Source: Capitulum mitella
Taxonomy: Eukaryota > Arthropoda > Thecostraca > Pollicipedomorpha > Pollicipedidae
Reading direction: 5' to 3'
Assembly (NCBI GenBank): GCA_030062745.1
Contig: CP099846.1
Span: 26,743,201 to 26,807,200 of the forward strand
DNA length: 64,000 bases
In this document: one piece after another, positions 1 through 64,000 of the stretch
How the letters are laid out: every line of letters starts with the position of its first letter
Numbering within the stretch: position 1 is the stretch's first letter
Position numbers and translations under genes: made by a program
Notes under the pieces: generated by a model
The model's input: the letters and a program-made list of their open reading frames with translations, nothing else
What the model was told of the DNA's origin: nothing
Databases searched by the model: none

Positions 1-414
1 TACGGTAGCGGCGCACACTGACTGCTGACGGGAGAATTACGGTGTCTTTAACTCAACGTTTCGGCGTATATATTGAACAAATTGAGGAAATTAGACGTGT
101 ATCGGCATCCGCGGACATTTACTTGTGCGCTGGTGCCTTTACCTATGCGCTATTAGTCACAGCCATTGAGATTCAGGCCATTTCTCGGTCTCATGCAGTC
201 GGCTATGAGAAAGCATATATAGGGCGTAAATTGGCTTACATATTACTTAAAACTAAAAATGAGACCAGTTGCGAGCTCTACTCGTCACAGGCTTTCCAAC
301 GGTATGCTTATTTTTATCGTGCGACCAACCGTTCGTGAGTTAGAGGGGGGCAGTCAACTGCCCCCCCCCCAGTCGCCGGTGTTCGGGACGGACCGACGGT
401 CGTGCGCGGGTTAA
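1..414 (-). mobile_element. TTAA family P2 element, cut by the window edge
   Basis: The terminal part of a P2 repeat runs from the window edge to the end motif CGTGCGCGGGTTAA, with the TTAA at 411-414. It shares the run from ACTCAACGTTTCGGCGTATA through the G/C block before the terminus with the copies at 30653-31876 and 62498-63351. It is non-coding; the 98-residue frame inside it is frame drift in a repeat. The TTAA plus CCC terminus suggests a non-autonomous piggyBac-like element, by inference from the ends only. Confidence 0.75.
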
Positions 415-2270
415 GTGCGTAGTTATGTTGCTGCTAAACGTGGAAAACATGCTCAGGTATTTGGAGCTAATGCATCAGTAATTAAGAACTAATGCAGCAG
501 TAATTTTAGAAAAATGGAACGTAAACATACCGAATCCTAGAAAAAGATTGATCTACATTGGGAGACTTTTTATTTTTTGGGGGAAGTGAATACAGGAGGT
601 CCTGCCCTCTCAACAAATTCAACCCGGACTCATTGCGATGCCAGTGGGTACCACGCGTATATTTGTTTGTCTAATGTTGCACTAGTCATAATCGTCCTAT
701 CACCGTGCTGTTCTTATCACAAAAGGTCGGCCACAAAACAGACGTTTAGAAATAGCGGCTGCGGGATTTGCGATTTATGATTTTCTGTCTCCGTGTTCCC
801 GTCCACCCGTCTCCATGAGCACGTGCCTATGGCGGACGACTGGCTTCCGCCGTATTGGAATACATCCCATGACTCTACTTAACATTTTGTATTGGAATAC
901 AGTCGATTATGTAGTCTGCATTCGCCACAAACTAGGCCAGAATTATGCGGTAAGCGCTTTGTGCATGTTTACCAGGTCACAGTGGGGTTATATAAAACGG
1001 GCGAAGTCGTAATATTTAGTGAACAATAAGCAGTCATTAATCCGTCGCACAGGGTACGTGGATATTATAGGAGCATTATAATGGATAAAAGAATGTTTTT
1101 TTTGTCACACCGCCTGTATTTTATTTTATATTTGTTTAAGTCAGCTCTACTTCAACAAGCAAAACGAGATTAACTTCAGCGGTCCGATCTGGCCGGCCAT
1201 AGAACGGTTTCTGGAGGTTCACAGTTTTGCGACCACTTGTCCTAGAACCATGCAGTCAGCTTGAACATATAGGTCCGTGCTGTAAAAGGTGTGCATTTTG
1301 ACATTTTTAGCCACTTTGTTTGGCAAAAATGCGAAATTTCCCCAAATACGGAGGAGGCGCGGCCACCCTCTGTATTCGCACCTGGCTATCAGTTACACTT
1401 CATTACGCAATGTAGGAAAAATCCGTCGTGAGGCGCTGTTTGCTGACCCTTACTTACGTGAGGGTCAGATGACTCCTCTCAGAAAAAGGTCCGTATGCGA
1501 ATACCTGTCTTGAAGCGTGGACAAAACAGCTATCGCGATGTCCTCATGAACTTCATAATACGACAAACTATCATTTTCATTTAACTGACAAGAAACAAGT
1601 TGCTTTAGGTTCTGCGTTTGGAGACCAAAACACATGTAGGCCCTCCCCATCAAGCATTTGGGGCCATGACCCGAATGCCCGGAATGGTCCCTTCCTGGAT
1701 TCGCCACTCATCTCTCTCGAAAAATTCTCGTATCTAATATGGGACAACTACATAAAGCGTCCTGTCAGCCAGTTCCGGGAGCCAAAGCCAGATGACCGGT
1801 CTGAAAACAGCAAGGCATCAGATAGTGGTGCTTTTGAAAACACGCACCACAGCTTTGTGTTTTGTACCAAATTAGCATCGCCACATAGAGCATAGTCAGA
1901 TGTCATCCTTCTCGGTTAATGGCAAATGCTCAGTCATACCGTACCATCCGTCTGGGGTCATTGGCGACGTTCTTGACATTATTCAGACAACATTCGGTTG
2001 TCAAGCGCTAGGAACGTTTTTGCTGACATTCGTACTCGATCAGGCTCGACATTGGCTGGCGTGTTAAATGCGTTACACGCACATCTTTCTCCGTTCCCTG
2101 ATAACTCAAGTGTCTTTACAGAAAACGTACTTTACGTTTCGTGGCTTCTTCCTTTGCATCTCAACGACAGCGATGATTTGAAATTAAAACGGAAACAAAG
2201 GCAAGCACGTACGCGAAAAGAGAGCTCAGTTAACAATGGATACCTCCTCAATCCATTCTTAACTTAAAGC
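415..2270. other. No gene recognised
   Basis: Only short frames occur (under 110 codons), with no recognisable domain, no paired splice sites around a conserved frame, and no terminal repeats that I could pair. A run of C/G at 355-372 belongs to the preceding P2 element. Confidence 0.5.
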
Positions 2271-2600
2271 AAAGACTTGGGCGGGAAAGGGGGGAGGGGA
2301 GCGAAGGGGCGTGGCCTGATTCTTCCGAGACCTGTTCCGTCCGTGGCATCCCCTGTCCCTCCATGGCTGCCCCATCGCTCGGTGGGTCCATCTCCGCTCG
2401 TGACGGGCCGTCGTGTTCGTACAACACCAGCCACCACCCAGGTCCGTCTGCATACGAAGTGGCGCGCGATGCCATCCCCGCGCAGATCGGGCATCTCCCT
2501 TGACCCAGTTCGTGGGGCCGGTGCCTCTTCCCCGCGGCCTGCGCCGAACCGCGGCTGCACAGATCGCTTGTCACCTGCCCCTGTGGAAGAGTGAGTTAGG
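2271..2600. other. GC-rich block without a supported gene
   Basis: This block is GC-rich, with G runs at 2280-2300. It is open in several frames on both strands at once, which is what low stop-codon density in GC-rich DNA gives. None of the translations shows a domain I recognise. Confidence 0.4.
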
Positions 2601-3548
2601 CTGTGCCGCGGAGCACTGTCTGACGAACGGCATTGTTTTTTTTACAACGCGCTCGTGTAGCCAACGTATTCGTCGGCAAACAATGAACATCTGCTATCCG
2701 AAAATATGCGGACCAGCAAATAAGAATGCAGTTCTTATTTGCTGGTCACCACTACGCAAATCTGTGAACACTGGTTGAAAGGGCCACACGTTATCTTCGC
2801 AGTCAGCAGGTATGTTAAGAACAAAGCACCAAAGTTGAAACTGTTCTGAAAAATGTGCCAATGGGCTTCCGAAAGCTGCGTTAGTCATAGCTTTGCCATG
2901 TGCGCCACTTAAGAGATTTCTGGCATCCTAACCTCCTGCGCTGGTTATGGCTGAGGTTGACAATGCCAACCGAAGAGAGCTACGATCGAACCCGCTATTC
3001 GCACCCCGAAGAAATCCTGCTGTAAATAATCCGTTTATCCATTCCACGCCTCTGGCTCATTTCGCAGGTACATCGAGTCGCGTATCCCGGCTGTCCTTGA
3101 TTTTAAACATTCCCCTGTGAAGAAATCCGGTGCTGTGAAGATTTTTCCACCTTGAACACAACGCACACGAAAAGGCTACCAGACTGGAATGGCTGTATCC
3201 ATTTTATGTTTCACCCTTCGTTGCGTCATACTGCTGGCGTTTGGGTTTAAAAGCAAACGCGGCAAGCGCAAGCCTGCCCGAAACGTTTTCCCTTGTTTTT
3301 TTTTACTCTGAGCGGAGGCCGTCTAACTTCCTGAAACATGCCGCGCCCGTCACTCGTTCTATGGTCGTAAAACGGACAAAAAAGGGCGCAGCTTGGGCAT
3401 AAAACAGGACGCTCAAAAGGAGAAATTTCCCGAGGCTCTTACGGTCGTGAAGAATGTATTTGTGGTGCTGATGGGACGATCCATAATCATTTAATTTGGA
3501 GGAATGTTCCAACGGCTGACGCATGACCTGATTGGACTTAAGATTGGA
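2601..3548. other. No gene recognised apart from the hairpin
   Basis: There is no domain-bearing frame and no paired repeat ends other than the inverted repeat at 2711-2747. A T-rich run lies at 3290-3303. Confidence 0.4.
2711..2747. repeat. Perfect inverted repeat (hairpin)
   Basis: Two 16-base arms, GACCAGCAAATAAGAA at 2711-2726 and its exact reverse complement at 2732-2747, enclose the 5-base loop TGCAG. No T tract follows, and nothing indicates a bacterial terminator. It may be a small palindromic repeat relic or a cruciform-prone site. Confidence 0.85.
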
Positions 3549-3808
3549 GGTTTGAGTGCAGGCGCAGCCAAAGGGGGCCGGGGGGCCCGCCCCATTCCTT
3601 AGGGGGCGGGGCGGGGGCGGACCCCCAGGGGGCGGCCCCTCAGGGAGGGGGGGCTTTTGGTGAAAGAGCCAGGTTGCGCCCTCGGTCCCCTTCCCCATTT
3701 TGTAAAAACCATTGCACATCGTCTTTCCGGTAGGCAGTTTTCGTACAATTTCAGTTCAGTCTGAGCTCCCCCCCCAAGAAAATCCTGGCTGCGCTCCCTG
3801 GGTTTGAG
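3549..3808. mobile_element. hAT-like MITE with 8-bp target duplication
   Basis: An exact 8-bp direct repeat GGTTTGAG lies at 3549-3556 and 3801-3808. It encloses a 244-bp insert whose ends are imperfect inverted repeats: the left end reads TGCAGGCGCAGCCA and the inverted right end reads CAGGGAGCGCAGCCAGG. The interior is extremely G-rich on one side and C-rich on the other, and carries no transposase. 8-bp duplications with CAG-type ends are typical of the hAT superfamily. Confidence 0.75.
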
Positions 3809-4125
3809 CCTACCTGGCTGTGCGCCATAACACAAACAAAGGAAGCATTGATGCAGTTCATAACCAGGATTATAAGGAAAAAGGATTCATTTCATCTGGT
3901 TTTTCCCAGCAAGATAAAAGAGGATATATCTGTGAACGATTGAATAACCAGGCTTTTTGTAGACTGTTTTACTCTGTGTGACGGAGATGTCCGGTACAGG
4001 AAGAACTGGTGTAAATAACGTGTTTCTACGCAAAGAAGACGAACTCGTTCGTTGCATTCAGAGGTCTAAGCCACGGCTTTCATAGGCCGCAGTCTTATGC
4101 GCGTTTTAGAATACCAATCCATGCA

Positions 4126-4425
4126 CCGCGATCGGCTCAGCTGGTTAGACCGCTGTTCTCCCCGTCCCGGAAAGACGAGTTCGGGTCACGCTTCGCTCCG
4201 TATTTGGCCTGCGAGTCAGCTGGCAACTGGCCAAAAGAGGGTGAAGGTGACTACCACACAGTCGCGTCGCACCGCTGGCGACACCTTTCACTTTCGCTAC
4301 AAAATCAGCCGTTACCTGGAATTGCTCGATCGGGTGTAGGGGATCGAAACCTGAGCAGCACACTATGTTTAGCGCGGGCTCCATCCCTAACATCAGCCCA
4401 GCAACCCTTCTGGGTCAAGTTTATG
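4126..4425 (+). mobile_element. tRNA-derived SINE, diverged copy
   Basis: The head carries a tRNA A-box-like segment (CGGCTCAGCTGGTTAGAC, 4133-4150) and a weakened B box (GAGTTCGGGTC, 4177-4187). The body is shared with the SINE at 12254-12556, including the blocks AAATCAGCCGTTACCTGGAA and CTATGTTTAGCGCGGG, and ends near GGGTCAAGTTT. RNA polymerase III transcription from internal promoters is the family norm; the degraded B box argues that this copy is inactive. The frames across it are not genes. Confidence 0.75.
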
Positions 4426-4440
4426 AAAAGGTTTCATAGG

Positions 4441-5278
4441 AAACAGATTATAATAGCTATGGACTACAAATATTTCTTGTTTTAACTGCTGGATAACCAA
4501 TGACATGGAGTTAGCAGAATTTGCCGCAGTTCAGCATAAAAGTTCCTGGCTACTTTGAGTTTATGGATATGAAGAGAGCCCTAGTGTACGGTATAATTCT
4601 TGTAACATGACCTGTGCAAGATTTCTTGCAAAATTTTGTACAATGCGGGCAAACAGATTGACCACCAAATAACCAATTTGCAGAAGCCCGACGAACCCGA
4701 GAAGTGTCCAGTGATCATCATCAGGTATGTTTAACACTTTAGTAATATATTTTGTAGCAAAAGATCTTCTCACCCTCTTCTGGCACCTCGCATAACAATC
4801 CATCATTTAAGGAAACCAAAAGCATGTGGCTTGTTTGTGCAGTTTTTTTTGCCGGGCCAAAAAAAGTGGCAAGCCGGCGTTTCTCCATTAGAGCCAACCG
4901 GTACACACTACGTCCGTACAAAAACGGGCTCCTTCTATGGCCGTAAAAAACGGCGACGGGCGCGGTGTTCACCTTACCTAAACTGGTGGAAAAAATAAAA
5001 AAATAAAGAAATAACGAAAAAACAAAGCGGCTGGTCGGTACGGCCGTCACGCTTTCTGTTGACAAGTCAATAGAAGATGGCTCATTTCTCCCAATTTTTA
5101 AGCGTTTCATTCGTACGGTGTTAGCTTGCAAGTTCGTTTGCTTATCTATCTATTACGAGAGTAAAATTAAGTCAGTACCTTAAATTAAAAAAAATTAATT
5201 ACCTTAAATTTACTAAAAATTAAGTCAGTACATTAAGTCAGTACCTTCGCAAAGGTTTTATGTCACGCATTCGCTTCA
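4441..5278. other. AT-rich stretch without a gene
   Basis: No coding signal is seen. Near its right end (5165-5255) short, imperfect copies of AAGTCAGTACCTTAAATT recur, looking like a small decayed tandem repeat just before the P1 element. Confidence 0.4.
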
Positions 5279-6432
5279 TTAACCCTATTCCCGGATTTTT
5301 TCGGGAGGGGGGGGGGTGGGCCCCCCCCTAAAATCTTAAAAACTACTTGTTCGATTTTATCGCAAAAAACGGCAATCGATTTGCCGTGACGTGAACTACA
5401 TTTTTATAAAAAGAAATTTTCAAAATTTAAATTTGTGATACAGGGCAAAAATTCAAAATGGGGGTACTTTTGGACTTCTTATAACTCCGTTGTTTATCGA
5501 CCGATTTCAATGAAACTGGCGTGAATCGAGAGATTATGGATAGGACTTTTACCATGAGTCCACAAATCTGAAATTTTTGGAAAATTCATAGGCGTTCACA
5601 GGGTTTCAAATATAGGAGGATTAATTTTCTAACAACAGAATGAACAAAAAAGGTAAAAACACTTTTTTGGCTTCTGCTAGTCATGCTATGCTAAAGAAGT
5701 AAAAATCGCATTACAATGTTTGCATAATGTTAGCATAGGCGGTGCCAGGGACATGAAAAAAGGAACGCAGGCACACGTTCTTCAGATCAACTTGTGACCT
5801 TTGACCTTAAATGACCTCCAGTGACCTTGGGGTCACTTGGAATGATGTCGTGTGCGTTTGATATTATCTGTAAACGTTTTCAATCATTTGAATTCAGTCT
5901 ATTCCAAAAATTTCATTTTATGGCTATTACGATATAGGGTACGCGTACTGACATTTTAGGTCATAGCTCCGTGACCCGACCTGATATCAAGCTGAAACTT
6001 GGTACAAAAGTAGAGGGCACCATTCTACGTCAGATATATTCCGGGTTTAGTATTTGAAAAAACGGCGCCGAAATTATTGCAAAAAAACAAATTTTGACTT
6101 TTGACCTTGTCCTGACCTTGTAAAGTGGCCTCAGACAAACTAAATTTTGTATGTAAATTGCCCAACTAAACCGGCTATACATCCATCTAAAGTTCAAAAA
6201 TTTTAGACCTTTCAACCTTTTCTGTCAACAGGGCCAAAAATTGCCTGAGGTGCTTCTGCAAAAACATTGCCACTACCCCTGAGCAAAGTGAAATGTCAAT
6301 TTTGTCACAGCGCTTCGAAAGAATAGCTAGGAAAAGTCACCAAGTTTTGTGAAGCTGCGTCAAAAAGCCTGGAATTGGCAAGCAAAAAACCAGAGGGGGG
6401 GGCGGATTCAGCCCCCCTGCCGGGAATATTAA
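5279..6432 (-). mobile_element. TTAA family P1 element, full length
   Basis: TTAA occurs at both ends (5279-5282 and 6429-6432). The left terminus reads TTAACCCTATTCCCGG; the right terminus CCGGGAATA-TTAA has lost the GGG before TTAA. It has poly-G/poly-C blocks just inside both ends and shares its whole interior with copies at 32558, 51682 and 59324. Only small incidental frames occur, so it is non-autonomous. TTAA duplication with CCC termini is characteristic of piggyBac-type transposition. A block at 5795-5836 contains four TGACCT half-sites. Confidence 0.85.
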
Positions 6433-6755
6433 ATGAGTTGTTTACCGTGAATGTACTACATAACCCTTTGTAACCATATATTATCATCTCTAATGAGCCT
6501 GCATAGCCTTGTATGGCCTCGCATGACCCAAACCGATTGTTTGAAAGGACGATTTCGTGACTCAACAATATTCCTACTCGAGTGTGTGTATGGAACAGAT
6601 GATAAACGATTTTCTTCATGGATTTGTCCGTTTTTTTCGAGAAAAACGTTCGTCAGGACAGTCGTATACTTCGTTACAAACAAAATATTGTTTTATGACG
6701 TATTTTCCTTTTCAAAGCTGAAACCGAAATATACGGGAACGAAAACGGCTGTGGA
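6433..6755. other. No gene recognised
   Basis: Frames of 75-123 codons cross this region on both strands, but none is conserved elsewhere in the window or shows a domain. They run into the GA microsatellite, so they are unlikely to be coding. Confidence 0.35.
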
Positions 6756-6921
6756 AGGAAGGGAGAGGGAGGGAGGGAGGGGAAGAGAGAGGTACAAAAA
6801 AGGGAGAGGGAAAAGGGAATGAAATAGAGAGATGAAGGGATATAGCAATGGAAAGGTAGATATTTAGAGAGAGAGAGTGAGAGGGAGAGAGAGTGAGAGA
6901 GAGAAAGAGAGAGAGAGAGAG
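6756..6921. repeat. GA/GGGA microsatellite
   Basis: A purine-only tract of imperfect GAGA and GGGA units gives long serine/leucine-rich translations on the opposite strand, which are artefacts of the repeat. Confidence 0.9.
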
Positions 6922-7159
6922 TTGGCGGTGGATGGCTGAACATCTGTTGGAAACCAGTGACCTTGATAGTGGCGGCTCAGGAAAATAAATTTGCCGGACC
7001 TTCGATGTAACTACAATTTGCTTGGCCATGACCATGCGGAACACGTACCGAACTGTGCCTGCAGTAAATCCATCTGTCAGACACTGAATATCTAACAGGC
7101 GTCGCTCGTACATGCATGTGGATCATTAACTCGCTCTCGACTGCCAGGTGGATGTAACT

Positions 7160-8300
7160 GCCGGCGACAAAGGGACGCCGGGCCCTGGAATACACGTGAA
7201 CAGGGTGCGTCGCTGGGGACGGCATTAGCCGCCGGTTGGCTGTGTGGCGTCCCCGTCGGCGCAGTGTATCGGCTCCGGGCGGCGGGGGCGGCCGAGATGG
7301 CGCGCCAGACACGTCGCCGGCGCGCCGCGAATGTCAGCCGCTCTGTCGGCTGTCGGTCGCGTCAGGACTCGGTCGGAAACGCCGACAGCGGCGGATTAGG
7401 ATCGATGTCGAGTACCGAGCGCTCCTCCCCCGCACCCCGAACGTGACGAGTCGTGTAAGTCCGCGCGATGTCGGACTTTTCGATGGAGAGCAAAAGCAGG
7501 CAAGTGAAGGGCTAATCACGTGCTGGTGTTTTCCGTTGCTCTGCTTCGAGAGAGATGAAAACGTAATGCAACATTAATAGAAGTTTACTTAAAGAGGAGA
7601 AATGATAATCAGCATCCTCCAACGCGAAGAGTCGTGTGAATTCGGCAGTTGTCGGACTTTTCGATGAAGTGTAAAAGTAAGGCAGTTTAAGTGCTGATGT
7701 TGTGCTGGTGGTTTTTGGGGTTCTGCTGCGATGGGGCTGGGAACGTAGCATAGCGATAACAAAGAGAGGTTTCTTGAAAGCGCGGAAATGGAACAATGAC
7801 AGAAAACGAGTTCGGAGAAAATTCACGAGACACCAGAAGATCGCTAAAAGGATTTCAAGGCTACAGAACGACGAGGCCCTCTTCATTCGTCAGGTGAGTA
7901 AGACAGAGGTCACAGGGTGGAGACTAAATGCATTGGCTCGCGCCATCATCGCTCACCGGTCAGCGGGGACCGCTGAGTTACTCCCCAGCGCCGCTGCAGC
8001 CCACGCACCGAGCCCTCTGACTCACCTGTCGACCAGGCGCCGCTCTTCAGGTGCGCCGGCCCGCGTCACAAAAACGCCACCGCCCGGCTGTGACGGTGAC
8101 GTCAGAGCTCGGCGAGGGACCGCCGGTCGGCGCCCACCCGGAACGGAACGAGATCCATCGCGGCGACCGCGGCGCCCAGGGTCGGGCTGGCCAACACCCG
8201 GCGTGTCGCACGCGCATACCAATGGCGGCGTCCTCCTCGGCGACCGCGCGGGCTCATTAATTACCGTTGTTTACCGGCGGAGGCGGTCCACAACAGGGAT
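7160..8300. other. GC/CpG-rich region upstream of the cuticle gene
   Basis: This is a CpG-dense stretch immediately upstream of the cuticle-gene promoter, with the densest parts at 7200-7440 and 7960-8260. The long arginine-rich frame 7702-8397 runs through the TATA box and first exon in another frame and has no domain. The block probably serves as upstream regulatory DNA. Confidence 0.4.
7438..7790 (+). repeat. Imperfect tandem duplication, about 175 bp x 2
   Basis: Two adjacent units share GAGTCGTGT, then TGTCGGACTTTTCGATG, then an AAAAG-AGGCA block, then GTGCTGGTG and TTCTGCT. The first unit starts near 7438 and the second near 7615. Divergence is moderate, so the duplication is not recent. 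Confidence 0.6.
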
Positions 8301-8316
8301 GCGCTCGAGAGCAGGG

Positions 8317-8323
8317 TATTTAA
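8317..8323 (+). promoter_or_regulatory. TATA-box candidate for the cuticle gene
   Basis: TATTTAA lies 62 bases before the proposed start codon at 8379, leaving a short 5' leader of roughly 30 bases if transcription starts about 30 bases downstream. Arthropod cuticle genes commonly have TATA promoters and very short leaders. A second, stronger TATAAAA lies at 8674-8680 inside intron 1. Confidence 0.5.
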
Positions 8324-8378
8324 CAGTCGGCTGGACGCGCCGGAGGGGCAATTCTCGCCGAATCGGCACGCACGAGGC

Positions 8379-11300
8379 ATGGCGCACTGGCAGGTGAGGG
8401 CGACGAGCTGACGGACGTAGGCATGATTTTCGCATGTGATGTTTGAAGTGTTCAGGGTGCATCGGGGACCTGCTCGAGACGACGTTAAGCGGTGGCCACG
8501 TCTTGTCGATGACCATTGTCGAAAGGTTGTCGATCCCAATCCCATTAACGATTTTGGCTTTGGAATGTTGCATTGGAGACGATCTAGACGGAATGCCAGA
8601 ACAACAGCGACGACCAAGTGCCTAGGCCCCTCGTAGTTCTGGACATTAAAACGTTCATTTCCGGGCCGTGAGCTATAAAAATGCCAGGTTCTGCCATCAA
8701 AACGTTACGTCGCCAGTAAAATGCTGGTCACGGCTAGTGAGCAATGTTGCTTGCGATTCTCTTGCTCATTGTCGTCCACTGTTTAATTCGTACCGCCGTA
8801 CCGCTGTCTTCAGCTCCTGCTGACACTGCTGCTGGGCTCAGCAGCCGCCCAGCCGTCCCGGTACCACCCTCCGACCAGCAGCTACGCGGCGCCGTTGCCG
8901 GCCGCCTCCGGACCCGAGCCCAACACTCAGCCAGCCGAGGAGGTGAGGCCCCGGTCCCAGCCCCGTCCCCGTCCGTCCGGTGAGTCCAGGTGTCTGAGAG
9001 CAGCGTCTGGTCTGCGTGAACCCTGGGTGCGGGAGTCGGACGCGGTTCACTGCTCCGCGGTAATTGCATCAGACTGATCTGAGCCAGACATGTCGTTGGT
9101 GACACCGGACTGCGTCTGCGGCTTCCTTGCTATTGGACTGAGTTTCAGTCTTACAAAAATCTTCAAAGCATGAGGCCGGTTTGCGAGGTCCAGCCCGTGC
9201 CTTTCTCGCTAGAGTCAACGCCACCATCAGCTCCCGGGAGTTTTTCTTCTACTTCCCACATCTTGCAAGTTGTTTTTTGGCGCGTCTCGTAGCGATCACG
9301 ATTAGCATATTCTGCATTCACACCGACCGAATCTTGCACAGCGTCTGCGCAGTATAACCCAAAAGCGACTGGTGCGCATTCCATGAATCCTTGATTTCTG
9401 AAGTAGGCTTACTTGCGAGTTTGACATTAGTTGCCTCGAATAACTACAGCGGTAGTCCATTTGCCGGCCATTAAGCTACTGGCAACATTTCAAATGGAGT
9501 CCGTCCCGATCGAGGCCATCTGACGATATTGCAACTTGGCCAAACTGTCCATACTCACGAAACCAGATACTTTACAGTGCCGCCGATCGCATGTCAAAGG
9601 AGCATGGCAAACGACGAATGCATTGTATTCCGACAGCCGTAATGACGCAGCAAATCAAAAGGAAGCGCCGCGCGATTCTTCACTGCACGGGCTCGTTCCC
9701 CGCGGCTGCTCCTGACAGCCAGCTTCGCCCAGTAGCGCGTTGACCCAGGACGCTCGCGCGTCTGAAGCTAATCCTAGCACCGGCTCCGGACTCCGAGGGA
9801 GCGGATCCGCCCGTCGCCGGCGCCGCGCCCGCCGCGACGGGCCGCCGGCCGCCGCCCGTTCATTCTGCACGTCCGCGCCCAGCCGGATCCAGCGCGTGCA
9901 GCGGCCGGTCGACCGCCGGCCGCGGCGGGGGGCGCGCGCGCGAACACGGACGGCGGCGCGCGGGGCCCGCGCCGCCGCTGCAGGATCCGGGACGGGTCGC
10001 GCCGGCGGCTGTAATCCGGCTGCCAGCGTCGCCGTGAAGGCTGCGGCGGCGGCGGGAGGGGCTGCAGGACGGTCCGTCTTGAGAGGTCGTTTCTCCCGTG
10101 GGGTCGGAACAGGCGTGATGAGTGAATGTGGTGTCTAGTTTTTCTTGCCGGGATGGGCCGAATGCGGTAGTAACGCGTTTCGCCAGCACGTATGGCGTTT
10201 GTTCTCCGTCCTGCCGTCCAGCCGCCTCCCCGTCGCCGCTGACGTGGCGCGCTCACCGTCCCGAATCACGCTCACCATCTCGGCCAGCTCACCGCCCTCT
10301 GGCGTGGCCTCCTCCCGGGGCGGGTGAACGCCGTCTCGGAGCTCGGACGGGCTGCCGTGGGAGAGTTCCTGGTCCAGGCCGCCGATTCACGGCTTGATAG
10401 ACCGACTTTGATGTCGTGGTCGGTGCTCCGGCCCGGATATCGGCCGGATTAGGCCTATGTTTTATTTAGCAGCGGCTCTATCGCCCATCGTACCAGCTGC
10501 ACGTGACGCATGCTTGGTGGCACCTCCCGCGCAGCGAGAGACTTAACCAGAAGACCTGTTCTTTTGTGAAGGCGCGGCATGGCCCAGTCCGCAGTATATG
10601 ATGCCAGATTTCTTCGCTACATTGCCCTTGACCCAGTGTCCGCCAAGAACTGTTGTGCTACACTGCACCGAATTGTAATACGTCCAGTTATGCTGCCTCT
10701 GCTACATAGATACACTGCAAGAGCAACAGTGTGCTCGGTTTGCAAGAAATTCTCCAAAGTACACCTTGTTTGTTCAGACCATCTAGCTCCCCAAACGCAA
10801 ACAGCGTGTTCAGCTGAAGGACAAAGGAGTGTTTTGAATGTGTTATCTTTCAATCACACAAGGCTTCGAGGCGGCCAAGTCCAGAGGGCACTCACGCGCT
10901 TATGAAAAGTTGATTAATCATCCACGCAGACGTGCCGAAAACAGCATGTCCCAAATTCTTCGCTTCATATGTCTCATAATCAATCGTTGAAACTTGTGCA
11001 TGCAGTTAGCGAACACGCATTGCGTGCTGCCAGGTTTGGGCTTTCAAATTCGTTTCATTAATTTGACATATGTGCTGAGATGGCCACGCAAGGCACATAA
11101 GACCAGTCCACAACAGAGGTGGTTTAACTGAACGTTGTCTGTAAACCAAGAGTGGGCTGAAAACGCTGCAGTTGTTTTGAAACGAACATACCCTGGGAAT
11201 TACTTCTCGTTATGGTACTCGCACCTCTCAGGAACTAGAACAAAACCCCTATCACACACCAAGTCAGTGCATTTTGGAGCGAGGCTGAGAGTATGGAGTG

Positions 11301-11936
11301 TCTGAATGTTTCCAAAAGAGCGGCCTCCGTAAAGCCCCAGCGCATGCGCGTGTTCTCCAACACACCACAAGAGTATCAGAGGCGTCCTTCGTGCGCTGCA
11401 GCTGCCGTCGCGCTAACTTCCCACCGTTTCCGCAGGCCGCGCAGCCGTACCAGTTCGAGTACGAGGTGGCAGCCGAGGAGACGGGCGACCGGAAGTCCGC
11501 GCGCGAGTCGCGCGCCGAAGACGGCGTCGTGCGCGGCGAATACAGCTACGTCGACCCGACCGGCACGCTGCGCACTGTCCGCTACACGGCCAGCGACGAC
11601 ACCGGCTTCGTCGTGCAGCAGGAAGCGGTGGTCGGCTTCGCGCCACCGCCGCCGGCGCCGCGCCGCGCCGTGCGGCCGGCGGCGGCGGCGGCGGCACCCG
11701 CGGAGCGACGTCGCGCGCCGGAGACCGACGCCGCGCCGCGGCCGCGCGGGAAGCCGTTGCCAGCGGCGCCGACGCCGCTGGTCGTCCCGCTGCGTCTGCC
11801 GCTGGCGCCGCGGGCGTTCCTGCCACCGCCGCCGCCGCTGGTCGTGGCCCGGCCGGTGCTGCTGGCGCCGCGGCCGGCGCCGTCCGCCGTCACCGCCGTC
11901 CGGATCCAGGGCCGCGGCATCGACGTCGCCTACTGA
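8379..11936 (+). CDS. Cuticle protein, RR-2-like chitin-binding (three-exon gene)
   Basis: Model: join(8379-8393, 8814-8942, 11436-11936), 214 residues. Exon 1 codes MAHWQ and ends CAG|GTGAGG. Exon 2 follows a pyrimidine-rich acceptor ending TCTTCAG and ends GAG|GTGAGG. Exon 3 follows CCGTTTCCGCAG. All junctions are phase 0 and the frame stays open. The product has a signal peptide (about residues 1-17, leucine-rich core, likely cut after SAAA), a proline/serine/alanine linker, the RR domain, and a Pro/Ala/Arg-rich tail. A tiny first exon that splits the signal peptide is the usual arrangement in this family. The protein would be secreted and bind chitin in the exoskeleton. No polyadenylation signal is evident within about 1 kb downstream. 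Confidence 0.88.
9650..10400. other. CpG-rich block inside intron 2
   Basis: The 2.49-kb second intron (8943-11435) contains a very CpG-dense segment with several overlapping arginine-rich frames on both strands and no domain. It resembles a CpG island. An intronic enhancer, an alternative promoter or a divergent transcript are possible, but nothing in the sequence decides between them. Confidence 0.4.
11436..11936 (+). CDS. Exon 3 of the cuticle gene: Rebers-Riddiford domain and tail
   Basis: Residues 53-112 form the chitin_bind_4 domain. It begins YQFEYEV, has TGDRKSARES at 64-73, then VVRGEYSYVDPTGTLRTVRY at 79-98 and ends SDDTGF at 101-106. The TGD-K-E segment and the G-Y-DP-G-RTV-Y-A-D-GF pattern point to the RR-2 (hard cuticle) class. 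Residues 113-214 are rich in proline and alanine, with repeated PPPP and LAPR/LPLAPR motifs, as in many arthropod cuticle proteins. GC content is very high, so frames on both strands stay open; the frame given is the only one with the domain. Confidence 0.92.
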   Translation, partial: AAQPYQFEYEVAAEETGDRKSARESRAEDGVVRGEYSYVDPTGTLRTVRYTASDDTGFVVQQEAVVGFAPPPPAPRRAVRPAAAAAAPAERRRAPETDAAPRPRGKPLPAAPTPLVVPLRLPLAPRAFLPPPPPLVVARPVLLAPRPAPSAVTAVRIQGRGIDVAY

Positions 11937-12253
11937 TCGCCGCGGCCGGTCGGGACGGTGGGACGGGTATGAAGCGGCTCGCTCGGTCCGAGCGGCTCAG
12001 CTGACACCCCTGGAAAAGTTCGGTAGGTAGAGCTTATGCTAATACACTGGGCTGTTGACGCAATCGCGGTGGAGTCGTTTGTGTCCTCGTTGGGCTGATC
12101 AGGTGTCAGCTGATCGGCGTTCTTATGGGGAAGATGCATATCACATGAAGAGGAGGATGCCAGCAACGTGCGCAGAGAGGAGATAATCGATGTAACGAAA
12201 GACTGACGAAGGAAAATGTTGAGTGAGATACCGTCATGGCTAAGCTACCGAGT
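11937..12253. other. 3' flank of the cuticle gene
   Basis: This presumably holds the 3' untranslated region. No AATAAA is present here; the first good one is CCGAATAAATCC near 13200, inside repeat E. Confidence 0.35.
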
Positions 12254-12556
12254 TCGGTAGCCCAGCTGGTTAGAGTGCCGGTCTCCCTGTCCAGGGTAGA
12301 TGGGTTCGATTCGCTTCGGTGCGCGACATTTGGCCCGCGGGTCAGCTGGCAACTTGCCAACATGGGGTCATGCTGCCTACCCCACGGTCCTGCCGCACAT
12401 TTTGCGGCACGTTAAACTTTCGCCATGAAATCAGCCGTTACTTGGAACTGACAGCGTGCAGGGATCTGAGTCTACGTAACAAACTATGCTTAGCGTGGGT
12501 TCCGATCCCCAACATCATCACCAACAACCACTCGGGTCAAATTTAAAAAAAGAAAA
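12254..12556 (+). mobile_element. tRNA-derived SINE, better preserved copy
   Basis: The head resembles a tRNA gene: A box TAGCCCAGCTGG at 12258-12269, an anticodon-arm-like segment, and a near-perfect B box GGTTCGATTC at 12303-12312. A tRNA-unrelated body follows and ends in an A-rich tail (12545-12558). The body matches the copy at 4126-4425. It is not a functional tRNA gene, because the acceptor stem does not close and the body is continuous with the head. Confidence 0.8.
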
Positions 12557-12994
12557 AGTTTTGCCAGAGCAAAACTTTGACGTAGTGCAGGTCAAAGCGA
12601 ACCGCAATTCTGAACATTGTTTTAAGATTGTTTTCAAGTAACTTTAAACGCCATCAAGACAGCAGGCCAGTTGGCAGCAGCGGTGGAATAATTTCCAGGA
12701 ATATTTATTCATTATATTTGGGATTGGAAAAGCGCAAATTCAGAAGCAGAAACAGAACAGGACACATCCCTTGATGTTCCATTACCTCATGTTTAGCATA
12801 CTTCACCTCGCTGCCATCACCTCGGGCCGTTCTCGAGGTATTCGCGCCGTAATGTACAATGACCTTGCAACACGCCCGAGGTCATGTGACGTCGCGAAAC
12901 TCAGGCGCCGGCGAGCTGTGTGGGCGGCCGGCTGTTTCCCGTCATATTTCGGTGTTTTTCTTTCTTGTCGCGGTGACGGTGACTCTGTGACGGT
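12557..12994. other. No gene recognised
   Basis: Unremarkable sequence between the SINE tail and repeat E; no domain or paired ends seen. Confidence 0.35.
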
Positions 12995-13550
12995 TCCTGT
13001 GGTCCCGACCCAACGGTTGCTAGGCAGAGTTGCATTTTTTTCAACGGTTTTGGGTACTACGGCGACTTCAGGCATTTTACATGTGTTCCCACCTGGACTG
13101 TGGTTCTTTCCGCTCCCGCAGTCCTTCGGCTCCCCGGCTGGCTAACGTCGCGCAGGGACGAGAGGTGGAACGCAGTGGCCAGTGGGACACAGCCCCTCCG
13201 AATAAATCCTCAAAATGAACTATTTTTGGTATCACTTGTAGCAAATTGATGCTCCGCGATTATGTCGTTGTCGCTGAAAAGCATTCCGCCGCTGATGACC
13301 TCTAGGAATGGTGTGCGCAATGTAGTCCACTACAGACACTAAGTTCGGTCAATGAATTCATTCAAGCAGGCTGATTCAGGAAACTTTCCGAAGGTGAACG
13401 CCATGATGATGGCAGCATTTCGGGCGAACAGAGGTTTCGAAAGCCCACAGCTTTCCGGTTTGCGCGATGGTCTTTTCACTCATTCATTAAATCAGAGACC
13501 ATGCATGTCTGAGGGGACTTATTACACAGATGACGTTCACGATATATGGC
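12995..13550 (+). repeat. Repeat E, copy 1
   Basis: This is homologous, in inverted orientation, to 53022-53712 over nearly its whole length. One frame keeps a similar peptide in both copies: here NFPKVNAMMMAAF and GLFTHSLNQRPCMSE, there NFRKVDAMMMTAF and GLFTHSLDQNSCMSE. I do not recognise the protein. It could be a relic of a transposon gene or an interspersed pseudogene. Confidence 0.65.
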
Positions 13551-14400
13551 CATGATGTATTGTCTGGTCGTTGCATGTAGAGGGAACGTAAAGGAAGATC
13601 AGACTATAAACATGACTACAAACATTTTAAATGCGTTGACTGTAGAGTCCCACTTACACCGGTCTGGTACATTTAAGGACCGTCTTGCGCAGAGCCGTGA
13701 CGTTTTTCTCCCAAGAGCCCACGTCAAAACTACTTCCGGCAACTATTCTATTCAAACATCATCGAATCTTAACTTTATCGTGCTCCTGCCCGTTGCGTAC
13801 AACCTAGGAATAACTTTCTACATGGTAAACTGTGTCATAGTGTCTCAGGAACAAGAAAAATATAATGCCCAATCTTGCATTGCCTTAAAGGCGCGCCTCT
13901 GATCTTTGTTTTCACTGAAATATATAACATCTGACTGTATTATATGTGGAACTAACAAAACCAATCGCACAGATCCAGATTTCTGTTAGGCCCACTGATG
14001 TGTACCCTATAACCGGTACTTGGAGATGCCCCTGGCAACACATGTATATGTGATTTATATAGGTAAATTGGAACATATATGTCTATATTAAGCGTTGCCT
14101 TCGTTTTACTCGTACAATAAGTCATAAAGAACGAGAAAATGTAAATACCCCTTTTTTGGCATGACATGTCAATGGCAAATCCACATGCCCGTGCATTCGC
14201 CATCGACCAACGTTTTCTTTAAAAATGTTTGAAAATGTGCAGATAACAAACATTTAGACCATTTGAACTGTCCGCGGCATTGTTAAGTACATTGAAGTAG
14301 TACAAGACCACATCGAAATGCGAGATTTGCAGAAAGCGCGATATTCGTCAAATATACCTTCCTGAAAAGTGTCCTGGAACCGCCTCTAGAGGAGGCAAAT
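13551..14400. other. No gene recognised
   Basis: AT-rich sequence with frames up to 118 codons that show no domain and no conservation elsewhere in the window. Confidence 0.35.
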
Positions 14401-14435
14401 TTGTAAAATTTTGTTACGAGATATGAAAAACATAT

Positions 14436-14539
14436 TCAAGAAAAGTCAACAACTTTCGTGAAGCAGCTCCCAAAACCCCGGGAATGGCGAACGAAAAACA
14501 GGAGGGGGACAGAATCTGTCCCCCCATGGAATGGAGTTA
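14436..14539 (-). mobile_element. Old end fragment of a P1-like TTAA element
   Basis: GTGAAGCAGCTCCCAAAA, a CCGGGAATGGCGAACGAAAAACAGG block, GGGGGACAGAATCTGTCCCCCC and TGGAATGGAGTTAA correspond in order to the terminal 110 bases of the full P1 copies. It is strongly diverged, and I could not trace the other end. Confidence 0.55.
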
Positions 14540-16725
14540 AATCGTTCCCTCGCTCCGTTCTTCTTGCCTAGGCACAATTTACATCTACCCGCCGTATGTT
14601 TTCGAGGATACGGCGTTCCTCGAAATTCCCCCGTCCCAAATTTATGGCTAAGCGGTGGGCCATGATAGATGAGAAAAATGTTTTGTCTTTGAACAAAAAG
14701 CACGGACATATTTACCGTTCCTTCGTCCCGCTTTCACCAGTGAATACGAACTTGACACTACCTAAATATGACTTCATAACCGCACTAAACAAAGTTCGTA
14801 AAAGCTGAGCCTCGGCCCAGTGCTATTTGCCTCGCATCAGCCGCGTCCGGGATATACCGAGTATGTCATTTATAACCCCTGCAGACGGCTTAAGGTCATG
14901 CTCAAGAGGACATGGTCCGTGCTGCACCGCTGCATGATCTGTCCGCCGAGGGCGCTGTTGCATCATGAATGGGACCCGGCATAAATCCCGGCCGAATTTG
15001 TCTGTGAACGCGGCTCGACGTCAATTTATATTCGCCTCTGTCTGACGCCGTCCAATGTAGCGACAGTGTCGTGGACGGCGGCAACCAGCCGCCTTCTTTG
15101 CTGGCGGTCCGTCGACAGAGATGCAAGAATGCTCATAACAGCTGACCTGTGATTCATTCTGGCGAGCGGTTGCATGAAGAATGAGGCAGCCAGCTACGGG
15201 AAGTGAACTAGGTTGTAATTACACACTGCTTGGCTGCATTACAGTGATGCATGCACCTTTAACATGATTAAAGCTGGTGGAACACCGGACACGAAGGCGA
15301 AGCAGATTTATAAAAACGAGTTTAAAGAGTGGGAATCGATGAACGAACCTTTAAAATGATTCGTTCGCAAACTATGGGGTGGGACAGATTGTTTCGAAGT
15401 GGGCGTCCGCAGCCGGCTGGTGCGAGGGACCGGCGCACAGGGCCGGCGAAAGTCGGACCGAGTCGCGGAGCGCTCCCGCGGCGCGGCGGCGCTCGGCCGC
15501 CGGACCGGCTGGCCGTCCAAGGCTGCCGGCAGCGATAACCGTCCGTCAACGCTGACGGCGCCGTTTGTAAGCCTGACGCACTGCCGCCGCCGCCACCGTT
15601 AGGACTCCATCGGCGGTCGGCGCGTCCGCGGCCGCCCGAGGATGGTAGAAGCGGCGCAGGCGGCGACGACGGACGCGGAAGGCTGCCGTGGCCGGGCGCG
15701 TCCCACGGCCCGGTGAGCTTCGCATCTTGCTCACCAGGCAGCGCTGCCGGCGCTCTCAGGAGTCGTGATCGATGAGAGATGGGCTTGATGGGCAGAGGAG
15801 AGCGGGCGGGCTCAGGGGAAGCACTTCGGACCTCCGAATGCACCGGTGCCGAACTGACTGACTGTGATTGATGCTCAGGGGTGCACGACTTCTCGGTTAT
15901 ATGGCGCCCAACTGGTTCCCAATATTACGTATCTTGCAGTCGGCGAAAGCGCGGGACAAACCAACGAATAATAAATATACCATACCATAAAAAATCAACA
16001 AATCACTATTCCTTTGCATGGCACATGCCAAGCACTTCTGCAGGGCGGAAAATAGCAACGACTCGTGTGACGCAACACCCGTTCTGAACAAACGCATATG
16101 CTAGTGAAACCGATGATCGGTCCACAGTGGAAAAACGTGTCTTCTTTGTCATTACTCGGTTGTTTGCTGTCTGTTTGGGAAGTATTGTATTGTATTGTAG
16201 TGTCGGCTGCGATGTCCTGGCCAGCAAAAGTCACCACGCACCGGTAATTTTCGCATGCAAAAAATGTGAGAATTTTGCACACAAGGCGTCCGATGCAGAA
16301 CACAGAGCGTTGTCATGCACAGTACATGCATAACATGACATCAGCATGCCGCGAAATGCTTGCGTCTTGGGGCTCACAGGGACAGACATCAAGCGGGATC
16401 TCATAGGGAAGGTAAAAAGCTTGACGTCGTGAAATAGCTTTTGTCCCCCTTTCCCGACGTACCGAGACTTATCCCTACGACCTACGATAGCAGACACGCT
16501 TGCACGTCACGTGCTCGAGTGTGGCACATATGCAAAGCTCCGGGTGGTAATGCCCCTCACGTGGAAATCAGCCAGGTCAGTCTGAGGCGACACACGGGGG
16601 ACGGGGGCTGGCGGAGGGACGGGGAACCCAGCGGACATATTTCGGGCCGCGGCGGCGCCCGCCCGACGTCCTAATCCGCCAAGCGATGATCGTGTTTGGC
16701 TGAGCGACATAACAGCGTCATACCG
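14540..16725. other. No gene recognised; GC-rich segment at 15380-15830
   Basis: The part 15380-15830 is CpG-rich with overlapping arginine/alanine-rich frames on both strands, but has no domain. The remainder is ordinary sequence. A CpG-island-like promoter of a gene not visible here is possible but unsupported. Confidence 0.35.
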
Positions 16726-16729
16726 TCCA

Positions 16730-16756
16730 GGGGGGGTGGGGGGGGTGGGGGTGGGG
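16730..16756 (+). repeat. G-run tract, potential G-quadruplex
   Basis: Five runs of four to seven G separated by single T residues satisfy the simple G-quadruplex pattern. Similar but shorter G runs recur at 18013-18028, 25103-25116, 25249-25260 and 27318-27331. Confidence 0.7.
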
Positions 16757-18642
16757 TGACATCATCAGCAGGGGAAAACCAGCGCCTCGAGCGTTTTCGT
16801 TCAGCCAGCTTTGGGCAGCTCGCGCCCCGCCGGCCCGAGCAGAAGAGGTGGAGCTGTCGACTGCAGCCGCTGACTGATAGACTGACAGACAGGCTGGAAC
16901 ATGGGGTGACACTTAGCGCTGACCTTCGGCGGCGTGCTCAACACGACGATCCCGACCGAAACAGAATTGCTCGCGTGCCGGTGCAGGAAAGACGTTATTG
17001 ACATTCACAGAAAACTCGCGAGGCACCCCGTCTATGTTGCGCCGAAAAGAGGCTTACTGAATATAGCTGAAAGGAAATTGGCTTAGAAGTGAGTCTGATT
17101 TCTCCTGTTTGTTTCTTGGGCTGTTAGAGAGGTCTTATCCAAATTTCCATTGTGCTGCTTTGCATCCACGCGGTTCTTGGCATGGGGTGATGTTTTGTGT
17201 CAATTTCTTGAGAGCCAATAAACTGGTAAAGCTGATGCCGGCAACGGTTAGCCCTAGGCTTTATGACACCGTGTATGCGACAGTTGTTGGCTTCCAGGCA
17301 AAGGTCACCGACGGCATCACAGGGCAAGACAAAGCCTGAAAAAGGATGTTTATTCGAAATGCCCGTCAAAATGCTCTTTATTGAGTATGAGCTAGTCAAC
17401 AGGACCCAGTATAGCCAACTGGGTGTCCAATGCCTTGCACGAGTACCTATATGGCATTGCTAGACGTTGCTATAAGCCTTCGATTCGTGTCTTGGTTGAT
17501 AGCCTTTGTTACTTTACATTGTAGAATTCTGTCGTTATTCAGCCTTTGTTACAAGCAAACAATCACAGCTTTCAACAACAAGCTTGAAAACGATATACTG
17601 GCTGTATTCAAGACGCGAACGGCGTTTTCTATTTTTTGCATATCAGCATAAAATCCCCATTGAGTTTTCAATAACTGATCACGTGTATACGGAAAAAGAC
17701 ATGAGCACTGTGAAAGGCATAATACAACACCAGTTCTATCATGGGCCCATGGCGCGTGACGTGAAACAAAGTTTCGTCGGAGGGACTCTGGCCCTACCAA
17801 TGCCGAAAGGTGTTTACCCTTCTGCAATCAGCAACCAACGACGACTGCAACTAGGCATCAATCCCAAACGGACGCAGACGGCCGGCCGAAAGACCCAATA
17901 GGGCTTTCTCGCGTCAACCGAGGCCCAGCCTGCACCGAGCTCACGAAGCACGGTGACTCAAAGGCAGTTCTGCTTTCGTGCCGCCTGCCTGGGGCGGCCG
18001 CCACCATTGCGCTGGGGGGGGGGGGGGCCGTCGACGTCTGCGGCCGTGCTCGGCCTAGTCCGAACAGGCCGCATCAGGCAGCGAGACCGCAAGGCCTCGG
18101 CGCCTTGATCCAGGCGACAGAACTGAATCGTCCATTCCGCGTCTGGGCGGCCGTTGGAATGCGCACGCGAGTCTGGCGTGACCGGGCCAGGTTTGTGATA
18201 ACCGTGGTGGTGAATTCAGTGAACCGTTTTCCGAAATGAAATTCTTTGGCGCCTCATTATACGTAGTGCGCTATGTTGGTCATTCGGCCGTGTTCACGGG
18301 TGTGTGTTCCTGAAACAAAAGCTCTGAAACAGAAACAGCACCACGAGAAAGATTACCAGACAGTAAAGCAGGCTTACGCCACCTTGCTCACCAGGGTCTT
18401 AACAATGCTTCGTTGTACCTTCCATATGGCATTTGCTCACACCTGACGGCCAAGAAACATTATTCGTACCGTTTTTTACGGAGTTGGTAGGACTATTAGC
18501 TGCCTGTCTGCCTTGTGGTGTTTTCCACTTCCGAGCAGTCGTGCCGCTGTACGAAAGGAACGTTGCTATTTATCATGGTGGTGTGTACCCTAATGCAGCC
18601 CATACTCTTTGTTCCATGATGAATAGTTCGCGCGTGATAAGC
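16757..18642. other. No gene recognised
   Basis: No domain-bearing frames. The longest (17506-17901, 131 codons) is not conserved elsewhere in the window. A G run of about 16 lies at 18013-18028. Confidence 0.35.
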
Positions 18643-20213
18643 CTAAGAACTAGAGCTGAGAATTCGGATTCGAATAATACGAATTTTTGGCTGAATATTA
18701 AGACTCGACGATGGTTCGAATCTTGGTTTCAGGATTCGAACATTCGTCGAGTATTCCGCTGGTGATTTTTTCATCCCAATATTCGCCGATTATTCGAATG
18801 TAATCCTAGCATTTGAATACATTTTTGCATTTCGCTGCAGAATTTGAAGAAATCTTTAAGCTAAATCATCCATAATTAAGCGGAATGCCAATTACCGTAC
18901 CGTCGAACGTTGTTTTGGTTTCTGCACATCAGTTAAAGATGAAAGAAATGCTTACAGTGGCACTGAGATGTGCTCCGCCCGTCCCCACTGAGGCACTGAT
19001 CTGCCCATCATATTTTGTGGGGAAACGAGTAGCCTCGAGAGCAATCTGGCATTGGTTTCTCTGTCCGCTAAAGGCGGGAACAGACGATGGGTCGGTATCA
19101 GTCGGTGAGTGAAGCCGGAGACGATACCCTGTAGGCCTGTTTAGGTCGTCTGTTTTATTTTTGTTTATTGGGACGCATACAGGGAAAAAGCTGGTCTCTT
19201 AGTACATTAGTCTGAATCGTGCGTGCAATCAGCTTTTGCGCATAGGCTGATTTTCAATGCTAAAAATACCTTGCATTCTTCAGGATATCGCGAGCATCTA
19301 CTAGTCCAAAGTCAAAACAAGAAAATGGGGCATTGACAATCCTTTATAATGTTATCGCTCTAGACTAAAATTCGAATCTTCGTAACGAAAATCTGGTTAT
19401 TTTTGGGCACATTCTTTGACCAGAAGCAAAATAGCGTACGCCGTGCCAGTCCTGTCTGCTGACCGTTCGGGGTCGGGCCCGCCCTGCAGCAGTCGATACA
19501 GGATCCGTGCCGGCTGGAGCCGAGGTCGGGTGGCCGGTCGGTGGCGCGGAACTCCGCTGTGATATGACTGGCGAGCGCCCGTGCGATTACGTGCCTGTCT
19601 TAGGGATCGCATATCTCGGAGTACAAAACATTGCGACCCAAGACATTTTTAAACTAGGGGACCAGGGCATGCTGTTCAACCAGAACAACCAGAATAACAG
19701 AGCGGGCCGTTCACAAAAATTAAGGTTTGCCCCGATGTTACGAATCCATGCTACAAATGGTAACGAGCAGCACCAAACTCCAAAGGGAACGTATTCCTTC
19801 CAGGACTGGGGTAGATGCTTCCCCATATTTATTCCTTCCTCTCAAACTAATCCTTCCGAGCACCGTATCGTGTGGGCTTGACGGTGTACATTTCCGGTTA
19901 AACAGCAGCATGACTGCCGACGGAGCGCTCTCCGCCGCTGACGTCATGCCCCAGCCTCGACAGCGCCGGGCCGCGGGCCGCGCGATGCTTGGCACTGGCC
20001 ACGGCTTGGAAGCTCTGTGACTTGTTCATGCAGTAACGAATCCGTCCGATTTTAGTCCACGCCGTTGCGAGTCCGTCCGATTTTCGCATGTTGTTCCGGT
20101 CGTATCTTTTGGGGAAAAAATGGCAAAGACTTCAAAAGATTCGAATATTCGGCCCGAATGTTCGAGTATATCCGTCCAAATACTGAAACCGAATTCTCAG
20201 CTCTACTTACAAC
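18643..20213. mobile_element. Non-autonomous hAT-like element, 1.56 kb
   Basis: The ends are inverted repeats: TAGAGCTGAGAATTCGG at 18651-18667, and its complement (AGAATTCGGTTTC side) ending at 20205. They are flanked by CTAAGAAC (18643-18650) and CTTACAAC (20206-20213), a 6/8 match consistent with an aged 8-bp duplication. Both subterminal regions are full of TTCGAA/ATTCG motifs (18668-18800 and 20125-20180), possible transposase-binding sites. No transposase frame is present. Confidence 0.7.
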
Positions 20214-21344
20214 TGATTCATGCCACTCACTAATCATTAAACGCTATGAGACCTGGCACATTCCAGTTAACTCAAAATCGATATCAAACCTGCTTGGGTG
20301 ACTGAACTAGGTGACGCAAAAAGCTCCTTTCTGTTTTTTTTTCTTTTTCATCTCAGCGGCCCATACTTCGCTTCTGCAGTCGCGTATAAGTGTGGCGCGC
20401 CGTGCAGCCGAGGGTAAGAAGGGGAGGAGCCGCCTAAGCTGACGGCTGGTCTGCCCACGGACCGCCGGATAAGCAGACTGGCCCGAACAGTGGCGGGGCC
20501 GCGCGGCGCACGGCAGCCCAACTATTTGAAGCATGCCTACTAGCATACGGCACCAAGCATATGGCATCAAGGAAAAGTTAAAGGTGGTCGTGAAGTAGGT
20601 GATCCCTCCTCGGATAACAAACACTGAAATCCCCCAAGTACTTCTGCTGATGTCAAATCCTCAGCTCCGTGCACCGTGTAGGTAGGCAGTACGCTGCTAG
20701 TAGATACGGTTTATATAGCCTTGGAAGATACCTTTGTTTGATTAAGACGATAGGGACAGCTTCCCTTGGGACATCTGCGCAGTTCGCTGAATTATCACGT
20801 GACTTACTTTGTGTTATTCAATAGTCATGTTCCTGGTTCCATTTATTTTTCGCCAAATAGCCCATGGGCTCCTGCCTATAATGACTTCTGCGTGCAACAC
20901 GTAGTAGAGATAATCATTGTTAATAGTGCGCCGTAATTAGGAAAAAAGTGGTGGATAAATATCGCAGGGCAATTAGCGTTAAAATGCGGTAGGCAGTAAC
21001 TAAAGCTGCTACGCACGAACACAAGAAACTTTGACTGTCGTTGTTATCTTCTTATTTTAGGTACCTGCCACTTATATGTTATCATATCAGATATATCTTA
21101 TATCAGATTCCTGTGCGGGCCTGATGTGATTGGAGCCAATTGAAAGCCTCCCAGATATTTACGAGGTACAGTAGTCGGTGAGTCGTTTTGGGTAAATGAC
21201 TGGTGTGGCTGACCCGAAAGGCAGACAACCTAACAACCTAATCTCCCAGCAAATGTGAATTTCACGACGGATTTAGGATGCACCGGAGGTTTTTATTTTT
21301 CTTCAAAAAGATTGTATTCATGTTTTAAGCAGAACATTACATAT
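20214..21344. other. No gene recognised
   Basis: No coding signal or paired repeat ends seen. Confidence 0.35.
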
Positions 21345-21346
21345 AT

Positions 21347-21421
21347 ACGTTATATATATATATATATATATATAAATATATATATAAATATATATATATA
21401 TAAATATATATATATATATTG
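21347..21421. repeat. AT microsatellite
   Basis: A tract of (TA)n with interspersed AAATA units. A shorter related tract lies at 21772-21808. Confidence 0.9.
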
Positions 21422-21808
21422 CTTAATAAAAAAACTGAGCATTCATCAGCTTCTCGGTCATTTGTTTCAAGTTCCGTGCTATTCGTTTGTCGTCATCGAT
21501 ATGTTTATGCAAAACACTTCCAAAACAAGTCATTTATTGTTCGACGTTTCGAAATGTCTAAGTTCTTTCTCAGGACAAGGCATACTATGTTACATGCGTA
21601 GTGTTTACAACCGAAATGAAGAGCAGTGCATTTTATTCGCAGGAAAAAGAAACAACGAGCAAGAAGCTTACGTATGTTCAGTTTGCCGCCGTGTTGAACA
21701 AGCTAGACACAGAAGGAGAAACAGAAGCTTAACAAGTTTAACACAGAAGCTGCTCCCGAAATACTCGAATATACATAAATATATATGTGTATATATATAA
21801 TGAATATA

Positions 21809-24467
21809 TAGTATGCCACAATTTGGATGAATGATATTTACAAATACTGCTTGCAAAACGCCGAACCAATTTTCGCCGTCTTCAGTTTCCTCCCATTTTA
21901 TTCGGTAGTTCCAATCAGTTTTTATATGAGTTGAAAGTATGTGGTTAAGCTACGAAACTTGGACATCTATATACTATTCAAGGAAAGTCTGTCTGCTTGT
22001 TCTTCTGCTCGTTTTTCTCTCGGCAAAGGCTTTCTGCAGTCTTGTGTCCACACAGGTTCACGTGTCAGCACGTGGCGCGCACCGGTCAAAATGTCGCACA
22101 CACGATCGGTGTATCCGTTAGTACTCTTCTCGCTGCGGCCCGTCGTTGGCGCGTATTGCGCGCTTGAATGGGAATTTTCAACCTGTAACAATAGCATGTA
22201 AAACATGCAAAGTTTGCATGAATTCTTTTGATACTGGCTCAGAAATAGAACATTAATGGCCTCATGTCCAAAATGTATTGCTGAACAGTTTGAATGCACT
22301 TCAAGATTTCCAGAGGTTTTCAAATTAGTGCCACATGGCCGCGCAATTAGAGCATCCCTTTCTTGGTCACTTGGCAGAATGAGTTTATCCATATTACCCT
22401 GGTGAGTGCCAAAGGGACCTTTGAGGGAGAATTCGGAGGCGTGCGTTTAGAAATTGATGCTGTTCGACAATGACCAAGATTTGACGAATGGGAGGCTTTT
22501 GATAGAACAACCAAAAGCTCAAAATATGCACAGCGGGCGCTACTGGCTCTTGCGTGCTAGTGACGGTACGAAAAGAGGTAAGACGGTGTAGGGCATGAAG
22601 ATATGAGGTAACTAATGACGTCTGAAGCAAGGCCTCTGCATACTAGCATGAGCGCATTTGGGAGGGTAAGGAGAACATGTACCACACTTTCTTTGAATGA
22701 AATTGTGGTTGCCTTAGAAGTGGGTGAAACAGCAAGATAGAAATGCAGCATTACCCATGAGCGTCCAACTCCAAACCATTGCAATCTGAGTCATTTTCGT
22801 TACAAAAAAGGAAAGACCGAGACAAATACAGTATATCAATGGCACCGACAGATCTTCCTCTGAACTCCATACAACAGCCATTAGCGGGACAGCCATGCCT
22901 GGCCTTATGTAACATTCTTTGGCATTCTTCGCTCTTTGAATTGTTCTTTTGTTGGTAGTCCGTTTCAACTCAAAACGCAGCAAAACCTTTTGGTTACTGG
23001 TGCACATTGTTTCTGGGAAGCTTTCCATTTTGATTCGGGTCTGCATTGGCATTTCAGTCTAGACGTCCCTAAATAAAAATCAAAGACCGTGAAAAGACAG
23101 ACGGCAAGCCTGGCCCATTTAACATGTCCTGTAGCTATAACAGTAGCCCTGCATTGAACGAACGTGACTTGCTGGGTGGCCAAGTGCCGTAACTTCATCC
23201 GTTTTCGCTGCAGAACTTGTCAAAAGACATTCACGAAGACGAATACGACGTCTTCGCGTGCCACCCTCCGAAATGCCTGGTTAACCTCTAGGGGTTCGTG
23301 CTAAGATGCAATGTGCTCCTTTCATGGCTAAAAAAAGAAATGTGGTGGTGACCAGGAACACACATGCGCTTAAATCTTAACAAAATAACGTTATACTGGC
23401 AGAATTGCCCGAGTGATGGCTTCTCCGCTCGGCCGGTTGCCGGTTACCGAGGTGACAGAGCTGGAGCCAACGGGCACCGGGTGGCGTCACGCCAGCTCAG
23501 ATGACTTCTGGTCAAGTCAGGCGTCCATTGCAGACACAGCCGTCGGTGCCCGGAGCTAGCGATCAATACGATGAAACGCCTGGCACCAGCCCGACGCTGA
23601 CTGATTTCGAAGGAGCTACCAGTGATGCTTAAGCGTGCTCACGTCACATGCAGTCGAACCCTTCGCTAGTGTTTCTGAATTCTGCATTCGTTTAGTACTC
23701 TTAATTACATTTGCATTTTATATTTTACATTACAATTCACATTTATTTAATGCTCCTAATAGTCTTGTTTAATACTCTATCTAATACTTTAAATTTAGTT
23801 AATACTTATCACGCATAACAGTTTATTTCCGGTTACATTTGATTTGCGATCGTCAAGTGTTCACGTCTTCACATCGATCCTTCTTTCCTTTGCACTTCAG
23901 TCTCCTTGCGCCAATGCTCAGAAGACCGCACCACCATCTCGGCTCATGGGTGGCCTGCTGAAAACAGTTGCGGAGAGTTCTCTTCAGCGGTGACTCGGAA
24001 GGGACAGGGTAGGGGGTAACTATGTCCATGGGCGCACCCGAGGTCTTTTAAGAGAAGGGATCAGAGCTGGATGAACGGCGTAGATAAAATGAGCAATAAA
24101 GCCGCGCGGCTTCTGATCGTGGGGGTGGGGGAGAGGGCGGAAGGAACAGTTTTGTTTAAGGTTCTGTTTAAGCCAAGGGTGCCAGATGAGGTTTTGAAAG
24201 AAACCACTGCTGGGTTGTAAGTCACAACAGAAGACACAGAAGCAGTATGCTGCCCCATGTGAAGGGCGTCCAGTGCTTTGCTCTATGGCTTTATGGTTCG
24301 TGTAGTGTTTAGTCCAGTAAAGAGGAAAGTGCCTTCTTTGGGGCGGGAGCGCCTATGACGGGAAAATTTATTTTCATTTCGGCTAAGTGCCTTTGACGCT
24401 GGTAGCGTCTCACACGGGAAAGGGGTCCCTTCAACTGGCACAGGGCGCCTTCGATACTTCAAACACC
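21809..24467. other. No gene recognised
   Basis: Several frames of 70-140 codons occur (for example 21967-22392 and 22714-23052, both minus), but none shows a domain, and codon-like conservation cannot be tested because no second copy exists in the window. 23680-23830 is AT-rich. Confidence 0.35.
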
Positions 24468-25895
24468 TTAATCCGCGCCCGACTAACAGTCGGCGCCGTC
24501 CACGCCCGACGGGGAGTTGAACGCTAGGTAAAGGTCTAGGTAAAGGCACCAGCGGACGGGTAAAAGTCCGCATATGCCGATACACGCCTAATTTCTCTGA
24601 TTTGCTTAATGCATACGCCGAAAGTTAGGTTAAACATACGGCGATTTTCGCGCCACTGCACGGCGGGTGCCGTTGCCGAACGCGGTATGAAATGAACGGG
24701 AACTAATTTTAGTGCTTCTTTATTTTCGCAACATAATACTTTCCAAGTGATGTTTCTTGACCCTAGTGGTTCTTGTGATGGTTTCTGATTCTTGAATGCT
24801 GAAAAAACACTAATTATCAATCTACACAACTGGCCGAGCTTTATTCGCGAGAGCCTGTTAATTTCCAAAACATGCATTTTTTAAACTTATTGAACTTCTT
24901 GGCATTATTCTCAACTGTGCGAGTTTGTTCTGGATTTTGTTACCCGTTCTGAGCAGCGTTGGGAACCTAGTTTTCTTCCTGGTGTCGGAGTACAAATTCT
25001 CTTTTGGAGTATAAAGTGTCATGCGTTTATGTGAGAAACATGGACCAACTAGGTGCTCTGCAAGCATATGTGGTCAGCAGGGGTGGATCCAGTGGATCCG
25101 TTTGGGGGGGGGGGCAAATCAGCTTCCTGGGTCTACATGGTAGGTCACCAGAGTCGTTGACCGGGGGCGGGGGGAGGGGGGTGGAAGGCAGCTGGCCATG
25201 GTTTCGGAGTGTATTTCAGCGGCCGTGTATGAATGGTAAACCATCAACCGGGGGGGGGGGAAGATGCTGGGAAACTCTAAACCTGGTTGAGTAGGAATAC
25301 CCATGTCTTTTGGGGGAGGGGGCATTTTGCAGTACAAAATTTTTCTTGGAGTATAAATTTTGTGGTGTTCCTTGGTGCCAGAAAATGATAGTTTTCCAAC
25401 ATTGGTTCTGAGTCATTCAACGTCGATTTTGATGGCGGTGCATTTCGGCCATAACAGTGATTTGTGACCTTGCCTCAGGTCAATGGTTGGAGGTCATTGG
25501 TACTTTGCCCATTGACGGTATTTGGATGTCTGCATCACCCCGCACTAGAATTTTATTGAAAATTCCGCCAGTTCCCGAGAAAAAACGGCATGTCTTGAAA
25601 GTGGGCTTCACCTTAGGTCAATGGCCAGGAAATTTCCGATAAATCTGAGATAACGGATTTATTGCATTTGTCAAGGTCTGTAATCCCGGAAAGTTTGATT
25701 GCGGTATCATGTTCTCCGAAAAGATACAGGGCGGTAGACTTTTTTGGACGTTGGTCTACTTGACCTCACTAAGAAAATGACCAAGAAAATTGTACCGAAA
25801 GCTTCGGAGCGCTTCGTTCGTTTGTTCGCTCGCAGTCCTGGAAAAACCTTGGGAAGGGGTGGCGGTCAGTCCCCCGCCCAGCCGGGGGCGGAAAA
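24468..25895 (+). mobile_element. TTAA family P2 element, old copy with nested insert
   Basis: It begins TTAATCCGCGCCCGACTAAC, an aged version of the P2 terminus, and ends at a decayed GCCGGGGGCGGAAAA near 25895. The interior follows the P2 order seen at 61196-62427 but is diverged. The element is interrupted by a separate 451-bp insertion at 24954-25404. Confidence 0.7.
24946..25412. mobile_element. hAT-like MITE nested in P2
   Basis: GTTCTGAG repeats exactly at 24946-24953 and 25405-25412. The enclosed 451 bp starts CAGCGTTGGGAACCTAGTTT and its inverted end starts CAATGTTGGAAAACTATCA. P2 sequence continues on both sides when the insert and one duplicate are removed. A short motif AGTACAAATT-GGAGTATAAA recurs in direct orientation near both ends, and the middle is G-rich. 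No transposase is present. Confidence 0.8.
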
Positions 25896-25919
25896 GTGGG
25901 GCAGAGGATCTTCAGTTGA

Positions 25920-26330
25920 GAACAGCCGCCTTTGTCACTTTGTGGAGGTAGGGGCACCCTGGGCGGGAAGTGGCGTCCTCAGGTCCTCAGTTGGGCTGGG
26001 GCCCTTCGGAGGAGAGGCGTCGCCTTCAGTTGGGAAGGGTCTTCCTCTGGCGCCAGAAGCACGTTATGTAGGGCATGGGCACCGTCAGTGGGAAGGGGCG
26101 TCTCCAGTTGGGCGGGGGCACCTCTGGCGGTAAGGGAAACCTTCAGTGGGAGAGGTGCCTTTGATACCTGAGGCGCTCTCTGTGGCCGGGGGTGCCACTG
26201 GTAGGCCGTGGCAGGGGCGCCTTCATTTGGGTAGGACGCTCTCCGTGTGGCAGGGGCGTCTTCGCTGGAAGAGGTGCCAGGCCGACAGGCACTCTGCGCC
26301 ACACTGGGATGAAGTGACTCTGGGAGTCGA
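25920..26330 (+). repeat. Degenerate GC-rich minisatellite, period about 21 bp
   Basis: Variants of CAGTTGGGAAGGGGCGCCT-like units recur at roughly 20-23-base spacing. Long frames open on both strands are produced by the periodicity and are not genes. The style resembles the arrays at 54.1-56.1 kb. Confidence 0.6.
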
Positions 26331-27830
26331 GCAAGTACAACAGCATAGAATAATTAGCCCTCGCCGGACGAGAGAGATTTTCTCCCGCGCCGACGACCAG
26401 GGTGGGTGGTCTCCCTTGCCATGTGGACCCTAACTGGGCCAGCGGCACGGGACAAAAAGCAATCGATAGCTGTGCAAGGGTGCCGAATTTTGATGTTTTG
26501 TGGGGGCCCTAGCCCCGTGGTGATTTGGCCCCTCATTGCTGGTTTTGGCCCCCAATATTTTTCCCCGGTTTTAAGGGAAAATGGTCAGTTTTAACGAAAA
26601 CAACAGCCGCAGTAGATACGAGATAGACAGAAAGTAAAGAATAAAGCCTGAAATGATTTGTCTTTCTTTCTATCTTACATATGTATGCATATGGGATATA
26701 TTCATTTTTTATTTTGCAAATAATAACAAAAAACTTGTCAATTTCCATTGGCCAAAATAAAATGGGTTAAATCCGTTGAGAAACACGCATTTGAGGGAGG
26801 TTCCCGGACAGCAATCATTTCTGGGCCCATTCGGGCTATATTTGCACCCGTTTGGGCCGAACCGGGGCCCGAACGGGCAAACAACGCCAAAAGCAGCGGG
26901 AGGGGGCTCAGAAACGTTTCAACCTAGGCGAGAATCATTATCCAGTTCAGTAATGCTCGGGATCGCATTGGGCAACATTTGGGATACGACTGGGCAAAGT
27001 CTGAGACACGATCGAGCACGACGTCCAGGTCTGTGCAATCATGCGCCGTGGGACAGCTTTCATGGTGCAGTTGGGCTTGGACTTGGACTTGAGATACGAG
27101 AGGCACCTTAACGTGAGTTAAATCGGCATGGGCATGAAGTTGAGATAAGATGATAAACACCGTCTTGAGTCTTGAGCTTTCAGTCTTGAGTCAGAGGGTT
27201 CGGACCTGCTGGGCTCTGACAGTTGGGCTACGTTTGGCTGCGATCGGGCAAGGTCGTTCACCACGAACGGATGTGCGCATGCGCCGTCAGAAGAAAATAA
27301 GCAGAAATTATAGATGCGGGGGGGGGGGGGAAGAACCGCTCGCGGGTCCAGCGACCCCGTTCGGCGGATCCTTAGGTACCCATAAATTCTGATTTCTCCT
27401 CGGATTCGGGTCACTTCGTCTTAGATTCAGACCAGACGTGACAAGGAATGTGTGTGACAAAATTTCGGTAGTCATGGTCGACGGATCATTGGACTGTCCT
27501 CCTTTAGAGCATTTTTAGTTCGGAATCAGGCCTTATTAACTGACCAGATGTTTACACATTATACAGACGTGAGCAAAGAAATATCGCTTCATTTAACGGA
27601 AATGCTTTGGTCTGGTGCGCCGGAGGCGCGAAACGCGCTATGTAAACCATAATGTTGATCGCGTTTTTCCAGTATATGGCCTTTTGCGCCAACACTTCAT
27701 CTAGTTTCGTATGCCGGAAGGGCTGGGCTGTACTCCGCAAGCGAACGTTCCGAATGCCTTCATCGGACTCGCATGAATCTATGAAATTACGCAACGAAGG
27801 TATTTAGAACAGCAGGCGAGACGTTCTATT
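26331..27830. other. No gene recognised
   Basis: Contains a G run at 27318-27331 and scattered GGGGCCC motifs around 26490-26560, but no domain-bearing frame. Confidence 0.35.
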
Positions 27831-27832
27831 TC

Positions 27833-27860
27833 AGTGGCGTAGCACGGACTTTTTTGTGAT
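27833..27860 (+). mobile_element. Possible isolated hAT-type end
   Basis: CAGTGGCGTAGCACGGAC followed by a T run resembles a terminal sequence common in animal hAT elements. No matching second end or target duplication was found within the next kilobase, so this is tentative. Confidence 0.3.
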
Positions 27861-29825
27861 GCGTCTCAGAGAGCGAGGAGTCCCCAGCATTGATGGGCCC
27901 CTTGAAAACTACGGGGCCTCCATGGCTGGGACACTGGGGGTACGTGGGACTTCTTTTCCAGTGTCATTAACCGGCAACACCAAAAATAAAACACATGGGG
28001 ATCCATGTGTATGGTTTCTCGTGCGCACTGCGCGAGGTTTCGAACTGTTTCCTTTTTATCCTCTGGTACATCCCGCATCTCAGACTCTGAAAAATGCAGA
28101 AGTGAATTATACGCCTGACGCTACTCAAGTTACTTGTGTTTTATGGCGCTCGGACCAAATTTGATTACGTTGTCCAGGGGCTATATACCCTGTCCCTGGG
28201 CCTCACCCACAGGTAGGTATGTGGCAGTAGTACGTTACAACTGTCACCGATTGGCAAATGTGAAGCACTATGTCAATGTAGAAAATGCGCATGAGTAACG
28301 ACCAGGACAAAATTCCTTTATATTTGTTTTACCACATTTAGGCAATGCATCGGTTTCATCCCGTTTTTCAGTGCAAAAACAAAAATAATGAACATTTTGA
28401 GAATGAAGCCCTCTTATTTCGTACATCTTCCCAGACCGGGACGTACTCACTCCAAGCCCGATTTGTGGTGCGCAGTGTTGGCAGAGCTGCTGACTCCCTG
28501 CAGCGTGGTGATAGCTAGTGGAGTTGCAGGACACGACGGCGAGCGTACCGGCATTACGATGACATTTCTGGCGTGTTCGTATCATTCCACGGCAAGTTGC
28601 CGCGGATTTATGTTACCCATGTTAGGCGCAAGTTAGTTACCTATGGCCTATACCCATATACCCATATACCCATATACCTATAGTTAGTTAAGTTCCATGT
28701 TAGTTACCCATGGCAGGCGCAATGTTACCCTGATTAAGTTTCGAGGACTTGTCGTGCGGGTGCGACTGCAGTCAGACACAAGTGCCCTCCTCCCATCGAA
28801 AAATTTCCCTTACGCGCATCCATATCTGCACCTGTCTATAGAATTGTTCAGTAAATATTGTTATGTATTTGTGTTATTGGTTGAGAGCTTAGTTGGATGG
28901 GAACGGAGAATTTCCGAAGTTGGGATGATAAGGCCACTAGGGCCCATGGCTTAGGTTACGTCGCTGGGCTCCCCTCCCGACACGCCAACACCGTCTTATA
29001 GCAGGAGGACCTTTCCTGGCTGGCGGCTCTTTTGCAGAGGAGCATGCTTTCTGGTCCTCGCATATGCCCTTTGGTAGGTACATACCAGATGGCCCACTTA
29101 TCTTTCCTGGTCACTTACCTTTCTCGCTACCTGCCAGAGGGGTCTTTGCCTGGGGACTGGGGGCCCTTTATGGAGGAGTGGGTTTGTCTTTCCGAGCCAG
29201 GGGAAAATGTCAGGGATTCCTTCGTGTGCCACAGAAATTTACGGGGTCTTGGGCGCCCTAGGACATCCTTGACTACGCTGCTGGTTCAAGTACTTGTGCT
29301 CAGGGAGGCATACGGGTACCTACAGCCGTTCATGAAACCATCTTTTTCTGATCCTGTTATGGTCCAAAGTCTGTCTTTGCCTTGCTCTTGATCTGTTTCT
29401 GTCCCATCTCTGTCTAGACAGTTTTTTCATGTTTTGAGATCGCGAATTCAAAGGGTGCTCACACCCAGCGCCATCGAATAATTCAGTTTTCAGCTATAAA
29501 CAAAATGGACTGGTTTGGATCACGATCGGCAAAAATATGCAAAACATGACATGTAAACTGGTTATACGTTTTTACCTGAATGAGCCTCCGTTATTTTTTA
29601 CGATCAGTTATTTTTACAAACGTACACAGAATTGATCAAGGAACTTAGCAGCGCAGCGGTATGGGCAAAGGCAGTTTAAAATTGCGTAATTCCACAACCA
29701 GTGCCTACTTCAAGATTCGGTTGCCAAAAACTTGTACGTGGCACGCGAGCGTTTTGTCTTATTCGTGCGATATTATGGCTCGATTTACGCAATAAATCAC
29801 AGCTATCACCACGTAATTATTGACT
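27861..29825. other. No gene recognised; small microsatellite
   Basis: CCCATATA units repeat at 28647-28680. Frames up to 119 codons (29032-29391) lack domains. Confidence 0.4.
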
Positions 29826-30582
29826 TGTCCTTTCTGGTACCTGGATCCACCTAAGAGCACTTGCAATGTGTGCATAATATGGCATGTGACAAATGGAAAT
29901 GCTTTCTTGAGAAGGGTAATCTCACCAGATTTAGAATATACGATGAAAACTTCACATTTTCCCCCAAATTTCCCCTTTGATGTGCCTCGGTAACGCCTAT
30001 GACTGTATTATTTCAAAACGTGATGCGCTTATGGTCCCAAAATGCGAATCAGAAGGACGAAACAAAATGATATTCACAATATGTTTCAGTATGATAACTA
30101 ATTATCAATGGTTCATAACTAATGATCAACCATGTACTTATTTCACTTTTTCTGGCAACCGGATCCGTCTATGGGCATTTGCCATATGTATATAATATGG
30201 CATGTGACACATAAGGAAATGTTTCCCAAACACAGATAAGTTCGTCAGACTGAAAATATTTGGTGGAGTGAATAAATATTTGCCAAAAACGTGTACCACC
30301 TTTACGTGCTCCTGATACGCCTATGATTTTTGCAAGGAAAATAACAAGAACAAAAAATTGTCCTTAAATGCAACCAGAAGGCTCGTAAAAGTAAATTTCC
30401 ATTTCCACCCTCTTTTGATCCCCCATCCTCCTTTTCAAAATTTTCGACACTTTTTTTCGAAACGTAGTTCTCACTACCGGAAAACGGCTATCCCCGTTTT
30501 CGCTATGAGATCGGACCAGTAGTTTTCGAGACCGCGGGGGGTTAAAATCTGCTTTTCCCCCTACGGCACGAAATAGGATTAA
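29826..30582 (+). repeat. Repeat F with internal tandem duplication and TTAA end
   Basis: Two internal units (about 29835-30000 and 30145-30325) share GGATCC, then ATAATATGGCATGTGACA, then GGAAATG, and end at ACGCCTATGA. The second half is duplicated at 40490-40937. The right end CCCCTACGGCACGAAATAGGATTAA is a diverged relative of the P1 end, so F is probably a third TTAA-type family. Confidence 0.6.
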
Positions 30583-30652
30583 GACGAACGTACTTTTGCA
30601 TTTGCATGCATGTGAGGTACGTGCATTTGCGCTTGCATTCGTTTGCGCTTAC

Positions 30653-31876
30653 TTAACCCGCCCCTGACTGGGAGGGGGGGGGACAGTTGACCGTCCCCCT
30701 GAGGTTTTTCTAGCATTGCGTGAGAAGAAACAAACAGAGCGCCATGAAACTTCGTGTACCTTTTACTTCATCATGTTTACACCTCGTGTCAAAGTTTTGA
30801 TCCCAGGTCAAGTTAGGTGTCTGACCTAGGTCAGGACAAACGGACCTATGTCCGAAAAGGTTTAGCGCCCTGTAACTTTTTGCAAAACAAGATATCACAA
30901 TAATACTTCCAGGGATTGGTCATCTTCATAGATGCAACAAGTCTGCTATCTCAGATTTTTCGGAATTTTCCGGGTCATTGACCTAAGGTCAAGCTCATTT
31001 TTAAGACATGTCGTCGTTTTTTCGGAAATTGACGGAATATTTCATAACATTTTGAGTGTGGAGTGAAGCAGACATCTAGTTACCGTCATTGGACAAAGTA
31101 TCAATGACTTCCAGCCATTGACCTGAGGTCAAGTCACGAATAACTGTAGTGAGTCAAAATGTACCGCCGTAAAATCAGCGATGAATTACTCAGAATGAAT
31201 GGAAATGGCAGAACTGGCTTGCACAGACGTAAGTAATACCAGGAACCTCGAAAAGTTCCAAAAATCGCATATTTTGGAAATAAACGGCCTCTCGCGAATG
31301 AAGCTTTGCCAATTGTGTAGTTTGGCAACTAATGAATTTTCCAGAATTTAAGCATGAGAAACCATCACAAGAACCACTTAGATCAATAAAATTTACATGC
31401 ATAGGCTTATGTCGCGGTAATAAAGGTACGCTAAAATTATTTCCCGTTAATTCATTCCTGTTTACGGCTGCGTCGCCCGCCGACAATTGACGTGAAAATT
31501 GGCGTGTGTTTAACTCAACGTTTCGGCGTATATATTGAACAAATCTGAGAAATTAGACGTGTATCGGCATCTGCGGACCTTTACTTGTGCGTTCATGCCT
31601 TTACCTGTGCGTTATTAGTCACAGCCCTTGAGATTCAGGCCGTTTCTCGCTATCATACAGTCGGCTATGAGAAGACATATAGGGGACGTACATTGCTTAC
31701 ATATCATCTAAAACTAAAAATGAGACCAGTTTCGAGCTCTACTCGTCACAAGCTTTCCAACGGTGTCCTTATTTTTTATCGTTCGACCAACCGTTCATGA
31801 CTTAGAGGGAGCGGTCAACCGCCCCTCCCCCCAGTCGGGCGTGATCGTCGCCGACCGACGTTCGTGCGCGGGTAAA
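30653..31876 (-). mobile_element. TTAA family P2 element inside copy L
   Basis: The left end TTAACCCGCCCCTGACTGGG begins at 30653. The right end CGTGCGCGGG-TAAA at 31864-31876 has a mutated TTAA. The insertion site is the same as that of the P2 element at 61196-62427 in copy R, so it predates the duplication. It is non-coding and contains TGACCT/AGGTCA clusters at 30788-30838 and 31120-31132. Confidence 0.85.
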
Positions 31877-32557
31877 TCTGCGTACGTACATCTGCCTTAC
31901 ATACATTATTCATACGTATATTTGCTTTACATACATCATCAACACGTACATGTACTTTTGTACATGTGTCCGGTTACCGGACCCGTACTGGAGCTGCGCG
32001 GACGTCGGGGCCCGGACCACGCTGTGCCCCCATCATGGCCAACGCCTCTGGCGCCGTGCGGGGTGTCCCGTGATGCCACCGAGAAAGCCAGAGTGAGTCC
32101 ACGAGTCCTGGTGCGCTCGCTCGCCTGCTGTTCCTTGCACCGACAGGCCGTGGCAGACTGGCTCGTCCCAGCACGCCTGTTTCATAATTTCATTCATTTC
32201 ATTTCACACAGACTGATTTTATAGCTCTTGGTTTCATTCGCAGTATTGCTTGCCGATTTGTTCGAGGTGAGCACAAAGGTCAATCCAGGCTCCGAAACGT
32301 AAGCTAAGCACGAGTCCAGGATTTGGGCCGAAGGGGCGCGGTCCGGAAAAAAGTGGTATCCTCTTGAAACCGATATTTACTGTTATGCTTATTTTTTCAG
32401 ATAACCCGACGTTTTTCGTGCAGTTGTTTCTCCCGCACAGTCTGATATTTTATTTGAAACTGATTTTCTCCGAACAATAGCACAATAACAGAAAGCAGCG
32501 CCGCAAAATGCAGGCGTCCCGAACTCTCTAGACCCGTGTCAGCTGTTATCGGTGCCA
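31877..32557. repeat. TACGT tract and segment B of unit L
   Basis: 31877-31965 is rich in TACGTA/TACATAC units. Segment B (31966-32557) recurs at 44032-44640 and 60602-61086. All three copies keep, in the orientation read here, a pyrimidine tract ending in AG (near 32375-32400) that resembles a splice acceptor. Short frames are similar between copies but broken differently, so no gene is claimed. Confidence 0.55.
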
Positions 32558-33785
32558 TTAACCGTCTTCCTGGCGGGGGGGAGCTGAATCGGCCCCCTCA
32601 GGATTTTTGCTTGCCCATTCCAGGCTTTTTGACGCAGCTTCACGAAACTTAGTCAATTTTCCTAGCTATTCTTTCGACGTACTGTGACAAAATTTCGGAA
32701 TTCTTTTTTGCTCAGGGGCGGAGCCATGCAACGTTTTTGGGACCCACCTCAGGCCATTTTTTGCCCTGTTGAGGGCAAAAGGAAAATGACTGTGAAAAGC
32801 AGCTTTTTTAAGATAAAACTTAAAACTATATATGGATTTATAGGTAAATAGTTGGGCAATATGCAAATACAACTTTGTTCATCTGAGGTCACTTCACAAG
32901 GTAAAGTCAAGGCCAAAAGTCAGAATTTGGTGTCATAGCAAAAATTTTAGACCTGTTTCTTCAAATGGCAAATCCGAAATATAGGTAACGTACGAGGGTG
33001 CCCTCTACTTGTGTATCAAGTTTCAGGTTGATGTCAGGTCGGGTCACGGGGTTATGACTTAAAATGTCAGTGCGCGTAGCCTATATCACAATAGCTGTAA
33101 ACTGGAATTTTTGAAATAGAATAAATTGAAATGACTGGAAACGTTCACAGATTACATTTATGCACACGATATTATTCCAAGTGACTCCAAGGTCACTGGA
33201 GATCATTTAAGGTCAAAGTTCACAAGTTGATCTGAAGACAATGTGGCCATGATAGTTCCCCTTTTTGATGTCCCTGGCACCGCCTATGTTGACATCATAC
33301 AAACATTGTAATACGATTTGTACTTGTTTAGCGTAACATGACTAGCAGAAGTCAAAAAATGCTTTTTTTTTTTTGTTCATTCAGTTGTTGGAAAACTAGT
33401 CCTCCTATTTTTAAAACCCTGTGAAGGGCTATGAATTAACTCAAAATTTCAGATGTGTCACCAGCAGCAAAAGTCCTATTCACAATCTCTGAATTTCATC
33501 GAAATCGGTCCAAAAGCAACGGAGCTATAAGAAGTCCAAAAGTACCTAAGAGCTAAGAGCTTAAGAGCTATAGTAGTAGTTTTGACGTTTTTGTCCCCCG
33601 GTATCCACCCCTTTCAGAGTTTTGAAAGCTTCTGTTTATGAATGTGTAGATTACATCATGACAAATAGATTGCCGTTTGTTGCAATGAAATCGAATGTGT
33701 AGTTCTCGAGATCTCACGGAGGTCGAAATCTGCCCCCCCTGCCGGGAATTGCCCATACTGTCTAGCCCTCTGAAAATAGGGTTAA
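32558..33785 (+). mobile_element. TTAA family P1 element inside copy L
   Basis: TTAA is at 32558-32561 and 33782-33785. The right terminus reads AATAGGGTTAA; the left terminus TTAACCGTCTTCCTGGC has drifted. Copy M has no element at the corresponding position (44028-44031), so the insertion is precisely delimited. It carries AGGTCAAAGTTCA near 33210, a direct repeat of half-sites spaced by one base. Confidence 0.88.
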
Positions 33786-35052
33786 GCTGTCAGGCATTTA
33801 CGATTCAAAATGCAGCGCACTGTGCGACACCGCCTGATGCATTCAGTACATTCGTGTGGCACCACCCGGCGGGAACCGACGTCCTGACGGTTCCCACCGT
33901 GACGGTACCTCCTCTATCCTCAAATACAAACACATCTCACTGGCGCTTGTGAGTTCCTTCAGTCCTACTGCACGATCCGCAGCCGCAGGGCAACACGAAA
34001 GAAGATCAGAGATCTAGGTCAAAGCGATGAGTGAGAACATCAAGGTCCTGGAGAATTTATTTCAATGTATTGTTCACAGTTGCAATGCAATATTGGGTGT
34101 ACATAACAAACGTTTATTGGTGCGTTCAGTGCCGAAAATCGAAAGTCATTTGTGATCTGGAGTCCTCCGATTCCAGATCTACCGTGAATTTCCTATCGTA
34201 AAAGCCCCACAGAATGCAGCCCAGACAGGAAAGCGTTCCACGATGCGTTCAACAATGAAACGATAAAGCAGTCATCGAGTGAAAATCGTCACTTCAACGA
34301 GGCGTCGTGGTCAAGACGCCGTGCAAAGCATCCAGCGAAGACTAGTTGTTTGCCGTTGTTGTAGCGGAGAAATGTTGTAGCTTTGGGAAATCCGTCACGT
34401 TGCGTAGTCTTGCAGGGAAAGCCGTCCCCTCTTCGTCACGAAAAAGCTCCATTAATATAATGACAAACATTCAGCGTTCATATTGGCGCTGATCACTGGC
34501 TCCGGTCCGCTCCGGTGTTCGTATGTTCGGATGGTGCTTGGATGGCAGACACGTTTGTTCACCTTATGATACATGATGCACCATGAAAGGGACATAGACG
34601 CGCTGGACGTCACCACAATCAGTTCATTCTCCATTTACCAAGCGTTATAGAAGACAAACATTATTATTTGCCTGCTTTGTGATGTCGAACAGTTGAACAA
34701 TACTCCACAACCGAATCGAATGTGGGAGAATTGCATGGCCTATGATGTAAGTCAGCATGATAAAAAGCTGTCTTTTTTCACAAGTTATCCTTGTCACAAA
34801 CACAAATTACAGTCGGTGTGTAACTGTGCGAAGGCTATACTAAACACCTCAGATACTGTATGCGGTTCTCTCCAAACGGAACAGTGGCTATCCATGTAGA
34901 CATCGAGCAGTCATAGTTCGCGAATACCTCACAGAGTGCGTCTGAAATCGAATCCATTCTGACAATTTATAGCAACATTTACACGATGTACTCCAGTCCG
35001 TTATCAAAGATCAGCGCCAAGTGATGTTTGTTTTTTGCCGAATTGAACTGAT
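33786..35052. other. Downstream flank of lectin gene L, non-coding
   Basis: Conserved with 58040-59323 (copy R) and partly with 43135-44027 (copy M). It includes CGTTCATATTGGCGCTGATC near 34476-34495, which matches a motif upstream of the gene. A 68-codon frame at 34693-34899 is shared with copy R but decays in M, so it is not annotated as a gene. Confidence 0.5.
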
Positions 35053-35751
35053 TTAGTTCAGACTGTATTCGCAGAGGAAGCCGTGGTTATCACCGCACGT
35101 GTTCAGATCTATGCCAGATTTGCTCATCCGGCAACATGGCAAACCCAAGGCTACTCCAGCTCCTGGAGCAAACCAGTCATCCTTCAGAGTGACAGTTCTG
35201 GTGCCAGCGAAGTTGCCGTACACCGAGTCAGTCGAAGTTTCCCTGATTCCAATCCACGCAGCGCCAACATCGGGAAACATGCCTTTCGCGAAGTCTATCA
35301 GGTTTCCTGTGTCAAGGAACGCTGGGGCTGCGTTGGGATGGTCCTTGGCACACTCTTCCGGCAAATGGAGAGCGTCGGGGTTGTTGTAATCAGAGCCGGC
35401 GGAAATGGATCGGTCTAGGTGGAGTCGGAGTGCCTTGCTGGTGTTCGGAGCTCTCTGGTAGCCTTCAGGAACCCAGGAACTCACGTAAATTTGTTCGATG
35501 GTGCTCGATGGCTGATGCTGTGAGGCGAGGGCCGGATACAGTGCGCATTCCAGACCAGCAGTGGTGCGGTGTATCCAGTGCGTGCAGTCGGCGATTCGAG
35601 CGCAAAGACTGCCACAATGAATTCTGCTACGGGTAGTCGTCGACAGAAGCGGCGTAGTGGAGCGATATGCCATTTCCAGAATGTAGTTTGTGCCTGATGA
35701 GAGATCTATCCAGGCCACCACAAACAGGAGTAAGTGGCACAGGAACAACAT
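35053..35751 (-). CDS. Secreted PAN-like/C-type-lectin-like protein, copy L
   Basis: An intronless frame of 232 residues. The upstream in-frame Met at 35955 would put 68 arginine-rich residues before the signal peptide, so I take the Met at 35751, directly before a hydrophobic signal (residues 1-20, LCHLLLFVVAW). Residues 41-75 with Cys46, 50, 56 and 69 look like a PAN/apple-type region. Residues 128-230 are a CTLD: EECAKDHP (Cys134), WIGIRE at 166-171, CC at 206-207, Cys219 and GFLCEYS with Cys227. The usual EPN/QPD calcium-sugar motifs are absent, so calcium-dependent sugar binding is uncertain. Likely role: an extracellular recognition protein. Copies M and R are close relatives. Confidence 0.75.
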   Translation of the reverse strand: MLFLCHLLLFVVAWIDLSSGTNYILEMAYRSTTPLLSTTTRSRIHCGSLCARIADCTHWIHRTTAGLECALYPALASQHQPSSTIEQIYVSSWVPEGYQRAPNTSKALRLHLDRSISAGSDYNNPDALHLPEECAKDHPNAAPAFLDTGNLIDFAKGMFPDVGAAWIGIRETSTDSVYGNFAGTRTVTLKDDWFAPGAGVALGLPCCRMSKSGIDLNTCGDNHGFLCEYSLN

Positions 35752-36062
35752 GATCGTGGCTGGTGTCAGGTACGACGTCCCTCGGATGGCAAGTACGAAC
35801 CTCCTGCAGCTGAGACGACGGTGCAGCGGAGAGACCTGCCCTCGTAATGGCGCAGCTCGCGGAGCTGGTGTCAGTGGATCCAACCGTCTCAGGCCCCAGC
35901 AGTCGACTGAACGAGGCGTGGTGTTGCGATGCTTGGTAATAATGCAGTGGAACACGCCGTTTTAATGGCGCCATGTTGACGTGCCATGAAAGCGTTCATG
36001 TTGGCGCTGATTATAGGTGCCCTCGGACCACAAGCCGAATATCGCCATCAGTTCTGAGAGCA

Positions 36063-36317
36063 TTAACAAAATAGCATTCCCGGTAGGGTAGAGGCTGATC
36101 CGCTCCTCGGGTTTTTTTTTTGCTTGCCAATTCCAGGATTTTTGACGCTGCTTCATAAAACTTGGCCACGTTTCCTACTTATTCTTTTCCCGTGTTGTAG
36201 CAAAATTTTTCGGTTCTACTTTGTTCAGGGTCGGAGCCAGGCAACGTCTCTGGGAGGCGCCTGAGGCCATTTTTGGTCCTGTTGAAGATAAAAAAATGGT
36301 CGCCAAAAATAGCGTTT
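36063..36317 (+). mobile_element. P1 element fragment interrupted by P2
   Basis: It starts TTAACAAAATAGCATTCCCGG at 36063 and follows the P1 order (GGGTTTTTTTTTGCTTGCCAATTCCAGG and onward) until 36317. There a P2 element is inserted at a position that is TTAA in the intact P1 copy near 51937. The remaining P1 sequence is missing beyond the P2. Confidence 0.75.
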
Positions 36318-37410
36318 TTAACCCGCGTACGATCGTCGGTCGGCGACGATCACGCCCCACGCGGAGGGGAAGGGTGGGGTAGACCGCCCCCTCTAACTCA
36401 TGAACGGTTGGTCGCACGGTAAAAATAAGCACACCGTTGGAAAGCTTGTGACGAGCAGAGCTCGAAACTAGTCCCATTTCTAATTTTAAATCATATGTAA
36501 GTAATTTACGCCCTATATATGTTTTCTCATAGCCGACTGCATGAGACCGAGAAATGGCCTGAATCTCGAGGGCTGACTAATAACCCATAAGTAAAGGCAC
36601 CAACGCACGAATAAAGGTCCGCAGATGCCGATAAACGTCTAATTTCTCAGATTTGTTCAATATATACGCCGAAACGTTGAGTTAAACACACGCCAATTTT
36701 CACGCCGGTTGTCGGCGGGCGCCGCAGCCGTACGCAGTAGGAAACAAAGCGGAACTAATTTTAGTGTTCCTTTATTACCGCGACATAAGCCTATGTATGT
36801 AAATTTTATTGATCTTAGTGGCTCTTGTGATGGTTTCTCATGCTTAAATTTTGGAAAAATCCATTAGTTACCATTGTACACAATTGCCGGAGCTTTATTG
36901 GCGAAAGCCTGTTTATTTCCAAAATATCAAACTTTTTTCATTTTTTGGGGTTCTCGGCATTACTTACGTTTGTGCAAGCCAGTTCTGCCATTTTCTACCC
37001 ATTCTGAATAATTCATCGCTGATTTTGATGGTGGTACAATTTGGCTCACAGCAGTTATTCGTGACCTGACCTCAGGTCAACGACTGGAAGTCATTGATAC
37101 TTTGCCCGATGACGGAGACTAGATGTCTGCTTTGCTCCGTACCAAAAATGCTATGAAAAACTCCGGCAATTCCCGAAAAAAAAACAACGACATCTCAAAA
37201 AACGACAAAATGGGCTTGACCTTAGGTCATCGACTTAGGAAGTTCCAAAAATTCTGAGATATGAAATTTGTTGCATCTGTCAAGATCACTAATCCTTGAA
37301 CGTGTTATTGTAATATCTTTTTTTGCCAAAAAAGTTACAGGGCGCCAAACTTTTTTGGACATAGGTCCGATTGACTTGACCTAGGTCAGACACCTGACTT
37401 GACCTGGGGT
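36318..37410 (+). mobile_element. P2 element nested in P1, right end missing
   Basis: It begins TTAACCCGCGTACGATCGTC at 36318 and follows P2 to about 37410 (GACCTGGGGTCA), where it joins repeat D abruptly. The missing right end indicates a deletion or recombination breakpoint at the junction. Confidence 0.75.
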
Positions 37411-38564
37411 CAACAGTAAACAACAATCTGATTTGAAACCACCTCGAAAGCACTTTTTGTCGGTCGCACGGTCCAATCTCAACATTTGTGACCTGCAGGC
37501 CCTCGAGAACGAAGGCACAGCTCAGTGGCCTGGGTTGACATCAACTTTAAATTTTCAGGACATGTGTAAAAAGGTCCAAAGCTTAGGTAGACCAAAATTC
37601 AGCCTATTGAGCCCAATGATTCAGCTTCTGTCTCGGAAAAACAGCTGATGATTGTCTCCTTGACTGATAAAGGTTGATATAGGGATTAAGCTCTGAGCTA
37701 ACTTGGGGGTTGGCTTTGTGTCGGTTCTAAGGCAAAAGGAGAGTCTACGGGATACTTGGCCTTCCCAGAAAGGTATAATTTGGCCAGTACCTGACATATT
37801 TATTATGAACTTCCGAACTATGAAATTAAGTTGTTTCTTCACTGGGAAGTATCACAAATTACTTCTAGAGACGCTACGTCATGCACTGGGATCGTGTATT
37901 TACGTGAACGTATGTTGGAAAGAGCATTAAAACAGCCACCAAATTTCACGGCCTTGCGTCGAATAGTTGAGGAACTGCAGGCAAAAAACGGTCGGTGACT
38001 TTTTCACCAAAACTTCACTGCCTGGCCGGACGAGCTGGCAGCGGAAAATTTCGTGACGTCACAACGAATCACAGACCGTTCAGCCGGGTGCCGCTTTGAG
38101 TACTGAATAGAGCAATTTTCATTGCGATTTTTGCAGCTCTGGCAACTGATTTGGAATCAGGGGGTCGGAACTGATCAGGTTTTATGAGAACAAAAGAAAA
38201 TGTTTCTAGAGGTCACTACTCTATTCTTGTTCAGAACTTGACGCGGTGTCCAGACTCATTTCCCTCTCATACCTCCCCCCGCCGCGGGCGAATTCTGAAT
38301 ATGTCTCGTCAGCTGCCGCCGCCGGTAACTCGTGAGAACGAACCGCTGCAATGCGACTCCCCAGAACGCGTAGGGAGGTGGGGGGAGGGGTGGGGTGCGA
38401 GTCGTGTGGTGTGCGCTTATTGGCCGTCCGCTGCGTGCGGCGCGCTTGCGCTTAACTTTTTATCTAATCTGGTAATTTCCCGAGCGTTCTTAGATGGCGG
38501 GATAATTAAGCATCGCCCGCGGCGACCTGCATCCATGCAGGAAGCACTTTTGTAGAGGAAGCCT

Positions 38565-39210
38565 GTGGTACCACGGCGTTCACCACAACAAAAAAGCCGA
38601 GCTTTGGTTGATCGGTGCTTCGGTCGAATCAGTGGTACATCACTTCGGTCGATCAACTTGTTTCCTGACACTGTAGTGTCAGGAAACAAGCTGCCTACGT
38701 GCGCAGAAGTGCTGCAGTTATATGTTGAGCTTTATCGTGTGGATGAACTTACCCAAAGGGAGGCAAAACACAGGTGTCCGCAAAGTAATGGGGATGTGGA
38801 ACAAAACTCATATTCCCATTGCACTGGAGCGAACGTGATAACGAAGCTCGACAGGAAGCTTGATCAGTACTGTGCTCTCCTCGAAGGCAAATGAAGGAGC
38901 TCCTTCCCGCAAATGGAGAAGGAGAAAGAATGTAGGAGCAGCCTCAATGGCTTCTTTGAAATTGTCTATATCGGTGCCATGACCATCTCAAAATCCAAGA
39001 GTGCCAAGACTTCCTTCAGACCCAACGGGAGCTAGGCCGCCGAAGCTTCATGGCGGGAGTCGATAAGTTCCTTTCTGGGAACGAGGAGCGAGCTCTTCAG
39101 CGACACCAGCAAACCACAGAAAGGGCCCGCCATCAGACTGAAGAACCGAGTGCGAGCAACTGCCCGATTGGAATCCTCGTTTACCGACAGCATACAAATG
39201 GCGGATTAAG
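38565..39210 (+). pseudogene. Relic coding region in repeat D
   Basis: Three successive frames give a plausible protein: NKLPTCAEVLQLYVELYRVD, then VMGMWNKTHIPIALER, then NVITKLDRKLDQYCALLEGK, and later QECQDFLQTQRELGRRSFMA with VDKFLSGNEERALQRHQQ. Frameshifts separate the blocks. The same blocks appear in the inverted copy around 45340-45971. From memory, a W-x-K-x-x-IP helical segment followed by a coiled region recurs in uncharacterised arthropod ORFs; I cannot verify this and assign no function. Confidence 0.4.
38657..38690. repeat. Palindrome with 16-base arms in repeat D
   Basis: CTTGTTTCCTGACACT, a 2-base GT centre, then the exact complement. It is preserved in the inverted copy at 45846-45879. 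Confidence 0.85.
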
Positions 39211-39621
39211 ATGACCCGCAGCCATTCGCCATGCCTTCTCCTTCGAAGCGACCCTGCAAGAGGGCTGAGAACATTTTCACTCATGGTCTGGCAGCAGGAT
39301 CTTCAGACTTCACAATGTCTCCAAATAATTGATTTGGGCCGGCCCGTCTTCTCAGGGGAAAGTCTCGCGATATTCCCACGGACACCTCACTTTGATATTG
39401 CCTCCATGACGGTAAATAAGTCGCATTTTCTCACAACTTTTTGAAGGAGCTTTAAGCCAACAATGGACCTTGAGTTGTGAAGTGTCTCATTTGCCCACCC
39501 GTTACGTATCGATGCTGCGGTAAATCAAAAGGAAGGTCTATGCATATATGTTTAGCTTTTCTTTCGTATACGTAATTTGCGTTTACATGCATAACGCATA
39601 CGTACTTCTGAGTATACGTAC

Positions 39622-40489
39622 AAAAAAACATAAAAGATCCGGAGTCAAAATCAGCAAACTGAGGTCAACCGGTGTCATTAACCTCGGCTGACCTTCCAAA
39701 GGCCCCGATGTACGATTTAAATTATTTCCGTTGGCTTGGGTTCTAAGAACAACCGGTAAACTCAGTTCCTTGGAAATGTTAAGAGCGGGTATGTCAGCGG
39801 CCGACTGGTTGTGGAGTGTCACGACTTTTGACCTTTCTTATCAAGCAATTTTAAACTTAGCTGATGAGTAGCAGGCACGTAGGACAATGTCGCACCAAAC
39901 TGTAGAACAATCGTACAAACGAAAGGTTGTACGACCAGTCAACATTTATCTGCATGGTGGTCCAATTTGCGCAATAACCTCAGCGAAATCGTTCGTCAGA
40001 ATCTCAATAGATGGATCTGCCAGCGACAGTATACACTAAACCTCTGGTGTAATACTACATCCCATGCGCGGTTAACAGGAGTAACATGAGTGTAAGATTA
40101 AACCTCAAAACTCCATACTTCTCAGGAATATTAGACGTATCAGCAAGCTATTATAGATAAAAACACAGTATGAAACATGGCCAATGTTTTGTAATGGCTT
40201 AGTCCCTTCCAGAAGCTCTGAAACTGAAAAAATATGAAACATGGCCAATGCTTTGTACTAGCTTAGTACCTTCCAGAATCTCTGATGCCAATCAGCAGGC
40301 GCTTGCAGCGGAGCTGGCGCCATTTTTGTTTTCGACGCAATGTTGGGTGACAAAGTGACAAAGGCTCTAACTCAGATGGCTGACTGACGCCAGACACAAG
40401 ACTTGACTCAAGACTCTGGATACCTTAGCCCAAGAAGCTCTGTTTCCTAGCTCAAACAAACAAACAATATTTTATCTGTTGATCTTATT
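39622..40489. other. No gene; small tandem duplication
   Basis: A unit of about 64 bp containing ATGAAACATGGCCAATG and CTTCCAGAA-CTCTGA occurs twice in tandem (about 40167-40285). Nothing else is recognised. Confidence 0.45.
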
Positions 40490-41227
40490 ATCAACCATGT
40501 ACAAAGTTATTTCACTTTTTCTGGTAACCGGATCCGTCTATGGGCATTTGCCATATGTATATAATATGGCACGTGACACATAAGGAAATGTTTCCCAAAC
40601 ACAGATAAGGTCGTCAGACTGAAAATATTTGGTGGAGTGAATAAATATTTGCCAAAAACGTGTACCACCTTTACGTGCTCCTGATACGCCTATGATTTTT
40701 GCAAGGAAAATAACAAGAAGAAAAAATTGTCCTTAAATGCAACCAGAAGGCTCGTAAAAGTAAATTTCCATTTCCACCCTCTTTTGATCCCCCATCCTCC
40801 TTTTCAAAATTTTCAACACTTTTTTTTCGAAACGTAGTTCTCACTACCGGCTATCCCCGTTTTCGCCATGAGATCGAACCAGTAGTTTTCGAGACCGCGG
40901 GGGTTTAGAATCTGCTTTTCCCCCTACGGCGCGAAATAGCAGAGATAGCAGATTTGTTGCATCTATTGCGATCACTAAAATATTGTTGAGATATCCTGTT
41001 TTCCGAAAAAGTTACAGGGCTCTAAACTTTTTCGGACATAGGTCTGTTTGACCTGACCTAGGTCAGTCGCCTGACCTGACCTGAGGTCAAAATTTTGACA
41101 CGAGATGTAAAATTGATGAAGCAAAAGGTACACGAAGCTTCGTGTCTCTGTGTTTGTTTCTTCCGTCGCAATCCCAGAAAAATCTCAGGGGAGGCGGTCA
41201 ACTGCCCCCCCTAGTAGGGGACGGGTT
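40490..41227 (+). mobile_element. Chimera of repeat F and the right end of a P2 element
   Basis: 40490-40937 is a close copy of 30140-30575 (repeat F). At the CGAAATAG that would end F it switches to P2 (about 40938-41227), ending GGGGACGGGTTAA. 41037-41092 contains six TGACCT/AGGTCA half-sites. Confidence 0.65.
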
Positions 41228-42082
41228 AAGGACCAGTGGAGGATTAGCCAACGTGCGTTACAGTCGACCTGCATTCGTCGCGGAACCTCACAATTTAGTT
41301 ACTTCATTTGAAACAAACCCACAAGCAGCCTGTGTCAGCCTACGCTTAAGCAGATGGACCATAATCACATTGCCTACCTAACAACTAAATCTGTTGTTTT
41401 CTTCGTGGCTGCTCTACGATATACTGCTCTGCCTATATACCGGCAGGTAATATAGACAGCCGAGGGAGGGAGGGCAACTGAATGGAAGTTGACAACTGAA
41501 GAGGGCAATTGACTGGCAATGGACCACAGCCGTCACGATGTCACACCTCGGGAATGACCTCTTCCTTCTCTTGTCTTATTTACGTCTCATCCCGCGCTTT
41601 CCCCGTCTATATGCTCGACAAGAATTGACCGCTTCAGCAGTTGGTACATAGTCTCTGTAGGCGGTCGGCGGGTCGGAAAATGTTTGGCGGAACCGAGGCG
41701 TTCGGCAGGCACCGGCCACCGCAGCGACGGCAGGCGCAGCGGCTCCCACGCGCGCGGCCGCTGACGCAGCGCCGGGCTACGAAGAGCAACAAGAAAACGA
41801 AACAGCGGACCGCGTTGTCTACCCAAAATCGGTGCAATCGACTATGTCGCAGCCCCGCTCCAGAGACAACTAGTTTTATCCTTAAGGTCACGCAGTGACC
41901 TATAACGACAAAAAATGGAAAAACAAAGAGGAACTAACAGCTTTACCCTCGGCCTTGCTCTAACTGGTGTTTTCCGTTGATTGCGGAGCGCGAATAACAA
42001 GCGAAAGAATTTCGCATATCGTACAACACTTCACGACACTAACCTTGAACTGAAAAAGGATCCGTCTAACGTGCTCAGGGGC
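41228..42082. other. No gene recognised
   Basis: Frames around 41587-41898 are arginine-rich, overlap on both strands and show no domain. Confidence 0.35.
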
Positions 42083-44783
42083 GATTGCCATGTTCGGCGT
42101 GCGGTCCGGAGCTATTAATCAGCGCCAGCCTGAACGCTCAATGTTTGTCATTCTGTGGCGGCCAAGGAAGACACGCAAGCATAGCGACCTCAAAAGAAAA
42201 TCTATATCCAGCGATGATTATCATGTCTAGCGTGTTTCACTGGTTTACCAGCAGCCAGAAGCACTGCAACACTGTTCAATCGACTGCTGGGGCCTGGACG
42301 GGTGGACACACTGAGACCAGCTCCGCGAGCTGCGTCATCACGAGGACAGGTCTTTCCGCTGCACCGTCGTCTCAGCTGCAGGAGGTTCGTACTTGCCATC
42401 CGAGGGACGTCGTACCTGACACCAGCCGCGATCATGTTGTTCCTAAGCCACTTACTCCTGCTTGTGGTGACCTGGATAGATCTCTCATCAGGAATCAACT
42501 ACATTCTGGAAACGGGACATCGCTCCACTACGCCGCTTCTGTCGACGACTACCCGTAGCAGAATTCAGTGTGGCAGTCTTTGCGCTCGAATCGCCGACTG
42601 CACGCACTGGATACACCGCACCACTGCTGGTCTGGAATGCGCTACTGTATCCGGCCCTCGCCTCAGAACATCAGCCATCGAGCACCATCTGAACAAATTT
42701 ACGTGAGTTCCTGGGTTCCTGAAGGCTACCAGAGAGCTCCGAACACCAGCAAGGCACTCCGACTCCACTTAGACCGATCCATTTCCGCCGGCTCTGATTA
42801 CAACAACCCCGACGCTCTCCATTTTCCGGAAGAGTGTGCCAAGGACCATCCCAACGCAGCCCCAGCGTTCCTCGACACAAGAAACCTGATAGACTTTGCA
42901 AAAGGCATGTTTCATTCACCTCGCAAGGCGTGGATTGGAATCAGGGAAACTTCGACCGACTCGGTGTACGGCAATTTCGCCGGCAACAGAACTGTCACGC
43001 TGAAGAATGAGTGGTTTGCTGCATGGGCTGGAGTCTCCATGGGTTTACCATGCTGCCGGATGGACAGCGTTGGTATAGATCTGAACACGTGCGATCCAAA
43101 CCACGGCTTCCTCTGCGAATACAGTCTTTACTAGCATTACTTCGATTCGGTAAAAAGAGCTCATTACCGTCCGCTAATGCTCGGTAATGGACAACGTTAC
43201 CTTGTGTAAATGTTGTCATTTGTTGTCAAAATGAGTTCCATTCCAAGCACACCCTGTAACCTATTTTGCGAGCTATGACTGGTCAAATATCTAGCTTTTG
43301 TCTTGCCTTGGGATAACCAAGGCAAGATTTGGACAGAACTGTGTGTAGTGCTTGAGCTGTTTAGTATAGTCTTCGTACAGTTATAGGTGGACCGTAATTG
43401 ATATTCGTGACAAGGATATTTTGCAAAATAGTATGTCTATCATGCTGGCTTGCATCATGCCATGGACTATTCTCACACACGATTCGATTGTGGAGCACCG
43501 TTCAGGTTTTTGACACAACAAAACAAAAAATAATAATAACGCTTGTTTCCTATAACGCTGGGTTAAAGGGAGATGAACTCTGTGGTGATGTGCAACGCAT
43601 ATGTGTCCTTTTATAGTGCACCATCTATCATAAGGTGAACAAAAAAATTATCATCCAAGCACCATTCCAATATACAACGCCCGGCGTAGCTCGGAGCCAC
43701 TGATGTTTGTCATTATACTAACGGGAATGTTTCGTGATGTCGAGGAGACGGCTTTCCCTGGTTGACTACGCAGCTCACCGGCCTTGCCAAAACTACATCT
43801 TTGCTCTACTAGTACAACGGCAAACAGCTGATCTTAGCTAAATGATTTGCGTGGCGTCTCGAGCATGACGCCTCGTTGTAGTTTATGTGTGAGGTTGGAG
43901 AAGGCTACCGTCACTGTGCAAATCGTCAGAACGTCGGTTCCCAACGGGTGGTGCCACGTGAATGCACTGAATGCACCAGGTGCTGTCGCACAGTACGCTA
44001 CATTTGTAAACGTAAATGCTTGACAGCTTTATGGCGCTGATTACAGCTGGCGCGGGTCTAGAGAGTTCGGGGCGCCTGCATTTGGCGGCGTTGCTTTCGA
44101 CTGTTGTGGTAATGCCAGGAGTAAATCAGTTTCATGGAAAATAATGCATTGTGTGGGGAGAAACAATTAGACAAGGGACGTCGGGATATCTGGAAAAGTA
44201 AGTATAATGGTAAATATCGGATACAGGAGGATACGGCGTCTTTTTTTGGACCACGCCCTTCCAGCTCAGGTCCTTGATCCCCGTCTGGCTTACGTTTCGG
44301 AGCCTGGATTGACCTTTGTTCTCGCCTCGAATAAACCAAAAGCAAAGCTGGGAAGGAAACCGAGAGCTAAGAAATGGATAAAACACGTGCGAAAGGAAAT
44401 GAGTGCAATAATGAAACCGGCGTGCTGGGACGAGCCAGCCTGCCACGGCCTGTCGGTGCAAGGAACAGCAGGCGAGCGAGCGTACCAAGACTCCTGGACT
44501 CACTCCGGCCTTCTCGGCGGCGTCAAGGGACACCCCGCACGGCGCCAGGGGTGTGGGCCATAATGGGGGCACAGCACGTTCCCCGGCCCCGACGTCCTCT
44601 CGGCTCCAGTCCGAGTCCGGTAACTGCACACATGTACAAAAAGCATATGTACGAAAGGGTAATGTTTGGAAAGCAGATGTACGTACGAAGATCTACGTAA
44701 GTGCAAATGTGCGTGCGACAAATGCACCTATCCTTGCATGTACGTAAGCGCAAATATACGTAAGCGCAACTGTTCGTATCGCA
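42083..44783 (+). repeat. Copy M of the lectin-bearing unit, lacking both TTAA inserts
   Basis: It shares the 5' flank (ATTAATCAGCGCCA and upstream), lectin gene, 3' flank, segment B (44032-44640) and TACGT tract with copies L and R. At 44028-44031 it has GACAGC-TTTA-TGGCGC where L and R carry P1, and its TACGT tract runs on without the P2 element. It directly abuts inverted repeat D. Confidence 0.8.
42434..43134 (+). pseudogene. PAN-like/C-type-lectin-like gene, copy M, frameshifted
   Basis: Start codon at 42434 and signal peptide match copies L and R. Two single-base insertions relative to copy L, near 42643 (after the last PAN-like cysteine codon region) and near 42690, shift the frame by two in total. 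Translation from the start leaves the conserved frame after GLEC and stops at 42706. The CTLD frame is intact from about 42691 to the stop at 43132-43134. The CTLD keeps WIGIRE, CCRM and GFLCEYS; the residues before HGFLCEY are DPN rather than GDN. Sequencing error cannot be excluded. Confidence 0.75.
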
Positions 44784-47106
44784 AATGTACGTATACTCAG
44801 AAGTACGTATGCCTTAAGCATGTTAACGCAAATTACGTATGCGTAAGAAAAGCTAAACATATACCCATAGACCTTCCTTTTGATTTACCGCAGCATTGGT
44901 ACGTAACGGGTGGGCACTGGCAAATGACATACTTGATAACTTAAGGTATTTCTTGAACATCACCGATCTCACCATTGACATTTGGCTCGTGCACGCTACC
45001 CATTGTTGGCTTACAGTTCCTTCAAAAGTAGTGAGAAAAAACGACTTATTTACCGTCATGGAAGCAATATCAAAGTGAGGTGTCCGTGGGAATATCTCGA
45101 GACTTTCCCATGAGAAGACGGGCCGGCCCAAATCAATTATTTGGAGACATTGTAAAGCCTGAAGATCCCTCTGCCACACCAGGAGTGACGATGTTCTTAG
45201 CTCTCCTGCATGGCCCTCCTGCAGACAATCCACGGCTGCTGCCAGACCATGAGTGAAAATGTTCTTAACCCTCTTGCAGGGCCGCTTCGAAGGAAAGGGC
45301 ATGGCGAAGGGCTGTGGGTCATCTTAATCCGTCATTTGTATGCTGTCGGTAAACGAGGATTCCTATCGGGCAGTTGCCTCCCGCTCGGCTCTTCAGTCTG
45401 ACGGCGGGCCCTTTCTGTGGTTTGCTGGTGTCGTTGAAGAACTCGCTCCTCGTTCCCAGAAAGGAACTTATCGACTCCCGCCATGAAGCTTCGGCGGCCT
45501 AGCTCCCGTTGGGTCTGAAGGAAGTCTTGGCACTCTTGGATTTTGAGATGGTCATGGCACCGATATAGACAATTTCAAAGAAGCCTTTGAGGCTGCTCCT
45601 ACATTCTTTCTCCTTCTCCATTTGCGGGAAGGACCTCCTTCATTTGCCTTCGAGGAGAGCACAGTACTGATCAAGCTTCCTGTCGAGCTTCGTTATCACG
45701 TTCGTTCCAGTGCAATGGGAATATGAGTTTTGTTCCACATCCCCATTACTTTGCGGACGGTCTGTCTTTAGGCCTCTCTCTGGGTAAGCTCATCCATACG
45801 GTAAAGCTCAACATATAATTGCAGCACTTCTGCGCACGTAGGCAGCTTGTTTCCTGACACTACAGTGTCAGGAAACAAGTTGATCGACCGAAGTGATATA
45901 CCACTGATTCGACCGAAGCACCGATCAACCAAAGCTCGGCTTTTTTGTTGTGGTGAACGCCGTGGTACCACAGGCTTCCTCTACAAAAGTGCTTCCTGCA
46001 TGGATGCAGGTCGCCGCGGGCGATGCTTAATTATCCCGCCGTCTAAGAACGCTCGGGAAATTACCAGATTAGATAAAAAGTCAAGCGCAAGCGCGCCGCA
46101 CGCAGCGGACGGCCAATAAGCGCACACCACACACCCTCCCCCCACCTTCCTACGCGTTCTGGGGAGTCGCATTGCAACGGTTCGTTCTCACGAGTTACCG
46201 GCGGCGGCAGCTGACGAGACATATTCAGAATTCGCCCGCGGCGGGGGGGGGAGGGTTATGAAAGGGAAATCAGTCCGGACGTGCATGAGATTCTGAACAA
46301 GAATAGAGTAGCGACCTCTAGAAACATTTTATGTTTTCATCTAAGTTAATCAATTCCGACCTCCTGATCCCAAAACAGTTGCCAGAACTGCAAAAATCGC
46401 AATGAAAATTGCTCTATTCAATCCTCAAAGTGACGCCCGGCTGAAACGACCTGTGATTGGTTGTGACATCACGAAATCCTCGCCGTCGGCTCGTCCGGCC
46501 AGGCAATGACGTTTGGCTAAAAAATACACCCGGTCTTTTTTGCCTGCAGTTCCTCAACTATTCGACGCAAGGCCGTGAAATTTGGTGGCTGTTCTTAATG
46601 CTCTTTCTAACATACGTTCACGTAAATACACCATCCCAGTGCATGACGTGGCGGCTCTAGAAGGGGTTTTAGGATGCACCTTGTTAAAATTAAACTTAAT
46701 TTCATAGTCCAGAAGTCCAAAATAAATATGTCAGGTACTGGCCAAAATTATACTTTTCTGGGAAGGCAAAGTATCCCGTAGACTCTCATTTCGCCTTAAA
46801 ACCGGCACAAAGCCAATCCCCAAGTTAGCTCAGAGCTTAATCCCTATATCAACCCTTATCAGTCAAGGAGGCAATCATCAGCTGTTTTTCCGAGACAGAA
46901 GCTGAATCATTGGGCTGAATAGGCTGAATTTTGGTCTACCTAAGCTTAGGACCTTTTTACACATGCCCTGAAAATTTAAAGTTGATGTCAACCCAGGCCA
47001 CTGAGCTGTGCCTTCGTTCTCGAGGGCCTGCAGGTCACAAATGTTGAGATTGGACCGTACCGCTCCAAATAGTGCTTTCGAGGTGGTTTCAGATCAGATT
47101 ATTGTT
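44783..47106 (-). repeat. Repeat D, copy 2 (inverted)
   Basis: Reverse-orientation match to 37411-39621, with the palindrome at 45846-45879 and relic coding blocks on the minus strand (about 45971-45340). It retains sequence near 44900-45050 that copy 1 partly lost (copy 1 has a deletion after about 39445). Confidence 0.75.
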
Positions 47107-48126
47107 TGCTGATGGTTCTGGGGGTTTTACCCGGACATGAGGTGACCTTTTACATCCATTGCAAAATTCAGGTCATCTTAAGCCAATGAAGCCAAAGCCA
47201 CGTCGGGTCACATTCCATCAAAATTGGTCTGCTGCGACTCTCCTTTTAAAGCATGTTTAGGGGCATCGTGTGGTTTTCTTGCAGTATTGCTTATGCCGAC
47301 ATGTACCGGGAACCCCATGGTACACATATTATTTCGTTTTCGATTGTATCATAAGCTGACCAGCGTAAGCGTCATGTCACAGGGGCACCACTTTCCTCCA
47401 GAGGGACGCAACCTTTCCGGGATGACGCAGTGATCCGCCCAGGTCAACAAGGGGTTGCATACAAAACGAGTATAACCCTCATTCCATCAGCATCCAGGTA
47501 CATGTCTGGTTTCAGGTCTGTAGCGGGCGTGGTCTCATTCAGGGTCAAGGCTATGTGAAGCCAAGTTTCGGAATTCGTCTGAAGTGATGAAAGTTGTTCT
47601 TTTACTATGCAGCTAAATTGCTGTAGCGCAATGCAAGGTCGGTTCAATGTCATTCGAGGCCAAGGTCGATTCCGCCTTGTATGACCTCATGTCACCCTCC
47701 TAAATCACTCAGACAACATCATTGCCTACATGGACTTAATAAAGCGCTGCCTTGTGGATGCCTGAAAGAACCGTGTAAATCCCTACAAAATGGATTTGAC
47801 TTCGTGTGACCTAGTGTGACAGGTGGCACGTAAAACATATCTCAAAATGACTAAAGCATGAAATGCAGCAAATAGTCAGGATTATCTACTGTTTTTTCTT
47901 TTAACGCAAACACGATTGCATCAACGGAAAGACATGCCATTTTTAAGTTGATAGATTTGTTATTACGAATAGTTTCAACATCTGTTATTGCCAATAATGG
48001 AAATCGCCGACAACAGAGACAGCGCTATCAAAAAAGTCATGAAGGCGGCAGTCATCAAGAGCAAATCAGTCCAACGCCACGATTGCTTTATGGACTGTAT
48101 AAACCAGTTAGAGCATTTTTGCCTTA
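47107..48126. other. No gene recognised
   Basis: No domain-bearing frames. Several GTGACCT/AGGTCA motifs occur (for example 47680-47692 and 47805-47820), as in the P1/P2 families, but no terminal match to them. Confidence 0.35.
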
Positions 48127-51100
48127 TAGGGGAGGGTGGGTATGGCTCGGACAGATTTTCAAATTCTGGGCATAATTTGAAAACTGTTAGGTCTTTAGAA
48201 AGTCTCCATGTGGTGGAAAATAAGCTGGTCTGTGCTGCGCATACTACAGCATAAAAATTAGAGCTACATCGAAATTTGATGACAGTAGGAGTCCAAGAGT
48301 CACCCAATGTCAACTGTCCGAACCTATCCCACCCGTGGGGTGAAATCGGGCAGAAGGTGGGGTAAGTTCGGGCGGCCACAGATTGACTGACATGTGACTT
48401 TTACGCCATATTTATCCTGATTTCGCGTTTGCCTTCATGCTTCATATTTAAGAACTGTTTATTAATAAGCCTGGGACGAGTTCTCAAAACGAAAGAATCG
48501 AAAGCCAATGCGTTTTTAGATGCCGGAAAGGTCGTATCCTGTCTCCTTCCCTCTCGCTGCTTTCTTTGTGTTTTTAATGTTAAACATGAATTCGACTCCC
48601 ACAAAGTAACACTTTGAACCAATTGAATTGGTTCATTAAAGAAAGGAAACAAACTGATAAAACAGTCATTTATTTTTATTTTAAAAAATCACAAGTGAAG
48701 TCAGGAATGCACTTTACCTGATGCACTTTGTCATCCAACACGAATCACAGGAAAAAAATCACGAATGAACACTTCACCTGACATTAGCAAGCTGAAATCA
48801 GTGTGTGTGCTCAGTGCGTTCTTTTCAGTGCCTCTCTTTCCTCAATGGCCTTTTTCTCCGGGGTATCAGTTGCTACCGTCGAGCGCCCTTTCCTGTTCCT
48901 GCCCCGGCCCGACTCCGTCCGTGGAGGAGCTTTCGGGTACGGACGAATTTGTTCTGGTGAAACGAGCGTCTTACGCGCCACCTGTGACTCATGAGCTGAG
49001 GTTGTCACTCCCCCTGAGCCTGGCTGGAGGAAGTGCCTTCGGAGGATGTCACTGCCTGTGCCTCAGCTCCGTCCTTGGGCCTGCCCGTCACAAAAGACAT
49101 CATGAAGTCCTCTTCTTTGAAAATGTTTGGATCGAATGGCTCAATGCCTGTTGCTCGGAAGCCGGATTTGACGTTTTTTGAGCGTCGCGGCTCTGTCCCA
49201 AGCCCTGCAGGCGAGTTGAGGAACATCGTAGATTGTGAGAGGGCGACCGGGGTGTTGCACCATCCAAGTGGAGACCTCCTGGTTGTAGAAGGTCTTGAAG
49301 GGCCCGTAGACGCCGACATCGAAGGGCTGAAGTCTCATTGAGGTGTGAGGTAGTATTGTCAGAAGAACAATGCCGTTGTCTTTTGCGTAGTTGATGGCTT
49401 CGACTGACAGATGAGAGACACGGTTATCCATGATGAGCAGGATCGGCTTTTCCTTTGAACACCGCACGTTAGCCACGATGTGTTCAAGAACTTTGGAGAA
49501 GTTCTTGCTGGTCATCCATCCGCTGGGATCGACAAGACCCAGAGAGCCCGAAGATGTTGCTTTCATCATCCTCGTCTCGTCGAACCTCACACGCGGGAAG
49601 ACGAAGCAGGGCGGTAGTGCGCTGCCATTCGCACAGCAGATGCCCACGAAGGTGACCAGTTCACCCCGCTCCCTGTACGTGGCATGTCAAACTTGGTGAG
49701 CACCTTTCGGAGCGATTTGCTTGGGGGGTTCTTGAACTGTAGTGCACCCAGATTCGTCAACGTTGTAGATGTTACTGGATGCGAATTTGAAGCGCTGAAG
49801 GACGACTGCCAACTTCTCCTGAAATGTTTTCACAGTTTCCGCGTTAAAACTTGTCATCCGTGCCAAGCTTGTGGGTTCTGGCTTCCGGATACTGAGGTTT
49901 TCGTGGCGTCTCAAAAATCCTAGGAGCCACTCCTTGCCCGCTTCTTTGTCCTCGTCCCATCGGGCGGGTCTTGTGAGGTTGTTGGCGACGGCATACTGAT
50001 AGGCTAGCGCTCTAGTTTGCTTCGTTGAAAGCCGTAGAACAGAGCAGAGCACTTAACGAGGTACTCGGCAAGAGACATCTCCATCTCGGGTGGGAAGATC
50101 TGCCGACTCGCGAAAGACCGTAACTGAAACCCTTCGTCGGTTTTCTTGTCCCTCAGAATGTAGTCAGCCAGAGTACTCCTTGGGAACGTTACATTTCTAA
50201 GCAGCCTTTCGCTGCGACAATGTTCCATTTTTCACCTCGTTAAAAGCAAGCCTTAGGGCCTCTTCGTGGCGGTCACCATCCTCCTTTACGTTTGTAAATT
50301 CGACCCATCTCTAAATGTCGGCAATTCTGAAACAGAAATCCTGGTGTTAAAACGCGCCCGGGTGGTCGGTAAATCGCAACAACCTTGGGTGGAGTTTCCT
50401 ATTCAGTTGGAGGGGCGGCCGCCCCACCAACAACGATTTTCGCCCCACCAACTTTCATCAACCCCCCTCTGGTCAACGGTTTTTACTCCCCCGGTCAGTG
50501 GTCTTCACACACAACCCCCCCCCATCCCCCAGCTCCCCCCGGGCAGCGACTGTTTGCCACCTAATTTGATCACACTTTCGGCTTCCTTGTCCCATCAAAT
50601 TATTTTGAAAAAAAAACTCCATCCATGGTGGAGTGGGGAGAGGATGTGGGGATGTGCGTGGGGGTTAATTTGAACCCTTGAAAGCTCAAAAGGTAAGCTA
50701 CGTAGAGAAACACGGATTTCACCAAGAAGTAGCGCCATCCTTCTTTTCTACTATGGCTTTCCGACTCTGTAGATGTTATGCCGTTAACCTTCCAGGCTGC
50801 TCGAAAGGTCAAGGCCGGGGTGGTGGCGGATTTCTGTAAGTTTTCCTCTGAAGTATGATTTTTTTGTTTCAGTTTAAAATCTATCTTTTTAGTCGGATTT
50901 TCTGAACCATTGGTCTGACCTTGACCTGACCTACCGCCTTGATCTTTGGGGCTAGATAAAAAAATCGAACGCGGTACAACGTGGTATTCACTAGCAAAGA
51001 ATTCTGCAAAATTTTGTCGGCCTCGCTTTCGGCGTTCTCGAGCTGTTTTCGAAAACCCTTCAGGGTGGGTGGTTGGGGCAAATTGACTATTTGACTTTTT

Positions 51101-51613
51101 CAAAATAACTAATAGACTAGTAGCTAGTACTATTCGTAGTACTATACAAGTTAACTAGTACCTAGAGTTGTCAAATTAACTAATAGACTTTTCGTTTGCC
51201 GATGAAGTTAAATATAAAGTAAAAACAATTTATTTCAACACCTAACCATATTTGGTTTAAATTATTTTCTTGTATTTTTCCTTTACAAGGAACTTTGCAA
51301 TATAGGTAGGTATTGGGATTTAGGAGATTAGTACACTTGCACGTGTGGATAATGCTAAACTTTTTTCGAAGTCTGATTGACATTAAAAAAAGTAATTTGG
51401 GAATTCGACCAGACAAGGCACGCTACATTTTAAGGACGTAAATGAAGGAAACAAAAGCAAGGATTTGAATGGGGCGTGATAAATTTCACGAAATATGTCA
51501 TTTTACACATGAGCACACACACACAGCCGGTGGTATCGACGTCTTCCGGCGTTATCGAGAAATCACGCTTGCCCGAACTATCCTGCCGTCCGAACCATAC
51601 CCACCCTCCCCTA
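48127..51613 (-). mobile_element. pogo/Tigger-type DNA transposon, complete ends
   Basis: Terminal inverted repeats of 26 bases (48129-48154 and 51586-51611) match at 24 positions; both start GGGGAGGGTGGGTATGG. TA flanks both sides (48127-48128 and 51612-51613), the duplication used by Tc1/mariner/pogo elements. The 3.48-kb interior holds a broken pogo-family transposase on the minus strand. A C/G-homopolymer stretch at 50400-50545 may be a later insertion. Confidence 0.88.
49006..50290 (-). pseudogene. pogo/Tigger-like transposase, disrupted
   Basis: Reading the minus strand there is an N-terminal psq-type helix-turn-helix (EALRLAFNEVKNGTLSQRKA, then STLADYILRD), a CENP-B-type segment (WDEDKEAGKEWLLGFLRRH and SIRKPEPTSLAR), and a DDE domain. 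Acidic residues are NVDESG (Asp near 49757), LIMDNRVSH (Asp near 49427) and LQPFDVGVYGPFK (Asp near 49319), so the DDD triad is retained. The C-terminal block is GFRATGIEPFDPNIF. Damage: an in-frame stop in the first helix region, a frameshift near 50170, another near 50030, a TGA near 49685 and a frameshift near 49170. It cannot make an active enzyme. Confidence 0.85.
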
Positions 51614-51681
51614 CCAGCTGTCGCTTTGGCGTGAGTTCTTGAGAGAAGAAAACATCGCGGCTCTGCACAAGGCGCTGTCCC

Positions 51682-52908
51682 TTAACCCTATTCCCGGCAG
51701 GGGGGGGGGCGGAATCCGCCCCCCCTCGGGTTTTTTGCTTGCCAATTCCAGGCTTTTTAACGCAGCTTCACGAAACTTCGTCACTTTTCCTAGCTATTCC
51801 TCCTACGCGCCGTGACAAAATTTCGAAATTCTATTTTGCTCAGAGCCGGAGCCAGGCAACGTTTTTGGGAGGCACCTCAGGTCATTTTTGGCCATGTTGA
51901 GGGTAAAAGGAAAATGTCTGCCAAAAACAGAGTTTGTTAAGATAGAACTTAAAACTTTATATGAATATATAGCTAAATAGTTGGGCAATGTGCATATGTA
52001 ATTTTGTTTATCTGAGGTCACTTTACAAGGTCAGGTCAAGGTCAAAAGTCAAAATTTGTTTTTTTGCAATAATTTCGGCACCATTTTTTCAAATGCCAAA
52101 CCCGGAATATATATGACGCAGAAAGATGCCCTCTACCTGTGTACCAAGTTTCAGCTTGATATCAGGTCGGGTCACGGAACTATGACCTAAAATGTCAGTG
52201 CAGCTGGCGGCTGGCGAAAAGCCAAAAAGCCAAAAAATGATTTTTTTGGAATAGAGTGAATTTAATCGATTAAAAACGTTTACAGATAATATTGAATGCA
52301 CACGACATCATTCCAGGTGACCCCAAGGTCACTGGAGGTCATTTAAGGTCAAAAGTCACAAGTTGATCTGAGAAACGTGTGACCATGACAGTTCCCCCTT
52401 TCTCATGTCCCTGGCACCGCCTATGCTAACATTATACAAACATTGTAATGCGATTTGTACTTCTTTAGCATAACATGACTAGCAGAAGCTAAAAAAGTGT
52501 TTTTACCTTTTTTGTTCATTCCGTTATTAGAAAACTTATCTCCCTATTTTTGAAACCCTATGAACGCCCATGAATTTTTTCAAAATTTCAGATTTGCATA
52601 CCCATGGTAAAAGCCCTATCCATAATCTCTCGATTGATGCCAGTTTCATCGAAATCGGTCCATAAACAACGGAGTTATAAAAAGTCAAAAAGTACCCCCC
52701 ATTTTGACATTTTTGCCTCCCTGTATCCACAAATTTAAAAATTTTGAAAATTTCTTTTCATCAAAATGTAGTTCACGTCATGGCAAATCGATTGCCGTTT
52801 GTTGCGATGAAATCGGATAAGTAGTTCTCGAGATCTCAGGGGGGGGCCGAATCCGCCCCCCCTGCCGGGAATCGGCCATACCGTCTAGCCCTCCGGGAAT
52901 AGGGTTAA
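51682..52908 (+). mobile_element. TTAA family P1 element, best-preserved copy
   Basis: TTAA occurs at 51682-51685 and 52905-52908. Both termini retain TTAACCCTATTCCCGG (the right one inverted as CCGGGAATAGGGTTAA). It has poly-G/poly-C blocks inside each end and no transposase. AGGTCAGGTCAAGGTCA lies at 52028-52044 and a second half-site cluster at 52316-52360. Confidence 0.9.
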
Positions 52909-53021
52909 TGCACTGTACGGTGTGGTTGGGGCTATACAATCAACACAATTGAAATGTTAATACAATCAGTCCCTCCACACCGTCCCCTCTGCAAGCAACG
53001 AGCAAGCAGCATATTACGACA

Positions 53022-53712
53022 CATACGAACTTCACCTGTGTAATGAGTGTTCTCAGACATGCATGAGTTCTGGTCTAATGAATGCGTGAAAAGACCAACA
53101 CGCAAACCGGAAACATCAATCAGATCCAAGGCTGTCGGCACTTGGGAACACTCGATTTCCTTCTTGCCTTGACGCCTGATATTTCTGGGTTTTGTGGACC
53201 TCCGCTTCCCCAAAACGCTGTCATCATCATGGCGTCCACCTTCCGAAAATTTTCTGAAACGGCCTCTTTGAATTTGAATTCATCGTTGACTGAACTTAAT
53301 GTCCGTAACGATAGACTACATTACCCCGGACTAATGTATGTAATGTATGTATGTAATGTACTATGTATGTACTATGTATGTAATGTGCGCACAGCACCAT
53401 TCATTCATTGTTCATCAGCTGCAGCGGCGGAAAGCCTTTCAGCAACGGGACACCATCGCGGAACAGCAGTTTGCTATGCGCGATATCAAAATTAGTTTAT
53501 TTCGAGGACTTAGTCGGAGATGCCATGTTCCAATGCTTACCACGTTCAGCCAATCGTGCCTGCGCGCCGTTAGCCGGCCAGAGGGCCAGAGACTGCGGAA
53601 AGGAAACTACTCCAGCCCAGATGAGCACATGTGGAATGCCAAGGTCGCTGTTGTGCCCAAAAGCGCCGAGGACAATACAACTCCTCCGAATAACAGTTGG
53701 GCTAGGGGCATA
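53022..53712 (-). repeat. Repeat E, copy 2
   Basis: Inverted match to 12995-13550, with an extra ATGT microsatellite inserted at 53333-53390. The peptide blocks named for copy 1 are on the minus strand here (53290-53040). Confidence 0.65.
53333..53390. repeat. ATGT/GTAATGTA microsatellite
   Basis: Imperfect ATGT and ACTATGTATGT units produce the tyrosine/methionine/cysteine-rich frames crossing this site. Confidence 0.85.
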
Positions 53713-53773
53713 ACAAAGATTCCGCCCGGTGGGGGGGACAAATCGGATCAAGGTGGCCCTCGTAATCAGTGGG

Positions 53774-55743
53774 GGCCCTCGCCAAGGGCGGATCCAGGAT
53801 TTCGCCAAGGCGGGGGGTGGGTGGAGGCGAATGATCAGCGATGTGCCCCCATTTTTTTGCCCTTCAGATACGAAAAATGGCGTAATTTCGCCTTTTTACC
53901 ACATAAAATAACCGAAAAATTCAGACGCGTCACCTTATTTGGGAAAATTATGTGTTTTGTTCCCAAACAAAGTGGTCGAAATATGACAAAAACGGCGAGA
54001 TTTTAGACGGTTCCGTCCCCCCCCCTCCGTTTGAAATGTTGTATCTATATCTGGCCCAGGAACCCGTCTGTCCTGCCCCCCCCCCCTTCTCGTAGTTTCC
54101 GGGGATTTTCTTCGTCAGCATAGCTTAGGTTCCCTCTTGCAGTCACAGGGGCATTTCTGGTGATCTCGAACCGTCCGCCGTGCCAGGACCTTCTAGTGGT
54201 CTCAGGCTCCTTTCACAGTTTCACGTACCCCGCGGAACGTCTCAGGGGCTCCTTTGGCAGTTTCAGGGGCACCTCGGACAATCTCAGGTACCCATATGTC
54301 AATTTCAGTGACACTTAAGCCATCTCGGGTCCCCTTCTGTCATTCCCGGGGCCCTTTTTTGACGTCTACGGAGCCCCTCAGATGCTAAACAAGGCCCTCT
54401 TTAAGTCTCTCTCTGCCGTGACAGAGGCGCCTCTGACAATCCTTTACGTCCTTTGGACGTTTCAGAAGCAGCCTGGACGTCTCAAGGTCTAGTAGTTTCA
54501 GGGACCCCTCTGGTCATCTCAAAGACCCCTATTGCTAGAGACTTCTAGTTAGCAGTCTCAGAGGTCCCTCTCAGTGGAGCCCCGTGGTCCTGAGTACCCC
54601 TCTTATCGTACATTTTTTGTCATCTCAGGGGCCCTCTGGCAGTTACAAAAGACCTTTCGGCAATTTCAGGGCCCCTGTGCAGTGTCAAAGACCCTCTGAA
54701 CGTCTCCGGTGGTCTCCATGGCTGTTTCATGGGTCTTCTTCTGTTACACGAGGTATATCTGGCAGTCTTTTAGGGTCCTTCTAGCCGTAACAAGGGACTT
54801 TTGTTGGCGCTTCAGGGGCCTCACTGGCAGTCTCATGGGGACCTTGCCCGTGCCAGGGGCCCGCTTGTTACACTCGGGGACCCTCTGGCCCTCCAGCGCT
54901 CCCATAAAACCCAAATGCCGTCTCAGAGGCCCTCTTATTGTCTTTTCCTCGCAGGGGCCCTACGACCTTTTTGGCGGTCTCATGGGTCATCTGAGGTATA
55001 CGGGCCCATCTTGCCGTCTCAGAAACCACTTGACTTTCCCGGGGCACCTGACAGCATCAGGAACCCCTCAGTGTTTCAAAAAGGCCAGTGCAGTCCATTT
55101 GTGGCTCCTCTCGAGGTTGAGGTCACCGACGAATCCCCGTTCAGGGGCCGCCCTGGCTGCCCACGGTCTCCTTATGCCGTGCTGGGCACCCTCTCAAGTT
55201 CTTTTTGTCTCAGGCGCCTCTCTGGCAATTTTAGCGGTCTCATGAAAGCTTTGCCGTGTAGGGGCCCCTTGCGGTTCCAGGGGTCCTTGAAGAGTTACAA
55301 GGGTCATTCCTTCTATCTTAGGAGCCATCTTACCGTGTCATTGTCTCATTAACCCTCCCGGAGGCCCTCTGACTACACCAAGAACTTTTAGCTTTCCACT
55401 CACAGGGGCCCCACTAGGGACTCAGTCCTCATCTTGGCCGTCTCAGGGGCCCTATGAGTCCATATGGAGGTCTCAGGGTCTCGGTGTTGGGGCCCTGTTG
55501 TGGTCTCAGAGGCCATTTGGGAGTTTCAGGGGTCCTCTATGCGTCTCAGAGGTCATCTAATCCTCCAGGAGGCCTCTCTGACGGCATCAAGGGCCCGTCA
55601 TGTTCTTTTAGAGACCCCGTGAAGCTCATACGAGGCACCTTCGGGCCTCCTTTTAAGTCTGACAAGGGCTCCTTCAAAGGCCTCAGAGGGTAAGGGGCGA
55701 TTGCCCCAGTTACTCTCCCCTTTGGATCCGCGCCTGGCCCTCG
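53774..55743. mobile_element. hAT-like element filled with a minisatellite
   Basis: GGCCCTCG flanks both sides (53774-53781 and 55736-55743). The ends are imperfect inverted repeats around a GCGGATCCA core: CCAAGGGCGGATCCAGG on the left and AGGCGCGGATCCAAAGG as the inverted right end. The right end matches sequence also seen at 56925-56945. The match around the duplication extends to GGCCCTCGTAATCAGTGGGG on both sides, so the target may itself have been a tandem repeat. No transposase is present. Confidence 0.6.
54130..55690 (+). repeat. Degenerate minisatellite, period about 21 bp
   Basis: Dozens of variants of a GTCTCAGGGGCCCCTCTGG-like unit recur at 20-22-base spacing. Because 21 is a multiple of three, long frames (54709-55245, 54801-55352) remain open without being genes. 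Confidence 0.75.
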
Positions 55744-56400
55744 TAATCAGTGGGGCCCCATGTGGTTAAAATTACTGTCGGTTTGTAAAGGGGCCCCGCT
55801 GAAGCGTAAAGGGGGCCCATGCTCGTCTGTGAAGACGTTCCTGTCGACCTGGCGGGTGCGTCTTACAGGTCGGCAGAGACAACTTTATAGGAAAGCATGG
55901 GCCACTGAATGCTCGTTTAGGGGACCCTGTTGTCCAGGAGGGTCACTGCCTGTCTGTAGAGCGTACCCTATCCGCCTGTAAAGAGCCCCTGTCAGCCTCT
56001 GGAGGCAGGGACAGGGGCCTTCTTCCAGACCGGAAAGAGGTCCCTTCAGAGGCTGACAGGGGCCCTTTATGGGCCGACAGGGGGACCATCCCCAGACAAA
56101 CAGTTAACTCCCCTACAAGCTAGCAGGGGCCCCTAAACGTTTATTCAGACCACGGCCTTTCTTCATATTTGCACACCAAGCCTTCTTTTATATTTGGAGT
56201 ACGTGTCTTTAGGTTGGTAAACCTTCTTTATGCTTAGAGTATTCTCATTTTGCTTTAATTGTCTTTTTCGGACAGTGCAAGACGCCATGGGGGGCGCCTC
56301 ACGCTTTCCAAAGAACTGGGGCCTTCGACCCCAGGGGGCCCGCTCTTCCGCCAGGGGGCCCCGCTTGGTCTCCAGGGGGCCATGGCCCCTTTGGCCCTCC
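55744..56400 (+). repeat. Second GGGGCCC-rich array
   Basis: Units around GTAAAGGGGCCC and CTGACAGGGGCCCTTTA recur at about 21-23 bases to about 56140, with further GGGGGCCC motifs at 56290-56390. The flank of the hAT-like element at 53750-53780 belongs to the same array type. Confidence 0.55.
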
Positions 56401-57045
56401 CTTGGCTGCGCTACTGCAGTTGAACCGGGACTGAGGGAACGATCACAGTGAGCAGACGAAGATAAACACCGAAATATGACGCGAAACCGCCAGCAGCCAA
56501 AAAAGCTCGCCGACGTCTGGGAATTTCGTAACGTCACATAAATTCGGCCGCCGTTTCAAGGTCAGCGCACTGTCTGAGCGAATATCTCGTGAACTAGACG
56601 CTGTATAGCTATTCGAATGGTGGATTTGTAATCAGCATCCAGAGTTCTATTGGATGAGTATAAAAACGAAAACGAAATCGATCACTACTCTTCTCATATC
56701 CGTGCTGCGAAAGGGAGGGGGCATTATCTGTGGTAAGCATCTTATGCGAGTTAGCTCATTCAGGTTGCATGTAACATTGGTAGGTAAACGTTGATCAAAA
56801 TAAATGAAATTCTGCACAAATGTTTTTTTTCGACGCGTTTAACATAAGCATACAAAAGCACTTTTAAAACGTGCACAAAAGCATTTGACGACCACCCTAA
56901 CACCCTGTTCATCCCCAGCCTTCTCCCCTTTGGATCCGTGCCGGCACCTGCTGCAAAGGGTGCTGTCTCAAACATAGCGGAAGTGTGGCATGCATCCTTC
57001 CTGTACTGGTGACATATAGCTTTGTCCGTGAGGTCCAGAAGCGAC
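56401..57045. other. No gene; possible hAT-like end at 56925-56945
   Basis: CTCCCCTTTGGATCCGTGCC at 56925-56944 resembles the right end of the element at 53782-55735. No partner end was found. Nothing else is recognised. Confidence 0.35.
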
Positions 57046-57340
57046 GGCGATATTGGGCGTGTGGTCCCGGGCCACTTATAATCAGCGCCAACATGAACGC
57101 TTCCGTGGCACGCCAACATGGCGCCATTAAAACGGCATGTTCCACTGGATTATTACCACGCACCGCAACACCACGCTTCGTTCAGTCGACTGCTGGAGCC
57201 TGAGACGGTTGGATCCACTGACACCAGCTCCGCGAGCTACGCCATTACGAGGGCAGGTCTCTCCGCTGCACCGTCGTCTCAGCTGCAGGAGGTTCGTACT
57301 TGCCATCCGAGGGACGTCGTACCTGACACCAGCCACGGTC

Positions 57341-58039
57341 ATGTTGCTCCTGTGCCACTTACTCCTGCTTGTGGTGGCCTGGATAGATCTCTCATCAGGC
57401 ACGAACTACATTCTGGAAATGGCATATCGCTCCACTACGCCGCTTCTGTCGACGACTACCCGTAGCAGAATTCATTGTGGCAGTCTTTGCGCTCGAATCG
57501 CCGACTGCACGCACTGGATACACCGCACCACTGCTGGTCTGGAATGCCTACTGTATCCGGCCCTCGCCTCAGAACATCAGCCATCGAGCACCACTGAACA
57601 AATTTACGTGAGTTCCTGGGTTCCTGAAGGTTACCAGAGGGCTCCGAACACCAGCAAGGCACTCCGACTCCACCTAGAGCGATCCATTTCCGCCGGCTCT
57701 GATTACAACAACCCCGACGCTCTCCATTTTCCGGAAGAGTGTGCCAAGGACCATCCCAACGCAGCCCCAGCGTTCCTTGACACAAGAAACCTGATAGACT
57801 TTGCAAAAGGCATGTTTCAATCAACTCGCAAGGCGTGGATTGGAATCAGGGAAACTTCGACTGACTCGGTCTACAGCAACTTCGCCGGCGACAGAACTGT
57901 CACGCTGAAGAATGAGTGGTTTGCTGCATGGGCTGGAGTCTCCATGGGTTTACCATGCTGCCGGATGGATAGCTTTGGTATAGATCTGAACACGTGCGGT
58001 GATAACCACGGCTTCCTCTGCGAATACAGTCTGAACTAA
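57341..58039 (+). CDS. Secreted PAN-like/C-type-lectin-like protein, copy R
   Basis: An intact intronless frame of 232 residues. The Met at 57341 precedes a leucine-rich signal (LLLCHLLLLVVAW); the frame is open upstream to a Met at 57137, but those 68 residues would bury the signal, so the internal start is preferred. All nine cysteines of copy L are conserved (46, 50, 56, 69, 134, 206, 207, 219, 227). Compared with L there are 24 residue differences, 16 of them within residues 160-212 of the CTLD. Codon structure is undisturbed. A TTATAAT sits at 57076-57082 upstream, but promoter function is unproven. It may be an immune or adhesive lectin; substrate unknown. Confidence 0.78.
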   Translation: MLLLCHLLLLVVAWIDLSSGTNYILEMAYRSTTPLLSTTTRSRIHCGSLCARIADCTHWIHRTTAGLECLLYPALASEHQPSSTTEQIYVSSWVPEGYQRAPNTSKALRLHLERSISAGSDYNNPDALHFPEECAKDHPNAAPAFLDTRNLIDFAKGMFQSTRKAWIGIRETSTDSVYSNFAGDRTVTLKNEWFAAWAGVSMGLPCCRMDSFGIDLNTCGDNHGFLCEYSLN

Positions 58040-59323
58040 ATCAGTTCAATTCGGCAAAAAACAAACATCACTTGGCGCTGATCTTTGATAACGGGCTGGA
58101 GTACACTGTGTAAATGTTGCTATAAATTGTCAGAATGGATTCGATTTCAGACGCACTCTGTGAGGTATTTGCGAACTATGACTGTTCGATGTTTACATGG
58201 ATAGCCACTGTTCCGTTTGGAGAGAACCGCATACAGTATCTGAGGTGTTTAGTATAGCCTTCGTACAATTACACACCGACTGTAATTCGTGTTCGTGACA
58301 AGGATAACTTGTGAAAAAAGACAGCTTTTTATCATGCTGACTTACATCATAGGCCATGCAATTCTCCCACATTCGATTCGGTTGTGAAGTATTGTTCAAC
58401 TGTTCGGCATCACAAAGCAAGCAAATAATATTATTGTTTTTTTTTCTATAACGCTGGGTAAATGGAGAATAAACTGATTGTGGTGACGTGCAGCGCGTAT
58501 ATGACCCTTTCATAGTGCATCATCTATCACAAGGTGAACAAAAATGTTTGCCATCCAAGCACCATCCGAACATACGAACACCGGAGCGGACCGGAGCCAG
58601 TGATCAGGGCCAATATGAACGCTGAATGTTTGTCATTATATCAATGGAGCTTTTTCGTGACGAAGAGGGGACGGCTTTCCCTGCAAGACTACGCAGCGTG
58701 CCGAGTTTCTCAAAACTACAACATTTCTCCGCTACGACAACGGCAAACAACTAGTCTTCGCTGAATGCTTTGCACGGCATCTTGACCACGACGCCTCGTT
58801 GAAGTGACGGTTTTCACGCGATGACTGCTTTACCGTTTCATTGTTGAACGCATCGTGGAACGCTTTCCTGTCTGGGCTGCATTGTGTGGGGCTTTTACGG
58901 TACGAAGTTCACGGTAGATCTGGAGTCGGAGGACTCCAGATCAGTCGGAGGACTCCAGATCACAAATGACTTTCGGCACTGAACTCACCAGTAAACATTT
59001 ATTACCTACACCGAACATTGCACTGCAGCGATGAACAATACATTGAAATAAATTCCCAAAAACCTCAATGTCCTCCCCCGCCGCTCTGACACAGATCCGA
59101 GACCTTGTTTCCGTGTTGCCCTGCGGCTGCGTATCGTGGATTAGGACTGAAGGAACTCACAAGCGTCAGTGAGATGTGTTTGTGTGTGAGGATGGAGGAG
59201 GTACCGCTACGGTGGAAACCGTCAGGACGTCGGTTCCCGTCGGGTGGTGCCACGCGAATGTACTGAATGCACCAGGCGGTGTCGCACAGTGCGCTGCATT
59301 TTGAATCGTAAATGCCTGACAGC
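58040..59323. other. Downstream flank of lectin gene R, non-coding
   Basis: Matches 33786-35052. It contains TGATCAGGGCCAATATGAAC near 58601-58620, similar to the motif upstream of the gene at 57079-57105. The frame 58193-58513 (minus) is the counterpart of a frame in copy L and is not supported as a gene. Confidence 0.5.
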
Positions 59324-60601
59324 TTAACCCTATTTTCAGAGGGCTAGACGGTATGGCCAATTCCCGGCAGGGGGGCGGATCCGGCCCCCCGTGAGATCTC
59401 GAGAACTACACATCCGATTTCATTGCAAAAACGGCAATCTATTTGTCATGATGTAAACTACATAAAAACAATATTTTTTCAAAAGAAAATTTTCATAAAA
59501 AGAAGCGTTCGGAATTTTGAAAGGGATGGATAAAAATTTGACAAAAACATCAAAACTACTACTATAGCTATTAAGTTCTTAGCTCTTAGGTATTTTTGGA
59601 CTTCTTATAACTCCGTTGTTTATGGACCGATTTCGATGAAATTGGCATGAATCGAGAGATTGTGAATAGGACTTTTACTCCTGGTGACATTTGAAAATTT
59701 TGATTACATTTGAAATTTTGGGTAGATTCATAGGTGTTCACAGGGTTTTAAAATAGAAGGAATAGTTTTTCAACAACTGAATAAACAAAAAAAAAACTTT
59801 TTTTGGACTTCTGCCAGTCATGTTACGCTAAAGAACTACAAATCGTATTACAATGTTTGTATGATGTTAGCATAGGCGGTGCCAGGGACATGAAAAAGGG
59901 GGAACAATCATGGCGACATGCTCTTCGGATCAACTTGTGAACTTTGACCTTAAATGATCTCCAGTGACCTTGGAGTCACTTGGAATAATATCGTGTGCAT
60001 TTAATGTTAACTGTAAACGTTTCCAATCATTTGAATTCACTCAATTTCAAAAATTCCGTTTCACAGCTATTGTGATATAGGATACGCGCACTGACATTTT
60101 AGGTCATAACCCCGTGACCCGACCTGATTTTAATCTGAAACTTGATACATAAGTAGAGGGCACCCTTGTACGTTACCTATATTCCGGGTTTGCCATTTCA
60201 AGAAACAGCGCTAAAATTTTTGCTATGACACCAAATTCTGACTTTTGGCCTTGACTTTACCTTGTGAAGTGACCTCAGATGATCAAAGTTGTATTTGCAT
60301 ATTGCCCAACTATTTACCTATAAATCCATATATAGTTTTAAGTTTTATCTTAAAAACGCTGCTTTTCACAGTCATTTTCCTTTTACCCTCAACAGGGCAA
60401 AAAATGGCCTGAGGTGGGTCCCAAAAACGTCGCCTGGATCCGCCCCTCAGAAAAACAGAATTTCGAAATTTCGTCATAGTACATAGAAAGAATAGTTAGG
60501 AAAAGTGACTAAGTTTCGTGAAGCTGCGTCAAAAAGCCTGGAATGGGCAAGAAAAAAGCCTGAGGGGGCCGATTCAGCCCCCTTGCCGGGAATAGGGTTA
60601 A
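59324..60601 (-). mobile_element. TTAA family P1 element inside copy R
   Basis: TTAA is at 59324-59327 and 60598-60601. The ends read TTAACCCTATTTTCAGAGGG and CCGGGAATAGGGTTAA. It is at the same insertion site as 32558-33785 in L. It contains GAACTTTGACCT near 59939-59950, the inverse of the spaced half-site pair seen in L. Confidence 0.88.
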
Positions 60602-61195
60602 TGGCACCGATGACAGCTGACACGGGTCTAGAGAGTTCGGGATGCCTGCATTTTGCGGCGCTGCTTTCTATTATTGTGCTATTGTTCGGAGAAAATCAGT
60701 TTCAAATAAAATATCAGACTGTGCGGGAGAAACAACTGCACAGAAAACGTCGGATTATCTGGAAAAATAAGCATAACAGTAAACATCGGGTTCGGGAGGA
60801 TACGGCTTTTTTCCAGACCGCGCCCCTCCGGCTCAAATCCTGGACTCGTGCTTGGCTTACGTTTCGGAGCCTGGATTGACCTTTGTGCTCACCTCGAACA
60901 AATGGGCGAGCAATACTGCGAATGAAACCAAGAGCTATAAAATCATTCTGTGTGAAATGAAATGAATGAAATGATGAAACCGGCGTGCTGGGACGAGCCA
61001 GTCTGCCCCCCGCACGGCGCCAGAGGCGTTGGCCATGATGGGGGCACAGCGTGGTCCGGGCCCCGATATCCGCGCAGCTCCAGTACGGGTCCGGTAACCG
61101 GACACATGTACAAAAGTACATGTACGTGTTGATGATGTATGTAAAGCAAATATACGTATGAATAATGTATGTAAAGCAGATGTACGCACGCAAAT
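60602..61195. repeat. Segment B and TACGT tract of unit R
   Basis: Matches 31877-32557 inverted and 44032-44780 direct. A deletion of about 90 bp near 61010 joins GCCCCC directly to CGCACGGCGCC. No supported gene. Confidence 0.55.
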
Positions 61196-62427
61196 TTAAT
61201 CCGCGCACGACCGTCGGTCGGCGACGATCACGTCCGACTGGGGGAGTTGAGCGCCACCTCTAACTCATGAACGGTTGGTCGCACGATAAAAATAAGGGCA
61301 CCGTCGGAAAGGTTATGACGAGTAGAGCTCGAAACTGGTCTCATTTTTAGTTTTAGATAAAATGTAATCAATTTACGTCCCATATATGTTTTCTCATAGC
61401 CGACTGTGTGAGAGCGAGAAACGGCCTGAATCTCAAGGGTTGTGACTAATAACGCTTAGGTAAAGGCACCAACGCACAAGTAAAGGTCCGCAGATGCCGA
61501 TACGCGTCTAATTTCTCAGATTTGTTCAACGTATACGCCGAAACGTTGAGTTAAACACACGCCAATTTTCACGTCAGCTGTCGGCGGGCGATGCAGCGGT
61601 ACGCAGTAAGAGACAAAGGGGAACTAATTTTAGCGTTCCTTTATTACCGCGACATAAGCCTATGCATGTAAATTATATTGATCTAAGTGGTTCTTGTGAT
61701 GATTTCTGACGCTTAAATTCTGAAAAAATTCATTAGTTACTAAACTACACAATTGGCGAAGCTTTATTGGCGAGAGCCTTTTTAGAATAGCTAGGAAAAG
61801 TGTTTTTCCAAAATATGCAATTTTTGGGAACTTTTCGAGGTTCCTGGTATTACTTACGTCTGTGCAAGCCAGTTCTGCCATTTTCCACTCATTCTGAGTA
61901 ATTCATCGCTGATTTTGACGGTGGTACATTTTGGCTCATAACAGTTATTCGCAACGTGACCTGATGTCAATGGCTGGAAGTCATCGATACTTTGTTCAAT
62001 GACGGTAACTAGGTGACTGCCTCACTCCACACTCAAAATGATCTGAAAAATCCTGCCAATTTCCGAAAAAAACAGACATGTCTTAAAAATGGGCTTGACC
62101 TTAGGTCAATGACCCGGAAAATTCTGAAAAATCTGAGATAGCAGAATTGTTGCATCTATGAACATGACTAATCCCTGGAAGTATTATTGTGATATCTTGT
62201 TTTGCGAAAAAGTTACAGGGCGCTAAACGTTTTTGGACATAGGTCCGTTTGACCTGACCTAGGCCAGACACCTGACTTGACCTGGGGTCAAAACTTCGAC
62301 ATGAGGTGTAAAAGTGATTAAGCAAAAGGTACACGAAGTTTCATGGCGCTCTGTTTGTTTCTTCTCACGCAATGCTAGAAGACCCTCAGGGGGCCGGTGA
62401 ACTGTCCCCCCAGTCGGGGCGGGTTAA
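61196..62427 (+). mobile_element. TTAA family P2 element inside copy R, full length
   Basis: TTAA is at 61196-61199 and 62424-62427. The left end is TTAATCCGCGCACGACCGTC and the right end AGTCGGGGCGGGTTAA. No transposase. It carries TGACCTGACCT and GACTTGACCTGGGGTCA motifs at 62251-62290. Confidence 0.85.
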
Positions 62428-62497
62428 GTAAGCGCAAACGTATGCAAGCGGAAATGCACATACCTCAAATGTACGCAAATGCAAAAGTACGTGCGTC

Positions 62498-63351
62498 TTA
62501 ACCCTATTCCATGCTCCAGTCCAGTGGAGTGAAGCAGACACCTAGTTACCGTTATTGGGCAAAGTATCAATGGCTTCCAGTCATTGACCTGAGGTCAGGT
62601 CACGAGTAACTGTAGTGGGCCAAATGTACCACGGACAAAATCGGCGATGAATTAATCGGAATGGGTAGAAAATGGCAGAACTAGCTTGCACAGACGTAAG
62701 TAATACCAGGAACCTCAAAAAATTTGAAAAAATAGGATATTTTGGAAATAAACAGAAATATGGAAATAAAATAACTCTCGCGTATAAAGCTCCGCCAATT
62801 CTGTAGATTGGTAACTAATTGATTTTTTTCGAAATTCAAGCATGAAAATCCATCACAAGAACCACGAAGATCAATAAAATTTGCATAGGTAGGTTTTTTT
62901 CGCGAAAATAAAGCAGCGCTAAAATTAGTTCCCATCAATTTGTTACCGCATACGGCTGCGGCGCACGCCAACAGTTGGCGCGAGACTTGCCGTGTCTTTA
63001 ACTCAACGTTTCGGCGTATATATTGAACAAATCTGGGAAATTAGACGTGTATCGGCATCCGCGGACCTTTACTTGTGCCTTTACCTATGCGTTATTAGTA
63101 ACAGCCCTTGAGATTCAGGCCATTTCTCGGTCTCATGCAGTCGGCTATGAAAAAACATATATAGGGCGTAAATTGCTTACATATTTTCTAAAACTAAAAA
63201 TGAGACCAGTTTCGAGTTCTACTTGTCACAAGGTTTCCCAACGGTATACTTATTTTTATCGTGCGACCAACCGTTTGAGTTAGAGGGGACGGCCAACTGC
63301 CCCCCCCAGTCGCACACGTTCGAAACCGACCGACGGTCGTGCGCGGGTTAA
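62498..63351 (-). mobile_element. Short chimeric TTAA element (P1-like end plus P2 body)
   Basis: The left end reads TTAACCCTATTCC, the P1 terminus, but from about 62523 the sequence is P2 interior, running to the P2 terminus CGTGCGCGGGTTAA (TTAA at 63348-63351). At 854 bp it is shorter than either parent family. Confidence 0.65.
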
Positions 63352-64000
63352 TTACCCTTTCCAATTTCACCCACATACCTTGTTCGAATAATGCCTTTCT
63401 CCCTTCCCGATCCTCTCCCCAGCTCCAGTAGCGTGCTTTGTCAACATCCACTGTGCCGTTGCGGTTGTGAAGCTTTTGTTCTAAGACCAAACTTTTTGTT
63501 CGTAAAATTTAGTTAAGCCCAGCCTGCCCTTTACCCTGGTTAAATGATCCAGCATCATGGCAGTGACTGCCGAGGTCTCCTCGGGCTACGGTTGAGCCCG
63601 GGACCTTTAGGGTCACTTGCCCGTGACTATTCTTCCTAAACTGCCGTGGCCACAGCCAGCCCAGTCTTTGCTCTGGGACCTTTGGCTACCGATCGATTCG
63701 GTCCGAACCTTTGGACCTGTTAGCCTATGTCCCGGTCTCACAGCCGTCCACGGTCCATTCGCCCAGGTCCAGTCGCCATTGCATTGCATCTGCAAGTCTC
63801 CAGCCGGTAATGACCTTGTTTGGCTGGTGTTGCTACTTAGGTGGCTGTACGTCGGAGCTCGGGCTTCTGCGTGGCAGCGCTGGCGGGAAACGTGGAGAAA
63901 GTGGGCTAGTTTGTGGGATGTCCCGATTTAAAGTAAACAAATAGATACTACATGGATACTTACTGAAAAGAAACGCGAAAATGTGACCCAGTTACACTTA
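63352..64000. other. No gene recognised
   Basis: Frames at 63617-63944 have no domain. A GC-balanced stretch beginning CAGTGACTGCCGAGG near 63561 might be part of a retroelement, but nothing confirms it. Confidence 0.3.

Follow-up and report, generated by a model that had tools for sequence, protein, structure and literature searches.

The sea urchin 185/333 immune genes are short and closely linked, and the paper that describes them proposes that they diversify by conversion and recombination between repeats (PMC1988830). The array reported here, on contig C8 of Capitulum mitella, likewise consists of short, closely linked genes diversified by conversion; it differs in encoding an unrelated protein, in having far fewer copies and in an immune role that is here putative. 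Two repeats found in the array, A and B, compare with piggyBac-type MITEs, exemplified by mPok of Daphnia (PMC4912750), whose TTAA and TIR features are given in a second source (PMC10813416). A and B share with such MITEs TTAA ends, which are less consistent in A than in B, a short terminal inverted repeat starting CCC, a size of ~1.2 kb and the lack of any transposase that could be seen. Gene capture by a transposon was a tempting reading of this locus. Our analysis removes that case and puts local duplication in its place, with a probability of roughly 0.83 for an array that arose by segmental duplication, with the elements copied along and ectopic gene conversion afterwards. The genes of the array are members of a single-exon PAN+CTLD family in C. 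mitella, with conversion in one cluster.

Five linked gene copies in repeated units

The window, the whole stretch of 64,000 nucleotides that was analysed (contig CP099846.1, positions 26,743,201 to 26,807,200; position 1 is its first letter), contains three copies of the lectin-like gene.

35053-35751, minus strand: G1, 232 aa in an open single frame, with a signal-like start, a PAN/apple-like part and a short CTLD
57341-58039, plus strand: G2, second open copy, protein identity to G1 90%
within 42302-43134, plus strand: G3, third copy, frameshifted, DNA identity to G1 91%

The frame of G3 is broken by two insertions of one base each. G1 and G2 retain an open frame, a hydrophobic putative signal start and the cysteines of the family, in line with the preliminary description, which had noted intact signal peptides and cysteines in two copies. 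Its count of three genes holds for the window but is too low for the genome: a search of the 477-Mb assembly with the gene DNA gave six hits that correspond to five genes, all single-exon and all at C8 26.775-26.825 Mb, spanning 47 kb. The additional copies, G4 and G5, are open and lie outside the window (window-equivalent positions 68411-69148 and 81283-81981). Among the cluster copies dN/dS is 0.46-0.86, which shows weak constraint.

Self-comparison of the window recovered the larger repeated unit that had been described around each gene, including its TACGT tract.

30572-36056, minus strand: U1, which surrounds G1, comprises tract, segment, 3′ flank and gene and carries insertions of A and B
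57036-62508, plus strand: U2, a copy of U1 in inverted orientation, in which both elements occupy matching sites and ~88 bp of the segment are missing
~42084-44817, plus strand: U3, a copy that has diverged further and lacks both elements, its start taken by eye
31960-32556, no strand assigned: segment between the tract and B
34300-35040, no strand assigned: 3′ flank of G1

Pieces of U1 and U2 are 90-92% identical and U3 is 78-83% identical to either; such matches, hundreds to thousands of bases long at 78-92%, exceed chance by far. Genome searches with the 3′ flank (seven hits) and the segment (five hits; stretch 31990-32556) found both in this cluster only, at C8 26.775-26.825 Mb. The procedure, used for the gene DNA as well, skipped very common words and scored the best candidates alone, and it could therefore have overlooked ancient, diverged copies in other places. 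The unit borders are nested, not shared among copies: U3 and a fourth unit, U4, have ~0.86 kb in common upstream of the U1/U2 border that is absent from U1 and U2. With the five gene copies, the flank and the segment confined to one cluster, local, partly inverted segmental duplication as the origin of the array is supported, and the earlier idea of a readily duplicated unit, with segmental duplication as the alternative to mobility, is borne out. We also considered a second gene within the segment and rejected it, the frames being open in places and broken in others, differently between copies.

TTAA elements, arms and the question of mobility

The following elements and inverted arms lie in or beside the units.

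30655-31873, plus strand: A (P1 of the preliminary description), ~1.2 kb, within the TACGT tract of U1
61201-62425, minus strand: A in U2, at a site matching that in U1
36317-37413, minus strand: truncated A copy, adjoining the truncated B copy upstream of U1
32558-33785, plus strand: B (formerly P2), ~1.23 kb, ends TTAACC ... GGGTTAA, in U1
59324-60601, minus strand: B in U2, at a site matching that in U1
51682-52908, plus strand: B copy outside the lectin units
36063-36321, plus strand: truncated B copy immediately upstream of U1, which ends at a TTAA where an A copy begins
37414-39622, plus strand: arm copy 1, paired in inverted orientation with 44786-47111
44786-47111, minus strand: arm copy 2, adjoining U3

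Among near-full-length copies (shorter pieces excluded), B starts with TTAACC in 6/7 and ends with GGGTTAA in 5/7, while A starts with TTAACCCG in 4/6 and ends with TTAA in 3/6. B thus has the TTAA and inverted ends of a piggyBac-type MITE; the A element in U1 contains no ORF of at least 120 aa wholly inside it. Of the units, U1 and U2 contain the TTAA elements noted in the preliminary description, and U3 has neither A nor B. The B site of U3 is uninterrupted, with one TTTA at the position matching the B insertion, and its tract is too diverged to show a clean empty site for A. Clean excision is a property of piggyBac-type elements, so a B copy may once have been present in U3 and been lost.

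Several observations would suit a lectin-like gene carried as cargo of TTAA-bounded mobile DNA and moved as a composite, the capture favoured in the preliminary description: copies of A and B are found within the units or next to them, inverted A copies flank G1 on both sides (30797-31876 and 36317-37413), clean excision could have emptied a unit and the arm part of the repeated stretch is dispersed. However, the whole-genome search that had been named as the check returned, at its sensitivity, no dispersed copies of gene, flank or segment, let alone copies with common ends, and element ends do not surround the gene in every copy. Since the 3′ flank and the segment were found in the cluster only, a dispersed mobile unit is unsupported. 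In addition, the outer A copy of U1 is cut and adjoins a truncated B copy, and copies of A and B occur away from the lectin units too. On the genome searches and the copy comparison (U3 without A or B, nested borders) the mobile composite unit was rejected, and passage of the gene as such cargo is highly improbable; A and B look like passengers in the array, not its vehicle. The sole dispersed part of the repeated stretch, ~38243-39297 in the arm, is a separate old repeat; six pieces of the arm repeat were scanned, with no Pfam match better than E 0.038. A single long-TIR transposon spanning the inverted repeat 37411-47114 was rejected because the arm holds this dispersed repeat and no matching target duplication was seen by eye at the ends. 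Some copies might be haplotigs or misassembled repeats, as could be suggested by the ~5% non-coding divergence of U1 and U2 and by two C1 paralogs that lie 11 kb from each other and share 96-100% identity across 3.6 kb. But U1 and U2 stand in inverted orientation to each other and have different neighbours, and the remaining G1-G4 pairs have a 3′ flank K of 0.20-0.35, which makes an assembly artefact quite unlikely.

Exon homogenisation and gene conversion

In G1 the homogenised block has the following extent.

35061-35912, minus strand: homogenised block of G1, from TCAGT (35910) to the last codons

We take the TCAGT at 35910 to be an Inr-like motif; TCAGT or TCAAT occurs near the block start in all five copies, and similarity between copies drops at the stop codon. 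In five of the six pairs among G1-G4, exon dS is 0.07-0.14 compared with a 3′ flank K of 0.20-0.35 (the 3′ flank of G5 was excluded as non-homologous), and G2 and G3 differ at 40/800 positions in the block versus 191/719 in the 3′ flank. G1 and G2 have a 3′ flank K of 0.055 versus a CTLD-end dS of 0.247. Between 35307 and 35113, 31/40 variable sites join G2 and G3 against G1, a score reached in 0/10,000 shuffles. For G2 and G5, one of ten pairs examined, a run of 28 sites was matched in 0/2000 permutations; their last 287 aligned CDS sites contain two differences, and the adjacent 3′ flanks are 71.7% identical. Mosaic gene conversion among the C8 copies is clear. Next to G5 lies another flank copy (77453-78749), 91.3% like the G2 flank, so that a more recent duplication with later rearrangement may account for part of the likeness of G2 and G5. 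G3 and G4 are closest upstream of the gene (2/206 differences, versus 32/699 in the CDS); homogenisation is therefore not confined to the exon.

Selection on the nucleotides themselves, through codon use or overlapping regulatory sites, might keep exons alike in place of conversion. It would account for the clusters on C13 and C16, where exons also exceed 3′ flanks in likeness, and for the lack of any C13 pair with a significant run inside the CDS. It does not explain why parts of the C8 exon group the copies differently, with the CTLD end of G2 matching G5 and G3 and not G1, although G1 is the closest relative of G2 by flanks; we regard this reading as unlikely. Another route is conversion templated by RNA, in which reverse-transcribed mRNA overwrote the copies. 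The block start near the Inr-like motif in five of five copies, the fall in similarity at the stop codon and the single frame of the family point that way, yet a transcript would be expected to include a 3′ UTR, the G2-G5 tract begins inside the exon and the likeness of G3 and G4 extends upstream of the putative start. Of the features of a retrogene, the genes show the single open frame; neither a poly(A) trace nor a target duplication was seen by eye at the borders inspected, and no intron-bearing relative was found. A cDNA template is very unlikely.

Taking as observed the copies and their places, the shared and missing insertions, the conversion, the family and the CTLD type, we infer an order of events for the array formed by segmental duplication. 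The ancestor would have been one single-exon PAN/apple and CTLD family gene near an old dispersed repeat and the TACGT tract. Repeated local duplication, partly inverted, would have produced at least five gene copies in ~47 kb, and the MITE-like A and B, with TTAA targets, would have inserted and been copied along with the units without carrying the gene. Ectopic conversion between copies would then have preserved the likeness of much of the exon and exchanged CTLD segments, with the 3′ flanks diverging meanwhile.

In three clusters the exon is more uniform in its first part than at its CTLD end, with the lower dS in the first part in 14/15 pairs (G3 not included). It is doubtful, though conceivable, that this reflects a crustacean family of recognition genes building a germline variable-lectin repertoire, whose signal/PAN part is kept uniform while the CTLD end diverges and is exchanged in blocks between neighbouring copies.

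A family of PAN-like and CTLD proteins

The genome search found 15 further distant loci with single-frame PAN+CTLD genes on seven contigs; in the open-access literature we found no description of such a single-exon family. We aligned 17 proteins, namely G1, G2, G4, G5 and those of 13 of the 15 distant loci, with starts picked by hydropathy (L020 begins in-frame without a methionine, and the start of L028 is uncertain). The alignment excludes G3, which is broken, L026, which had no local tblastn match at 1e-3, and C16:10043635, for which there was no locus. Eight cysteines are invariant in 17/17 proteins: C46, C50, C56 and C69 in the PAN part and C134, C206, C219 and C227 in the CTLD, where W166 is invariant as well. 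Lectin_C matched 11/17 members at E<=0.05 (best 4.7e-6) and PAN_1 six (best 2.4e-5), and the family profile matched mannose-binding-protein CTLDs in the PDB (best E 2.1e-6) and, weakly, microneme proteins (E 0.046 or worse). The family as a whole therefore has both a CTLD profile match and the four core cysteines; taken singly, G1 and G2 fall below the Pfam curated cut-offs for Lectin_C and PAN. A single sequence retrieved two cytochrome c chains from the PDB (E 0.036 and 0.1) and no CTLD, the CTLD part alone had no PDB match, and NCBIfam gave none. AlphaFold2 with three window sequences as input reached a mean pLDDT of 31. No relatives were found in viral contigs, and five pattern matches in prokaryote genomes yielded none that was confirmed.

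The proteins thus resemble C-type lectin-like proteins such as mannose-binding protein C in four C-terminal cysteines, W166 and the profile match, and PAN/apple domains (PAN_1, PAN_4, microneme apple) in four N-terminal cysteines, with the sub-threshold scores of G1 and G2 setting them apart from PAN_1 and PAN_4. EPN, QPD and WND are the calcium/sugar-site motifs of C-type lectins. In contrast to mannose-binding protein C, these motifs occur neither in G1, G2, G4 and G5 nor in any of the three frames of G3, so that G1-G5 are unlikely to be classical calcium-dependent sugar binders. Most likely the genes encode recognition proteins that are secreted and have an immune or adhesive use, in which PAN would most likely serve surface or protein contact and the CTLD ligand contact, a proposal drawn from the sequence.

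Ten other ORFs of the window had no Pfam match at E<=0.1. The decayed transposase noted earlier near the lectin genes is present and is, by its match to DDE_1 (E 1.3e-15, in 49141-49647), a predicted Tigger/pogo-like relic; a sub-threshold match to HTH_Tnp_Tc5 (E 0.0056) lies in 49687-50052.

Repeated units around a local gene array

Self-comparison of the window bore out the presence of a larger repeated unit that lies in both orientations and holds one single-frame PAN-like/CTLD gene in each of three copies. Pieces of U1 and U2 are 90-92% identical, while U3 is 78-83% alike to either. The preliminary description had counted three gene copies; three indeed lie inside the window, but the total is five, since G4 and G5 stand beyond it (window-equivalent coordinates continue the same numbering), along with further unit pieces.

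30572-36056, inverted relative to U2: unit U1, around gene copy G1
57036-62508, inverted copy of U1: unit U2, around G2
~42084-44817: unit U3, more diverged, around G3
window-equivalent 68411-69148: G4, within unit U4; open, 245 residues
window-equivalent 81283-81981: G5; open

G1 and G2 are open and encode 232 residues, the G3 frame is broken by two one-base insertions, and G4 has an in-frame insertion close to its signal-like start. A cuticle-protein gene at 11298-11936 (Chitin_bind_4, E 1.3e-14) indicates an arthropod-type chromosome.

The assembly (477,042,490 bases, 16 contigs), in which the window occupies C8:26743201-26807200, was searched with the gene, its 3' flank, the segment between the TACGT tract and element B, and an arm (37414..39622, inverted partner 44786-47111). 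The CDS as DNA query gave six rows, which represent the five genes and fall without exception within C8 26.778-26.825 Mb; the 3' flank (34300-35040) and the segment (31990-32556) gave seven and five rows, all in this cluster. The arm (37414-39500) alone was dispersed, with at least 61 rows on many contigs when the best 40 of 999 first-look candidates were scored; its dispersed share spans ~38243-39297 and is 69-78% identical outside the cluster. This repeat is old and has an inverted copy near 45236-46300; six of its open pieces matched nothing in Pfam better than E 0.038. Capture by a mobile unit, as proposed earlier, is thus not supported, since at the sensitivity of this search gene, 3' flank and segment have no dispersed copies. 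The borders are nested rather than common: U3 and U4 are alike ~0.86 kb further upstream than the U1/U2 border (41226-42282 against 71042-69300, 86-90%, with ~0.7 kb extra in U4), a pattern left by repeated segmental duplication. The local copies and nested borders favour the alternative already named, segmental duplication, and on this comparison the array is read as ordinary local duplication with transposons as passengers.

A family of CTLD proteins

Singly, G1 and G2 gave only sub-threshold Lectin_C and PAN matches. A protein search of the genome, with E values as high as 10 admitted, returned 33 rows, including the five local genes and 15 further family loci at E<=1e-3 on C1, C3, C8, C9, C13, C15 and C16. 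Twelve of these 15 have one open row covering at least query residues 23-229; the match of L028 begins at residue 42, that at C16:10043635 covers 19-194, and L022 has split rows within one 234-residue frame. Alignment of 17 proteins revealed eight invariant cysteines, four per half, and at E<=0.05 Lectin_C was found in 11 and PAN_1 in six of them. Among the best 60 of 74 PDB sequences matching the family profile at E<=10, mannose-binding protein C ranked first (2.1e-6), four microneme proteins matched the N-terminal half (E 0.046 or worse), and the remainder were named as CTLD proteins except one labelled TNFalpha. Together, the profile, cysteine and Pfam results make the CTLD assignment firm and a PAN domain probable for the family. 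The calcium/sugar-site motifs EPN, QPD and WND are absent from G1-G5, and structure prediction was low in confidence (pLDDT 31).

Judged from these sequences, the product is probably a secreted two-domain recognition protein. The dN/dS values (0.46-0.86) mean weak constraint or some diversifying change, a distinction blurred by conversion. An immune or adhesive role would fit such a protein in a small converting array; a role of this kind has been proposed for sea urchin 185/333 (PMC1988830).

Gene conversion and the variable CTLD end

In the 3' flank, G3 differs from G1 at 194/719 and from G2 at 191/719 sites (26-27%); in the homogenised block (35860-35061) the counts are 61/800 and 40/800. 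Across all ten pairs of G1-G5, dS is 0.04-0.14, and 3' flank K is 0.20-0.35 in five of six pairs of G1-G4. G1-G2, with a 3' flank K of 0.055, is reversed at the CTLD end (dS 0.247). Over 35307-35113, G2 and G3 group against G1 at 31 of 40 sites, a result that none of 10,000 shuffles equalled. This grouping switch is a stronger argument than permutation, because shuffling treats sites as exchangeable. In a run test of the block (10 pairs, 2000 permutations), G2-G5 had a run of 28 sites (0/2000) and G3-G5 a p of 0.0005; G2-G3 (p 0.009) was lost after correction for 10 pairs, and the seven others ranged from 0.0135 to 0.72. With flanks included (six pairs of G1-G4), G2-G3 and G3-G4 reached 0/2000; p in the four remaining pairs ranged from 0.0075 to 0.62.

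G2 and G5 differ at 2/287 sites at the CDS end and 16/358 in the preceding part. The 3' flank adjacent to G5 is 71.7% alike to that of G2, but another flank copy near G5 reaches 91.3%, so duplication and rearrangement may have a share in this likeness. Exchange is needed regardless, since G1 differs from G2 at 37/287 sites at the CDS end despite an equally similar flank.

The homogenised stretch (~35912-35061 in G1) has a sharp 3' edge at the stop codon and a 5' edge that varies among pairs. G3 and G4 differ at 2/206 sites upstream of the block, 32/699 in the CDS and 122/690 in the 3' flank, and U1 and U3 are 97% alike over one 60-column segment piece near 32181; the upstream likeness and this piece argue against a strictly exon-limited process. 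TCAGT, which we take to be an Inr-like motif, stands at 35910 (G1) and 57182 (G2), ~160 nt before the start codon; in G3-G5 the corresponding position reads TCAGT or TCAAT.

In the clusters on C13 (four genes) and C16 (three genes), the CDS is mostly closer than the 3' flank; for loci L027-L031 identity in the CDS (85-100%) does not clearly exceed that in the 5' flank (86-99%), and L028 has no 5' flank in common. When the CDS was split 10 codons ahead of the CTLD tryptophan (W166 of G2; G3 excluded), 14 of 15 pairs, non-independent within each cluster, had a smaller dS before the split than after it (C8 5/6, C13 6/6, C16 3/3), the sole exception being G2-G5. Fisher tests gave p 0.006, 0.011 and 0.003 for one pair per cluster, chosen after the table was seen. 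The C13 run test found no significant run in the CDS (smallest p 0.073) and one strong run (p 0.0005) in the 3' flank. The C1 paralogs L018 and L019 (11.98 Mb) lie 11 kb apart; with their flanks they are 96-100% identical throughout 3.6 kb, and the pair is uninformative. It is either a very recent duplication or an assembly duplicate. The conversion mosaic and the contrast of a uniform first part with a variable CTLD deserve a second look.

TTAA elements as probable passengers

The MITE-like elements A and B (~1.2 kb) occupy matching places in U1 and U2, are both absent from U3, and also occur outside the units (e.g. 51682-52908). Among the near-full-length copies displayed, shorter pieces excluded, B begins with TTAACC in 6/7 and ends with GGGTTAA in 5/7, while A begins with TTAACCCG in 4/6 and has TTAA at its right end in 3/6. 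U3 is uninterrupted at the B site, with a single TTTA tetranucleotide; at the A site its tract is too diverged for an empty site to be read. In the simplest order, both elements would have inserted into the common ancestor of U1 and U2; alternatively, U3 may have lost them by clean excision.

A third repeat, C, lies at 30119-30576, where it ends at TTAA, and at 40484-40939, where it adjoins a truncated A copy (95% identity between the two). A Tigger/pogo-type transposase relic in two pieces occupies 49141-50052 (DDE_1, E 1.3e-15, and a sub-threshold HTH_Tnp_Tc5). A stretch of other sequence, ~1.4 kb long (window-equivalent ~79876-81266), lies directly 3' of the stop codon of G5; by eye its GC-rich ends look inverted, and it is perhaps another small transposon.
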